The notes beneath the pieces are model-generated. The model was not told the origin of the DNA. It ran no database searches and worked only from the letters and a program-made list of their open reading frames with translations. From IMG/VR virus record IMGVR_UViG_3300050821_024089, positions 1-39,697 of that record: a stretch of DNA of 39,697 bases, one strand, 5' to 3'. The DNA is from a virus. Shown one piece after another: positions 1 to 39,697 of this stretch. Numbering within the stretch: the stretch's first letter is position 1; each line of letters starts with the position of its first letter. A program made the translations under genes and the position numbers.

Positions 1-744
1 ATGCCGTTCAAGCCCCATGTCAAAACCACTGTTCCGACCTCCGAGACAGTGATTTGGCATTACCTGGATCTCGCCAAGTTCGTCTCGATGCTGGAAGACA
101 ACGCCCTGTGGTTCTCGTCGATCGCAGTCCTCGCCCAAACCGACCAATGGGAAGGAGTCTTTCATCGCAAACTCCGGGAAATGTGGCGGGAACAAACGGG
201 AGGAGGAACCAACGATCTTGATCACAGCAGCCAGCACGTCCGGGAGCGGGCGTTTATCACATGCTGGCACATCAACGAAAACGAATCGGACGCAATGTGG
301 AAGCTCTACTCGAAAGGCGGCAACGATCTTGTGATCCGATCGACGTTCGGGAAGCTCTGCGAGAGTTTTAGCGCTTGCGCTGAGACGATTTATGCGGGCG
401 AGGTCGAGTACATCGATCACGCCGATTACGACTACAAGGCCAAAATGCTTGATGTCGCTCCAGGGTCAAAGATCCTAAACATCACTCCGGTCGTTCTCTT
501 CAAGCGACTTAGCTACGCCCACGAACGGGAGCTTCGTGCTTTTTACTATACGGAGTCTCCAGCACGTGGCCCTGACACTCCGGGAATGCCCATGTTCGTC
601 GACCTGAAAGCGCTCTTCAGTGAGATACGGGTCTCGCCACGGTCGGACGATTGGCTCCTCGATCTCGTCACCAAAATCATGGCGAGGTACGAGTTCGAGG
701 TTCCGGTGAAACGATCGAGCATGAAGGACGAACCGGAACTCTAG
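1..744 (+). CDS. DUF2971-type protein
   Basis: A 247-residue protein whose N-terminus (IWHYLDLAKFVSMLEDNALW, then a segment about an object at a site, 'FSSIAVLAQTDQWEG') has the layout I associate with DUF2971: a short strand, a helix, then the 'L.F....l.D.wEg' segment. A second family-like block follows at about residues 77-105 (ITCWHINENESDAMWKLYS). The biochemical function of this family is not established; members are common in phages and near defence genes. The gene starts at the first base of the window, so an upstream start or leader cannot be excluded. It ends 24 bases before the convergent methyltransferase gene. If the genome is circular, it would directly follow the gene ending at 39697. 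Confidence 0.7.
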   Translation: MPFKPHVKTTVPTSETVIWHYLDLAKFVSMLEDNALWFSSIAVLAQTDQWEGVFHRKLREMWREQTGGGTNDLDHSSQHVRERAFITCWHINENESDAMWKLYSKGGNDLVIRSTFGKLCESFSACAETIYAGEVEYIDHADYDYKAKMLDVAPGSKILNITPVVLFKRLSYAHERELRAFYYTESPARGPDTPGMPMFVDLKALFSEIRVSPRSDDWLLDLVTKIMARYEFEVPVKRSSMKDEPEL

Positions 745-767
745 GGCTGGCCGTGGACGAGTCGCCT

Positions 768-2582
768 TCACTCCTCGAACTTCAACTTGCCTTCCTTGAG
801 GTCACTTTTCCGTTTGTGCTTCTTGGCCTTTCGGAATGTCACGTTCGTCTGACGGATCGGTGGCATGTCGATCTTGCGTCCATCCAAGAGTTCTTCAATC
901 GTGAGAATCTGAATCCGGGGGTGGCCCTTCCGTGTCCAAGGCGACTCGTAAAATCCCGCCGATGCCGCTTCGGTAATCATTGCCTTCGTCGGTTTCTCCA
1001 GCGTGATGACCACTCCGATTTCTGCCTCTTCCCGTTTGATGACTCCGACCAAATCTCGAATGTGGGGAGAACTGACGCCTCCCGATTTCACAGAAATGAT
1101 GATCGTTTTCGTCGCCCCACCTTCCGCCTCATCATGGAAGAACAATCGCCCGTCAATTCCCCGATCGGCTCCCTTTTTCCTCTCATCCATTCGTGCGCCG
1201 ACCAGTCCAAGCGCCCACCATTGGAACTGATACCGGTCCTGTTCAGCCAAGGCTTGTGCATCTTCGACCGATTGAGGTTCGCCGATTACTTCGTATTCGA
1301 TCCCATCCCCGAACGAATCACGCAAGCGATGACGAATCAAGCCGATCGCTAGATGGGTCACGTCAATTCCGATCCAATGCCGATCGAGTTTTTGTGCGGC
1401 AGTGATTGTAGTTCCGCAACCGCAGAATGGATCGAGGACAACTCCACCTTTGTCGCTGCTTGCGGCAATCAGCCGTTCCAAGAGGCCCTCGGGTTTTTGA
1501 GTGGGGTATCCGAGTCGCTCTTGGTCCCTTGGCGAGAGCCATCGAACATCGGCATCAATTCCCTCTTCGGTTCCAAAGACGGTTCCTTCGGTGTAAGGCT
1601 GATAGGCCCAAATATCCTGAACTGCCTGCCCGTCGTTTTCGGTCAAGTACCGCTCATACATGGGCCAAGCCTGCCCTTTGATGATCTGGATGCAGCCGAG
1701 TTCCAACATCTTGTCGAGCTTCTGGTGTTGCGTCATCCCTTCGAGGCTGACACCGATCTCCAGTAAATCAGCCACGACAGCGCCGGGAACTGCCCAATGT
1801 CGGCCTTTGGCTGTTGGATCAAATCCTTTCCAAGGTTTGCCTGATTCCCCGCCTCTCGTTCCCGATCCGGTGAGCACATTCCCGTAGTAGGCCGTTTTGT
1901 AGCCTTTGTCGTCTTTCTCAAAATACTCCTTGATGTGGCCTTTCATGTACGGCCGCTTCGGATTGTTCCAAGTGAAGGTGTCAGATTTCGTGTAGAACAA
2001 GAGGCTATCGTGGATCGGCCCATACCGGTGCAATTTGTTGTGCGCTCCGGTTCGCCTCCAAATGATCTCATTGCGGAAACAGCCCGGCGTGAAAACCGCA
2101 TCCATGATCATTTTGAGGTAATGACTCGCCGATGGATCGCAATGAAGGTAGATGCTTCCCGTGGGCTTCATCGCCTTTCGCAATTCTTTCAGGCGAGGGG
2201 CCATCATCGACAGATACGCAAGCATGTCGCTTGTGCCGAGAAACTTCCGAAGGGCCTGGAGAGCGTCTGAGACCTTACCGCCCTCTTCGACGCATTCCGT
2301 CCAAGCTCTGGCAGCGTTCACATCCCACGTCCACGTGTCCTGAAACGCTCGGATCTGTGCAGCCGCTCCGGTTCCATCCCGCTCAGAAAACAGGACGTTG
2401 TAATCCTGATCGCTCTTGAACGGAGGATCGAGATAGACCAAATCAACGGATTCTTCGTCGATGTGCTCTCGAAGAATCTCTAGGTTGTCGCCGTAGAAAA
2501 GGACGTTATCTGCCACGACAATTCCCCGGTTCGGCTGTTGTTTGGCAACTTGCGAGGCCCGGCTATTGTCCACATCGGCCAC
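768..2582 (-). CDS. DNA methyltransferase fused to Mrr-like endonuclease domain
   Basis: This 604-residue protein carries a beta-class amino-methyltransferase: the catalytic DPPF is at residues 52-55 and the S-adenosylmethionine loop DPFCGCG at 384-390, preceded by a typical GYPTQKPEGLL segment. The order catalytic motif then AdoMet motif is that of N4-cytosine/N6-adenine enzymes with a long target-recognition region between. After residue about 445 comes a second domain with GADRGIDG (471-478) and ISVKSG (496-501), matching a PD-(D/E)xK nuclease site of Mrr type in which Ser replaces the acidic residue. It may therefore be a single-chain restriction-modification enzyme, or a methyltransferase with an inactive nuclease domain. 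The start is a GTG without a clear ribosome site; the small gene at 2616-3011 lies 33 bases upstream on the same strand. Confidence 0.88.
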   Translation of the reverse strand: MADVDNSRASQVAKQQPNRGIVVADNVLFYGDNLEILREHIDEESVDLVYLDPPFKSDQDYNVLFSERDGTGAAAQIRAFQDTWTWDVNAARAWTECVEEGGKVSDALQALRKFLGTSDMLAYLSMMAPRLKELRKAMKPTGSIYLHCDPSASHYLKMIMDAVFTPGCFRNEIIWRRTGAHNKLHRYGPIHDSLLFYTKSDTFTWNNPKRPYMKGHIKEYFEKDDKGYKTAYYGNVLTGSGTRGGESGKPWKGFDPTAKGRHWAVPGAVVADLLEIGVSLEGMTQHQKLDKMLELGCIQIIKGQAWPMYERYLTENDGQAVQDIWAYQPYTEGTVFGTEEGIDADVRWLSPRDQERLGYPTQKPEGLLERLIAASSDKGGVVLDPFCGCGTTITAAQKLDRHWIGIDVTHLAIGLIRHRLRDSFGDGIEYEVIGEPQSVEDAQALAEQDRYQFQWWALGLVGARMDERKKGADRGIDGRLFFHDEAEGGATKTIIISVKSGGVSSPHIRDLVGVIKREEAEIGVVITLEKPTKAMITEAASAGFYESPWTRKGHPRIQILTIEELLDGRKIDMPPIRQTNVTFRKAKKHKRKSDLKEGKLKFEE

Positions 2583-2615
2583 ACCACGTCAATCTGATCC
2601 TGAAGTCGTGGTTGG

Positions 2616-3011
2616 TCAGGCCGACTTTTCCAGTTGAACAAGCCTCTTGAACCGAACGTGCCTCTTGAGCTTCTTGGTCACGGCATAGACCTTGATGACC
2701 TCGCCCTTGATGTAGACATGACTGTCGTAGAGCAGTTGCTCCGCTAAGACCTGGAATCGGAAGAGCGGCACGTCCTCTGTAATGAACTGATTGCGAAGTC
2801 GGGCCAGAAGCTCGTCCAGTTGGGCCGTTTTGAGTTTGAGCCTTCGGCAGAGCGCCGACTTGTTCATTCGACCGCCCCTCGTAAACATCCCCGGCTCGTG
2901 CATCAGGGTGTCGACTAGCCCCCGGACTTCCGGGTCCGTCACCTTTTCGAGGAGTTCATTCACCTCGAACGTCTCAATCGCCTTGTTGAAGCAAATCATT
3001 TTCTCGCTCAC
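2616..3011 (-). CDS. small basic protein upstream of methyltransferase
   Basis: I do not recognise this 131-residue protein. Residues about 49-76 (NKSALCRRLKLKTAQLDELL and following) could form a helix-turn-helix, and the C-terminal third is lysine/arginine-rich (VTKKLKRHVRFKRL). It starts at GTG 3011, with an ATG four codons later as the alternative. It lies directly upstream of the methyltransferase-nuclease gene in the same direction, so it could be a regulator or accessory subunit of that enzyme; this is inference from position only. A box resembling the phage promoter motif lies just upstream. Confidence 0.7.
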   Translation of the reverse strand: MSEKMICFNKAIETFEVNELLEKVTDPEVRGLVDTLMHEPGMFTRGGRMNKSALCRRLKLKTAQLDELLARLRNQFITEDVPLFRFQVLAEQLLYDSHVYIKGEVIKVYAVTKKLKRHVRFKRLVQLEKSA

Positions 3012-3016
3012 CCCGT

Positions 3017-3024
3017 AGATATAG
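3017..3024 (-). promoter_or_regulatory. weak promoter-like box before 3011
   Basis: On the minus strand CTATATCT lies 5 nt before the GTG at 3011. It matches the CTANATAC box of the structural genes in six of eight positions, so it is a weak member of the set. Confidence 0.35.
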
Positions 3025-3050
3025 GAGTGGCGGGAATTCCCCGATCACGA

Positions 3051-3095
3051 AACCTGCTCGAAATGTTCGGTTCTGAACGAGCAGGTTTTTTCTTT
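3051..3095 (+). terminator. intrinsic terminator-like hairpin, rightward
   Basis: A 10-bp perfect stem (AACCTGCTCG with CGAGCAGGTT) encloses a 17-nt loop and is followed by TTTTTTCTTT on the plus strand. No rightward gene ends just upstream, because the neighbouring gene starts leftward at 3011. It may insulate the gene at 3116 from read-through. Confidence 0.6.
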
Positions 3096-3115
3096 GCGCC
3101 GCCCCTAACTAGGGG

Positions 3116-3763
3116 GTGCCATCAATCGCAGTCAACGCCGGGTCTGCAGGAGTTCAGAACTTTCACACGGGGACCGTCACGTGGTCTAGCACCACGAGTG
3201 CCACAGGTGCCAGCGACGGCTCGTATGCCACGGGCGGATCATTTGGATCGGGCACAGTCGGAGACTCGCTCGATTTCTGGAACTTCAACGTCAGCATTCC
3301 AGCCGGTCAAACCGTCAACGGTCTCCAACTCGACATCGTTGCTAGAAAAACACAGATTAGCGCAAGAGCAGTTAGCTTCACTTCCTGTAACTGTAAGATC
3401 AACGGCATTCTCGGTACGCCCACGGTCAACGTGAATGGCACGGCATTAACGACGAGTGCCGCAACTTACACTTACGGAGGACCGACCGATTTATGGGGTC
3501 TGTCAGGCGGCACGCTTTCACAATCCAATATCAACAGCAACACCGAAAACACCGGGCCGACCTTCGGAGTTTGGTTTACTGGTGGGGCTGGTGCTTCCGC
3601 AGCAACGCCCGATGTCGATGCCGTTACATTGACGGTCTATTACAGCCCGGCTTCAACGTCCGGTCCACCTAACCCGATCAATCTGTATGGTGGCAAAGTT
3701 GGTGGGTCTGAAATGCTTTACACGGGGCCGACGAAGACGATCACGGCCTACGGCTTTCGTTAA
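3116..3763 (+). CDS. probable virion/tail-associated beta-rich protein
   Basis: A 215-residue protein starting at GTG 3116. It is rich in Ser, Thr, Gly and Asn with alternating beta-strand pattern (for example 'VNGLQLDIVARKTQISARAV' and 'VDAVTLTVYYSPAS') and no membrane segment or signal peptide, which fits an adhesion or fibre-associated domain. The stop overlaps by 4 bases the convergent end of the repeat-rich tail fibre gene, so the two probably belong to the same host-recognition cluster. A palindromic CCCCTAACTAGGGG lies immediately before the start; its CTAACTAG resembles the phage promoter box and sits 3 nt from GTG. No specific family is recognised. Confidence 0.65.
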   Translation: MPSIAVNAGSAGVQNFHTGTVTWSSTTSATGASDGSYATGGSFGSGTVGDSLDFWNFNVSIPAGQTVNGLQLDIVARKTQISARAVSFTSCNCKINGILGTPTVNVNGTALTTSAATYTYGGPTDLWGLSGGTLSQSNINSNTENTGPTFGVWFTGGAGASAATPDVDAVTLTVYYSPASTSGPPNPINLYGGKVGGSEMLYTGPTKTITAYGFR

Positions 3764-5889
3764 CCGCCAGACCATACAAACGGGTCGCCGATGCGAACCA
3801 TAAAGCTAATGCCTCCGGCAGCCGTCCCGACAATTTGACCAACGTCGCCCGACGAGAATCCTCCCGACATGGCATTGCCCGACATATTCTGTAGTGTCCC
3901 GGATCGCCCGCACCAAACCGGTTGACCGATAGCGGTCATTGAGCCGCTACCGACAGTCACGATCCCTCGATCGTAAATTTGTGCGACCGTACCCGACACC
4001 ACGTTGTCATAGACGATCCCGATAACCGGCATTCGACCGCTTACACCCGCCATTGCGATTTGTAGGCCACCGGTCGGCGTGAACGATACAGCACGCACAC
4101 CCGAAATCAATTCGACCGTAGTTTGTGAATAGATGGGAGCGAGGAAGCCCGTATTTCCAGATTGCGGCACAAGGCCGCTTGTAATCACTTGTGGCATTCC
4201 TGATGCGAGAGCAGACATGCCGATTGAACCGGCAGCGATGCTGCCAGAAACAACAGAGTTGTTGGCGAGTTGTCCAGAGTTCACCGCACCACTCGCAAGC
4301 GCAAATTGACCAATGATCCCCGAGGCGAGATTTCCACTTGTCACAGCCACATTACCGATGTAGCCGGACGTGATGATGCCCGAAGACAGAGAAGCCCCTC
4401 CACCGCCAGACCATCCGGCAAAGCCAGAAGCCATCGAGAAGATCGAGATCGAGCCAGACGCAATCGAGCCGCTGACAACAGAAGCGTTGCCGAGATATCC
4501 CGAACCAATGATGCCCGAAGTCAAAGTGAACGTCGCCGGGATCACTCCCGAAGCCAAAGCATTGAGGCCAATTTGACCACTGGCGATCGACCCACTGACA
4601 ACAGAAGCATTGCCAAGGAAACCAGAAGTTACGGAGCCAGAACTGAGCGAACCGCCTCCTCCTGACCAACCAGCAAACCCAGAAGCCATCTGGAAGAAGC
4701 CAACAGCCCCAGAAGCAATCAAGCTCGTGACGATGGCTCCAGGGGCCATGTCGTTCGTCGAGATCGTTCCCGAAGCGATATTGAAGGCCCCGCCTCCCGC
4801 CTGCCCCATGACAGCGCCCGAAGCGACCTGACCACTATTCACCGCACCGGAAGCCAGAGGGAATCGGCCGATCGAACCCGAAGCATAAGCTCCAGAAGTC
4901 ACGGATTGATTGCCGAGTAACCCTGAGCCCACGGCCCCCGATACCAAAGGATCGAGGAGACCGGAGCAAAGATGGTTCTGGCAGATTTGACCAGAAGCAA
5001 TCGACCCGCTGACAACAGCCCCGTCGAAGATATCGAACAACTGCACACACCCCGAACTCAAATGAGCGGGGCCAATCTGTCCCGAAGCGATGCTCCCAGA
5101 CACCACAGCGCCATTGCCCAACTCGCCGGATGTGATCGTGCCGCTGTTGATGACGGGCGCACCTGATGCGAGAAAAACACCTGATGCGAAATGCATGGGG
5201 CAAATTTGACCCGAAGCAACGCTCCCGGAGATCACACAGGCATTCGACAATTGACCGCTCTGCACACAGCCCGAACTCAAATGATTCGGGCCAATCTGCC
5301 CCGAAGCGATATTGCCAGAGCCGACAGCGCCGTACTGAATCTGCCCGCTGTTAACAGCGCCGGAAGAGAGGTTGAACTGGCCAACGATTCCAGAAGCCAA
5401 CGCATTGGGTCCAATCTGGCCCGAAGCGATGCTCCCCGACACCACAGTGCCATTGCCGAGCATTCCTGATCGGACTTGCCCGGAGTTGATCGTCGGTGTC
5501 GACAGCAACCCGGAGACAAGTTGGCTCTGCGTGATCGACCCCGAAGCAATACCGAAGATTTGCCCTGACCACTGGATTTGAGAAATCCAAATCGCAGGGG
5601 CATCGAGGACAACTTCGGCTCCCGGTTGAAACACCGGATACGAGCCGCTGATCGAGGACTCCAGCAATCCGCCAGACAGAGGCGTGACGTTGCCGCTGGC
5701 GGCAGTCGCTTGGAACGTCGCCCAATTTCCAAAGTTGTCTCGGATACGGCCGAAGCACGGATATCCTGAGCCATTGGCCCCAAAGCTCTGATAACCAGAA
5801 GACACCCCGCCAGAATTGAGGCTGAAGGGTGCGCCTGAAGAATTGGTTGTCTCTCGAACCAAATCGAAGAACTGCGGAGCGAACGTCAT
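3760..5889 (-). CDS. tail fibre with pentapeptide-like SG repeats
   Basis: A 709-residue protein begun at ATG 5889, not at the longer in-frame start at 6054, because the CTAAATAC box lies 4 nt before 5889 and the longer version would overlap the divergent gene. An N-terminal globular part of about 100 residues is followed by roughly 450 residues built of five-residue units of the form [ILV]-x-S-G-x (for example VVSGS IASGQ IGPNA LASGI), as expected for a right-handed parallel beta-helix. The last about 110 residues lack the repeat (GTVAQIYDRGIVTVGSGSMT) and may be the tip. Likely role: trimeric fibre or receptor-binding protein at the tail. The repeat class is seen directly; the tail role is inferred from location beside tail-tip genes. 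Confidence 0.78.
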   Translation of the reverse strand: MTFAPQFFDLVRETTNSSGAPFSLNSGGVSSGYQSFGANGSGYPCFGRIRDNFGNWATFQATAASGNVTPLSGGLLESSISGSYPVFQPGAEVVLDAPAIWISQIQWSGQIFGIASGSITQSQLVSGLLSTPTINSGQVRSGMLGNGTVVSGSIASGQIGPNALASGIVGQFNLSSGAVNSGQIQYGAVGSGNIASGQIGPNHLSSGCVQSGQLSNACVISGSVASGQICPMHFASGVFLASGAPVINSGTITSGELGNGAVVSGSIASGQIGPAHLSSGCVQLFDIFDGAVVSGSIASGQICQNHLCSGLLDPLVSGAVGSGLLGNQSVTSGAYASGSIGRFPLASGAVNSGQVASGAVMGQAGGGAFNIASGTISTNDMAPGAIVTSLIASGAVGFFQMASGFAGWSGGGGSLSSGSVTSGFLGNASVVSGSIASGQIGLNALASGVIPATFTLTSGIIGSGYLGNASVVSGSIASGSISIFSMASGFAGWSGGGGASLSSGIITSGYIGNVAVTSGNLASGIIGQFALASGAVNSGQLANNSVVSGSIAAGSIGMSALASGMPQVITSGLVPQSGNTGFLAPIYSQTTVELISGVRAVSFTPTGGLQIAMAGVSGRMPVIGIVYDNVVSGTVAQIYDRGIVTVGSGSMTAIGQPVWCGRSGTLQNMSGNAMSGGFSSGDVGQIVGTAAGGISFMVRIGDPFVWSGG

Positions 5890-5929
5890 AACGGTATTTA
5901 GTCCTGGCTCAGCAGAACTAAATACCCTT
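5890..5929. promoter_or_regulatory. divergent promoter pair with two CTAAATAC boxes
   Basis: The 40 bases between ATG 5889 (leftward) and ATG 5930 (rightward) hold two copies of CTAAATAC in opposite orientation: at 5894-5901 on the minus strand and at 5918-5925 on the plus strand. Each ends exactly 4 nt before its start codon (CGTT and CCTT). No Shine-Dalgarno sequence fits in either gap, so both messages would be leaderless if the box is a -10 element. Confidence 0.75.
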
Positions 5930-7654
5930 ATGGCACTCGGATTTGGTCCTCTGTCGGATAAGGCGATCTCAGATACAGCTTTAGGCAGAATCTTCGTTGA
6001 ACTCGGACATGGGGGAGTAATTTGTGGCGGGCTGGCGAACGTCGATGCCTCCAATGAGCGGCAAGTCGGCGCTGCGATTGTCTTCTACCACACTGGGGCG
6101 ACCTACGAGGGACAATTCCAACTCGAACAAAGCCTGTCACTAGGGGGCCATCGCTCGGGTTCGATCAGTCCTCGTTGTGGCGTACTTGAGGCACAAGCCG
6201 TCCCTAATGTCGATATCCTCGACGCCTCGCATCAAATCGGCAGGGGAAACCTGACTGTCCTTGGGGCATCCCTCCTCTACACGGGTCCAGGAGCCACAGT
6301 TGGCGATCCTGTGCAGCCCATTCTTGGGATTCCCGTGACGGTCGAGGACTCGCTCAATCAGTGGGTCGTTGTCCAGCAAACCACGAATGCACCTCTTCAA
6401 GGTTCGGGCTCTGCCGAATTCCATGAGCAACTGAACAATGTTTGGGGCGCATCCAATGGCACCACAGCAGGAGAGACCACGTACCGGGGTGTCATCCTCC
6501 GCAACAACGCTCTCGACAATGTGACCTCGATCACGCTGAGCGTTAACACCCTGGCAAGCACCTCTTGTCTTCAGCCGATCATCGGAACCGGAGCCGGGAA
6601 ACTCTGGGGCCAAGATTTCACGAGCTTCCCGTGGCAAGGCTGGATCTCGCTGACGAGTGGCGAAGCCATGTATTACTCGTCACGGGGCGATCAGTACCTC
6701 AATGTTCCGGCCGCTGGTCGAGGAGTCCTCGGGACAAGTGCCCAAGCGGGCTCCTGGACCGACACGATTACAGCCATACCGCCGATCATGCTGGCCCTTG
6801 AAACGCCATCGAGTGGCGCAATTCAGGGGCCGCTCGCAAACGAAACCACATCGCCGAGCGGCCTTACATTTGTAAATTCGGTCACGATTTCCAGCCTGAC
6901 GCCCTGGCAAGAAATGGGCTTGTGGGTCCAGCGACAACTCCCGTCCGGGATGACAGCGGCTCCTTGGTTCGAGAATGACATCTCGCTCCAGTTCACCCTC
7001 GATGGTGTCACGTACAACGATTCGCTCGTGGGGGCCTTCCGAGTGAGTAACTCAGCCCTGGCGAGGTACGAAGTCTCGTACGCTGTTGGCCAACCGCCAG
7101 ACCTCACTCAGCCCGCCAACGAAACTTTTTCGTCGTTGCCCTACACGACAACCGGAACTTTCGCAGCGAACGAGAATGTTTACCTGAGCACCAATCTCCG
7201 CAACGTGGAGAACCTCGTCAGCGAGAACACAGATTTTTACGTCCTGTCGATCGGGAGCGGAGGTACTCAGCAGAATTTGCCTCCCTCAGCGCCGACAACG
7301 ACCCTCGATGCTGTCGGTACGGAGTTCCAAATCCAGAGCTATTACTTCGACCTCAGCGACCAAAACCCGGCCGATCAGTTCGCCATTTACATTTCGTTCA
7401 ACACCGATGATCCGCTGAGCCAAACTCCGATCATGGTCGATGTGCGTGACCTTGGGCCGTACGACTACCTGAATTACGTGACGGCAAGCCAGACGATGGG
7501 CACGACTGCGTACGTGTGCGTGAAAATGTACAGAAGCTCGGACGGCGTTTATTCGCAGAACAGCAACGTCCTCAGCGTGACGAGTCAGGTCACAGACTTT
7601 GGGCCAGCACAATTGAAGGGCTTCGCCCGCTACATATTCGAACAACGCAACTAA
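5930..7654 (+). CDS. tail-tip structural protein
   Basis: A 574-residue protein from ATG 5930 (MALGFGPLSDKAISDTALG), chosen over an earlier in-frame start at 5816 because the promoter box is adjacent. It is first in a rightward operon of five genes that ends at 12361 and is followed after 9 bases by the probable hub gene. The sequence is rich in beta-strand-like and Gly/Ser/Thr segments, with no catalytic motif I can name and no membrane segment. Its length and place in front of a hub-like gene fit a distal-tail or baseplate component. Specific function unknown. Confidence 0.72.
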   Translation: MALGFGPLSDKAISDTALGRIFVELGHGGVICGGLANVDASNERQVGAAIVFYHTGATYEGQFQLEQSLSLGGHRSGSISPRCGVLEAQAVPNVDILDASHQIGRGNLTVLGASLLYTGPGATVGDPVQPILGIPVTVEDSLNQWVVVQQTTNAPLQGSGSAEFHEQLNNVWGASNGTTAGETTYRGVILRNNALDNVTSITLSVNTLASTSCLQPIIGTGAGKLWGQDFTSFPWQGWISLTSGEAMYYSSRGDQYLNVPAAGRGVLGTSAQAGSWTDTITAIPPIMLALETPSSGAIQGPLANETTSPSGLTFVNSVTISSLTPWQEMGLWVQRQLPSGMTAAPWFENDISLQFTLDGVTYNDSLVGAFRVSNSALARYEVSYAVGQPPDLTQPANETFSSLPYTTTGTFAANENVYLSTNLRNVENLVSENTDFYVLSIGSGGTQQNLPPSAPTTTLDAVGTEFQIQSYYFDLSDQNPADQFAIYISFNTDDPLSQTPIMVDVRDLGPYDYLNYVTASQTMGTTAYVCVKMYRSSDGVYSQNSNVLSVTSQVTDFGPAQLKGFARYIFEQRN

Positions 7655-7663
7655 CGGAGGATC

Positions 7664-9871
7664 ATGCCGAGCATCTTCAACCAACCAGGATCAGCCCCAG
7701 TCGTCCAATACAACAGCAGCATCGTCGAGACTGCCGAAGAGTGGGGCGACTGGCAATTTCTGCCGTACCTCGTTTGCAATGAGGCAGAAATCGCCCTGGC
7801 TCCTGACACCGGAAGAGCGACCTTCGACTACCGTACCGGTTTCATTGCTCCCGAAGATGATCCTGGCAATCCCAGTCAGTTCGATCCAGTGGATTTGGTC
7901 GACCAGTACGTCCGAGTCTCAATTCAGCAACCGTTCTCTGATCCTGTGCCTGTGTTTTGGGGCATCTTCTCCAGCCAAACCACAGTCAGCATGTCGACCA
8001 CGAACGCAGCAGGCCCGCAGAATTTCCAAGCGCAGGGGATCGAATATCTCCTCGACCGTTGCCCGATTGCCGGGTCCAAGGCGATCAAACCGAACCCGAG
8101 CGGAGGCAGCCCCACAAATGTAACGGTCTCACTGAACACAGCGATGAGTTTCAACCGGAAACCTACGAAGGGCAAAGTCCTCGTTGGCAATCGCAGCAAG
8201 AACCTCGGACCCGATGGCGTGTACATGTTTTCCGGGTACGGAGCCAAATGGACCAACCTTCAGATTGCGAATCACCTGCTCCAATACTGGGGGCCTGACA
8301 ATGTGACGTTCCAACTCGTGGGCCAGACCGATCCCCTCGACCAGATGATTGCGTATCACGACTTCAAAGAGGGGACAACTCTTTGGAAGGCCCTCTGCCA
8401 ACTCATCGACCACCGGAAGGGTCTCATTATGATCCCCTACGTTGGCGATGACGGGACTGTGTACATCTACGTCGACACCGTTCAGGACGTGCCGATCCAA
8501 GTGGCTGGCCTGACGATCCCGCCCAACTCGAACCCTGTGCAGTTCACCCTGCCATCGAGCCCGCCCTACGACCAAATGGTCGACGATGTGCCGATCTCGA
8601 AAACAGACCAGACCAACTACGGCAACATCATCGTGCAAGGGGCGCTGGTGAAGATGATGTTCCCGGCGAGCTTCTACAACTCGCCCGCTTGGCAGCAGTT
8701 GATCTTCCCCCCGGATCAGGGGAACCTCCTGCACGCAGGAGATTACTACCAGACCCAGTACCTCACGGGCGTCCCTGGAGGCAACGGTACGCCTCAGCAG
8801 AACGATACGGAGCGTGCGAAGGACAAGTACAAGGATGTCTTCCAGCGCTTCAAGGTCGATTACAAGTGGGACGGGAAACTGATCAACTCAACACAGGCAG
8901 GAGGGAACGGCAAACCCGTCAACACCATGCCGATCCCGTACCCGGATGGGACGATCGACATCACTCCTCCTGACGGAGCCAAGCAGCAGTTGCCTACGGA
9001 TGTACCCGGAGCCCAGTTCGTCTTCTTCGATCGACTGTACTACAAGCGACTGCCGATCAGACAGGGCGTCGACTACACGCAAATCCCGCCTGTGGACAAC
9101 AACCCGGACCCGAACACGGCTGAGCATGTGCCGATGTTCGCCCTGTACTACGACAAGGACAACGGGGCGAATCACATGGCCGATACCATGTGGCACAAGA
9201 TCGAGAGGTTCAACAAGGACAACAAGGCAGTCAAGAGCCTGACTCTCCACAAAGCGGACACCGAATTAGGCGTTCACATCGAGGCGACCCCGAACCATTA
9301 CCTCGCCTTGAATCACTTTCAAAATGCGAACCCGACCAATACTCAGCCCGAACTCGACTACACGAACCTTGTCGTGGTTGGTGCGATGGACGTGCCGTGT
9401 CGCCCGACTGTGTTCTGGCAAAGTCCATTCGGGGGCAATCGTACGAAGATCGCTGTCCTTCCTTCGTGCCGGTTCATGTTCGCAACTCCCGGATGTCCGC
9501 TCGATGTGGACAACAACGGGAAGCTCGTCACGATGCCCGCCGACGATGACGGCTCGTACAACCCGATCGTCCTCGATGACGATCACACGGTTCTTCAGCA
9601 AATCGCTGTTGAGATGGCCGCTTGGTTCGGTGCTCCTCGCCAGACGATCAAGATCACCATCAAGCAGCCCGGAGTTTACGTACCGCTCGGCAGCTTCCTC
9701 GAACAAATGAATACGGCTTATTCGACGGAGCCGATCGGCACGCTGATCAACAAAATCTCGATCAACTTCGACACACAGGAGACGACGATTCAGACCGGTT
9801 TCGAGAGCCTCGATTATGTCCACCTCTTGGGTCGAGCCGAAGACCTCGACGAGGAAGAGGTGGCGCAGTGA
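7664..9871 (+). CDS. probable tail hub / baseplate protein
   Basis: A 735-residue protein with a strong ribosome site (CGGAGGATC then ATG). The first 110 residues read like a hub domain: a target-binding description 'FDYRTGFIAPED', then 'DLVDQYVRVSI' and 'PVFWGIFSSQTTV', a pattern typical of hub proteins that define a central ring. A middle region (about residues 215-265, 'TTLWKALCQLIDHRKGLIMI') resembles the second hub domain. The C-terminus is acidic (EDLDEEE). Large size and place between a tail-tip protein and a small coiled-coil protein support a tail-tip role. The stop overlaps the next gene's GTG. Family assignment is by reading only. Confidence 0.62.
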   Translation: MPSIFNQPGSAPVVQYNSSIVETAEEWGDWQFLPYLVCNEAEIALAPDTGRATFDYRTGFIAPEDDPGNPSQFDPVDLVDQYVRVSIQQPFSDPVPVFWGIFSSQTTVSMSTTNAAGPQNFQAQGIEYLLDRCPIAGSKAIKPNPSGGSPTNVTVSLNTAMSFNRKPTKGKVLVGNRSKNLGPDGVYMFSGYGAKWTNLQIANHLLQYWGPDNVTFQLVGQTDPLDQMIAYHDFKEGTTLWKALCQLIDHRKGLIMIPYVGDDGTVYIYVDTVQDVPIQVAGLTIPPNSNPVQFTLPSSPPYDQMVDDVPISKTDQTNYGNIIVQGALVKMMFPASFYNSPAWQQLIFPPDQGNLLHAGDYYQTQYLTGVPGGNGTPQQNDTERAKDKYKDVFQRFKVDYKWDGKLINSTQAGGNGKPVNTMPIPYPDGTIDITPPDGAKQQLPTDVPGAQFVFFDRLYYKRLPIRQGVDYTQIPPVDNNPDPNTAEHVPMFALYYDKDNGANHMADTMWHKIERFNKDNKAVKSLTLHKADTELGVHIEATPNHYLALNHFQNANPTNTQPELDYTNLVVVGAMDVPCRPTVFWQSPFGGNRTKIAVLPSCRFMFATPGCPLDVDNNGKLVTMPADDDGSYNPIVLDDDHTVLQQIAVEMAAWFGAPRQTIKITIKQPGVYVPLGSFLEQMNTAYSTEPIGTLINKISINFDTQETTIQTGFESLDYVHLLGRAEDLDEEEVAQ

Positions 9872-10650
9872 CAAACCTGAGAGACCTGGACGAACGACTG
9901 ACAAGGATCGAGGAAGATTCGTACGAGGCTGTGCGCTTGGCGAATTACGAGCCCGGCGTGCAAGTCCAACTCGTGACGACGCAACAAGACCCAGACAAGA
10001 ACTACCCGCCTGCCAACACGACGGGCATCAATCAGACGTATTGGGGCAAGCCACTCTCGACGGTTGCTCAGAGCAACGGAACTTCTGGCGTTGGGGGGCT
10101 CAGTGGGGCGGATGGACTCTACTTCACGAATCTGGGTTGGGGTTACATCCCGATCAACTCAACCGTAGAAATTGCGCAGGACGGACCAGCATGGTTCTGC
10201 ACGATCAATTATCCGAACAAACTTCTGGGCACGTCCTCGATCGACATCAATCCTCAGATGGGACCGTTCATCTTCCCGAACCCGCAGATCACTTTGACGC
10301 TGCAGGACGGAACATTTCTGACAACGCCTTGCAACAACCCTTGGAAGATCATGGCCCCTGCTGGTTATCCCCTTCAGGTCGAAGCCTGTGGCTGGAGCGG
10401 GCAATTCAATTTGACGGGACCACAAGGAACGATCGTTCTTCCAGCCACGATCAACACCGACGTTGCTCCAGGGGGGACAGGCTTGGTAACCCCGCAGATG
10501 ATTACCACGAGCGGGCTCTTCGCCCCTTGGACGGCAATCGGACAGGTCACAGCAAATGACGTGGCTGCGGTCGGTGCATTGTCGGGAAAAACTGGCTTCA
10601 TCATGTATGTGGGTCAGTGGGTTCTCTTGCCCACGAACCCCTGCGCATAA
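9868..10650 (+). CDS. tail-tip protein with N-terminal coiled coil
   Basis: A 260-residue protein that starts at GTG 9868, overlapping the previous stop in the four-base GTGA arrangement that signals translational coupling. The first about 25 residues (TNLRDLDERLTRIEEDSYEA) predict a short coiled coil, and the rest is rich in Gly, Pro, Asn and beta strand. This build (helical attachment then beta domain) is common in tail-tip or fibre-attachment proteins. The exact function is not recognised. Confidence 0.65.
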   Translation: MTNLRDLDERLTRIEEDSYEAVRLANYEPGVQVQLVTTQQDPDKNYPPANTTGINQTYWGKPLSTVAQSNGTSGVGGLSGADGLYFTNLGWGYIPINSTVEIAQDGPAWFCTINYPNKLLGTSSIDINPQMGPFIFPNPQITLTLQDGTFLTTPCNNPWKIMAPAGYPLQVEACGWSGQFNLTGPQGTIVLPATINTDVAPGGTGLVTPQMITTSGLFAPWTAIGQVTANDVAAVGALSGKTGFIMYVGQWVLLPTNPCA

Positions 10651-10658
10651 AGGAACGC

Positions 10659-12077
10659 ATGACGACTTGGGACAACACTGGAGCAGGAGGAGTCATCTTT
10701 GGCGGCAAGGCTTACGTCTCCGAAAGCAGAGTGACTCAGAATCCGCCCTGTGGCTGTTGCCGCAATATCCTCTGCTCCAAGAGCGTCAACGATAGCGGAC
10801 TGCTCCCGTTCCCGCTGCCACTCACTTGGACCTTCACGATTCCAAGCGATAACGAAACGTGCTGCGCCTTCAATGAAACATTCGAGCTTTACTACAGCGG
10901 GACGATTACTCAACTGGGGAACCAAAATCAACCGGGAGTGATTGCGGGCTGTTTCCTCAGTTGGAGCGGTCCCAACACTTGCAACGGACCAAATGGCTTC
11001 GGACCAATGAGCCTCGTTCTCTCGGGTCTAGGCCCGCCAAGTTATCCCGTTGGAACCGTCGCCGCCGTGTTGACGATCGGGACTGGCTTTCAGAACGTGG
11101 CCTACGAAAGTCTTCACTTTCAAGACGGGACGTTCATCCTCGACACATTGATTGGAACTTCGGAGAGTTGCTCGCTCAACTTTGGTGGATCATGGAACGA
11201 CACATTAGTTCCCACTCATACAGCATTTCCAGTCTTTACCTATCAGACTGTGAGGCATCCTTGTACGCCATCAACCAATTCGCCTAATGGGTCATTTGTC
11301 ATTGGCTATCAAGGAGGAGCCGTTAGCACAAACAACTTTACCTATGATACTTCATCGGGAGATTTCTCGGGGACAATCTCAACGGGCGGAACATTTACAG
11401 GGACGTTCAACTTTACAACTGGGCAGATTGTAATAACAACTGCCGGAAACTTATTCACAAGCAGCCAGTCCATCAACTGCACCGTCCAATACAGCACTCC
11501 GAGCGACTATCCGGCCTCAATCACGCTCGAACCACAAGGCGAGCTTGATTGTCCGAGTTGCTCCGATGCTGGGAACACGTGTAACAACTTTCAGATCATC
11601 GTCACCAAAGACCTTGTCGTTGCTGGCGGACCAACAGTCCATCCAGGAGCTTACTCTTTGATTCTCGGAACCGGTTACACGGATGTTGCCGGAGCCGGTT
11701 ACACGAGCATTGGTTGTGGCGTGTGTCAGTGGAATCAAGCTCATTTCACGGGAGGAGTCGGTTGGATGATGACTCAGGGGACGCTCTCCTACGGCATCAA
11801 TCCAACGGTCGCTCAGATCACTGCCAGCGCCCCAACGCATCGAGCGGGAGCCGCTTCGGCGTTTGAATGTTTGTGGGTTTCCTACATGGAATGGGACATT
11901 GACACAGACTCCGGGCTTCCGAAATGCTGCGGTCCTACGGTGATTGCTGACGGGCTTACGATTTGGCCTTCACTCAATGGGGGTGGGGGACAGCGAAGGA
12001 TCTGGAAGCCACGAATCGGAGGAGGAGTGAATGTTGGGGGAATGGCCGACGAGAGCTATGTAAAGGGGCAAAATTGA
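10659..12077 (+). CDS. cysteine-rich tail-tip protein
   Basis: A 472-residue protein starting at ATG 10659 behind AAGGAA. I count 19 cysteines, many in close pairs: PPCGCC near the start, ETCC, DCPSC, CGVC and PKCC. This is high for a virion protein and suggests disulfides or metal binding. Residues about 205-275 form a Thr/Gly/Ser/Phe-rich low-complexity segment (FSGTISTGGTFTGTFNFTTG) whose DNA (about 11200-11480) is visibly richer in A and T than its surroundings, as if an adhesion module had been inserted. Probably part of the host-contact tail apparatus; no family recognised. Confidence 0.62.
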   Translation: MTTWDNTGAGGVIFGGKAYVSESRVTQNPPCGCCRNILCSKSVNDSGLLPFPLPLTWTFTIPSDNETCCAFNETFELYYSGTITQLGNQNQPGVIAGCFLSWSGPNTCNGPNGFGPMSLVLSGLGPPSYPVGTVAAVLTIGTGFQNVAYESLHFQDGTFILDTLIGTSESCSLNFGGSWNDTLVPTHTAFPVFTYQTVRHPCTPSTNSPNGSFVIGYQGGAVSTNNFTYDTSSGDFSGTISTGGTFTGTFNFTTGQIVITTAGNLFTSSQSINCTVQYSTPSDYPASITLEPQGELDCPSCSDAGNTCNNFQIIVTKDLVVAGGPTVHPGAYSLILGTGYTDVAGAGYTSIGCGVCQWNQAHFTGGVGWMMTQGTLSYGINPTVAQITASAPTHRAGAASAFECLWVSYMEWDIDTDSGLPKCCGPTVIADGLTIWPSLNGGGGQRRIWKPRIGGGVNVGGMADESYVKGQN

Positions 12078-12361
12078 TTGAGTGCGACCTGGAGAGGATT
12101 GAGGGCGGTTGGCGTTGTAAACGAGAAGGCTGTCCGCTGGTTCATTACAGCGATGAGAAACCGCTTACCCGCTGTCTGACCGATCCAGGAAACCCCTTCA
12201 GCCCGAACTACGTGAAACCGTCACGAGGCTTGGGCGATACCGTCGCCAAAATGATCAAGAAGTTCGGCCTCGCACCGAAAAAACCCTGTAAACCCTGTGA
12301 ACAGCGGAGAGCCTGGCTTAATAACCTCGTGCCCTACGACACTACGCCGCCGCAATCGTAA
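12074..12361 (+). CDS. small cysteine-motif phage protein
   Basis: A 95-residue protein read from TTG 12074, which overlaps the previous TGA (TTGA) and sits behind AGGGGC. It has an N-terminal pair of cysteines (WRCKREGC) and a C-terminal block GLGDTVAKMIKKFG ... CKPCEQRRAWLN. The 'GLGDT ... C-x-x-C-x-x-R-x-x-x-L-N' ending recurs in small proteins of many phages as I recall it, and could bind zinc. It is the last gene of the rightward tail-tip operon and overlaps by 20 bases the 3' end of the convergent gene. Role unknown. Confidence 0.65.
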   Translation: MIECDLERIEGGWRCKREGCPLVHYSDEKPLTRCLTDPGNPFSPNYVKPSRGLGDTVAKMIKKFGLAPKKPCKPCEQRRAWLNNLVPYDTTPPQS

Positions 12362-12941
12362 TCGTGCCGTTGTTGTTCAGCGTGTAGGTCACATTCGGCA
12401 CGTCCGGGTGTCGAACGATTGTGATGTCCCAACCGATCGGCGTACCGGGATTGTTGGCCGCATCGATCGGCACAACCTGAAAGTCGTAGGTCTGCTGGTC
12501 ATTGAGCCAAGCGGTTTGGAACAACGAGTTGCCTTTGCCCTTTTCAGGCACCGTCTGAAGTGTGGTCCAGGTCGACCCGATTAGCTGCTGAACTTGGTAT
12601 GCCTGCGAATTCTGGATCTCCCTCCAGTTCAATGTGCATATCCCTGGAGCCGCATAATGTGGGATGCCATGATCGATGATCTCGATGAAGGGCGAGGAGC
12701 CCGGAGCAATGGCGACTCGAATTTCGCCCGTGCCTGTGGGAGACACGATCGGAGTGCCGACTTGCTGCCCAGCGACGTAACAGGTGAAAGTCACAGGAGG
12801 CACTCGCTGCGAACGGAATTTGATTTGCCACAGCGAGGCGTCGATTTGGTTGATGGCCGTCATGATGACCTGAGTGTCGTTCGTCTGAGCGAAACTTCCG
12901 CACTTGATCCCGCCTGAGCCTATGTTCGTGTAAACCGTCAT
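12342..12941 (-). CDS. probable fibronectin-like tail protein
   Basis: A 199-residue protein started at ATG 12941, which overlaps the upstream stop (ATGA) and has GGTGAGGGC before it; a longer reading from 13169 is rejected. The second half 'PGICTLNWREIQNSQAYQVQ' through 'TYDFQVVPIDAANNPG' has the strand and aromatic pattern of a fibronectin type III fold, often found in phage tail and fibre proteins. It is the last gene of the tape-measure transcription unit. The fold call is tentative. Confidence 0.65.
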   Translation of the reverse strand: MTVYTNIGSGGIKCGSFAQTNDTQVIMTAINQIDASLWQIKFRSQRVPPVTFTCYVAGQQVGTPIVSPTGTGEIRVAIAPGSSPFIEIIDHGIPHYAAPGICTLNWREIQNSQAYQVQQLIGSTWTTLQTVPEKGKGNSLFQTAWLNDQQTYDFQVVPIDAANNPGTPIGWDITIVRHPDVPNVTYTLNNNGTITIAAA

Positions 12942-13306
12942 GTCGCCCTCACCCACCAAGTTGAGAGGACACGGAACTCCCAGCCCAAGGACGTAAAGAT
13001 GAGTTTCGGAAGTTCCGATACCTCCACGTCCTCGATCATCATGCCCGTATAGTCTCCAATGCCCCCGATTGCGATGGTCTGAAGAGTCCCGATTAGTTCG
13101 GCGTATGCCCCCTCCGCTGCTATCGCCTCGGTGTTCTCCGGGAAGATTGCCTCCCCATTGAGGACGCACGTTTTTCCCTTGGGAGGATCAATGCGCCATG
13201 CGGAGCCCTCGACACCCTTGCGAGAAATGTCCTCCAGGACGGTTTTCGAGACACCCACCTTCCCGTGGAGCGAAACAAACAAAAAGTCTCCGATCGCATC
13301 TGCCAT
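12938..13306 (-). CDS. small tail protein after tape measure
   Basis: A 122-residue protein starting at ATG 13306, one base away from the tape-measure stop, and overlapping the next gene by ATGA. It reads as mixed alpha/beta with conserved-looking aromatic C-terminus (IFTSLGWEFRVLSTWW). A gene directly after the tape measure often encodes a distal-tail component; this role is inferred from synteny only. Confidence 0.62.
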   Translation of the reverse strand: MADAIGDFLFVSLHGKVGVSKTVLEDISRKGVEGSAWRIDPPKGKTCVLNGEAIFPENTEAIAAEGAYAELIGTLQTIAIGGIGDYTGMMIEDVEVSELPKLIFTSLGWEFRVLSTWWVRAT

Positions 13307-13307
13307 G

Positions 13308-15152
13308 TCAGTTGTTCATTCCTGTTTTTGCTCGCCGATCCTTGAAGGATCTGAGTTGATCCTTGGATACGGAGAGGTGTTCCTTGGTGATTTGAAGTTG
13401 CTCCTCCTGCATCTTCAGTTGACGCTTCTCGATGTCCGTCATTTGCTGGCCCCCCGGATGAGCAGTAAGGATGTTCTCTCGGGTATTGGCGAGTTTCGCC
13501 GTCAGTTGAGTGACTTCTGCCTGAAGCCGTTTGACCTCCTGCTCTTGTGGGGTCGCTTCCCAAGCGTGCTCAATTCGCTCATGCCGCAGCGAAGGCACAG
13601 CAGGCGCAACCTCACCTCGCCAACTCACACCGGTTCGTTCTCGTGGTCGACGGGAATCGTTGTATTGCCTGATAGCTTCTTCGTACGCTGGCCCCAGCCC
13701 CGGCCCAAATCGATCCTCGGGGTGAGTGCCGTCGAAGATTTTCATCAGGTCTTGCCCACCACCGGCACGCATTCGCAGATCCCAGTTCACCAGCTTCCGA
13801 CGAATGGCCGTGTAATTTTGGGCCTTCATCGCACTGTCCATGAACTTGATCAGATGCTCGTTCTGCTCAACGAGCCCGCCCCCCTGATCGAGTGCCGCCA
13901 ACTGCTCTTCCAATTTTTCACGGGCTTCCGTCCTCGCTGATCCTCGACCAGCAATATCCTGTGCAGCCTCGATCCTCGACTTATCGCCAAGTCCTCGCAC
14001 AAAGTCTGCCGCCTCTCCTTGTCGACCCAGCAAGGCCCGCCCCACGATCCCTTGCCGTGCCGGGAAAAGTTTGCCGAGCTTTAGCTCCCGCTCCTGGGGA
14101 CTCATTTGGCCCAAGGCATCGTTCAACGTCGAGAAGGCCCCGATGACATTGCCCTGACCGAGCTTCTCGTTGAAGGCGTCAGAGACAGCCACTCCCATCG
14201 CCTCCTGTCCGGCTTCGGATTTGAGGTGGAGAAGGATTCGCTGAAGACCTTGAGCAGCCTTTTCCCTTCCACCAGCATGAGGAGCGATGGCGTAGATTTC
14301 GGCCAACATCTGGTTGGGGTCGACGCCCAATTGTTCGGCAGAAGCCCCCACCTGTTGCTGCATCGCCAGATAGTCCGAGCCTTTGTTGAGTCGCAATCGG
14401 CCAGCCACGTTCGTAGCAGGCACGGTTGCTCTGGCCATTTGGTCTCCACCGATTTGGTCGGGCGTATATCCCTTGTCCTGGAGTTGGCGCACCATCGCAA
14501 TTCCGAAGTCGGCCAGTTGCTCATCGCCCATTCCAGGGATCGCACGGCCACCCTCGATGACTTGCTTCATCACTTCGGGCATGTGCTCCTTCGTGATCCC
14601 CTGTGAGAACAAGGCTTGATAAAGCTCTGTAGGAGCCTCCAATCCGGCCATGTTGTACTGACGGGCAATCGGCGTGAGGACGTTCTGACGAACCTCCTTG
14701 AAGTCCTCGTCCTTCATCAGGGCTTGCACCTGGAGCTTACGTGCAACCTTGTCGTACTCAACCTGCGTGCGAACGATCTCCTGATTCCACTTCTCTTGGG
14801 CCTCGATGAAGCTCTCGATCATTTTCAGAATGCCGCCAACCGACAGGCTGATACCAAGAGCGCTGATAGCGGACTTGGCCGAACTCATCGCCTGAGTCCA
14901 AGCCTCGTTCTTGGTTTTCAGTTCGTCGAGTTGCTTCTTCAGGGCGTCTCGTTCGGAAATCAGCCTCTCCGTAGCGACCTTGTTCTCCATCAACTGCTCG
15001 GTGACTTGTCGAATTGCCCCAGCCGCATCCCGCATCGCTGCGACTGTCGCCCGTCCCATCCGCTCCCCGCCCTGAGTGATTTGGTCGAATGCATCGGCAG
15101 CGCCCGTCGCATCGCCGTCGAAGATCATCGTCGACTTAGATTCAATTGCCAT
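13308..15152 (-). CDS. tail tape-measure protein
   Basis: A 614-residue protein from ATG 15152 (MAIESKSTMIFDGDATGA). It is mostly helical with a long coiled coil at about residues 40-95, a Gly/Ala/Ile hydrophobic stretch (SAISALGISLSVGGILKMIE) and a charged helical C-terminus with another coiled coil (EVTQLTAKLANTREN). This is the typical build of a tape measure, which sets tail length and is ejected with the DNA. At the usual ratio of about 0.15-0.18 nm per residue it would give a tail of roughly 90-110 nm. A longer in-frame start at 15494 is rejected because of the CTATATAC box 3 nt before 15152. Confidence 0.82.
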   Translation of the reverse strand: MAIESKSTMIFDGDATGAADAFDQITQGGERMGRATVAAMRDAAGAIRQVTEQLMENKVATERLISERDALKKQLDELKTKNEAWTQAMSSAKSAISALGISLSVGGILKMIESFIEAQEKWNQEIVRTQVEYDKVARKLQVQALMKDEDFKEVRQNVLTPIARQYNMAGLEAPTELYQALFSQGITKEHMPEVMKQVIEGGRAIPGMGDEQLADFGIAMVRQLQDKGYTPDQIGGDQMARATVPATNVAGRLRLNKGSDYLAMQQQVGASAEQLGVDPNQMLAEIYAIAPHAGGREKAAQGLQRILLHLKSEAGQEAMGVAVSDAFNEKLGQGNVIGAFSTLNDALGQMSPQERELKLGKLFPARQGIVGRALLGRQGEAADFVRGLGDKSRIEAAQDIAGRGSARTEAREKLEEQLAALDQGGGLVEQNEHLIKFMDSAMKAQNYTAIRRKLVNWDLRMRAGGGQDLMKIFDGTHPEDRFGPGLGPAYEEAIRQYNDSRRPRERTGVSWRGEVAPAVPSLRHERIEHAWEATPQEQEVKRLQAEVTQLTAKLANTRENILTAHPGGQQMTDIEKRQLKMQEEQLQITKEHLSVSKDQLRSFKDRRAKTGMNN

Positions 15153-15167
15153 ACGGTATATAGGGGT
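15153..15167. promoter_or_regulatory. shared bidirectional promoter box
   Basis: Only 15 bases separate ATG 15152 (leftward) from ATG 15168 (rightward). They contain a single near-palindromic box, GTATATAG at 15156-15163, which reads CTATATAC on the other strand. It is 3 nt from the leftward ATG and 4 nt from the rightward ATG, so one box may serve both genes. Confidence 0.7.
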
Positions 15168-15953
15168 ATGAGTTGCCCAATCTATTTCATCCCTGGCAAG
15201 AGACTCGTAATCGGTAATGCGAACCAGATTCCGAAGGAATGTAAGCTCGACGCCGTACTTGATGGCGTCGGGGCTTTTGCTCCGTTGTCCTGGCCTTCTG
15301 GTCCCGGAGATCAACCGGGAATGCTGCTCTTCGTCCAGCCCGCTCCAGAGAGCGGAGGTCAACAGGCCACTTTCAACTACGATCCCACAGTCCAAACCTG
15401 GAGACCTGTCGAGAGCGAAGACGGCAAAGTGACTCACTGGATCGGTTGGGAGATCGAGCGGCCCCCAACCAGCAGAGACTTGATTCGCCCCCAAATCACA
15501 GAAGGTTTGCCGTTGAACCTCAACGGCTCACCGTACGTGATCCCGCTGGCAAAACTTCCTGACACCGACCTCAGCCAACTGCCTAAACGATTCGTTTGGC
15601 GCAAGGGAGGAATTCAGCAGGTCGTCAAGGATCGCTATGCCGACATCTGCGTCCGATGTCAAAAGCAATTCGAGTGGATTCTGACCCACCTCGGAATCGA
15701 AGCCTTGTCGAATCTGGAGGCAGAAGATTTTGTCTTCGAACCCTACGAGCGGTTTTACCTCTGTGCCGATTTACTCAACGTGAATTATCGAGTGAGCGGC
15801 CCGGAGTGCTGTGAATTGGGAATCGTGGACAGCAAGAACATGTGGTACATCATCAAGTACAGCATTGGATGGCAGTATTGGGAGGCAGAGCAGAGAGTCC
15901 GAGCCCCAAAAGAGGAGCCGGGCAAGGCCCCGGCCACACTATCCGCTACTTGA
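15168..15953 (+). CDS. unknown protein embedded in the tail module
   Basis: A 261-residue protein begun at ATG 15168, 15 bases from the divergent tape-measure start; an earlier in-frame start at 14616 would lie inside the tape-measure gene. N-terminal MSCPIYFIPGKRLVI, no membrane segment, several cysteines late in the sequence (DICVRCQ, PECCELG) and a helical middle (ILTHLGIEALSNLEAEDFVF). It is the only rightward gene within the leftward structural block and ends with a 15-base convergent overlap with a small gene. Probably a tail protein, but no family is recognised. Confidence 0.65.
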   Translation: MSCPIYFIPGKRLVIGNANQIPKECKLDAVLDGVGAFAPLSWPSGPGDQPGMLLFVQPAPESGGQQATFNYDPTVQTWRPVESEDGKVTHWIGWEIERPPTSRDLIRPQITEGLPLNLNGSPYVIPLAKLPDTDLSQLPKRFVWRKGGIQQVVKDRYADICVRCQKQFEWILTHLGIEALSNLEAEDFVFEPYERFYLCADLLNVNYRVSGPECCELGIVDSKNMWYIIKYSIGWQYWEAEQRVRAPKEEPGKAPATLSAT

Positions 15954-16127
15954 ATCATCGCCTGTGGAAAGCGGGACTTCTTCCGGGATATGAGCCGTGT
16001 CTGATTGATTGGCTGTGGTTTGCAACGGAACTTCGTTGAGCACGGCGTAAATCTCGTCAAGCAGCGTCCGCACTTCTGTGTTGATGTACTCGATAAACTC
16101 TTGGTCGGTCAGTTCGTCAGTGCTCAT
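15939..16127 (-). CDS. small acidic tail-region protein
   Basis: A 62-residue protein starting at ATG 16127 with a four-base ATGA overlap with the preceding gene, so it is probably translationally coupled. It is acidic and helical at the start (ELTDQEFIEYINTEVRTLL) with a Ser/Thr/Asp-rich tail. It sits between tail tube and tape measure, the usual place of the tail-assembly chaperone, but no slippery heptamer or longer frameshift product is evident. Confidence 0.55.
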   Translation of the reverse strand: MSTDELTDQEFIEYINTEVRTLLDEIYAVLNEVPLQTTANQSDTAHIPEEVPLSTGDDSSSG

Positions 16128-16717
16128 GCCGCTTGCTCCGTTCTCGTCTCGATGATCCGATCCGCCTCGATCCTCCAGGCAAGCCTCGTCCTGCGTTTCA
16201 TGTTCATTCCGCTTCTCAGCGAATCCATGATGTAATCGAAGGCGACTTGGTGCATCGCCTTGAATTCATCGTCTCTCAGGCGACCCAATTCCCCAGCGTG
16301 ATCGGTCGTAACCGGGTGAGGAACGGGCAGAGGGACTTTGACTTGTTGTCTCTTCGTTGTGGCTGTTGCCTTGATGTTGAATTCCGAAGGATGTTTGCTG
16401 AGTAACTGGTTCATGGTCAGACCCGACCAGACCCACGGCCGCACTGGCTTGGGAGCCGTCACCCAATCGCCTCGGGTTTTGCCGATCCAAGGACGAACCC
16501 GTTTGGCTCTGTTCTTGATGATGGCGTAGACACGACTGACGAGTTGGTACTGATACCGCTGAGTCGCTCCTTGGGCGAAGTGGAGCGGCAGGAACTCCTT
16601 GATCCAAAGCTCAGCAGCCTTCTCCAGCCCTTCCTTAACGACTCGATTGAGGAGCCTCTTGCCAACGTCAGGAGGCGCTGACTGTTCGATTGCCAAACGA
16701 AGTGTGACCAGTGCCAT
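16124..16717 (-). CDS. probable neck or tail-completion protein
   Basis: A 197-residue basic protein beginning at ATG 16717 behind a GAGG ribosome site, 6 bases after the tail tube gene. It contains 'LHFAQGATQRYQYQ' followed by a run of basic residues and 'PVRPWVWSGLTMNQLL'. A motif of 'HF...g..rY.Y' then 'PL.wSG.L' recurs in small neck or tail-completion proteins of many phages, as I recall it. Role is inferred from this and from position; not verified by search. Confidence 0.58.
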   Translation of the reverse strand: MALVTLRLAIEQSAPPDVGKRLLNRVVKEGLEKAAELWIKEFLPLHFAQGATQRYQYQLVSRVYAIIKNRAKRVRPWIGKTRGDWVTAPKPVRPWVWSGLTMNQLLSKHPSEFNIKATATTKRQQVKVPLPVPHPVTTDHAGELGRLRDDEFKAMHQVAFDYIMDSLRSGMNMKRRTRLAWRIEADRIIETRTEQAA

Positions 16718-16723
16718 AGGGCC

Positions 16724-17677
16724 TCATGTGATTTGGCTCAACGACATCGAGATCACAGGGTTCGTGCCCACAATCGGCTTGATCTTGATCCGGGCCTCTC
16801 CGGTGTCTGGCCCAAGAGTCGCCTGCTCAACGGTCACCATGCCTTGACCAGCAGCCCCCGCAAGTTTGATGTGCTGAGGCGAAGATGGGCTAATCCGGGT
16901 CGAGTTCGGGGCCAGTTGCGGGAGGTAAATGGCGAAGTTGCCTGCTCCCAGTGCCGTCCCGGTCGACTGTCCATAGCTGCTATACAGCGATGCGTCATAA
17001 CCCCCAATGGTGATTTCTGGCTTGTACTCACTGACGTAGGTCTTCACGGGGAAGAGTTGTCCTTGGGAGGCTTTTCGCTCAACCTTGTAATTGGCCGCAT
17101 AGTCGAGGCTATTGACTGAGGCGATCGTACCGCTGTTCACTTCGGCGGGTCCGACTGTGTACATCTGGGTCAGTGCCGCAACGGAGGGCAATTGCGCATT
17201 CGGGGTGACGGTCACCGGGTCGGTGACTCCGTCCACACTTTCGGGATAGATCGTCATGGTGGCTGTAGCAGCCCCTCCCTGGCGGGCCGTCGCACCATTG
17301 AACGTCACGAGTCCTTGGGCGTAGGAGTAAGAAATGCCCACTTGATTGCCGGACTGCGTGACGATCGTGCCGTCCTCTTGAACTCGGACGCCCCAGACGG
17401 TCACTCCGGTGCAGGTTTGTCCTGAGCCGAAGGGCAGGGGTGACGTGTTAACACCGTTGCCGATCAACGTACCGATGTCATAGAGCGTCACTTGGGCCGT
17501 TGGCTCGGCAGTGATAACGGAGACCATGCTCGGCGTGACTTGCCCGGCTCCCGTTCCTTCGATTGTTTTGATGCCAGCGTTGATGGTCGCATTCGTGACA
17601 CCGACAATCGGACCTTGACCGGAACTGGTCAGGCCCACGAACTGAATCAATCCATCCTTATAGACCTCGAAGCTCAT
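16724..17677 (-). CDS. major tail tube protein
   Basis: A 317-residue beta-rich protein starting at ATG 17677, with a GAGGG ribosome site. It follows the tail-terminator-like gene and precedes the tape-measure unit, exactly where a tube protein is expected, and its promoter box is its own, consistent with high expression. Gly, Ser, Thr and Val make up much of the sequence, and two similar halves (residues about 1-160 and 170-317) may be a tube domain plus an added domain. The N-terminus (MSFEVYKDGLIQFVGLTSSG) has no signal. Assignment is by position and composition. Confidence 0.66.
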   Translation of the reverse strand: MSFEVYKDGLIQFVGLTSSGQGPIVGVTNATINAGIKTIEGTGAGQVTPSMVSVITAEPTAQVTLYDIGTLIGNGVNTSPLPFGSGQTCTGVTVWGVRVQEDGTIVTQSGNQVGISYSYAQGLVTFNGATARQGGAATATMTIYPESVDGVTDPVTVTPNAQLPSVAALTQMYTVGPAEVNSGTIASVNSLDYAANYKVERKASQGQLFPVKTYVSEYKPEITIGGYDASLYSSYGQSTGTALGAGNFAIYLPQLAPNSTRISPSSPQHIKLAGAAGQGMVTVEQATLGPDTGEARIKIKPIVGTNPVISMSLSQIT

Positions 17678-17713
17678 TCTGCGCCCTCACGATAAAAGTC
17701 CTACCGTATGTAG
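17678..17713 (-). promoter_or_regulatory. CTACATAC box with 28-nt leader
   Basis: On the minus strand CTACATAC spans 17713-17706. Unlike the other boxes it lies 28 nt before the start at 17677, and here the leader contains a GAGGG ribosome site. This is the one structural unit whose message would carry a normal leader. Confidence 0.6.
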
Positions 17714-17730
17714 GGGCGCTGCGCTGAGTT

Positions 17731-18273
17731 TCAGGCGAGTCCGAACGTAACTACGAAGGCTAGGGAGTAGTATTGCTCGGTTTCGTTGACCTTGTTTCGC
17801 CACGGGCGTTGAAGAGGTCGAATTCCTCGACGGAAGAGAGTGGCCGTGATGCCCTGTTGATTGAGGTCTTTGATTACGGCCCCGACATGCCCGCAGAACT
17901 GGTTGTATGCACTCGTCTCATCGGCACAACAAGGATTGACCGTATCCTGAACCCACATCACGAATGAGCCTCGGGTGAAGTTCGCCGTGTCGACTCTGGT
18001 TTCCATGCTCTCCTCAGTGGCTTGGATGACCCAGAAGGGCGTCGGGAACTCTTGATCGTCCGCTTCGGCTCCGATCACATGGACATTGGTCTGATAGGCA
18101 CTTCCAGCCCAACTTTGCCAACTCGGGCAATTGAAGATGTCCTGCTGCTGTGCGTAGGGAAAAGCCGTCAGGATGTCCATCGAGGCGTTGCATGTGAAGA
18201 CGTAGAAGGGGCACGCTGGATCTGCGGGACTCGCAAATGAACATCCTCCCGTCGCCACATATTGGAAATCCAT
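17731..18273 (-). CDS. probable tail terminator protein
   Basis: A 180-residue protein starting at ATG 18273, sharing one base with the upstream TAA (TAATG). It contains an even spread of aromatic residues, eight or so cysteines and ends with a strand-rich segment (EQYYSLAFVVTFGLA). It lies between the head-closure-like protein and the tail tube, the usual slot for a tail terminator. The assignment rests on gene order and size. Confidence 0.58.
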   Translation of the reverse strand: MDFQYVATGGCSFASPADPACPFYVFTCNASMDILTAFPYAQQQDIFNCPSWQSWAGSAYQTNVHVIGAEADDQEFPTPFWVIQATEESMETRVDTANFTRGSFVMWVQDTVNPCCADETSAYNQFCGHVGAVIKDLNQQGITATLFRRGIRPLQRPWRNKVNETEQYYSLAFVVTFGLA

Positions 18274-18644
18274 TAGAACACCCTTCTGAAGTGACCGATC
18301 TCATACGTTTCGTAGCTGATGACACAGACCACCTGAGTTCCGTCCGATGGCGTCGACGGAGAGCCGTCAAACTTCCAGGTCTGGCCCCGGAACTCGAACT
18401 TGTCGCCCTGTTGGAAATTGCCGTCACATTGGCTGAGTAAGAGATCGGCCATCTTGTGGTATCGCTCTCGATCGCCCTCGTCTGAGAGCTTGCCGGTCTC
18501 CAGGACTTTGGGGACGCCCACGATTTGGACAGGCACATCAGGAAAACCGGGGCCGTGCGCTGGCGTGTACGTGACGCATTCTCCGAAGTCAGTGAAATAC
18601 ACCGCACGGGCTTCTTCGGCCAGCATGTTGAGAAAAGCGCTCAT
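18273..18644 (-). CDS. probable head-tail joining (head-closure) protein
   Basis: A 123-residue protein starting at ATG 18644 with CTAAATAC 3 nt upstream. The first third 'YFTDFGECVTYTPAHGPGFP' followed by 'VPVQIVGV' and later 'DKFEFRGQTWKFDG' is the compact beta-barrel pattern of lambda gpFII-like head-closure proteins: a statement of position and field followed by a 'W.. ' strand. It lies after the capsid-decoration gene and a terminator, and before the tail-terminator gene. Fairly sure of the class, not of the exact family. Confidence 0.62.
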   Translation of the reverse strand: MSAFLNMLAEEARAVYFTDFGECVTYTPAHGPGFPDVPVQIVGVPKVLETGKLSDEGDRERYHKMADLLLSQCDGNFQQGDKFEFRGQTWKFDGSPSTPSDGTQVVCVISYETYEIGHFRRVF

Positions 18645-18655
18645 GTCGTATTTAG
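18645..18655 (-). promoter_or_regulatory. CTAAATAC box before neck genes
   Basis: The box reads CTAAATAC on the minus strand (18655-18648), followed by GAC and the ATG at 18644. It restarts transcription directly behind the terminator at 18666-18690. Confidence 0.75.
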
Positions 18656-18665
18656 GAGTTGTGCA

Positions 18666-18690
18666 ACGAAAAGAGCCGCTCGAAAGCGGC
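18666..18690 (-). terminator. intrinsic terminator after capsid genes
   Basis: On the minus strand GCCGCT-TTCG-AGCGGC forms a perfect 6-bp stem with a four-base loop, followed by TCTTTTCG. It lies 34 bases after the decoration-like gene and ends the capsid transcript before the next promoter box. Confidence 0.75.
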
Positions 18691-18723
18691 CCGAGTCGCT
18701 ATTACACAAGGAGGTGGAATAGA

Positions 18724-19449
18724 TTATTGCATGATTCCGTTGATACAAATCACATCAAGGTCGCAAGTCGTGGTCGCCGCATTGTTGAGCTTTCCGTGAT
18801 GAATGTACGGCTGGAACGAGTTGCCCTCTTGGTTCACGAGCGTGAACGATGTGCCCCCGCAAACTTCACCGATCACGCCATAGTTCGCTGGGTTCGAGCA
18901 GTAGAACTTGATATGGTTCGGCTTGTCGAAGTTCACCATGAACACTTGAGGAATCCCGGACTGGAGCGAGATGCCCGTGGCGACCTGACCGGAGTCAGTT
19001 GCACCGTCGTAGCATCGAGCATAGACCGTAGCCCCAACGACCTCGAATCCAACACGAGCCACGCCCGTGGGGAAACCACTCGACAAGGTGCCTGAGTAGT
19101 TGCCGCCCATTCCGACGAACAATGCGTAGTTCGAGTCGAGGCTCGCATTGGTAACGGTTGCCTTGACAGTGAAATTCTCAAGGTTGCCCTCATTGGCAAC
19201 GCCGCCGACTCCGTAGCCTTTGATGTCTCCGTGGGTCAAAGCGATCCACTGAGCCGCAGAGGTGGAATCATGGGCGAGTCGAAGGGCACCGCTGTCAGCG
19301 CCGTCCAAAGTTTTCGCAGTGGGAGTGCCGGTTCCGCCAGTCGTTGCCTTCCAGCCAGTTCCTTGTTCTGGTGTCGACGTGATCGTTCGATTGCCGAACC
19401 AGTGCTCTCGATATTTGTAAGGGCCGGTTAGGGCCGTGTAGTTCGCCAT
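18724..19449 (-). CDS. probable capsid decoration or associated protein
   Basis: A 241-residue protein starting at ATG 19449 with a clear AAGGAAG ribosome site and no promoter box, so it is probably co-transcribed with the protease-capsid gene 63 bases upstream. It is beta-rich (for example ALFVGMGGNYSGTLSSGF, ARVGFEVVGATVYARCYDG) in a jelly-roll-like pattern. The position directly after the capsid gene and before a terminator suggests a head decoration protein made at capsid-like levels. No specific family is recognised. Confidence 0.58.
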   Translation of the reverse strand: MANYTALTGPYKYREHWFGNRTITSTPEQGTGWKATTGGTGTPTAKTLDGADSGALRLAHDSTSAAQWIALTHGDIKGYGVGGVANEGNLENFTVKATVTNASLDSNYALFVGMGGNYSGTLSSGFPTGVARVGFEVVGATVYARCYDGATDSGQVATGISLQSGIPQVFMVNFDKPNHIKFYCSNPANYGVIGEVCGGTSFTLVNQEGNSFQPYIHHGKLNNAATTTCDLDVICINGIMQ

Positions 19450-19511
19450 TTTGTTTTTGCTTCCTTAGAGTGCCAGTTGGCCGATTGCTCAACTGAAGTA
19501 AAAGTGATTCG

Positions 19512-21761
19512 TTATGTCCCGATGTACTTGACGTTGGACCGGTAGTCCACGAGCCCGACTGCACCAGCCTGAGCAACCTGATAAATCATGCTGCGGTTCG
19601 GCTGGAAGATGAACGAGTCAATGATGGGCGTGCTCTGCCCTTCGTGGTAGCAGTAGCCCGCACAGGCCATCATGGGCTCACTCATCATGTAGAAGGCTGT
19701 GGTGCTATTGGCATCCAATTCTGGCTCAACCAACGTGGTGAGGCTGCCCTTGAAGGTCTGAAGCCCCATGAAGACGTTGGGAATCGGGGACGATGGCGAC
19801 TGAACCGTGATATCACCCTGAGTTTCCAGCGTGGTCGGAACCACAAGGAAGGTTGGGGTCAAACGGATCAGCGATCCATCCAAGCCTCTCTGCTGACGCA
19901 TGAGGCTCCGCATTTTGCTCAAGTTCCACACGCTGGTCCCGTTCGTGCTGGCATTGCCGTTGTACGGGTCAGTCTGGTTCGAGCATGTGTTGTTGTGGCT
20001 CGCATCGAAGAGGGCCTTGGCGTCCTCTTGGACCGTCTGGTTGCCAGAGATCAAAGCCCAGAAGTTCTGGTTGAAGGTTCGCTTCGCAGCCCAAGCCAAT
20101 GAGGCGGGCACCGTCGAAATCACGTCGAGGCGATCGGCAAGCAAGAAGTTGTAATCGATGACGATGTTGTTTCCGTAGTTGACGGCCTTCCAGGTCGAAG
20201 GTGCGTCGAAGAGTTTCTTCTGCTTGGGGTCTTCACCGGCAGGCCACACGTCCAACGAGTTGACGTTGGAAATACGCTGAATGTGAACGTCGAACATCCC
20301 AATGAAGTCATCGGCCTTACGTCCAACCTTGTCGAAGGTCGTATCCGCAGCCCGGTACTGAAGTGCGAGGCTGACGTTGACGGCATCGAGCAGGATGTTC
20401 GGCAAGGAACCGGGGGTCACAGTCGGAAGACCGACGCCATCACGAGTTCCATACCAAGCACGCTCAAGGATTTCGTTACCCGAGAGGTCACGGCACGATT
20501 GGCCCTGGCTTTCGAGCAACATCCGAGCGATGTCACGATAACCCCAACGGCTGAACTTGTCGAAATCGCCCTTGGGCATTTCCTTTTCAAAGAATTCCGT
20601 CCGAGTCCTCGGATCGGCATTGTCCTTGAGCATGTTCAGCGCCCGGTGCTTCATCAAATCTTTGACGAGGCTTCGGGCTTTGACTCGCTCATCGTCGCCA
20701 ACGACCACATGCTCCGGCTTCTTCTGAGCCGTCGCCATGCGGTTGACGATCTCTTCGCAGGCACGACCGTAATCACTGTTGGCTGCTTCGCAGATTTCAT
20801 CTACGTCCAGCGCCAACCCGGCCCCCTCGATTTGCTTTCGGACTCTGGTCCGAAATGTCTGGTATTCTTTGACGGCTCGCTCAGCGATAGCCTTTTCATC
20901 AACGGCTGGTGTCTCGACTTTGGTTTCTTGCTCCATTGGTCTCCTAGAAGTTTCGGTCTTTCGCTCGGAACCGTTCCGGGCCTGTAAAGTATGTAGGAAG
21001 TCCGCTCTAATTTTTGCGTCATCGTCGGCAGGAATTGCGACAAGCGAGGCTTCTTTGAGCCTCCAGCTTGTGGTGACGACTGCTGGCCCTGAGACCACGA
21101 GCTTCCGCTTGATACGCCGTCGAGTGCCATCCTCTCCAGGAGTTGGCTTTGGTCGAGGCGATCGTTTGGACTTCTTCCGACCGTCCTTCCGCATCTCGTC
21201 ATCGTCGTCGTCTCGATCCTCTTCACAGCGATCGTCCTTATCGCAACGATCTTCATCGTCACAGCAGTCGCAGTCCTCGCCCCCTTCACAGTCACAATCG
21301 CAGTCCTCGTCGGAGCGGGCCTTGCGCAGGTTGTTTTCGTCGCCTTCTTTCTCGGGGGCGTCCTCTTCCCATGTGTACTCCCGAGTCTGGCCCTTCTCGA
21401 CCATCTCATAATCGTCGGCGTAGTAACCGGCGCTCATGCGATCGACGAAGCCTTTATCCACCTTCCGAACGGCGTCGACCTCGCCCTCATCCATCTCCAG
21501 GTCGCCAACCGTTTGACCGTTCTCGATACGGAGGTTGTGCAATCGGCCCTTGATGTTGCTGATGGACTCGTCGTTGTGAGAGTCGAGGACTTTGACGCTG
21601 CGATCCTCGTTGAGTTGAAGACCGCTCATCAGAAGGATTTCGGGGAGGAGATTGCCCCTGCCATCGGGGATCATCGGCACAGGATTTTGAGTGGCGACTA
21701 CGACTGTGCGACGGCCCTTTCCTGGCGGGACAGCGAAGGATCGAGTGAGAAATTGGCTCAT
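19512..21761 (-). CDS. prohead protease fused to major capsid protein
   Basis: A 749-residue fusion from ATG 21761. The N-terminal about 250 residues look like an HK97-type (S78) prohead protease: a His in LDSHND (His62), a Ser in DRMSAGYYADD (Ser110), and the family ending 'WRLKEASLVAIPADDDA' (233-249). Inserted before that ending is a strongly acidic, cysteine-rich stretch (about 150-190, eight cysteines) followed by a basic one (191-220). After a helical linker with a 'KETETS..' region near 266-300, the rest resembles a large capsid protein whose segments include 'DVWPAGEDPKQKKLFD' and 'SSPIPNVFMGLQTFKG'. Such fusions are known in phages; self-cleavage would release the two parts. No separate capsid gene is present. 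Confidence 0.82.
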   Translation of the reverse strand: MSQFLTRSFAVPPGKGRRTVVVATQNPVPMIPDGRGNLLPEILLMSGLQLNEDRSVKVLDSHNDESISNIKGRLHNLRIENGQTVGDLEMDEGEVDAVRKVDKGFVDRMSAGYYADDYEMVEKGQTREYTWEEDAPEKEGDENNLRKARSDEDCDCDCEGGEDCDCCDDEDRCDKDDRCEEDRDDDDDEMRKDGRKKSKRSPRPKPTPGEDGTRRRIKRKLVVSGPAVVTTSWRLKEASLVAIPADDDAKIRADFLHTLQARNGSERKTETSRRPMEQETKVETPAVDEKAIAERAVKEYQTFRTRVRKQIEGAGLALDVDEICEAANSDYGRACEEIVNRMATAQKKPEHVVVGDDERVKARSLVKDLMKHRALNMLKDNADPRTRTEFFEKEMPKGDFDKFSRWGYRDIARMLLESQGQSCRDLSGNEILERAWYGTRDGVGLPTVTPGSLPNILLDAVNVSLALQYRAADTTFDKVGRKADDFIGMFDVHIQRISNVNSLDVWPAGEDPKQKKLFDAPSTWKAVNYGNNIVIDYNFLLADRLDVISTVPASLAWAAKRTFNQNFWALISGNQTVQEDAKALFDASHNNTCSNQTDPYNGNASTNGTSVWNLSKMRSLMRQQRGLDGSLIRLTPTFLVVPTTLETQGDITVQSPSSPIPNVFMGLQTFKGSLTTLVEPELDANSTTAFYMMSEPMMACAGYCYHEGQSTPIIDSFIFQPNRSMIYQVAQAGAVGLVDYRSNVKYIGT

Positions 21762-21773
21762 GCACGTATGTAG
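21762..21773 (-). promoter_or_regulatory. CTACATAC box before capsid gene
   Basis: The minus strand reads CTACATAC (21773-21766), then GTGC, then ATG 21761. The 4-nt gap leaves no room for a ribosome site. Confidence 0.75.
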
Positions 21774-21794
21774 GGACCGTGCCGCTAATTTCTC

Positions 21795-23573
21795 TTAGGT
21801 CAGCGTGTCCAATTCCTCGTCATCGAGATCAGCCTTCTCATCAATGCGCACATTGAACGGGACGCTGAACATCTTGAGCAGAAGTTCCTCTGGATATCCG
21901 AGTTCATCCTTGGCGAAGTTGTAAAGGTCGAGGTTCTTCCGCATGTTGTCCCTCGCATTGCTTCCCCACTTGATCGCCTCGTCCGTGAAGTTCGAGAGGT
22001 TCGAGGCAGCCCGATCAATCGACGCTTTGACATCGACTCCGGGGTTGATGCTGAGGTACTGGGCTTGGGGCCAATCAGCCACAAAGAGCCGGTGCTTCCT
22101 GGCATCGCTGACCGAGTAGTCAGAGCCGAAGTATCCCTCGATGAGAGCTTGCTTGATGAGCCGCTTGTAGACTTCGGCCGCAACATGAGAAATGAAGAAG
22201 TTCTCGCTGGCCTGTCGCCTTGGGAACGTCTCGATGGCGCACGACGCCTCAGACGAATAGGTCGTACCGTTGTAGTTGCCGGTCAAAGCACTTGGCTTGA
22301 TCGGGTAACTGACAGCGATCCCACGAAGCAGGGACTCAACGAGGATGTTGGTTTGCTCTTGGTGGGCGTGCATCTCTGGCCCCTGGACCTCTTCGCCCAC
22401 TCTCAGAACTGGGGCCATTCCTGGCTTCGTGAAAAGTCTGCGGTATTGCTCGATATAGTTGCCGTTCTCGTCCTTTTCAGGAGGAGGAGCCTGGAAACTG
22501 GCATGGGGCAAGGTTTTGATGACGACGCTGAAGCAGGCTTGAATCGTCGAAGAAACGACGGCGTTGAATTGGAGGTCTCCGATTTGATTCAACATGTCGA
22601 TACAGGAGGCTAAATGTGAAATCCCCCGGTACTGTCCAGGGGCCTCATGCACATAGGCGTGCGTGAAGTCCTTGATCGGGTACGCCTCGCTACTCCAATC
22701 GCCGATCCAAAGCCAATGGAACGGATCTCCCTTGCGAAGATAGAGGTGAGTCGGTTTGCCATACTGGTCGACCTGAACGCCCTGGAAAATCCTTCCGTTG
22801 CCTTCGTTGGCGTCCGAGAATGTGTTTCGAAGGTTGTCGAGTTCCTCGCTCTTCTTGAGAACCAGTTGATATCCAACGGGAAGCTCGTACTCAGCCCGTT
22901 GGTCTGTCGTCCAAAGGTTGTGGAAGAGGATGACTTCGCCGGTCGTGAAGATTTCTCTCCCACACATTTGGAAGGCTTCGTTGATGTTGTTGCCCCCATG
23001 AATGAGGCAGCATGTGCTCCACTCCTCCCAGAGTTGTTTCGCCATCTCGTTGAACTTGGTGTCGGGCGTACCGTCATCGAGGATCGCAGTCGGGTCCGGG
23101 GCGAGGTTTGGCGGACACATGCGAGAGACAAAGAAGTCTCGGATCGCTCGTGCGTAGGAATTGTTCCGCATCAACGCCCGAGACTTGGCCCGGAGCATGA
23201 TGTTTTCGAAGTTGGGCGTGTCGGGAAACGGCCCCTCGATGAAGGACTGTTGCTCGCTGCCGGGTCGACGCTCTGCTGCTTCGTAAAGAGAACGAAGCCT
23301 ACGGTGCTCCTCTTGGGCGACCCGCATGTACCTCGCTGTCGTTTGGTTCCGCTCTTCCTGCCCAGCATGGACAGCATCGAGGGCCGACTGTACGAGGTTC
23401 GTTGTCTCGTTCTGGATTAACTCGACCGACTTCGGCGTCTTCTTAGCGACTCGCTTGGTGGGAGTCTTCTTAGGGGAGGGCTTCGCCTCCACCTTCTTGG
23501 TGTCCCGCTTCTGAAGCCAGTGATTCTTGACCTTCTGGGATGCGGGTGTCTGTTTTGCTGATTTCTTTGGCAC
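21795..23573 (-). CDS. portal protein, lambda (gpB) type
   Basis: A 592-residue protein starting at GTG 23573. A lysine-rich, low-complexity N-terminus (about 55 residues) precedes a typical portal: 'NSYARAIRDFFVSRM', 'CGREIFTTGEVILFHN', 'YLRKGDPFHWLWIGDW' and 'PGQYRGISHLASCIDMLNQI' mark the clip/stem region of lambda-type portals. It forms the ring through which DNA enters the capsid and joins the neck. It lies between a gpW-sized gene and the protease-capsid gene, the lambda order. The long basic N-terminal extension is unusual and could contact DNA. Confidence 0.88.
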   Translation of the reverse strand: MPKKSAKQTPASQKVKNHWLQKRDTKKVEAKPSPKKTPTKRVAKKTPKSVELIQNETTNLVQSALDAVHAGQEERNQTTARYMRVAQEEHRRLRSLYEAAERRPGSEQQSFIEGPFPDTPNFENIMLRAKSRALMRNNSYARAIRDFFVSRMCPPNLAPDPTAILDDGTPDTKFNEMAKQLWEEWSTCCLIHGGNNINEAFQMCGREIFTTGEVILFHNLWTTDQRAEYELPVGYQLVLKKSEELDNLRNTFSDANEGNGRIFQGVQVDQYGKPTHLYLRKGDPFHWLWIGDWSSEAYPIKDFTHAYVHEAPGQYRGISHLASCIDMLNQIGDLQFNAVVSSTIQACFSVVIKTLPHASFQAPPPEKDENGNYIEQYRRLFTKPGMAPVLRVGEEVQGPEMHAHQEQTNILVESLLRGIAVSYPIKPSALTGNYNGTTYSSEASCAIETFPRRQASENFFISHVAAEVYKRLIKQALIEGYFGSDYSVSDARKHRLFVADWPQAQYLSINPGVDVKASIDRAASNLSNFTDEAIKWGSNARDNMRKNLDLYNFAKDELGYPEELLLKMFSVPFNVRIDEKADLDDEELDTLT

Positions 23574-23585
23574 GACTTTATGTAG
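23574..23585 (-). promoter_or_regulatory. CTACATAA box before portal gene
   Basis: The minus strand reads CTACATAA (23585-23578), then AGTC, then GTG 23573: one mismatch to CTANATAC, with the same 4-nt gap. Confidence 0.65.
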
Positions 23586-23601
23586 TGCCGCCGAAACTCA
23601 T

Positions 23602-23847
23602 TTAGCGCCGCTGGAAGTCAACGATCCAGAACTGACTCGGGTTGATGGCGTAGTACGCCAATTCCGCAAAGTAGAGGTGCAACTCCTTGAGTTCGGACAG
23701 GAGCGCCCGCTTGTTGCGGTTTCCCTGAGTCTCGCTCTCCTGCGAATGCAGCACTCGATCCATTGCGTCCTCGATCATCTTCACCTTTTGGGCGTAGCTG
23801 GCGGACGAGAACTCGCACGGAAGTATCTGGTTACATTGTGGGCTCAT
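23602..23847 (-). CDS. gpW-like small head-tail protein candidate
   Basis: An 81-residue protein starting at ATG 23847 with a four-base overlap (ATGA) with the zinc-ribbon gene. It is helical: 'ASYAQKVKMIEDAMDRVLHS' then 'LLSELKELHLYFAELAYYA'. Its size and its place between terminase and portal match lambda gpW, a head-to-tail joining protein of about 68 residues. Sequence likeness to gpW is weak by eye, so the call leans on synteny. Confidence 0.6.
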   Translation of the reverse strand: MSPQCNQILPCEFSSASYAQKVKMIEDAMDRVLHSQESETQGNRNKRALLSELKELHLYFAELAYYAINPSQFWIVDFQRR

Positions 23848-24086
23848 CTTTTCCTCAACTCAGCAGCAGGTGCTTGGCCCTTGTTATCGAGCCAAGCCAA
23901 ATGGCATCGAGGGCATCCGTACTCAACCCAGAACGAACCCTCTCGAACCCTCAACACGGGCGTCTTCGGGTTGCACACGGGGCAGAGCTTCTCATTGACC
24001 GGGCCTGCCGGAGTCGGCTGCGACCGATCCAATGCTGGATCAATCTCGACAACGGCAGGTTTTGTCTCTTCGTGCTTTGATTTCAT
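23844..24086 (-). CDS. zinc-ribbon small protein
   Basis: An 80-residue protein from ATG 24086. Two cysteine pairs, CPVC (about residues 35-38) and CPRC (about 58-61), make a clear zinc-ribbon; the first 30 residues are polar and probably disordered. Its start overlaps the 3' end of the terminase gene, with the CTAGATAC box lying inside the terminase coding sequence. It may be a packaging accessory or transcription factor; the function is unknown. Confidence 0.68.
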   Translation of the reverse strand: MKSKHEETKPAVVEIDPALDRSQPTPAGPVNEKLCPVCNPKTPVLRVREGSFWVEYGCPRCHLAWLDNKGQAPAAELRKR

Positions 24087-24098
24087 GTCAGTATCTAG
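24087..24098 (-). promoter_or_regulatory. CTAGATAC box inside terminase 3' end
   Basis: On the minus strand CTAGATAC (24098-24091) is followed by TGAC and ATG 24086. The box uses the last codons of the large terminase gene and overlaps its stop codon, so box and spacing are kept within coding sequence. Confidence 0.72.
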
Positions 24099-25899
24099 TC
24101 AAGTAGCGCCCGTATTTCTCCAAACGGTCTCCTGGCGTGTACGTGGGCTTAGCATATAGCTTGGGTTTCTCTTCCTCCTTCTCCTCTTTGGGTTTGAGCG
24201 GCATCAATGCTGAGGCAAAGCGACAGCCGAACGCCTCGATCATGCCCTCGATATAGGCGGCAGCGTCCAAGTAGTGCTGCGCCCCAACCCTCTTCCACTT
24301 TCGTTTTCCGTAGCCGTAACCGTCCTCGCCGATCAGGACTCGCACCTCGCCAGCCAACTGAGCCACGAACTCGCCAAGCATTCCGTCATCGGCGAACAGA
24401 TTCCAACGACCCTTCATGTCGATCTTGTCGTTGAGGATGTCCTTGATGATGTCCGCCTGCAGCAGGATGTGCCCCGACTGTTTGTTGAACCGATACGGCC
24501 CCGGAATCTTGGTACTGCCAATGATCGGATACCACATGTTCAAGCGGCAAAACTCTTTGGTCTCTGTGCTCTCGAAACCGCAGTCCAGCCCCTTCAAGGT
24601 GACGGCGTAACCATCGAAGAGGCGCTCCCCAACTTCTTTGAGGTGTTCGAGGGTGTCGACCGTCCCGTGGTCGATGATGAAGGTTGCTCCTCCGTTGTGG
24701 CCCTTCTTGTTTGCCGCCTCGACGGCTGCCACAACCCAATGGATTTGTTTCTTGCCGTAGTCGGCCGCAACGATGATGTGGCCCGGACGGCAGGGCACAA
24801 CTCCTCGCTCATATTTGCGGCAGCAGGCGACGATGCGATTCGAGACGGCTTGGCCAACTGAAAGCGTCCAGGGCGTTGCCATCGATCCCGTACGCCACTC
24901 CCTTTTTGCGAGGGGATGGCCCTCAGCCTCTAGGAACTCACGGGCGACGGCGTGCCACTCCTGGAGAGGGCTGTACAAGGCGTTCAACGTGAAGGAACGA
25001 TGTCGCTTTCGCTCAGGATACTCAGCGATCCAGCGCCCACTCTCCAGCATTTTCGGCTTGTGATGTTCGTCGATCCGCTCTGAGCAGTACGGGCATTTGT
25101 AGTACGTGACCTCGGGCAGCCTGTCTAAATCCCAGTCATCGTCCTGCTTCGCATCGCCAAACTTGAGGTGCTCCCATTCGAGGGACTGCTCCTCGTCACA
25201 GAAGGGGCAGCGCACATGAAACTTCTCGCACGATCCGCTCAGATACGCCTTCCATGTTCGGCCTTCTTCCATGTCCGGTGTCGAGGCTTCGTAAATCTTT
25301 GCACCGGGGAAGCCTTTGATTCGTTGGCCGAACGAGGCGTAGACCGGAGTCGGCATGTCCTCGATCTCATCGAGCATCAGGAGCCCGACGCTGCGATGCT
25401 TGGCTCCTCGCTTAGATTGGCCCCCCTGAAGAATCCAGGTGCATGTTTTGAATCGCTTCTTGAGTGTGGTGTCATCCTCCCGGCCCCGGAGGAGGAGGCT
25501 CTGGAGGGGTTTACAATTGTTAAGTACCGGGTCGAGTTTCTCCTGGCTGAACTCTTCAGCGAGTTCCTTTGTGCTGATGGCGAAGAGGATCGGCGTAGGC
25601 CGATTCTTGACGCTGTAGGCCCCGATACACGTCAGGGCGAGGGACTTGCCGACTTGGCTGGAGAAGCAGAGGGTGACTCGATCGACGGGCTGTACGATCG
25701 TCCTGACGATTTCACGCAAATAGGGCGTGAACGAGAACTGGATTAGTCCCTGCTTGGCGCTGGACCTCGACAGGTCGATATGGCGCTCGCACCATTCAAC
25801 AGGGTCGATATGGTCAGGAGGACGGAGAACGTCTCTCCAGGATCGTTCTAGGGCTTCGAGGGAGGCGTTACGCTGGTCGGGGGAGAGGATGTCATTCAA
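24088..25899 (-). CDS. terL: terminase large subunit, GpA-like
   Basis: A 603-residue packaging ATPase-nuclease. The Walker A variant SSQVGKS is at residues 80-86 and the Walker B GLLMLDEIED at 172-181. A four-cysteine zinc element (CPFC ... CPYC, about 230-275) is typical of lambda GpA-type terminases. The C-terminal nuclease begins near residue 370 with 'HIIVAADYGKKQIHWVV', where the Asp is a metal ligand candidate, and a second acidic site is in 'LKGLDCGFES'. It starts at TTG 25899, overlapping the TerS stop (TTGA) behind GGAGGGG; an ATG four bases on is out of frame. It cuts and packages DNA with the small subunit. Confidence 0.93.
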   Translation of the reverse strand: MNDILSPDQRNASLEALERSWRDVLRPPDHIDPVEWCERHIDLSRSSAKQGLIQFSFTPYLREIVRTIVQPVDRVTLCFSSQVGKSLALTCIGAYSVKNRPTPILFAISTKELAEEFSQEKLDPVLNNCKPLQSLLLRGREDDTTLKKRFKTCTWILQGGQSKRGAKHRSVGLLMLDEIEDMPTPVYASFGQRIKGFPGAKIYEASTPDMEEGRTWKAYLSGSCEKFHVRCPFCDEEQSLEWEHLKFGDAKQDDDWDLDRLPEVTYYKCPYCSERIDEHHKPKMLESGRWIAEYPERKRHRSFTLNALYSPLQEWHAVAREFLEAEGHPLAKREWRTGSMATPWTLSVGQAVSNRIVACCRKYERGVVPCRPGHIIVAADYGKKQIHWVVAAVEAANKKGHNGGATFIIDHGTVDTLEHLKEVGERLFDGYAVTLKGLDCGFESTETKEFCRLNMWYPIIGSTKIPGPYRFNKQSGHILLQADIIKDILNDKIDMKGRWNLFADDGMLGEFVAQLAGEVRVLIGEDGYGYGKRKWKRVGAQHYLDAAAYIEGMIEAFGCRFASALMPLKPKEEKEEEKPKLYAKPTYTPGDRLEKYGRYLTRY

Positions 25900-26369
25900 T
25901 TCCCCTCCTCGTGGAGGACTCTCAGCACATCCTCAGCGATCTCATCGAGCATCGCTTCGGCCTGCCCTCGATCGAGCCCCACGAACTTGGCAGCCCAGCG
26001 ATACTTCACGCTGAGGAGGGCCTTACGAAAGCTGTCTGCTTGTGTGTTGAGCGCCCGCTCCCAATCTTCGGCCCAAACGAGCTTCTTTTCTCGAACGGCC
26101 TCCTCCCATTCCATCGCACGGGCCGTGAGTTCTTTGATCTTGGTTTCCGCATCCTTCTTACGATCGAGGAGTTCGACCCGCTCTTTGACCTTCTTGCGAC
26201 TGGCCTTGCTCGGGTCGATGTTCTTGTCCGCCCATTGTCTGATTTTGTCGAGGTCGTAGGGGGCCTTGTAGAGGTGCGGGCAGCCCTTTTGCTTCCATTG
26301 TGAGACGTTCTGTTGAGTGGTCCCAAGAGCGAAAGCGACCTCGGACAGGGTGTCGAGGAGCTTAGGCAT
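25896..26369 (-). CDS. terminase small subunit
   Basis: A 157-residue DNA-binding packaging subunit. I start it at ATG 26369 (MPKLLDTLSEVAFALG), behind GAGGCGG and overlapping the previous stop by 8 bases; longer in-frame starts reach 26570 but lie within the upstream gene. Residues about 5-40 form a helix-turn-helix ('VAFALGTTQQNVSQWKQKG'), then a long coiled coil (about 55-115, lysine/glutamate rich), the usual TerS build of DNA-binding head and oligomerising helix. Directly followed by the large subunit. It would recognise the packaging site on the genome. Confidence 0.82.
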   Translation of the reverse strand: MPKLLDTLSEVAFALGTTQQNVSQWKQKGCPHLYKAPYDLDKIRQWADKNIDPSKASRKKVKERVELLDRKKDAETKIKELTARAMEWEEAVREKKLVWAEDWERALNTQADSFRKALLSVKYRWAAKFVGLDRGQAEAMLDEIAEDVLRVLHEEGN

Positions 26370-26808
26370 TCCGCCTCGGAAACTGGGTTCCCTTTGACTG
26401 GCAAACGAGGGGCATTCCTCGATCATCACGAGCTTGAGCAGCGTCGGCTTGGGCTCTGGCATCGGCCTTCGCCTCTTCGACTGTTGCGCCATGACCGACG
26501 AACTCCACGTGGCAGGGCAACGCTCTTTCGTGAGCAATGACATTACAGGTGTCGACGAGCAGGCGGGCATCGGGATACCCTTCCTCGATGGTCATTCGCT
26601 CACAGTGACCACCAATCCACACAGCATCGCCTATCCTGATGTCACATGGCCTCGCAGTCTCCCGGTCTTCTTCCTTTCTCCCGACATTTGTTACGACGAA
26701 GGCGTTCGAGCCATAGTCCAAATGGCGCACGACTAGCAGACGAGATCGAAGAGGTAAGCTATCCGCCTCTTCTGGACTATAAGTCAGTTCAATAGGTGTG
26801 TACTTCAT
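26362..26808 (-). CDS. unknown first gene of the packaging operon
   Basis: A 148-residue protein begun at ATG 26808 (MKYTPIELTYSPEEADSLPL), not at the upstream ATG 26829, because the TTATATAC box lies 4 nt before 26808. Middle segments (VVRHLDYGSNAFVVTNVG, ARPCDIRIGDAVWIGG) suggest a compact alpha/beta fold; the tail is Ala/Asp/Arg-rich. It overlaps TerS by 8 bases and heads the whole leftward packaging and head transcript. I recognise no family; it could help packaging or be an early regulator. Confidence 0.65.
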   Translation of the reverse strand: MKYTPIELTYSPEEADSLPLRSRLLVVRHLDYGSNAFVVTNVGRKEEDRETARPCDIRIGDAVWIGGHCERMTIEEGYPDARLLVDTCNVIAHERALPCHVEFVGHGATVEEAKADARAQADAAQARDDRGMPLVCQSKGTQFPRRNA

Positions 26809-26820
26809 GCAGGTATATAA
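26809..26820 (-). promoter_or_regulatory. TTATATAC box before packaging operon
   Basis: The minus strand reads TTATATAC (26820-26813), then CTGC, then ATG 26808: one mismatch to CTANATAC with the standard 4-nt gap. A 12-bp perfect palindrome CCACAATTGTGG (26824-26835) lies just upstream and could be an operator. Confidence 0.65.
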
Positions 26821-27183
26821 GCACCACAATTGTGGGTTTTCACGAGGTTGAGACGATTTCTGCTTGGGATGCCTTCGCCGATTTCGAAATCTTCAGGTAA
26901 GTACCTCTACCCACCCTGCCCATCTTGACACCTTGCCCATATTAGCATCTTGACATGCTAATAAATCAGCACGCCTGAAAACGGGCTCCCGAATGCCTGT
27001 GCTATGGCAGGGTACTTTGGGTTTCAGTCCTACCCGCTAGTTGACTGACCCTCCTATCGCTGCGCTATGGTGTCCAACTTGTAATCAATAAAGTCATATG
27101 TCTTTATTGACTGCAGCCGATCCTCAGCCGTAAAAGTAATGTGTCTTTTGTGCTCAACACCATTACTCGAAAGGATTGGTCAG
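26821..27183. promoter_or_regulatory. control region between packaging and early genes
   Basis: This 363-bp gap between divergent genes has no supported gene. It holds: a palindrome CCACAATTGTGG (26824-26835); the direct repeat CATCTTGACA at 26921-26930 and 26946-26955; an inverted repeat ATTAGCAT-cttgac-ATGCTAAT (26941-26962); copy A of a repeated foldable element (26976-27054); and an inverted repeat TCAATAAAG ... CTTTATTGA (27085-27110). A last hairpin (GTAATGTGT with ACACCATTAC, 27136-27165) precedes the AAAGGA ribosome site of the gene at 27184. A TTGACT at 27107-27112 could be a -35. As the terminase is lambda-like, the cos or packaging site may lie here. Confidence 0.6.
26976..27054 (+). 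repeat. repeated RNA-like element, copy A
   Basis: This segment aligns over about 80 bases with 28962-29044. Blocks shared exactly or nearly so are AACGGGCTCC, CCTGTGCTATG, TACTTTGGGTTT and GACCCTCC. On the plus strand it can fold: CCCGAA pairs with TTTGGG around an inner hairpin TGCC-TGTGCTAT-GGCA. A second TGCGCTATGG lies just downstream (27061-27070). Confidence 0.65.
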
Positions 27184-27474
27184 ATGAGAATGCCAACGAT
27201 CAAACGTGACAATCAGGCGACGTGCGTTGAATTCGGATTCGTGACTGTATGGTTCAGCTATGAGACGCCTATAGCGTTCCAATTCGAGGGACAGCCCAGA
27301 GTAGTGTCAGAGAATGTGTGGTCTGCCACCACGGGCCGACACCTGTCCGCTATCGATGGAGGTGACAAGAAGTCTCGGGTTGATCACGCCCAATTCGGGA
27401 AGATTTGGGATCTGGAAATGGCTGCGGCATCTCTGAAGATGTCCCTGGCTCACATCAAGGGAGAGGTGGCCTAA
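27184..27474 (+). CDS. small conserved phage protein
   Basis: A 96-residue protein from ATG 27184 behind GAAAGGA; a longer reading from 27139 has no ribosome site. It includes 'VSENVWSATTGRHLSAIDGG', a motif (N-W-S-x-T-T-G-[KR]-H-L) that I recall from small proteins of many phages. It begins the rightward early cluster and is followed by a one-base overlap (TAATG). Function unknown. Confidence 0.7.
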   Translation: MRMPTIKRDNQATCVEFGFVTVWFSYETPIAFQFEGQPRVVSENVWSATTGRHLSAIDGGDKKSRVDHAQFGKIWDLEMAAASLKMSLAHIKGEVA

Positions 27475-27833
27475 TGAATTCCATCACCCACCCCTCCAGT
27501 TGTGTTGCGATCTCCTATGACGCTGTGCGATCGGCAATGAATGGGCTGCCGTTCGTGATGGATTGCGGGCGCACGGACGCTGACAGCGTTCAACGTGCTG
27601 TAAATCAGGGGATCGACAGTTGCCTAGAGGCTTGCTTCTGCCCCGATCGTGGCGATTCGTTCGATTGGGTCGGCGGAAAGCTCTGCTGCTTTGTCTCGGT
27701 TGAATCGCTGCCTGTGTTGGTTCGCCGATTGGCTGAGGACTTCGAAGACGATAACGCCGCATCCCTCGCCGATTCGATCCTGACTGTTCTTGGGTTCAAC
27801 GAATATGGCCAGTTTGTTGGAAGGGAAGATTGA
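27474..27833 (+). CDS. small early protein, unknown
   Basis: A 119-residue acidic protein starting at ATG 27474, where the TAA of the previous gene and the ATG share a base. It has several cysteines (DSCLEACFCPDRG, GGKLCCFV) and an acidic helical end. Not recognised; probably translated in coupling with its neighbours. Confidence 0.65.
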   Translation: MNSITHPSSCVAISYDAVRSAMNGLPFVMDCGRTDADSVQRAVNQGIDSCLEACFCPDRGDSFDWVGGKLCCFVSVESLPVLVRRLAEDFEDDNAASLADSILTVLGFNEYGQFVGRED

Positions 27834-27835
27834 CC

Positions 27836-28339
27836 ATGACATACGCACAAATCGGTAGCGTCTCTAGTGGCACGTTGCGACCCGAGGACTTGATCCCTGC
27901 GTTCTGCGATTGCTTGGACGATCTCAAACAGGAATTGGCGCTGTCGGTTCAACCGGGCGACGAATTGGAGACCGTTCAACGCTGTTCGCAGATTGACGGG
28001 CTCTTGTCGATGATCGAACAGAACCAAGGCGATGAAGGTTATTACGACTCTGAGGAGGCACAGGACGATTTGGGAAACCTCGTCGAATGGCTCGAAACCT
28101 TTGCGGCACCCTACTGCTATTTCGGATCGCACGAAGGGGACGGCGCAGACTTTGGATTCTGGCCATCGATGGACAGCCTCAACGAAGACTTACAGACGGC
28201 TGAACTGCTGGAGGTCACGGATCTGTCGGAAGTCCCGGACGATTTCACGGGGCACATCTGGCATGTCAATGATCACGGCAATGGGGCTCTTTACATGGCC
28301 GATAACGGCAAGTTGTCCGAAATCTGGTCCATCGTCTAA
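27836..28339 (+). CDS. acidic early protein, unknown
   Basis: A 167-residue strongly acidic protein. ATG 27836 is preferred over TTG 27830 because GGAAGG lies at the right distance. The C-terminal half 'APYCYFGSHEGDGADFGFWP' and 'GHIWHVNDHGNGALYMADNG' has the look of a small phage protein seen widely in environmental phages; no function is known to me. Strong negative charge makes DNA mimicry possible but unsupported. Confidence 0.65.
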   Translation: MTYAQIGSVSSGTLRPEDLIPAFCDCLDDLKQELALSVQPGDELETVQRCSQIDGLLSMIEQNQGDEGYYDSEEAQDDLGNLVEWLETFAAPYCYFGSHEGDGADFGFWPSMDSLNEDLQTAELLEVTDLSEVPDDFTGHIWHVNDHGNGALYMADNGKLSEIWSIV

Positions 28340-28347
28340 GGAGCCCC

Positions 28348-28455
28348 ATGATGTCCAACGCAAGGCGCAAACGACGCTACAGCGAGAATCCCGCTAAGCG
28401 AGCATGGTACGCCCGGTTTCGATCCCTGCGATTTAGGAGGCGATTCGGCAAGTAA
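28348..28455 (+). CDS. tiny arginine-rich protein
   Basis: A 35-residue open frame beginning with two ATGs (28348, 28351) 8 bases after the stop of the previous gene, with a strong TAAGGAG ribosome site. About a third of the residues are Arg or Lys (NARRKRRYSENPAKRAW and FRRRFGK), as in small DNA- or RNA-binding peptides. It lies just before an intrinsic terminator that closes the early operon. The ribosome site and spacing make it likely to be translated. Confidence 0.6.
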   Translation: MMSNARRKRRYSENPAKRAWYARFRSLRFRRRFGK

Positions 28456-28481
28456 ATCGATCGCAGCCGTTTGAGGTTTTC

Positions 28482-28510
28482 GGGAGGGGTCGACCCCTCC
28501 CATTTTTATT
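28482..28510 (+). terminator. strong intrinsic terminator
   Basis: A 20-bp perfect palindrome (GGGAGGGGTC and GACCCCTCCC, 28482-28501) is followed by ATTTTTATT. It ends the early operon 26 bases after the arginine-rich gene and precedes the RHH gene. Confidence 0.88.
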
Positions 28511-28563
28511 GCCAACGATCGTCATTTGTGAGACGATCCGTTGACACCGGAGGTCTATCGACA

Positions 28564-28770
28564 ATGACGACAAAAAACCGCACAGCGATCACACTGTACA
28601 TCCCTGACGATTGGCTCGAAGCAATTGAGCAGGCGAGGGACGATACGGCCCGCACGGAATGGATTCTCGAATCGATGCGCCTGCGAGTGAAAAAACAAAC
28701 GGGAATCAACTTACCCGAGGCTCCCGGACGGGGGAGACCTCGAATAAAAGATTCTGAGGGGCAAGGCTAG
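28564..28770 (+). CDS. ribbon-helix-helix regulator
   Basis: A 68-residue protein from ATG 28564 with GGAGG upstream; earlier in-frame codons extend to 28471 but overlap the terminator. It has the ribbon-helix-helix order: a strand 'RTAITLYIPDDW', helix 1 'LEAIEQARDDTA', helix 2 'RTEWILESMRLRVKKQ', then a basic tail 'PGRGRPRIKD'. This is a dimeric operator-binding fold (CopG/Arc class). It lies alone between a terminator and a noncoding region that holds repeat copy B, so it could regulate either neighbour. Confidence 0.78.
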   Translation: MTTKNRTAITLYIPDDWLEAIEQARDDTARTEWILESMRLRVKKQTGINLPEAPGRGRPRIKDSEGQG

Positions 28771-28961
28771 GGCGATATAATCACTGGGGGAGAGGGGCAG
28801 CAAACTAGAGGAAATCAGCGATAGAAAAGCAGAAAAATAGCAGCCCAAAAAACGAGAAAAGTAGCAGCAAAAATCGAGCGTCGGTACACCCCTGAACGGT
28901 CGACCAGGGGCCTGCCTATCTTAACACCCCCTGCGCTATCGGCAGATATTTTTTGGGGGCC

Positions 28962-29044
28962 AAAAAACGGGCTCCAAAGATGTGCCCTGTGCTATGACGG
29001 CTACTTTGGGTTTTGCTTTCATCCTCCAGTTCACCGACCCTCCG
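28962..29044 (+). repeat. repeated RNA-like element, copy B
   Basis: Partner of 26976-27054, in the same orientation. The helix that frames the inner hairpin differs in sequence but still pairs (CCAAAG with CTTTGG here, CCCGAA with TTTGGG in copy A), and the loop TGTGCTATG is unchanged. This suggests an RNA or foldable DNA element rather than a protein-coding repeat. Confidence 0.65.
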
Positions 29045-29064
29045 GCCAGCTTTTCGAAATACAA

Positions 29065-29098
29065 AAGCCTTCGCAGATGTAGACGACTACGAAGGCTT
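29065..29098 (-). terminator. terminator after GroES gene
   Basis: A perfect 9-bp stem (AAGCCTTCG with CGAAGGCTT, 16-nt loop) followed on the minus strand by TTTTGTATTT. It lies downstream of the leftward GroES gene. A smaller hairpin (GCTTTT/AAAAGC) overlaps its end. Confidence 0.65.
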
Positions 29099-29168
29099 AT
29101 CACTAACAGACGCTGCTGCGTCCATTTTGACCAGTTCACTCACACGAGCAAACTCAGGTCATGTGTAT

Positions 29169-29453
29169 TTAGTCGATCGTGGCGATAATGTCCTTGGGTT
29201 CGATGAGCAGATACTCCTTGCCCTCGACCTCGATGTCCTGGCCGCCATATCGCTTGTAGAGGACGAACTCGCCCTTCTTGAACGGGGGCACGTAGGTTGT
29301 CCCATTCTCCAGGACTCGACCCGGACCAACAGCGATGACTTTCCCTTGCTGGGGTTTCTCCTTGGCCGATTCGGGGAGGTAAATGCCCCCCTTGCTCAGC
29401 TTGTCGGGTTCGTCTGGCTTGACGAGCACGAAATCATGCGATGGTTTGATCAT
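29169..29453 (-). CDS. groES: GroES-type co-chaperonin (Cpn10)
   Basis: A 94-residue full-length GroES. The family's order is complete: 'IKPSHDFVLVKPDEP', the mobile loop region 'DKLSKGGIYLPESAKEKPQQ', 'GKVIAVGPGRVLENGT', 'KKGEFVLYKRYGGQDIEVEG' and 'EYLLIEPKDIIATI'. In a cell it caps the GroEL ring; here it is phage-encoded, standing alone with no GroEL nearby, so it would act with the host GroEL, probably to fold the large capsid fusion (as known for T4 gp31). It starts at ATG 29453 and ends at 29169; a terminator follows. Very confident of the family. Confidence 0.95.
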   Translation of the reverse strand: MIKPSHDFVLVKPDEPDKLSKGGIYLPESAKEKPQQGKVIAVGPGRVLENGTTYVPPFKKGEFVLYKRYGGQDIEVEGKEYLLIEPKDIIATID

Positions 29454-29566
29454 GCCCTAAATGAGTGTCAGCAGCAGAGATTCGAGGCGTGATCCGGGGG
29501 CGTTGTCAGAGCGTTTACCGTGTGCCAGAATGCGGGAGTTTGTCCCCAAAGGAGATCAGGGCCGTT

Positions 29567-30181
29567 ATGCGCATTCCCAAAATTCGCCCGCCATTCGGGG
29601 GCACCTGGACAGCGTTTCGAGACGAAACCGGGAAGTGGATGGCTTGGTTCGGTGCGGTAGGCGGTTTGCTGTGGGGTGCGTGGAAGTGGTCCGCTCCGTT
29701 GTTTGGTGCCGCTGCACCGTACATTCTCGGGTTCGTGCCGCTGATCCTGTTCATTCTGGCGAATTATGCCGCCCGCAAATCCAACAACATTCGGGATTCA
29801 TGGCTTTCGTTTGTGGTGCCCGCAATCGTCTTAGCGATCTTGGTTCCGAGCCTTACTGCCGTCTGCTTTCTGCTCTACGAAGGCAATAGCATCGTCCTCA
29901 AGGTTCACCTTTGGACATTCTTCTGGACATCGCTCCTGCCGTTACTTTTCAGTGTGATTGCAATCGTGATATGGATTCTCCGATTCTATAACTGCGTATG
30001 GCGTCGGTTGCTCTTCTGTGAGTCTCTGCTATCGGAAATGCTCAAGAAACTGCCACAAGAGCAGCGCCTAGAGATGTTACGATTAGCAGACCGCCAATGC
30101 GACAAGCTCGGTTCAACGACCGAACCTAGCGAAATTCCGAGTTTGACCAGAGGAATTGTTGATACGTTTCAGGGGTGCTGA
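29567..30181 (+). CDS. four-helix membrane protein, HEPN partner
   Basis: A 204-residue protein from ATG 29567 with four hydrophobic segments: about residues 25-42 (WMAWFGAVGGLLWGAW), 47-65 (APYILGFVPLILFILAN), 77-100 (FVVPAIVLAILVPSLTAV) and 108-133 (WTFFWTSLLPLLFSVIAIVI). A C-terminal soluble part of about 70 residues is helical and charged. It ends one base before the start of the HEPN gene, so the two are probably co-translated. A membrane protein paired with a nuclease-fold partner recalls defence or exclusion modules, but neither protein is of a family I know. AAAGGAG lies 13 bases upstream of the start, a long gap. Confidence 0.72.
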   Translation: MRIPKIRPPFGGTWTAFRDETGKWMAWFGAVGGLLWGAWKWSAPLFGAAAPYILGFVPLILFILANYAARKSNNIRDSWLSFVVPAIVLAILVPSLTAVCFLLYEGNSIVLKVHLWTFFWTSLLPLLFSVIAIVIWILRFYNCVWRRLLFCESLLSEMLKKLPQEQRLEMLRLADRQCDKLGSTTEPSEIPSLTRGIVDTFQGC

Positions 30182-30182
30182 A

Positions 30183-30947
30183 GTGCCGAGACCGCTCAAT
30201 ATGCTGACGATTTACAACGTCGGCAAATGGTTCACCCATCTGTATCGGAGTCGTCCACAGGACGCCCGTCATTTCAACCGACGATACAGGTCGCTCCGAC
30301 ATTGCATGAGCCAATCTGGTTTGGTGAATTCACGAAACCTTATTCTTCCACTGGCACAGTATCCGAGCAACACGACAACCATCCCAGCGCAGGAACTCAT
30401 CGCCCTTCAGCGTGCCTGCAGAAGAATGGACAACGCCATCCAGGCAGAAGTGCGGGCAAAACGGGTATTGATTCTTCCTTCTGGCACAGTGACTCGAAAT
30501 CTAGCTTTTTTCCGAACCCTCCCGATTCTCCAGCACAGCCACTTGCCGCTGGTCGATGAGGTCGAGATCTGCATCCACTCTGGAGCGTACAGGTCGGCGA
30601 TTGTCATGACCTGGAACGTCTGCTACGACTACGTTCGGCAATTCGTGTTCAGCACTACGAGGCTCAAACGAGCGCTAAACGCCGGTCTCCGAACTGCACA
30701 TCGACCACCCGTAACGAAATACTCAGATTTCTTTCGACCAGCAAACGTAGCGCCGAATGAATGGATGTTTTTGGATATTTGCGGTCAGCAAGGTTTGGGC
30801 ACAAGAGTTACCGATCCATTGAAGGTGCTGCTGGCGAAGCGGAATAGGTCCGCACATGCCAACTACCAAACTCCGACTCTTGATCAAGCTAATCATTTCG
30901 TTGATGAATGCGTAGCAGTTCTAAACGATCAACCGTTTGTTCCCTGA
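30183..30947 (+). CDS. HEPN-domain protein, putative RNase effector
   Basis: A 254-residue protein from GTG 30183 behind AGGGG, starting one base after the membrane-protein stop. The C-terminal half reads as a HEPN fold: helix 'VEICIHSGAYRSAIVMTWNV' (127-146), then near the end RNRSAHANY with Arg220, Asn221 and His225, the R[N]x3H signature that is the RNase active site in HEPN proteins. The N-terminal about 90 residues are basic and unrecognised. Together with the membrane protein it could make a two-gene abortive or superinfection-exclusion system. Convergent overlap with the glycosyltransferase gene is 59 bases. Confidence 0.7.
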   Translation: MPRPLNMLTIYNVGKWFTHLYRSRPQDARHFNRRYRSLRHCMSQSGLVNSRNLILPLAQYPSNTTTIPAQELIALQRACRRMDNAIQAEVRAKRVLILPSGTVTRNLAFFRTLPILQHSHLPLVDEVEICIHSGAYRSAIVMTWNVCYDYVRQFVFSTTRLKRALNAGLRTAHRPPVTKYSDFFRPANVAPNEWMFLDICGQQGLGTRVTDPLKVLLAKRNRSAHANYQTPTLDQANHFVDECVAVLNDQPFVP

Positions 30948-32610
30948 CCTCTTCAACGACACTCGCCCAATCGTGCATCTTTGGCTGTCGAATCAGCGTG
31001 TGCGTCGGATACCACGGCGTAGTCTCGCCCTCGATCCCCCATCGGTACTCAGGTTTGTACGAAGTCATCAGGTAACAGGGCCTCCCCAGCACTCCTGCCA
31101 TGTGCGCCGGGGCACTGTCCACAGCGACCACCACATCACACGAATTTATCACGGCCGCTAGAGCGTGGAAGTTCTTCATCTCAGGACTCACGCATTCAAA
31201 CGGTGGCTGGCGATCGTGCTGCAGATTGACGAGGGTCACTCCAGGGATTTCCGTCAGTGGCTCCAATAGCGCCGGGTTCATGCTGCGGAAGTCGTCCTCC
31301 AAATGGACCAGAGCCCCCTGATACGCAATGCCCACCTTGAAGCCTTCGGGTAGGTCGATCTTGGGCTCGAACTTCAAGCTCGGGTCCGGGATGTCGTGAA
31401 CTTCGCCCAACCAGAGCGGGGCCGACATCGAAGGAAGCCATACATCCCAATGCTTCGACGTTTCGGCCTCGCCCTTATTGATCACTTCATCGGCGATCCC
31501 GACCTCCTTGAAGAAGCCAACCATGTTATCGGCACAGGCCCATGTCACATGGCACTGCTTGACCTCCTGGATGCGTTTGACCCAACGGAAGTATTGGAGT
31601 TGATCTCCAGCGCCACCTTCAGCGAAGACGAGGAGCCGCTTTCCTGTGAGGTCTGTGTACGGCTTGGCCCTGCGATCCTTCCAGCCCATTTGGTGTCGCT
31701 CTCCAGGATGCTTGATCACTTTGGCGAGGGCCTTCAGGAGGTCATGCGAAGCCTCATTTGATTCCCAGCGGGCCTCGTGATGTTGCCAACTCTCAGCGAA
31801 ACGTCCCTGGCTCTGGAGGAACCCGAAATAGTCGTAGCGCATGGCGGGCACGTCCCACATGGTTCGCTTGTAAATCTCTTCTGCTTCGGCGAATTGTCGG
31901 GTTGCTCTGAGTGCCAGAGCGAGATTGCGGTCTGTGGCCTCGGATGGGAGAGATTTGCGATAGCAGGCGAGGGCGTGATCGAAATCACCCTCCGCATAAG
32001 CCCTGTTACCTTCAACGAAGAAGCTCAGGGGATTGCGACTTGTGGCGGCAGGAACTTTCAGCGCCCTGGCAAACTGCTTGTTGAGTTCACGGACTTCGGT
32101 GTCGAAGACCCAAGCGATGTCCGAGGGAATGGTGTCGTTGAAACCGTATCGCTGATTGTTGAGGTCGAGGAATGGCGCACGGCTTTCATCCTGCTCCCGG
32201 AGCCCGAGCTTCTTGGCGAGGTGAGTGCGGTACTGGGCTGAGCCCACGAACTGCTCCAGGTTGACGGCATGTTCTTGATTGGCCAGTTCCTTCCACACTT
32301 TGACCACATGCGGGTCGATGTTGTGACTTGGGCCAAGTGAGGCTCTTGTGCCGAATGTCACCATCGGTGAATTGACGAGGACGAGCCGCTCTCCTGGAGG
32401 CTGTCCGAGTTCCTGATCTTGGATCAGCGTGATTTGTGTGCAGTCGCCTTCGCCTGTGTAATTGCTGAGTTGCTCGCCGCTGACGACACGACCGTCCGGG
32501 GTGATTCGAGCGTGCAGATACTCGTACTGGTCGAGGTGCTCAGTCAGCCATTTGACGAACAGTTCTGCGCCGCTGCCTTTGACTGAGAAGAGGTACAAGT
32601 CACGTGCCAT
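30889..32610 (-). CDS. TPR plus glycosyltransferase-like protein
   Basis: A 573-residue protein from ATG 32610 behind GGAGG. An N-terminal domain (about 1-170) of unknown type is followed by helical TPR-like repeats (about 195-280: 'NPLSFFVEGNRAYAEGDFDH', 'ALALRATRQFAEAEEIYKR'), then a GT-B-like domain. In its C-terminal part 'DVVVAVDSAPAHMAGVLGRP' matches the nucleotide-sugar-binding motif of GT9/GT41-type transferases (D-x-x-P-x-H-x-x-x-x-L/A-G). It could modify a virion protein or the cell surface. The N-terminus (MARDLYLFSVKGSGAELFVK) has no signal. The substrate is unknown. Confidence 0.75.
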   Translation of the reverse strand: MARDLYLFSVKGSGAELFVKWLTEHLDQYEYLHARITPDGRVVSGEQLSNYTGEGDCTQITLIQDQELGQPPGERLVLVNSPMVTFGTRASLGPSHNIDPHVVKVWKELANQEHAVNLEQFVGSAQYRTHLAKKLGLREQDESRAPFLDLNNQRYGFNDTIPSDIAWVFDTEVRELNKQFARALKVPAATSRNPLSFFVEGNRAYAEGDFDHALACYRKSLPSEATDRNLALALRATRQFAEAEEIYKRTMWDVPAMRYDYFGFLQSQGRFAESWQHHEARWESNEASHDLLKALAKVIKHPGERHQMGWKDRRAKPYTDLTGKRLLVFAEGGAGDQLQYFRWVKRIQEVKQCHVTWACADNMVGFFKEVGIADEVINKGEAETSKHWDVWLPSMSAPLWLGEVHDIPDPSLKFEPKIDLPEGFKVGIAYQGALVHLEDDFRSMNPALLEPLTEIPGVTLVNLQHDRQPPFECVSPEMKNFHALAAVINSCDVVVAVDSAPAHMAGVLGRPCYLMTSYKPEYRWGIEGETTPWYPTHTLIRQPKMHDWASVVEEVREQTVDRLELLRIHQRND

Positions 32611-32881
32611 TCGCCTCCTTCCGGTTGAGCAACAGGTTTATTGTTGTCTCGATGCGGCAGGTGAATTCTTTGGGCTCTTCCTCCAGCATCTCCGATGAGA
32701 CCGCATGGGACCGAACACCATCGATTTGGTGAATGTTCGCAACCCCGTAGTCGAGGAGCTTGCCCACCAAGTCCTCAGCGCTGGGCAGACCCTCCGGTTC
32801 GAGATCGATCGTGATGACCTTTCCCTTCCAAGGCTCGCCCTCGACTTCAGTCGCAATCAAAATCTTGAGTTCCATGTTCAC
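32600..32881 (-). CDS. small unknown protein before glycosyltransferase
   Basis: A 93-residue acidic protein. I use GTG 32881 because it overlaps the upstream TGA (GTGA), as elsewhere in this genome; ATG 32875 two codons on has AAGGTG before it and is the alternative. It reads as alpha/beta ('MELKILIATEVEGEPWKGKV' then 'LVGKLLDYGVANIHQIDGV'), and overlaps the glycosyltransferase start by 11 bases. Not recognised. Confidence 0.68.
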   Translation of the reverse strand: MNMELKILIATEVEGEPWKGKVITIDLEPEGLPSAEDLVGKLLDYGVANIHQIDGVRSHAVSSEMLEEEPKEFTCRIETTINLLLNRKEANGT

Positions 32882-33351
32882 CTTACCTGAGTGTCACCGA
32901 AGTCATTCCTGGCGGGTCTGGCTCTGACCTCAGCAGCATCTTCGCCTCGATATGGATTGTTGTGGGCCTCAGTCGCCCCTGCGCCTCGACTGCCTTCAGT
33001 TCGAGGAGGATTGTCTGATCCGCATCCGCCCTCGTCAGAGGCATTGGACCAGTCCAACCCAACCACCCTAAGATCCGGCACTGTTGCTCCGTTGGCTTGG
33101 GTCCGATGACGTTGTGGTGTCGAATTCTCATATAGCTCCTTCCTGGCTCGTTCGGCCGCTGCATCGACTCGCTCGTTGACATTCTTCGGCTCGTACAGTT
33201 TGAGTACCGGCTTCTGCTTGCCGTGCTTTCCTCTCAAGAGGTTGTCGATCAGACGTGAGCCTTCGCCTTTGGTTTTAGGCATGTCCGCCACTCCTAACTT
33301 GACGAGGAAGTCTCGCTGCTTGGATGTCAGCGGGTCGCTTTCCCATGTCAT
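32878..33351 (-). CDS. unknown protein with SAP-like N-terminus
   Basis: A 157-residue frame from ATG 33351, coupled to the previous gene by an ATGA overlap. The first about 75 residues look ordered, with 'TSKQRDFLVKLGVADMPKTK' and 'GEGSRLIDNLLRGKHGKQK', a helical motif that I associate with short DNA-binding-type domains in phage and planctomycete proteins. The second half is polar, Gly/Arg/Asn-rich and probably disordered; that half is shared with a different reading frame that has its own start (32883-33131). Either the tail is real but disordered, or it is the trace of the nested gene. Confidence 0.6.
   Translation of the reverse strand: MTWESDPLTSKQRDFLVKLGVADMPKTKGEGSRLIDNLLRGKHGKQKPVLKLYEPKNVNERVDAAAERARKELYENSTPQRHRTQANGATVPDLRVVGLDWSNASDEGGCGSDNPPRTEGSRGAGATEAHNNPYRGEDAAEVRARPARNDFGDTQVR
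32883..33131 (-). CDS. nested small gene in alternate frame
   Basis: An 82-residue frame lying wholly inside the 3' half of the gene at 32878-33351, in another frame. It starts at ATG 33131 behind GGAAGGAGCTAT, one of the best ribosome sites in the window. The translation reads like a folded protein ('RIRHHNVIGPKPTEQQCRIL', 'PTTIHIEAKMLLRSEP') rather than a shadow. Real nested gene, or evidence that a frameshift separates two former genes; not resolved. Confidence 0.5.
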   Translation of the reverse strand: MRIRHHNVIGPKPTEQQCRILGWLGWTGPMPLTRADADQTILLELKAVEAQGRLRPTTIHIEAKMLLRSEPDPPGMTSVTLR

Positions 33352-33524
33352 TCGCCCTCCCGTCCCGTGATCTCGATCAGTGTTCTCCTGTTGTCCTCTC
33401 GTTTGACGAAATAACAGACAAGCCCTCCGATACGCTCCCAGAACTTAACTCCGGGGCGCAAGCTCGCTATGAGGAGCCGGTCCTGTATCATGCGTTTGCG
33501 TCGTTGTGGGTTGGGTCGTGCCAT
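33348..33524 (-). CDS. small basic protein
   Basis: A 58-residue frame from ATG 33524 with an ideal ribosome site (AGGAGGACAA), overlapping the preceding primase-like gene by 37 bases and the following start by ATGA. The N-terminus is basic (ARPNPQRRKRMIQDRLLIA) and the rest includes 'GVKFWERIGGLVCYFVKRED'. Function not recognised. It is too short for common ORF cutoffs but the signals around it are strong. Confidence 0.68.
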   Translation of the reverse strand: MARPNPQRRKRMIQDRLLIASLRPGVKFWERIGGLVCYFVKREDNRRTLIEITGREGE

Positions 33525-35206
33525 TTGTCCTCCTGTTTGGGCGATCCTCTAGGTGGAGGCAGTCCAAAATCAGGCATAAGCGAGGGCTCAAAACCAATTT
33601 CAAAACGTGCTCTCGCACAGAGGTATTTATATTGGTTTGTTGTGTATTGTTTCTGAGTGATTCCTGTCAGCCATTGGATGATGGCAGCGAGGACCAAAGC
33701 AAATACCGAAGGTTTCCGTGACGCTGGCAATCTCCATCTCCAGCATTTGTCCGGGGCGTGCCGCCGATCATAAATCTCGATCACACCCATGCGGTCGAGA
33801 TACTCACGACTGGCTTGGTACTTCTCGGTGTCCCACTTGATTTGGGGCTCGTACTTATTCCAGTTTCCTCGGAACCGTTCTGTAGCGACCCCATCGTTCG
33901 CCTCGGGCTGCACAGCGAGGAAGTGGTAAGTCATGTCAGCGACCTTCCGAAAGAAGACCCTCGACACCTTCACCATCTTCGTGGGACAAGTCATCGTCTC
34001 CGGGTCAAACTGCCTGACCTTCTGAAGCGGCAGTTTTTTGGGGAGCCCTATGGAGTTTCGTTTACCGAAACGAGAGGGCTCAATCATCATGCCTCGTAGC
34101 GTCGTTCGTCCCTGGCACTTCTCCGGGGCAAAGCCTTGCTTTGTAAAGGCAAGGACGCTGGCCAGTTCTCGCCTTCGCTTCGGATTGGTCCAGGGCGCAG
34201 AGAACAGCCCGTACTCTCGATAAGCCTTCTCGAACTCATCGAGGCTGAGCTTGCCGCCTGTCTGCCTTAACATAATCCGACACAGTTCGGACTTCCTGAT
34301 GAAGGCATTGGGCTCGTTCTTGAGTTCCTGGATCGAGCGAGGCGGTTTTCGGAGAGAAATCTGCTCAGTGACAACGGGCTCTTCTACAGTCTCGATCACT
34401 GGCTCCAGGGATGGGGCCACATAGGGCAGGTTTGCACATGCCTTGAGGATCTCGCCCTTGATGACAGTCCAGGAGGGAAGCGACCCGTCCCAAGTCCAGA
34501 AGTCGAGGAGGAGTTGATCGTCGCCCGGCTGATAGACCTTGTTACCGAGGATGTAAACCTTATCGGGTCTCCAGGGCAGTCGGGCTTGGGGGCAGTTGGT
34601 CGAGGGAAAGACCTCGACCTTCACGCCCCTCTGTTCGAGCCGCTCCTTGAGACTGTTGGCTTCCTGTTTGGCTTTATCCTCGGGGATGGGTCGACGGCCG
34701 ATGAAGCCAAAGAACGATACAGAGCCATCGTTGGGGTTCACCTCGCTCAGCCAAGAGCAGAGCGGATGTCGCTTGGCTTCTGAGTAGAGGGCGACGGCTT
34801 CCCTGAGATGATCAGGCACGCTGATTTGTGCGCTGTGCCGATCGCCATCGAGCTTGATGAAGGGGACGTGTGTTTCGCCTACGTCCCGGCAGACTCCTCG
34901 CAAGCCGTTCTTGCGGACGTTGCGGCAGTTAAGCCGATGTTCTCGGATTTCTTTGTACTGGTCGTGGGGGTGCGCCTTCCGCTTGTCCCACCTCCAACGA
35001 CGGGGCTCGAAACCCTGTGTGCAAGCCTCAGAACCGTCGTCCTGGAGTTCGTACTCCGCTTGGCACTCGCCAAGGTACTTCTCACCGACTCCGAAGTAAC
35101 AGAGCCACTGCAGCCGTTCCTGAGCTTTGACGAGAGGCGACTTTTTGCTCTGGCGCTTTTTTCTTGAGCCGGTTACTATATCTAGTGTTGAGGGAGACCT
35201 GAACAA
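33488..35206 (-). CDS. putative AEP-type primase / replication protein
   Basis: A 572-residue protein started at TTG 35206 behind GAGGTAAA; later internal starts are possible. It is basic at the N-terminus, and has 'VPFIKLDGDRHSAQI' (about residues 113-127), a hydrophobic-D-x-D pattern as in the metal site of archaeo-eukaryotic primases, followed about 90 residues later by 'NCPQARLPWRPDKVYILG', which resembles the family's 'S..G..hRLP' nucleotide site. The remaining half is helical and may hold a DNA-binding domain ('DEFEKAYREYGLFSAPW'). I see no Walker box. It is the only replication candidate here, so the guess is plausible but unproven. Confidence 0.5.
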   Translation of the reverse strand: MFRSPSTLDIVTGSRKKRQSKKSPLVKAQERLQWLCYFGVGEKYLGECQAEYELQDDGSEACTQGFEPRRWRWDKRKAHPHDQYKEIREHRLNCRNVRKNGLRGVCRDVGETHVPFIKLDGDRHSAQISVPDHLREAVALYSEAKRHPLCSWLSEVNPNDGSVSFFGFIGRRPIPEDKAKQEANSLKERLEQRGVKVEVFPSTNCPQARLPWRPDKVYILGNKVYQPGDDQLLLDFWTWDGSLPSWTVIKGEILKACANLPYVAPSLEPVIETVEEPVVTEQISLRKPPRSIQELKNEPNAFIRKSELCRIMLRQTGGKLSLDEFEKAYREYGLFSAPWTNPKRRRELASVLAFTKQGFAPEKCQGRTTLRGMMIEPSRFGKRNSIGLPKKLPLQKVRQFDPETMTCPTKMVKVSRVFFRKVADMTYHFLAVQPEANDGVATERFRGNWNKYEPQIKWDTEKYQASREYLDRMGVIEIYDRRHAPDKCWRWRLPASRKPSVFALVLAAIIQWLTGITQKQYTTNQYKYLCARARFEIGFEPSLMPDFGLPPPRGSPKQEDKWHDPTHNDANA

Positions 35207-35220
35207 TTTACCTCATAACG

Positions 35221-35259
35221 ACCTGACAGAGACCCACCGCTCTGTCAGGTTTTTTATTT
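35221..35259 (+). terminator. intrinsic hairpin between two leftward genes
   Basis: A perfect 11-bp stem ACCTGACAGAG / CTCTGTCAGGT (8-nt loop) followed by TTTTTTATTTG on the plus strand. It lies between two leftward genes, so it would stop rightward (antisense) transcription; on the minus strand there is no U-run. Confidence 0.65.
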
Positions 35260-35481
35260 GTTCTTCGATGGATTCAAGTCGTGGTTGATTGGATCGTTCT
35301 TGAGTTCGTGTTCCCACCAGAGGATTTCCTCCCAAGTGTACCAATGCTTTCGGCCGTGCAGCTTTCCTCTGTACCCTTCAATCCGCTCGATGCGTTTGCG
35401 GAAGGTGTACTTACAGATGCCCAGCAGGTCAGCGACCTGAGTGGTTGAAAACCGCAGCGATTTGAGTCGTTCCACGTTCAC
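35254..35481 (-). CDS. helix-turn-helix excisionase/MerR-like protein
   Basis: A 75-residue protein from GTG 35481. Residues about 10-35 'LRFSTTQVADLLGICKYTFR' form a winged helix-turn-helix of the MerR/excisionase type, followed by 'GKLHGRKHWYTWEEILWW' as its wing and end. Such proteins help site-specific recombination or act as transcription regulators. No integrase is visible in this window, so regulation of the adjacent divergent region is the better guess. Upstream TATTAT lies 6 nt before the GTG, again a near-leaderless arrangement, and GTTATC occurs twice just above it. Confidence 0.72.
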   Translation of the reverse strand: MNVERLKSLRFSTTQVADLLGICKYTFRKRIERIEGYRGKLHGRKHWYTWEEILWWEHELKNDPINHDLNPSKNK

Positions 35482-35696
35482 AGCAATATAATAGTTATCC
35501 GGTTATCGGTTTTGCTGGAAGGTCAACATATCTTTTCTGACCTTGCGGGGGACATCCCCGCTTTACGTCAGAAAACGGCTACCGTTATACATGACCTCAA
35601 CTTGATGGCATGTTAACATGTCCTCACTCTGATACTCGTTTTCGGCGCTAAAACTACCTTGCGAAAGATGTATAGATGTCGCTAGTAGCAAGCGGG
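35482..35696. promoter_or_regulatory. regulatory gap with long inverted repeat and palindrome
   Basis: No gene is supported here. Present are GTTATC twice (about 35494-35507); a large hairpin, TTTTCTGAC (35533-35541) with GTCAGAAAA (35567-35575) around an inner GCGGGG/CCCCGC stem; the perfect palindrome CATGTTAACATG (35609-35620); and ACATG-x-CCTC twice around it. These look like operators for a repressor or a replication or partition site. Confidence 0.5.
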
Positions 35697-35820
35697 TATA
35701 ATACCTGCCGCAGAATTGGTCTCTGCTGATCCTTTCATTGAATTTGGGAACCAACCCTGGCCTCCGTCAGGGACTTTGGGAACCGGGTGAGGAGACCAAT
35801 TCCTCATCCGGTTTTTTCTT
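35697..35820 (+). promoter_or_regulatory. attenuator / riboswitch-like leader
   Basis: TATAAT (35697-35702) is followed by a leader with mutually exclusive pairings. An intrinsic terminator has a 13-bp stem AACCGGGTGAGGA/TCCTCATCCGGTT (35781-35813, one G-U) and a TTTTTTC tail. Its middle, GAGACCAATTC (35792-35802), is also the exact complement of GAATTGGTCTC (35714-35724). Between lie a hairpin CCCTG/CAGGG (35755-35772) and the direct repeat TTTGGGAACC (35743-35752, 35775-35784). Formation of the outer pair would break the terminator. It fits no riboswitch class I know. Confidence 0.65.
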
Positions 35821-35837
35821 TTTAGGGGGGAAATCAA

Positions 35838-36035
35838 ATGAACGTCATGGATGACAAAGCACTGAAGAACGCAGTCCGAAGGCTCAACCGGCAACTGGCG
35901 AGTGAGGGGCTCGTGGTCAAGAAGACCCGGAGCAGAGCCCTGTCTACGTTGGGCGACTACTACTGCCTCGAACTCAGGACAAGCACGATCACGGCGCATC
36001 ATGTCGACCCTTTGGCATGGCTGGAAGAAAAATGA
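35838..36035 (+). CDS. small gene behind attenuator
   Basis: A 65-residue basic protein from ATG 35838, with AGGGGGG 8 bases upstream, starting 18 bases after the leader terminator. N-terminus 'MDDKALKNAVRRLNRQLASE' then 'KKTRSRALSTLGDYYCLELR'; a short helix and a strand-turn are likely. It is not recognised, but its control by a leader terminator suggests a dose-critical early function such as replication or regulation. Confidence 0.65.
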   Translation: MNVMDDKALKNAVRRLNRQLASEGLVVKKTRSRALSTLGDYYCLELRTSTITAHHVDPLAWLEEK

Positions 36036-36163
36036 AAGACCCGGAGCAGGATCGGCTCAACGAAGAAATCCTCCAAACCTCGCTCATCATCGATGATGAC
36101 GAGGAAGAGGAGGACGATGATTCTCCGATGTCTGGACGGGAAGTCCGGTCAAGCCGAGCTTAA
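36032..36163 (+). CDS. tiny acidic protein
   Basis: A 43-residue frame from ATG 36032, overlapping the previous stop by ATGA. A block of acidic residues (about 11 Asp/Glu in a row around residue 20-31) sits between a helical start and a basic, Ser/Arg-rich end. Too small for usual cutoffs; the coupling overlap and following terminator support it. Function unknown. Confidence 0.55.
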   Translation: MKDPEQDRLNEEILQTSLIIDDDEEEEDDDSPMSGREVRSSRA

Positions 36164-36189
36164 GCTGGCCCCTTGCTCGGCAATGTTCT

Positions 36190-36236
36190 GACGGCGTAAC
36201 AGGGAAGGACTCGCCTGTTGCGCCGTCTGTTTTTTT
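36190..36236 (+). terminator. intrinsic terminator
   Basis: A 14-bp stem (GACGGCGTAACAGG with CCTGTTGCGCCGTC, one G-U) around a 10-nt loop is followed by TGTTTTTTT. It ends the attenuator-controlled unit. Confidence 0.85.
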
Positions 36237-36294
36237 GGTTTTTAGGCTGGCTTAAGCCGAAGACATCCAGTTGCATGTGCAGCAGAGGGGCCAA

Positions 36295-36474
36295 ATGAAA
36301 GTCACCAAATGGAAACTGGCTCTGATGTTCCTGGCGAGCACTGGAGTCTTCGCTGTCGGCATCGTCGGCCTCGTAATGAACCCGGACAGAGACCCCGAGC
36401 TTGCGGCTGCGCTGGCGGGCCTCGGGTTCGTGCTCATTTTCATTTGCTGTCGGACCTACAACCGCAGAGTGTGA
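36295..36474 (+). CDS. small two-helix membrane protein, holin candidate
   Basis: A 59-residue protein from ATG 36295 with GAGGGG upstream; a longer start at 36271 has no ribosome site. It has two transmembrane helices, about residues 6-25 (LALMFLASTGVFAVGIVGLV) and 37-53 (ALAGLGFVLIFICC), a short charged turn and a basic end. This fits a small holin or another membrane peptide; with no endolysin seen in the window, the holin call is only a possibility. Confidence 0.55.
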   Translation: MKVTKWKLALMFLASTGVFAVGIVGLVMNPDRDPELAAALAGLGFVLIFICCRTYNRRV

Positions 36475-36484
36475 GGGCCTTCCA

Positions 36485-36895
36485 ATGGACCGGACTTTCA
36501 CCTGTCCGAACTGCTACAAGCCAATCGACAGAGCCGCATCGGCTGAGTATCTCTTCCGCAATGAATGCTGTTGGTGCGGAGGGCCACTCGATGCACCTCA
36601 GCCCGTCGAGGAGTTCGCCGAACTGCCGCCGACGTGTTTCGTCGAGGCGGACCCGCCTGAGCCCAAACCCAAGCAGCGAAGTCTCGCCCTCCGAATCACA
36701 GGCAAGGTGCTCTTCTGGCTCCTCAGCCTCGTCATCGCTTTGGTTGTGATTGCCGCTATGGTCTTCGCCTTCATTGTGGCGGGCAGTCTGTTTGGCGTGA
36801 TGGGCGTCTTCTGTGTGATCGTCGTTATTCTTCTCCTGAGCATCGCCAGTGCGATCGGCAAACTCACGAAGGCGATCGAGAAGCAGAAGGACTGA
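36485..36895 (+). CDS. zinc-ribbon membrane protein
   Basis: A 136-residue protein from ATG 36485 (GAGGG upstream). The N-terminus has a ribbon 'FTCPNCYKPIDRAASAEYLF' with CPNC and, 20 residues on, CCWCG, as in zinc-ribbon domains of membrane proteins. A Pro-rich link is followed by two strong hydrophobic segments (about 78-100 and 103-122, LVIALVVIAAMVFAFIVAG and VFCVIVVILLLSIASAIG) and a basic tail. Unknown function; same small-membrane-protein cluster as the gene before it, 10 bases upstream. Confidence 0.68.
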   Translation: MDRTFTCPNCYKPIDRAASAEYLFRNECCWCGGPLDAPQPVEEFAELPPTCFVEADPPEPKPKQRSLALRITGKVLFWLLSLVIALVVIAAMVFAFIVAGSLFGVMGVFCVIVVILLLSIASAIGKLTKAIEKQKD

Positions 36896-36968
36896 CTTGA
36901 TGCACCGCTCGTGTTAATGCGATGCTTTGCACCGTTCTGGTTTCCGTCTCAACCACGAAGGTCAAACA

Positions 36969-37286
36969 ATGGCAAAGAAGTCAGAGTTCAACCTGTCAGA
37001 AGTGATCCGAGAGCGGCGAAAGAGTCATCGCTCAGAGAAGGCAACGGAGGCGTTGGCGGCAATTCAAAAGGCCCACCCGAATCAGAAAATCAATTCGGGA
37101 ACTTTCAAATCGACCTATTACAAAATCTCGGGCGCAAAGCGGACGGTTCGCCGTGCGAAACCGGGTCGAGGGGGCGCAGAGGGTGGAGGAGTTCTTCCCG
37201 CAGCGCTGGCGTTCATTCGAGCGGCAGGAAGCATCGCAGCAGCGAAAGAGGTCTTAGCCGAATTGGAGCAGGTCAAGGAACTCTGA
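36969..37286 (+). CDS. planctomycete-type small regulator-like protein
   Basis: A 105-residue protein from ATG 36969 (AAGGT upstream). The N-terminus 'FNLSEVIRERRKSHRSEKAT' through 'NSGTFKSTYYKIS' follows the layout of a domain I recall from many planctomycete proteins (a helix FNLSxAIRE, then a 'P..V...L' and 'S.i..VK' tail). The C-terminal 'AALAFIRAAGSIAAAKEVLA' repeats the family's second conserved helix. A DNA-binding role is likely but unproven. This gene is my best clue to the host phylum. It lies 21 bases before a terminator. Confidence 0.68.
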   Translation: MAKKSEFNLSEVIRERRKSHRSEKATEALAAIQKAHPNQKINSGTFKSTYYKISGAKRTVRRAKPGRGGAEGGGVLPAALAFIRAAGSIAAAKEVLAELEQVKEL

Positions 37287-37306
37287 GCGACTCAACAATT
37301 GTAAAG

Positions 37307-37345
37307 GCCCCTGCCGGACCATCTCACGGCAGGGGCTCTTTTCAT
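37307..37345 (+). terminator. intrinsic terminator
   Basis: Perfect 10-bp stem GCCCCTGCCG/CGGCAGGGGC (loop of 10) followed by TCTTTTCATTT. It may also serve the convergent methyltransferase transcript. Confidence 0.85.
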
Positions 37346-37900
37346 TTATCCTCGGATGAACTTTACGAATGGAAGTCCTGTGTACTGCTTGTCCCAAACG
37401 ACCCAAGCCATCGACCAATTGAGCGACGGCCAATCTCGATCTCCGTCTCGGAACGTGTACACCCTGAAGTCGAGGAAATAAATCGCTTTGAGCGGGCTCG
37501 CCGCAAGGAGCCGAATGAAGTACCGATCCGACAGCATCGAGGCGGTTAGAAGCATCGCCACTTTCCGCTCAGCGAGATTGAGGGCGTGAACGACGATCGA
37601 GCGATGGCGATTGTCGATGTAGGGCGGGTTCGTGACGATGTTCGGGACTCGCCGATACTGTTCGAGGAAGTTCACCCCTCCGGTCCCGTAGCCTCGATCG
37701 ATGAGGTCGGTCGACAACACGTCGTAACCGTGTGCCAGCAACACGTCGGACATCCAACCCTCGCCACAGCATGGCTCCCAAATCTGACCCTCGAACTCCT
37801 CGACTGAGAGCAATGCCTCTGTCACTGGCGGATCAGTGGCGTAGTAATCTTCCGTCATGCGCCGACGATGCCAGCGGCGAAACATCGCACTGCGGTCCAT
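37346..37900 (-). CDS. DNA adenine methyltransferase
   Basis: A 184-residue enzyme from ATG 37900 (MDRSAMFRRWHRRRM) behind AGGAGAG; a longer frame to 37960 lacks a ribosome site. It has the AdoMet loop 'WEPCCGEGWMSDVL' at about residues 40-53, an acidic end of the next strand 'VLSTDLID', and the catalytic 'IVTNPPYID' (about 88-96), the NPPY motif of N6-adenine methyltransferases in gamma-class order. It is short, without an obvious target-recognition domain. Phages often carry such orphan enzymes to escape host restriction. Confidence 0.82.
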   Translation of the reverse strand: MDRSAMFRRWHRRRMTEDYYATDPPVTEALLSVEEFEGQIWEPCCGEGWMSDVLLAHGYDVLSTDLIDRGYGTGGVNFLEQYRRVPNIVTNPPYIDNRHRSIVVHALNLAERKVAMLLTASMLSDRYFIRLLAASPLKAIYFLDFRVYTFRDGDRDWPSLNWSMAWVVWDKQYTGLPFVKFIRG

Positions 37901-37920
37901 GTTTCTCTCCTGTGCAAATA

Positions 37921-37957
37921 AAAAACCCGGCCCCCCTTCCTTGGGGAACCGGGCTGA
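37921..37957 (-). terminator. intrinsic terminator, leftward
   Basis: The hairpin CCCGG-cc-CCCC ... GGGG-aa-CCGGG (37926-37953) has an A-run on its left side, so on the minus strand it is followed by TTTTTTATTT. It ends the ParB/RepB-like transcript just before the methyltransferase gene. Confidence 0.8.
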
Positions 37958-37976
37958 CACACAACCTCTTCTCTTT

Positions 37977-38771
37977 TCACTTCACGACGAACGAGACGGC
38001 ACCTCCAGTGAGCTTGTGCTCATTGACGAACGCTGCGAACCCAACGAACACCGACGCCACTTCGACCCCTTTGATGACAACTTGAGCCATGCCCTTCTCA
38101 GCATCGAAGCTCGTCGTTCCCTTGGTGAACAAGGCGTTGAGGAGGTCGGCCTGCTCCTGGGTTACCTTCGCCACAACTTCGATGTACGTGCCTTCGACGT
38201 TCGTCGCCGTCGCTCTGGCCTGTGTGGCGTACATGGTCATGGCCGTTTCGGACTCTTCGACAGCACCTTCCTCCGTCGAGGTCGAGGCTTCATCGGTTCC
38301 TCCGATGTACTTCAGAGCCTTGGCCTGTTTGACGATGGCTGCCGCTGTGATTGGGTCGCCGCTGGCGATGAGCTTCTTCCAAACTTTGACGGCCTTCTTG
38401 GTGTCGAACTTTCCTTCGCTGAGGCGGGACGTGAGTTCCTTCCGGGACAGAATCCGAGTCTGCCCTTCGTTCTTGGGCAGTTGCTCCCGATCGACACCGG
38501 CCGCTTTCAGAGCGTTGAGCACCACCCAAGCCGAGCGGTACTGCGTGACCCTTGAGTCCGTCATGTCCCATTTGGCCCAAGCGTAGGCCGACAGTGATCG
38601 GTGGGGGATGTAGAGTTGATCGGCTTCGATGATGTGCAGGGCGTCGACCAGTTCGAAGAACGAATCCTGCGCCCCCTGAATCCGAAGCTCCTGCTTGCCG
38701 AGTTGTTTCGTCTGTTCGGCAGTGAGTTTCTCTTCCTTGACCGCTTCCTCCGTCGCACTTTTCTTGACCAT
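37977..38771 (-). CDS. ParB/RepB-like DNA-binding protein
   Basis: A 264-residue protein read from ATG 38771 (MVKKSATEEAVKEEK), with AAAGG 10 bases upstream; ATG 38798 is an alternative. After a charged N-terminus, residues about 40-115 form a helical core 'LVDALHIIEADQLYIPHRSL', 'RVTQYRSAWVVLNALKAAG' and 'LPKNEGQTRILSRKELTSRL'. The 'LP.nE.Q.R.L' motif is one I recall from KorB/RepB-like plasmid and phage proteins. The C-terminus is beta-rich. It could bind the repeats in the divergent region that follows. Partitioning, replication control or repression are all possible. Confidence 0.6.
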   Translation of the reverse strand: MVKKSATEEAVKEEKLTAEQTKQLGKQELRIQGAQDSFFELVDALHIIEADQLYIPHRSLSAYAWAKWDMTDSRVTQYRSAWVVLNALKAAGVDREQLPKNEGQTRILSRKELTSRLSEGKFDTKKAVKVWKKLIASGDPITAAAIVKQAKALKYIGGTDEASTSTEEGAVEESETAMTMYATQARATATNVEGTYIEVVAKVTQEQADLLNALFTKGTTSFDAEKGMAQVVIKGVEVASVFVGFAAFVNEHKLTGGAVSFVVK

Positions 38772-39052
38772 GAGACAGCAACCTTTGTGAACAGCCATTT
38801 CGTTTTGGCCTCGCACTTCGCTTGGCCGATGGCTGGCACTCCGGTGTCGCTGATTCCGTTGGCCTTTTGTCCCCTCTTTGACGTAACCCGTTGCAGATGC
38901 ACAGGTTGTTCTGTCCGATCGAGCTTTGCCCTGTCCGGGTTGTGACGTAAGTGCTTGCACAGGCTCAGTCGATGTTGTCTGCTGTCTAGGATCTCCCTCG
39001 AACTTCGCCGGTTTCGGTGTCGCTGGTTGCCTGCTTCTGGGTTTGTCCGGGT
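38772..39052. promoter_or_regulatory. divergent control region with repeated motifs
   Basis: This gap lies between the ParB/RepB-like gene (leftward) and the gene at 39053 (rightward). It has three spaced pairs: TGACGTAA at 38879-38886 and 38943-38950; TGCACAGG at 38898-38905 and 38956-38963; and CGGTGTCGCTG at 38842-38852 and 39015-39025. GTCCGGGT occurs at 38933-38940 and again directly before the ATG (39045-39052). They look like binding sites for a regulator or partition protein; no promoter consensus stands out. Confidence 0.55.
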
Positions 39053-39697
39053 ATGGCGAAACTCAACGAGAATCTGCGGGCCGTACTTGCCCACCTGAAG
39101 GCGAAGGGCCTGAGCGTGAAGGATGTAGCGGAGCGTGCGTTCTTCTTTGGTGTCGAAGAGCGAGACGCCTACTACAAATGGTTACGGCGGGTGAAGACGG
39201 AGGAGAACTCACGCCCCAATGCTCGATACGAGCGTGCGCTGCTGTGCCTGCTTTACTCAGATGGGCGAGGACTGCTCAGCGACGAGGCTTTCGATCATGC
39301 GAAGGCTTTGGAGCGATATGATCTCGTGAACGAGGTCATCACCTTCGGCAAGGTGCCCGAGAAGAAGCACAGAAAAGAATCGGAGCCGAAGCCAACGGCC
39401 CCAGCCCCGGACGATAACAGCGACATCAACAACGCCCTCCTGACTCACATGAGGGACCGCTTCATTGGGTCGAGGCACGAGGGAGGAAACCCAAGGGATG
39501 CCGCATTGCGGTATCTGCTTCAGGGTCGTGCCGCCGATCCGGTTGTGCCGAAGCTCTTCGACCCACAGAGCCGCTCGTACCTCATCCAAGTGCGCAGCAG
39601 GATCAAGGCGAAGATGGGGCCAGAGGTGAACCTGGAGCAGGCGATCGATCTTGTCCTCGACGAGCTTCGGCACTCGTTCGGCCCTCCACAAAAGTAA
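39053..39697 (+). CDS. unknown protein, last gene of window
   Basis: A 214-residue protein from ATG 39053. The first half is basic with a helical start 'LRAVLAHLKAKGLSVKDVAE' that could be a helix-turn-helix, followed by a charged linker (about 100-130, Pro/Lys/Glu-rich). The second half 'RDAALRYLLQGRAADPVVPK' and 'LEQAIDLVLDELRHSFG' is helical. Its stop is the last base of the window, so the end of the gene coincides with the end of the sequence. It may be a phage regulator driven from the control region to its left. No family recognised. Confidence 0.68.
   Translation: MAKLNENLRAVLAHLKAKGLSVKDVAERAFFFGVEERDAYYKWLRRVKTEENSRPNARYERALLCLLYSDGRGLLSDEAFDHAKALERYDLVNEVITFGKVPEKKHRKESEPKPTAPAPDDNSDINNALLTHMRDRFIGSRHEGGNPRDAALRYLLQGRAADPVVPKLFDPQSRSYLIQVRSRIKAKMGPEVNLEQAIDLVLDELRHSFGPPQK

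Follow-up and report, generated by a model that had tools for sequence, protein, structure and literature searches.

A conserved box directly ahead of virion-gene start codons in a lambda-type phage and its relative: very probably a promoter, probably giving leaderless messages

Introduction

What is the role of a short box that stands three or four nucleotides before the start codons of phage genes? The question is raised by the viral DNA of IMG/VR record IMGVR_UViG_3300050821_024089, analysed here over its whole length of 39,697 bases (55% G+C) and called the window below. Its products include a terminase of the lambda type, in which GpA ATPase and nuclease domains are recognised, and a portal of the lambda family; protease and capsid are fused in one protein, and another protein is tape-measure-like. 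In a sequence-only reading of this DNA, the box CTANATAC had been proposed as a possible -10-like element whose transcripts begin at, or close to, the start codon.

The window was compared with IMGVR_UViG_3300037852_000518 (43,484 bases; 70-77% identical, with 66-83% nucleotide identity in the longer aligned stretches), the only close relative that protein scans of IMG/VR brought up. TerL, capsid, portal, the product of a 241-aa gene, a 105-aa conserved protein and the product of a 735-aa gene served as queries in the IMG/VR protein scan; scans of GTDB genomes gave no close relative. The relative's record has a tyrosine integrase gene at its end (L016:3901-5484, minus strand), so the phage group is probably temperate. 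The relative also encodes a PIN-like domain protein (L014:6002-7624, minus strand; PF18476, E 6e-50). No protein similar to it was found in the window, where the same general region encodes a 572-aa protein without a family match. Host assignment from gene sharing was tried and rejected: plasmids gave no match, and the matches of the phage GroES and glycosyltransferase were too distant. The protein of 36969-37286 may resemble small planctomycete proteins.

Results

The box is enriched and stands in register with start codons

Exact copies of CTANATAC number nine in the window, versus a mean of 0.64 expected (maximum 4 in 100 shuffles). One-mismatch copies show no overall enrichment across the window (29 versus 27.7), which indicates that position is part of the signal and that trust should be limited to copies standing 3-4 nt from a start. 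A TANATA core with its last A 4-5 nt ahead of the start codon was found at 9 of the 37 starts called in the window, some of them assigned by hand (binomial P ~1e-22). When words of 6-8 letters, one of them a wildcard, were compared without bias over the 30 nt preceding starts in both phages, the core of the box was the top word in each. TA.ATA precedes 9 window starts versus 0.21 expected (P 1.7e-12), and independently ranks first in the relative with 11 starts versus 0.18 expected (P 1.3e-16).

Among aligned sites the TANATA core is present in 23/23 and C at position 1 in 20/23, while position 4 is free (A, C, G or T). A PWM that included the weak upstream element described below was unspecific at low scores: at the threshold applied, about 20 sites would be expected to be false. 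Sites scoring below about 13 were discarded, except for the relative's 26208 site (score 10.7), which was retained because it is located before an orthologous start.

Sites beside start codons

When the window sequence was checked, all the exact boxes reported earlier beside start codons were at their places, 3 or 4 nt from ATG. The tail fibre gene 3760-5889 begins at ATG 5889 on the minus strand, four nucleotides (cgtt) after CTAAATAC at 5894-5901. Divergently from it, gene 5930-7654 begins at ATG 5930, four nucleotides (cctt) after a plus-strand CTAAATAC at 5918-5925. The two back-to-back boxes are separated by 16 nt and read ATAGATACagcATG and CTACATACcttcATG, respectively, in the relative. 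This divergent pair was also used as a DNA pattern against IMG/VR and abandoned: it occurred in 39 contigs, and the counts and the seven contigs inspected resemble chance or tandem repeats, not a regulon.

The tape-measure-like gene (13308-15152, minus strand; PhageMin_Tail) has CTATATAC at 15156-15163, 3 nt before ATG 15152, and its counterpart in the relative has ATAAATATcctcATG; the near-variant before this gene, ATAAATAT, retains the core. As had been noticed before, the opposite strand of this same box serves the plus-strand ATG 15168: the TATATA core is palindromic and reads GTATATAG at 15156-15163, with a gap of 4 (gggt). At the orthologue of this start, the relative has CTAACTACaggcATG (CTAACTAC), with one core mismatch. 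The remaining sites are all on the minus strand. ATG 18644 follows CTAAATAC at 18648-18655 by 3 nt (gac; relative CTAAATAAgacATG), and ATG 21761 of the protease/capsid gene follows CTACATAC at 21766-21773 by 4 nt (gtgc; relative CTAGATACcgtATG, gap 3). The box CTAGATAC at 24091-24098, which overlaps the final TerL codons, stands 4 nt (tgac) before ATG 24086 (relative CTAAATACgtgcATG). The boxes of the portal and of the packaging operon have, as described, one mismatch each and a gap of 4. The former is CTACATAA at 23578-23585, before GTG 23573, and the relative has the same box and the same GTG; the latter is TTATATAC at 26813-26820, before ATG 26808 of the first packaging-operon gene (gap ctgc). 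In the relative, the terminase small subunit gene has GTAAATATacgcATG; the near-variant there, GTAAATAT, again retains the core. Two genes of the relative's own, at 40010 and 39655, are preceded by additional boxes.

Copies away from start codons

It had been stated that one further exact copy exists, at 17713, but there are three, those at 20996-20989 and 29172-29165 (both minus strand) having been overlooked. The first, CTACATAC at 17706-17713 on the minus strand, indeed lies 28 nt before ATG 17677 of a leadered gene with a normal ribosome site, here an SD reading gtgaggg; the relative keeps this box, 29 nt from the start. The second, CTACATAC at 20989-20996 on the minus strand, falls within the protease/capsid ORF, and an in-frame ATG at 20936 follows it after 52 nt. 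There, an SD (AGGAGA, 20945-20940) and the ATG (20936-20934; together 20934-20945) open an internal capsid ORF that ends at 19512. The box, the 52-nt distance, AGGAGA and the ATG are all preserved in the relative, and within the coding sequence the box imposes CTA, which makes up 3-4% of Leu codons and is retained in both phages. This box probably gives the major capsid protein alone a promoter of its own. Protease and major capsid protein share one reading frame (19512-21761, minus strand), with the capsid domain at residues 450-743.

The third copy, CTAAATAC at 29165-29172 (minus strand), falls at the groES stop codon and is uncertain: no leaderless ORF follows it, and no box is listed at the orthologous place in the relative. 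The phage GroES gene itself (29169-29453, minus strand; Cpn10, Pfam E 2e-29) has a start preceded by neither SD nor box, and its product is among the proteins best conserved between the two phages.

A second, A/T-rich element upstream

An A/T-rich block lies 15-19 nt upstream of the box, with A or T at position -16 in 23/24 aligned boxes. With each orthologous site counted once, none of 5000 random sets was as A/T-rich in any five columns as the aligned sites at -19 to -15. The result was the same when the test was repeated minus the 29172 copy and the divergent pair, the latter dropped because its mirror box occupies that region. The strongest forms, GAAAT and TAAAT, are found upstream of the 21773 box (21788-21792) and of the portal box (23600-23604), and the portal element is kept in the relative though the spacer differs. 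On the same minus strand, the element is GAAAC at 17728-17732 (17713 box), TCTTT at 18670-18674 (18655 box), AAAAA at 21011-21015 (20996 box) and AAATA at 24113-24117 (24098 box). That of the 5901 box, at 5916-5920 (minus strand; -19 to -15 from the box), is likewise A/T-rich. With +1 on the start codon and a gap of 4, the block would span -31 to -27, about the place where a second domain of an initiation factor would make contact.

Nine boxes could be paired between the phages: those of the divergent fibre pair, tape measure, 18644, protease/capsid, portal and 24086 starts, and the leadered 20996 and 17713 boxes. The five fixed TANATA bases are identical in 45/45 comparisons, the N position in 4/9, and the first and the last C in 7/9 each. 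Identity is 52% in the upstream spacer, 76% in the -20 to -15 region and 47% in the 4 nt after the box, figures that come from two genomes and reflect partly common ancestry, several upstream stretches being gene ends under coding constraint. The box is real and conserved between two phages.

Boxes head virion gene groups, and most box starts lack SD sites

Starts with a box are restricted to the virion block. With "late" assigned from gene function only, they make up 9/21 late versus 0/16 other starts in the window (P 0.002) and 11/21 versus 0/12 in the relative (P 0.002). The boxes head gene groups, namely the fibre pair, the tape measure with the divergent 15168 gene, the 18644 gene, protease/capsid, portal, the 24086 gene and the packaging operon. 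Strong SD words (AGGA, GGAG or GAGG in range) precede 2/20 box starts versus 30/50 other starts (P 1.4e-4). Genes inside the box-headed groups do use ordinary SD sites, as had been said of them. At 7664-9871 (plus strand) the window gene has an SD (GGAGG), and its orthologue in the relative has the box CTAAATAGgtacATG instead.

Three further loci were seen outside these groups. A single protein (768-2582, minus strand) fuses an N6/N4 DNA methyltransferase with an Mrr-like, NACHT-associated restriction-endonuclease-like domain. The non-coding stretches 26950-27080 and 28930-29045 are similar, with a common TGTGCTATG...TACTTTGGGTTT pattern and no Rfam match. A tiny acidic protein (36017-36163, plus strand) has a near-invariant IIDDDEE.EDDDSPMSGREVRSS tail in both phages.

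Candidate reading factors

The earlier remark that no sigma factor is seen in the window was borne out at the HMM level by six-frame searches with Pfam Sigma70 profiles. In both records, which may be incomplete, region 2 (PF04542) had no match in six frames, and region 4 (PF08281) gave only a 12-bit, sub-threshold stretch at window positions 39053-39136. T4 gp55 (best E 0.58) and gp47 of phage 7-11 had no match in six frames of either of these possibly incomplete records. PHROG gave no gp55 hit, no RNA polymerase family matched above noise among the scanned proteins of both records, and Rfam gave no match. The small HTH protein of 35254-35481 (minus strand) was considered as a sigma factor and rejected; its predicted fold, which has weak support (pLDDT 76, best PDB E 0.2), is a winged helix of the MerR/Xis-like type. 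This MerR/excisionase-like protein is 75% identical in the relative, and TATATTgct stands directly before its GTG in both phages, perhaps as an ordinary -10 beside the start. The box may be read by a phage factor that escaped recognition or by a host sigma, alone or together with a phage activator.

Discussion

Known systems

A resemblance of the box to T4 late promoters had been noted, and it holds: it is a TATAAATA-type box that runs from about -13/-12 to -6 in the assumed register, with position 4 not only A. The accompanying statement that this exact form had no known description must be given up, as the late promoter of Aeh1, a T4-like phage, is CTAAATA from -12 (PMC1524935). Like that promoter, which belongs to the gp55-gp33-gp45 system, the present box is one short element with a TAAATA core and C at -12, is confined to late virion genes and leaves about 5 nt between core and +1. 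What differs is its position: in a 50-kb Aeh1 control, the seven boxes that had an annotated start no more than 80 nt away lay 18, 20, 23, 26, 32, 39 and 57 nt from it, mostly with an SD between box and start, whereas the gap is 3-4 nt here. The box kind was therefore already described, and its position is what sets it apart. Further differences from T4-type late promoters, which have no -35 element, are the A/T-rich upstream element, the free position 4, and the setting, a lambda-type phage of about 40 kb without a recognisable gp55 or a T4-like genome.

The late promoters of phage 7-11, GTAAtg-(16)-aCTA, are read by the ECF-like sigma gp47 (PMC8948821). They share with ours the bipartite form, the late genes and CTA in the downstream element, and their transcripts start 6-9 nt downstream; in our phages the downstream element is extended to CTANATAC, the spacing is shorter (14-15 nt), the geometry is leaderless and no sigma was found. 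In the Thermus phage phiYS40, middle and late mRNAs are leaderless (PMC3594737), so that non-early phage genes are systematically leaderless there, as is predicted here, although in a Thermus host. Deinococcus-Thermus genes with a "-10 region adjacent to ORF" have a TANNNT element, no SD and leaderless mRNA (PMC12340547). A promoter element a few nucleotides before the start codon and the missing SD are common to both cases; the sixth base, however, is A (TANATA) in all aligned sites here, and the flanking C's are conserved. Each element thus has a separate published precedent (Aeh1/T4, 7-11, phiYS40, Deinococcus-Thermus), and no description of the combination of late box, upstream element and leaderless geometry was found in the open-access literature.

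A proposed two-part late promoter and its alternatives

The box is very probably a promoter, and the first-cistron messages of the late operons are probably leaderless. Taken together, we consider it likely that late genes of the two phages have a two-part promoter that sets the transcription start at the initiation codon and yields leaderless mRNAs. The box would be the downstream, -10-like element, used about a dozen times in the window phage and in its relative, in the layout A/T-rich element (often GAAAT or TAAAT), 14-15 nt, CTANATAC, 3-4 nt, start codon. Carrying a specificity factor, RNA polymerase would melt the TANATA core, and the transcript would begin with the start codon's first base or no more than one base away from it. 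In most late operons the first cistron would be translated from leaderless mRNA and the downstream cistrons through ordinary SD sites; at 20996 and 17713, the same promoter, sitting further upstream, would give a leadered, SD-bearing mRNA. A bolder version, in which this late regulon is read by a factor of an unrecognised kind, unlike the sigma70 family, gp55 and phage RNA polymerases, on a new bipartite promoter where initiation coincides with the start codon and the messages are mostly leaderless, is tentative, and we think it rather unlikely.

Transcriptional role, exact start point, leaderless translation and late timing are what we infer. The promoter reading draws on the conservation of the core, the second element at a fixed distance, the restriction to late genes and the two conserved boxes before SD-bearing genes. 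The proposal that transcripts start at or near the start codon finds support in the missing SD and in the geometry of the Aeh1 register, in which +1 would coincide with the A of ATG where the gap is 4 nt and fall one base inside where it is 3 nt. The distance from box to +1 is assumed from T4/Aeh1, and a rigid register cannot place +1 at A for both gaps. A pyrimidine at the predicted -1 and a purine at +1 occur in 21/23 aligned boxes, among them the two leadered sites in all four of their copies, a weak test where, as in most boxes, +1 is the start codon itself. The start codon of the portal is GTG, which leaderless translation in E. coli favours less, and this counts against the leaderless reading.

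The borrowed register is also the opening for the main rival, that the box is a promoter whose mRNAs carry a leader of several nucleotides, or start inside the gene and use a later initiation codon. Promoters of the phiEco32/7-11 sigma type start 6-9 nt from the element, and +1 one base inside the codon at 3-nt gaps would fit as well. Nevertheless, a 3-4 nt distance between box and codon permits any -10-like element a leader of only 0-4 nt, unless the box is itself transcribed; SD sites are absent, and no consistently placed alternative start codon lies downstream. We judge this rival improbable. That the sites are mere chance or compositional artefacts could be argued from the unenriched one-mismatch copies, and is practically negligible: it is refuted because the relative repeats the pattern, with the same motif ranking first independently and the core conserved, beside the excess of exact copies (9 versus 0.64).

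Two other explanations do without a phage promoter in the box. It might be a translation-initiation signal that replaces the SD, an mRNA element read by ribosome or rRNA; the fixed distance to start codons, the mutual exclusion of box and SD, and the swap of the two at 7664 all suit this idea. Against it stand the two boxes that both phages keep 28-29 and 52 nt before starts with their own SD, and the genes outside the virion block, which do not use the box; nor would a translation signal be expected to have a second element 15-19 nt further upstream at a fixed distance. We give it very little credence, marginally less than the idea that the box is an operator, bound by a phage repressor or activator and overlapping ordinary promoters, which is itself highly improbable. 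An operator would agree with a nearly invariant sequence and with the small DNA-binding proteins encoded, one ribbon-helix-helix-like by eye (28564-28770) and the MerR/Xis-like one of 35254-35481. The element is, however, asymmetric and has one orientation relative to each gene, an operator needs no fixed register to start codons, and no sigma70-like hexamer pair overlapping the boxes was noted within 20001-39697.

If the two-part promoter with its start point on the initiation codon is true, transcription start and translation start would be fused in one element, and a phage could shift its virion genes as a class to leaderless mRNAs. SD-less translation of many highly expressed structural proteins would then become testable, and the missing reading factor would be a defined target. 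The box would also serve as a signal by which to call starts correctly in such phages and to recognise both their relatives and their host.
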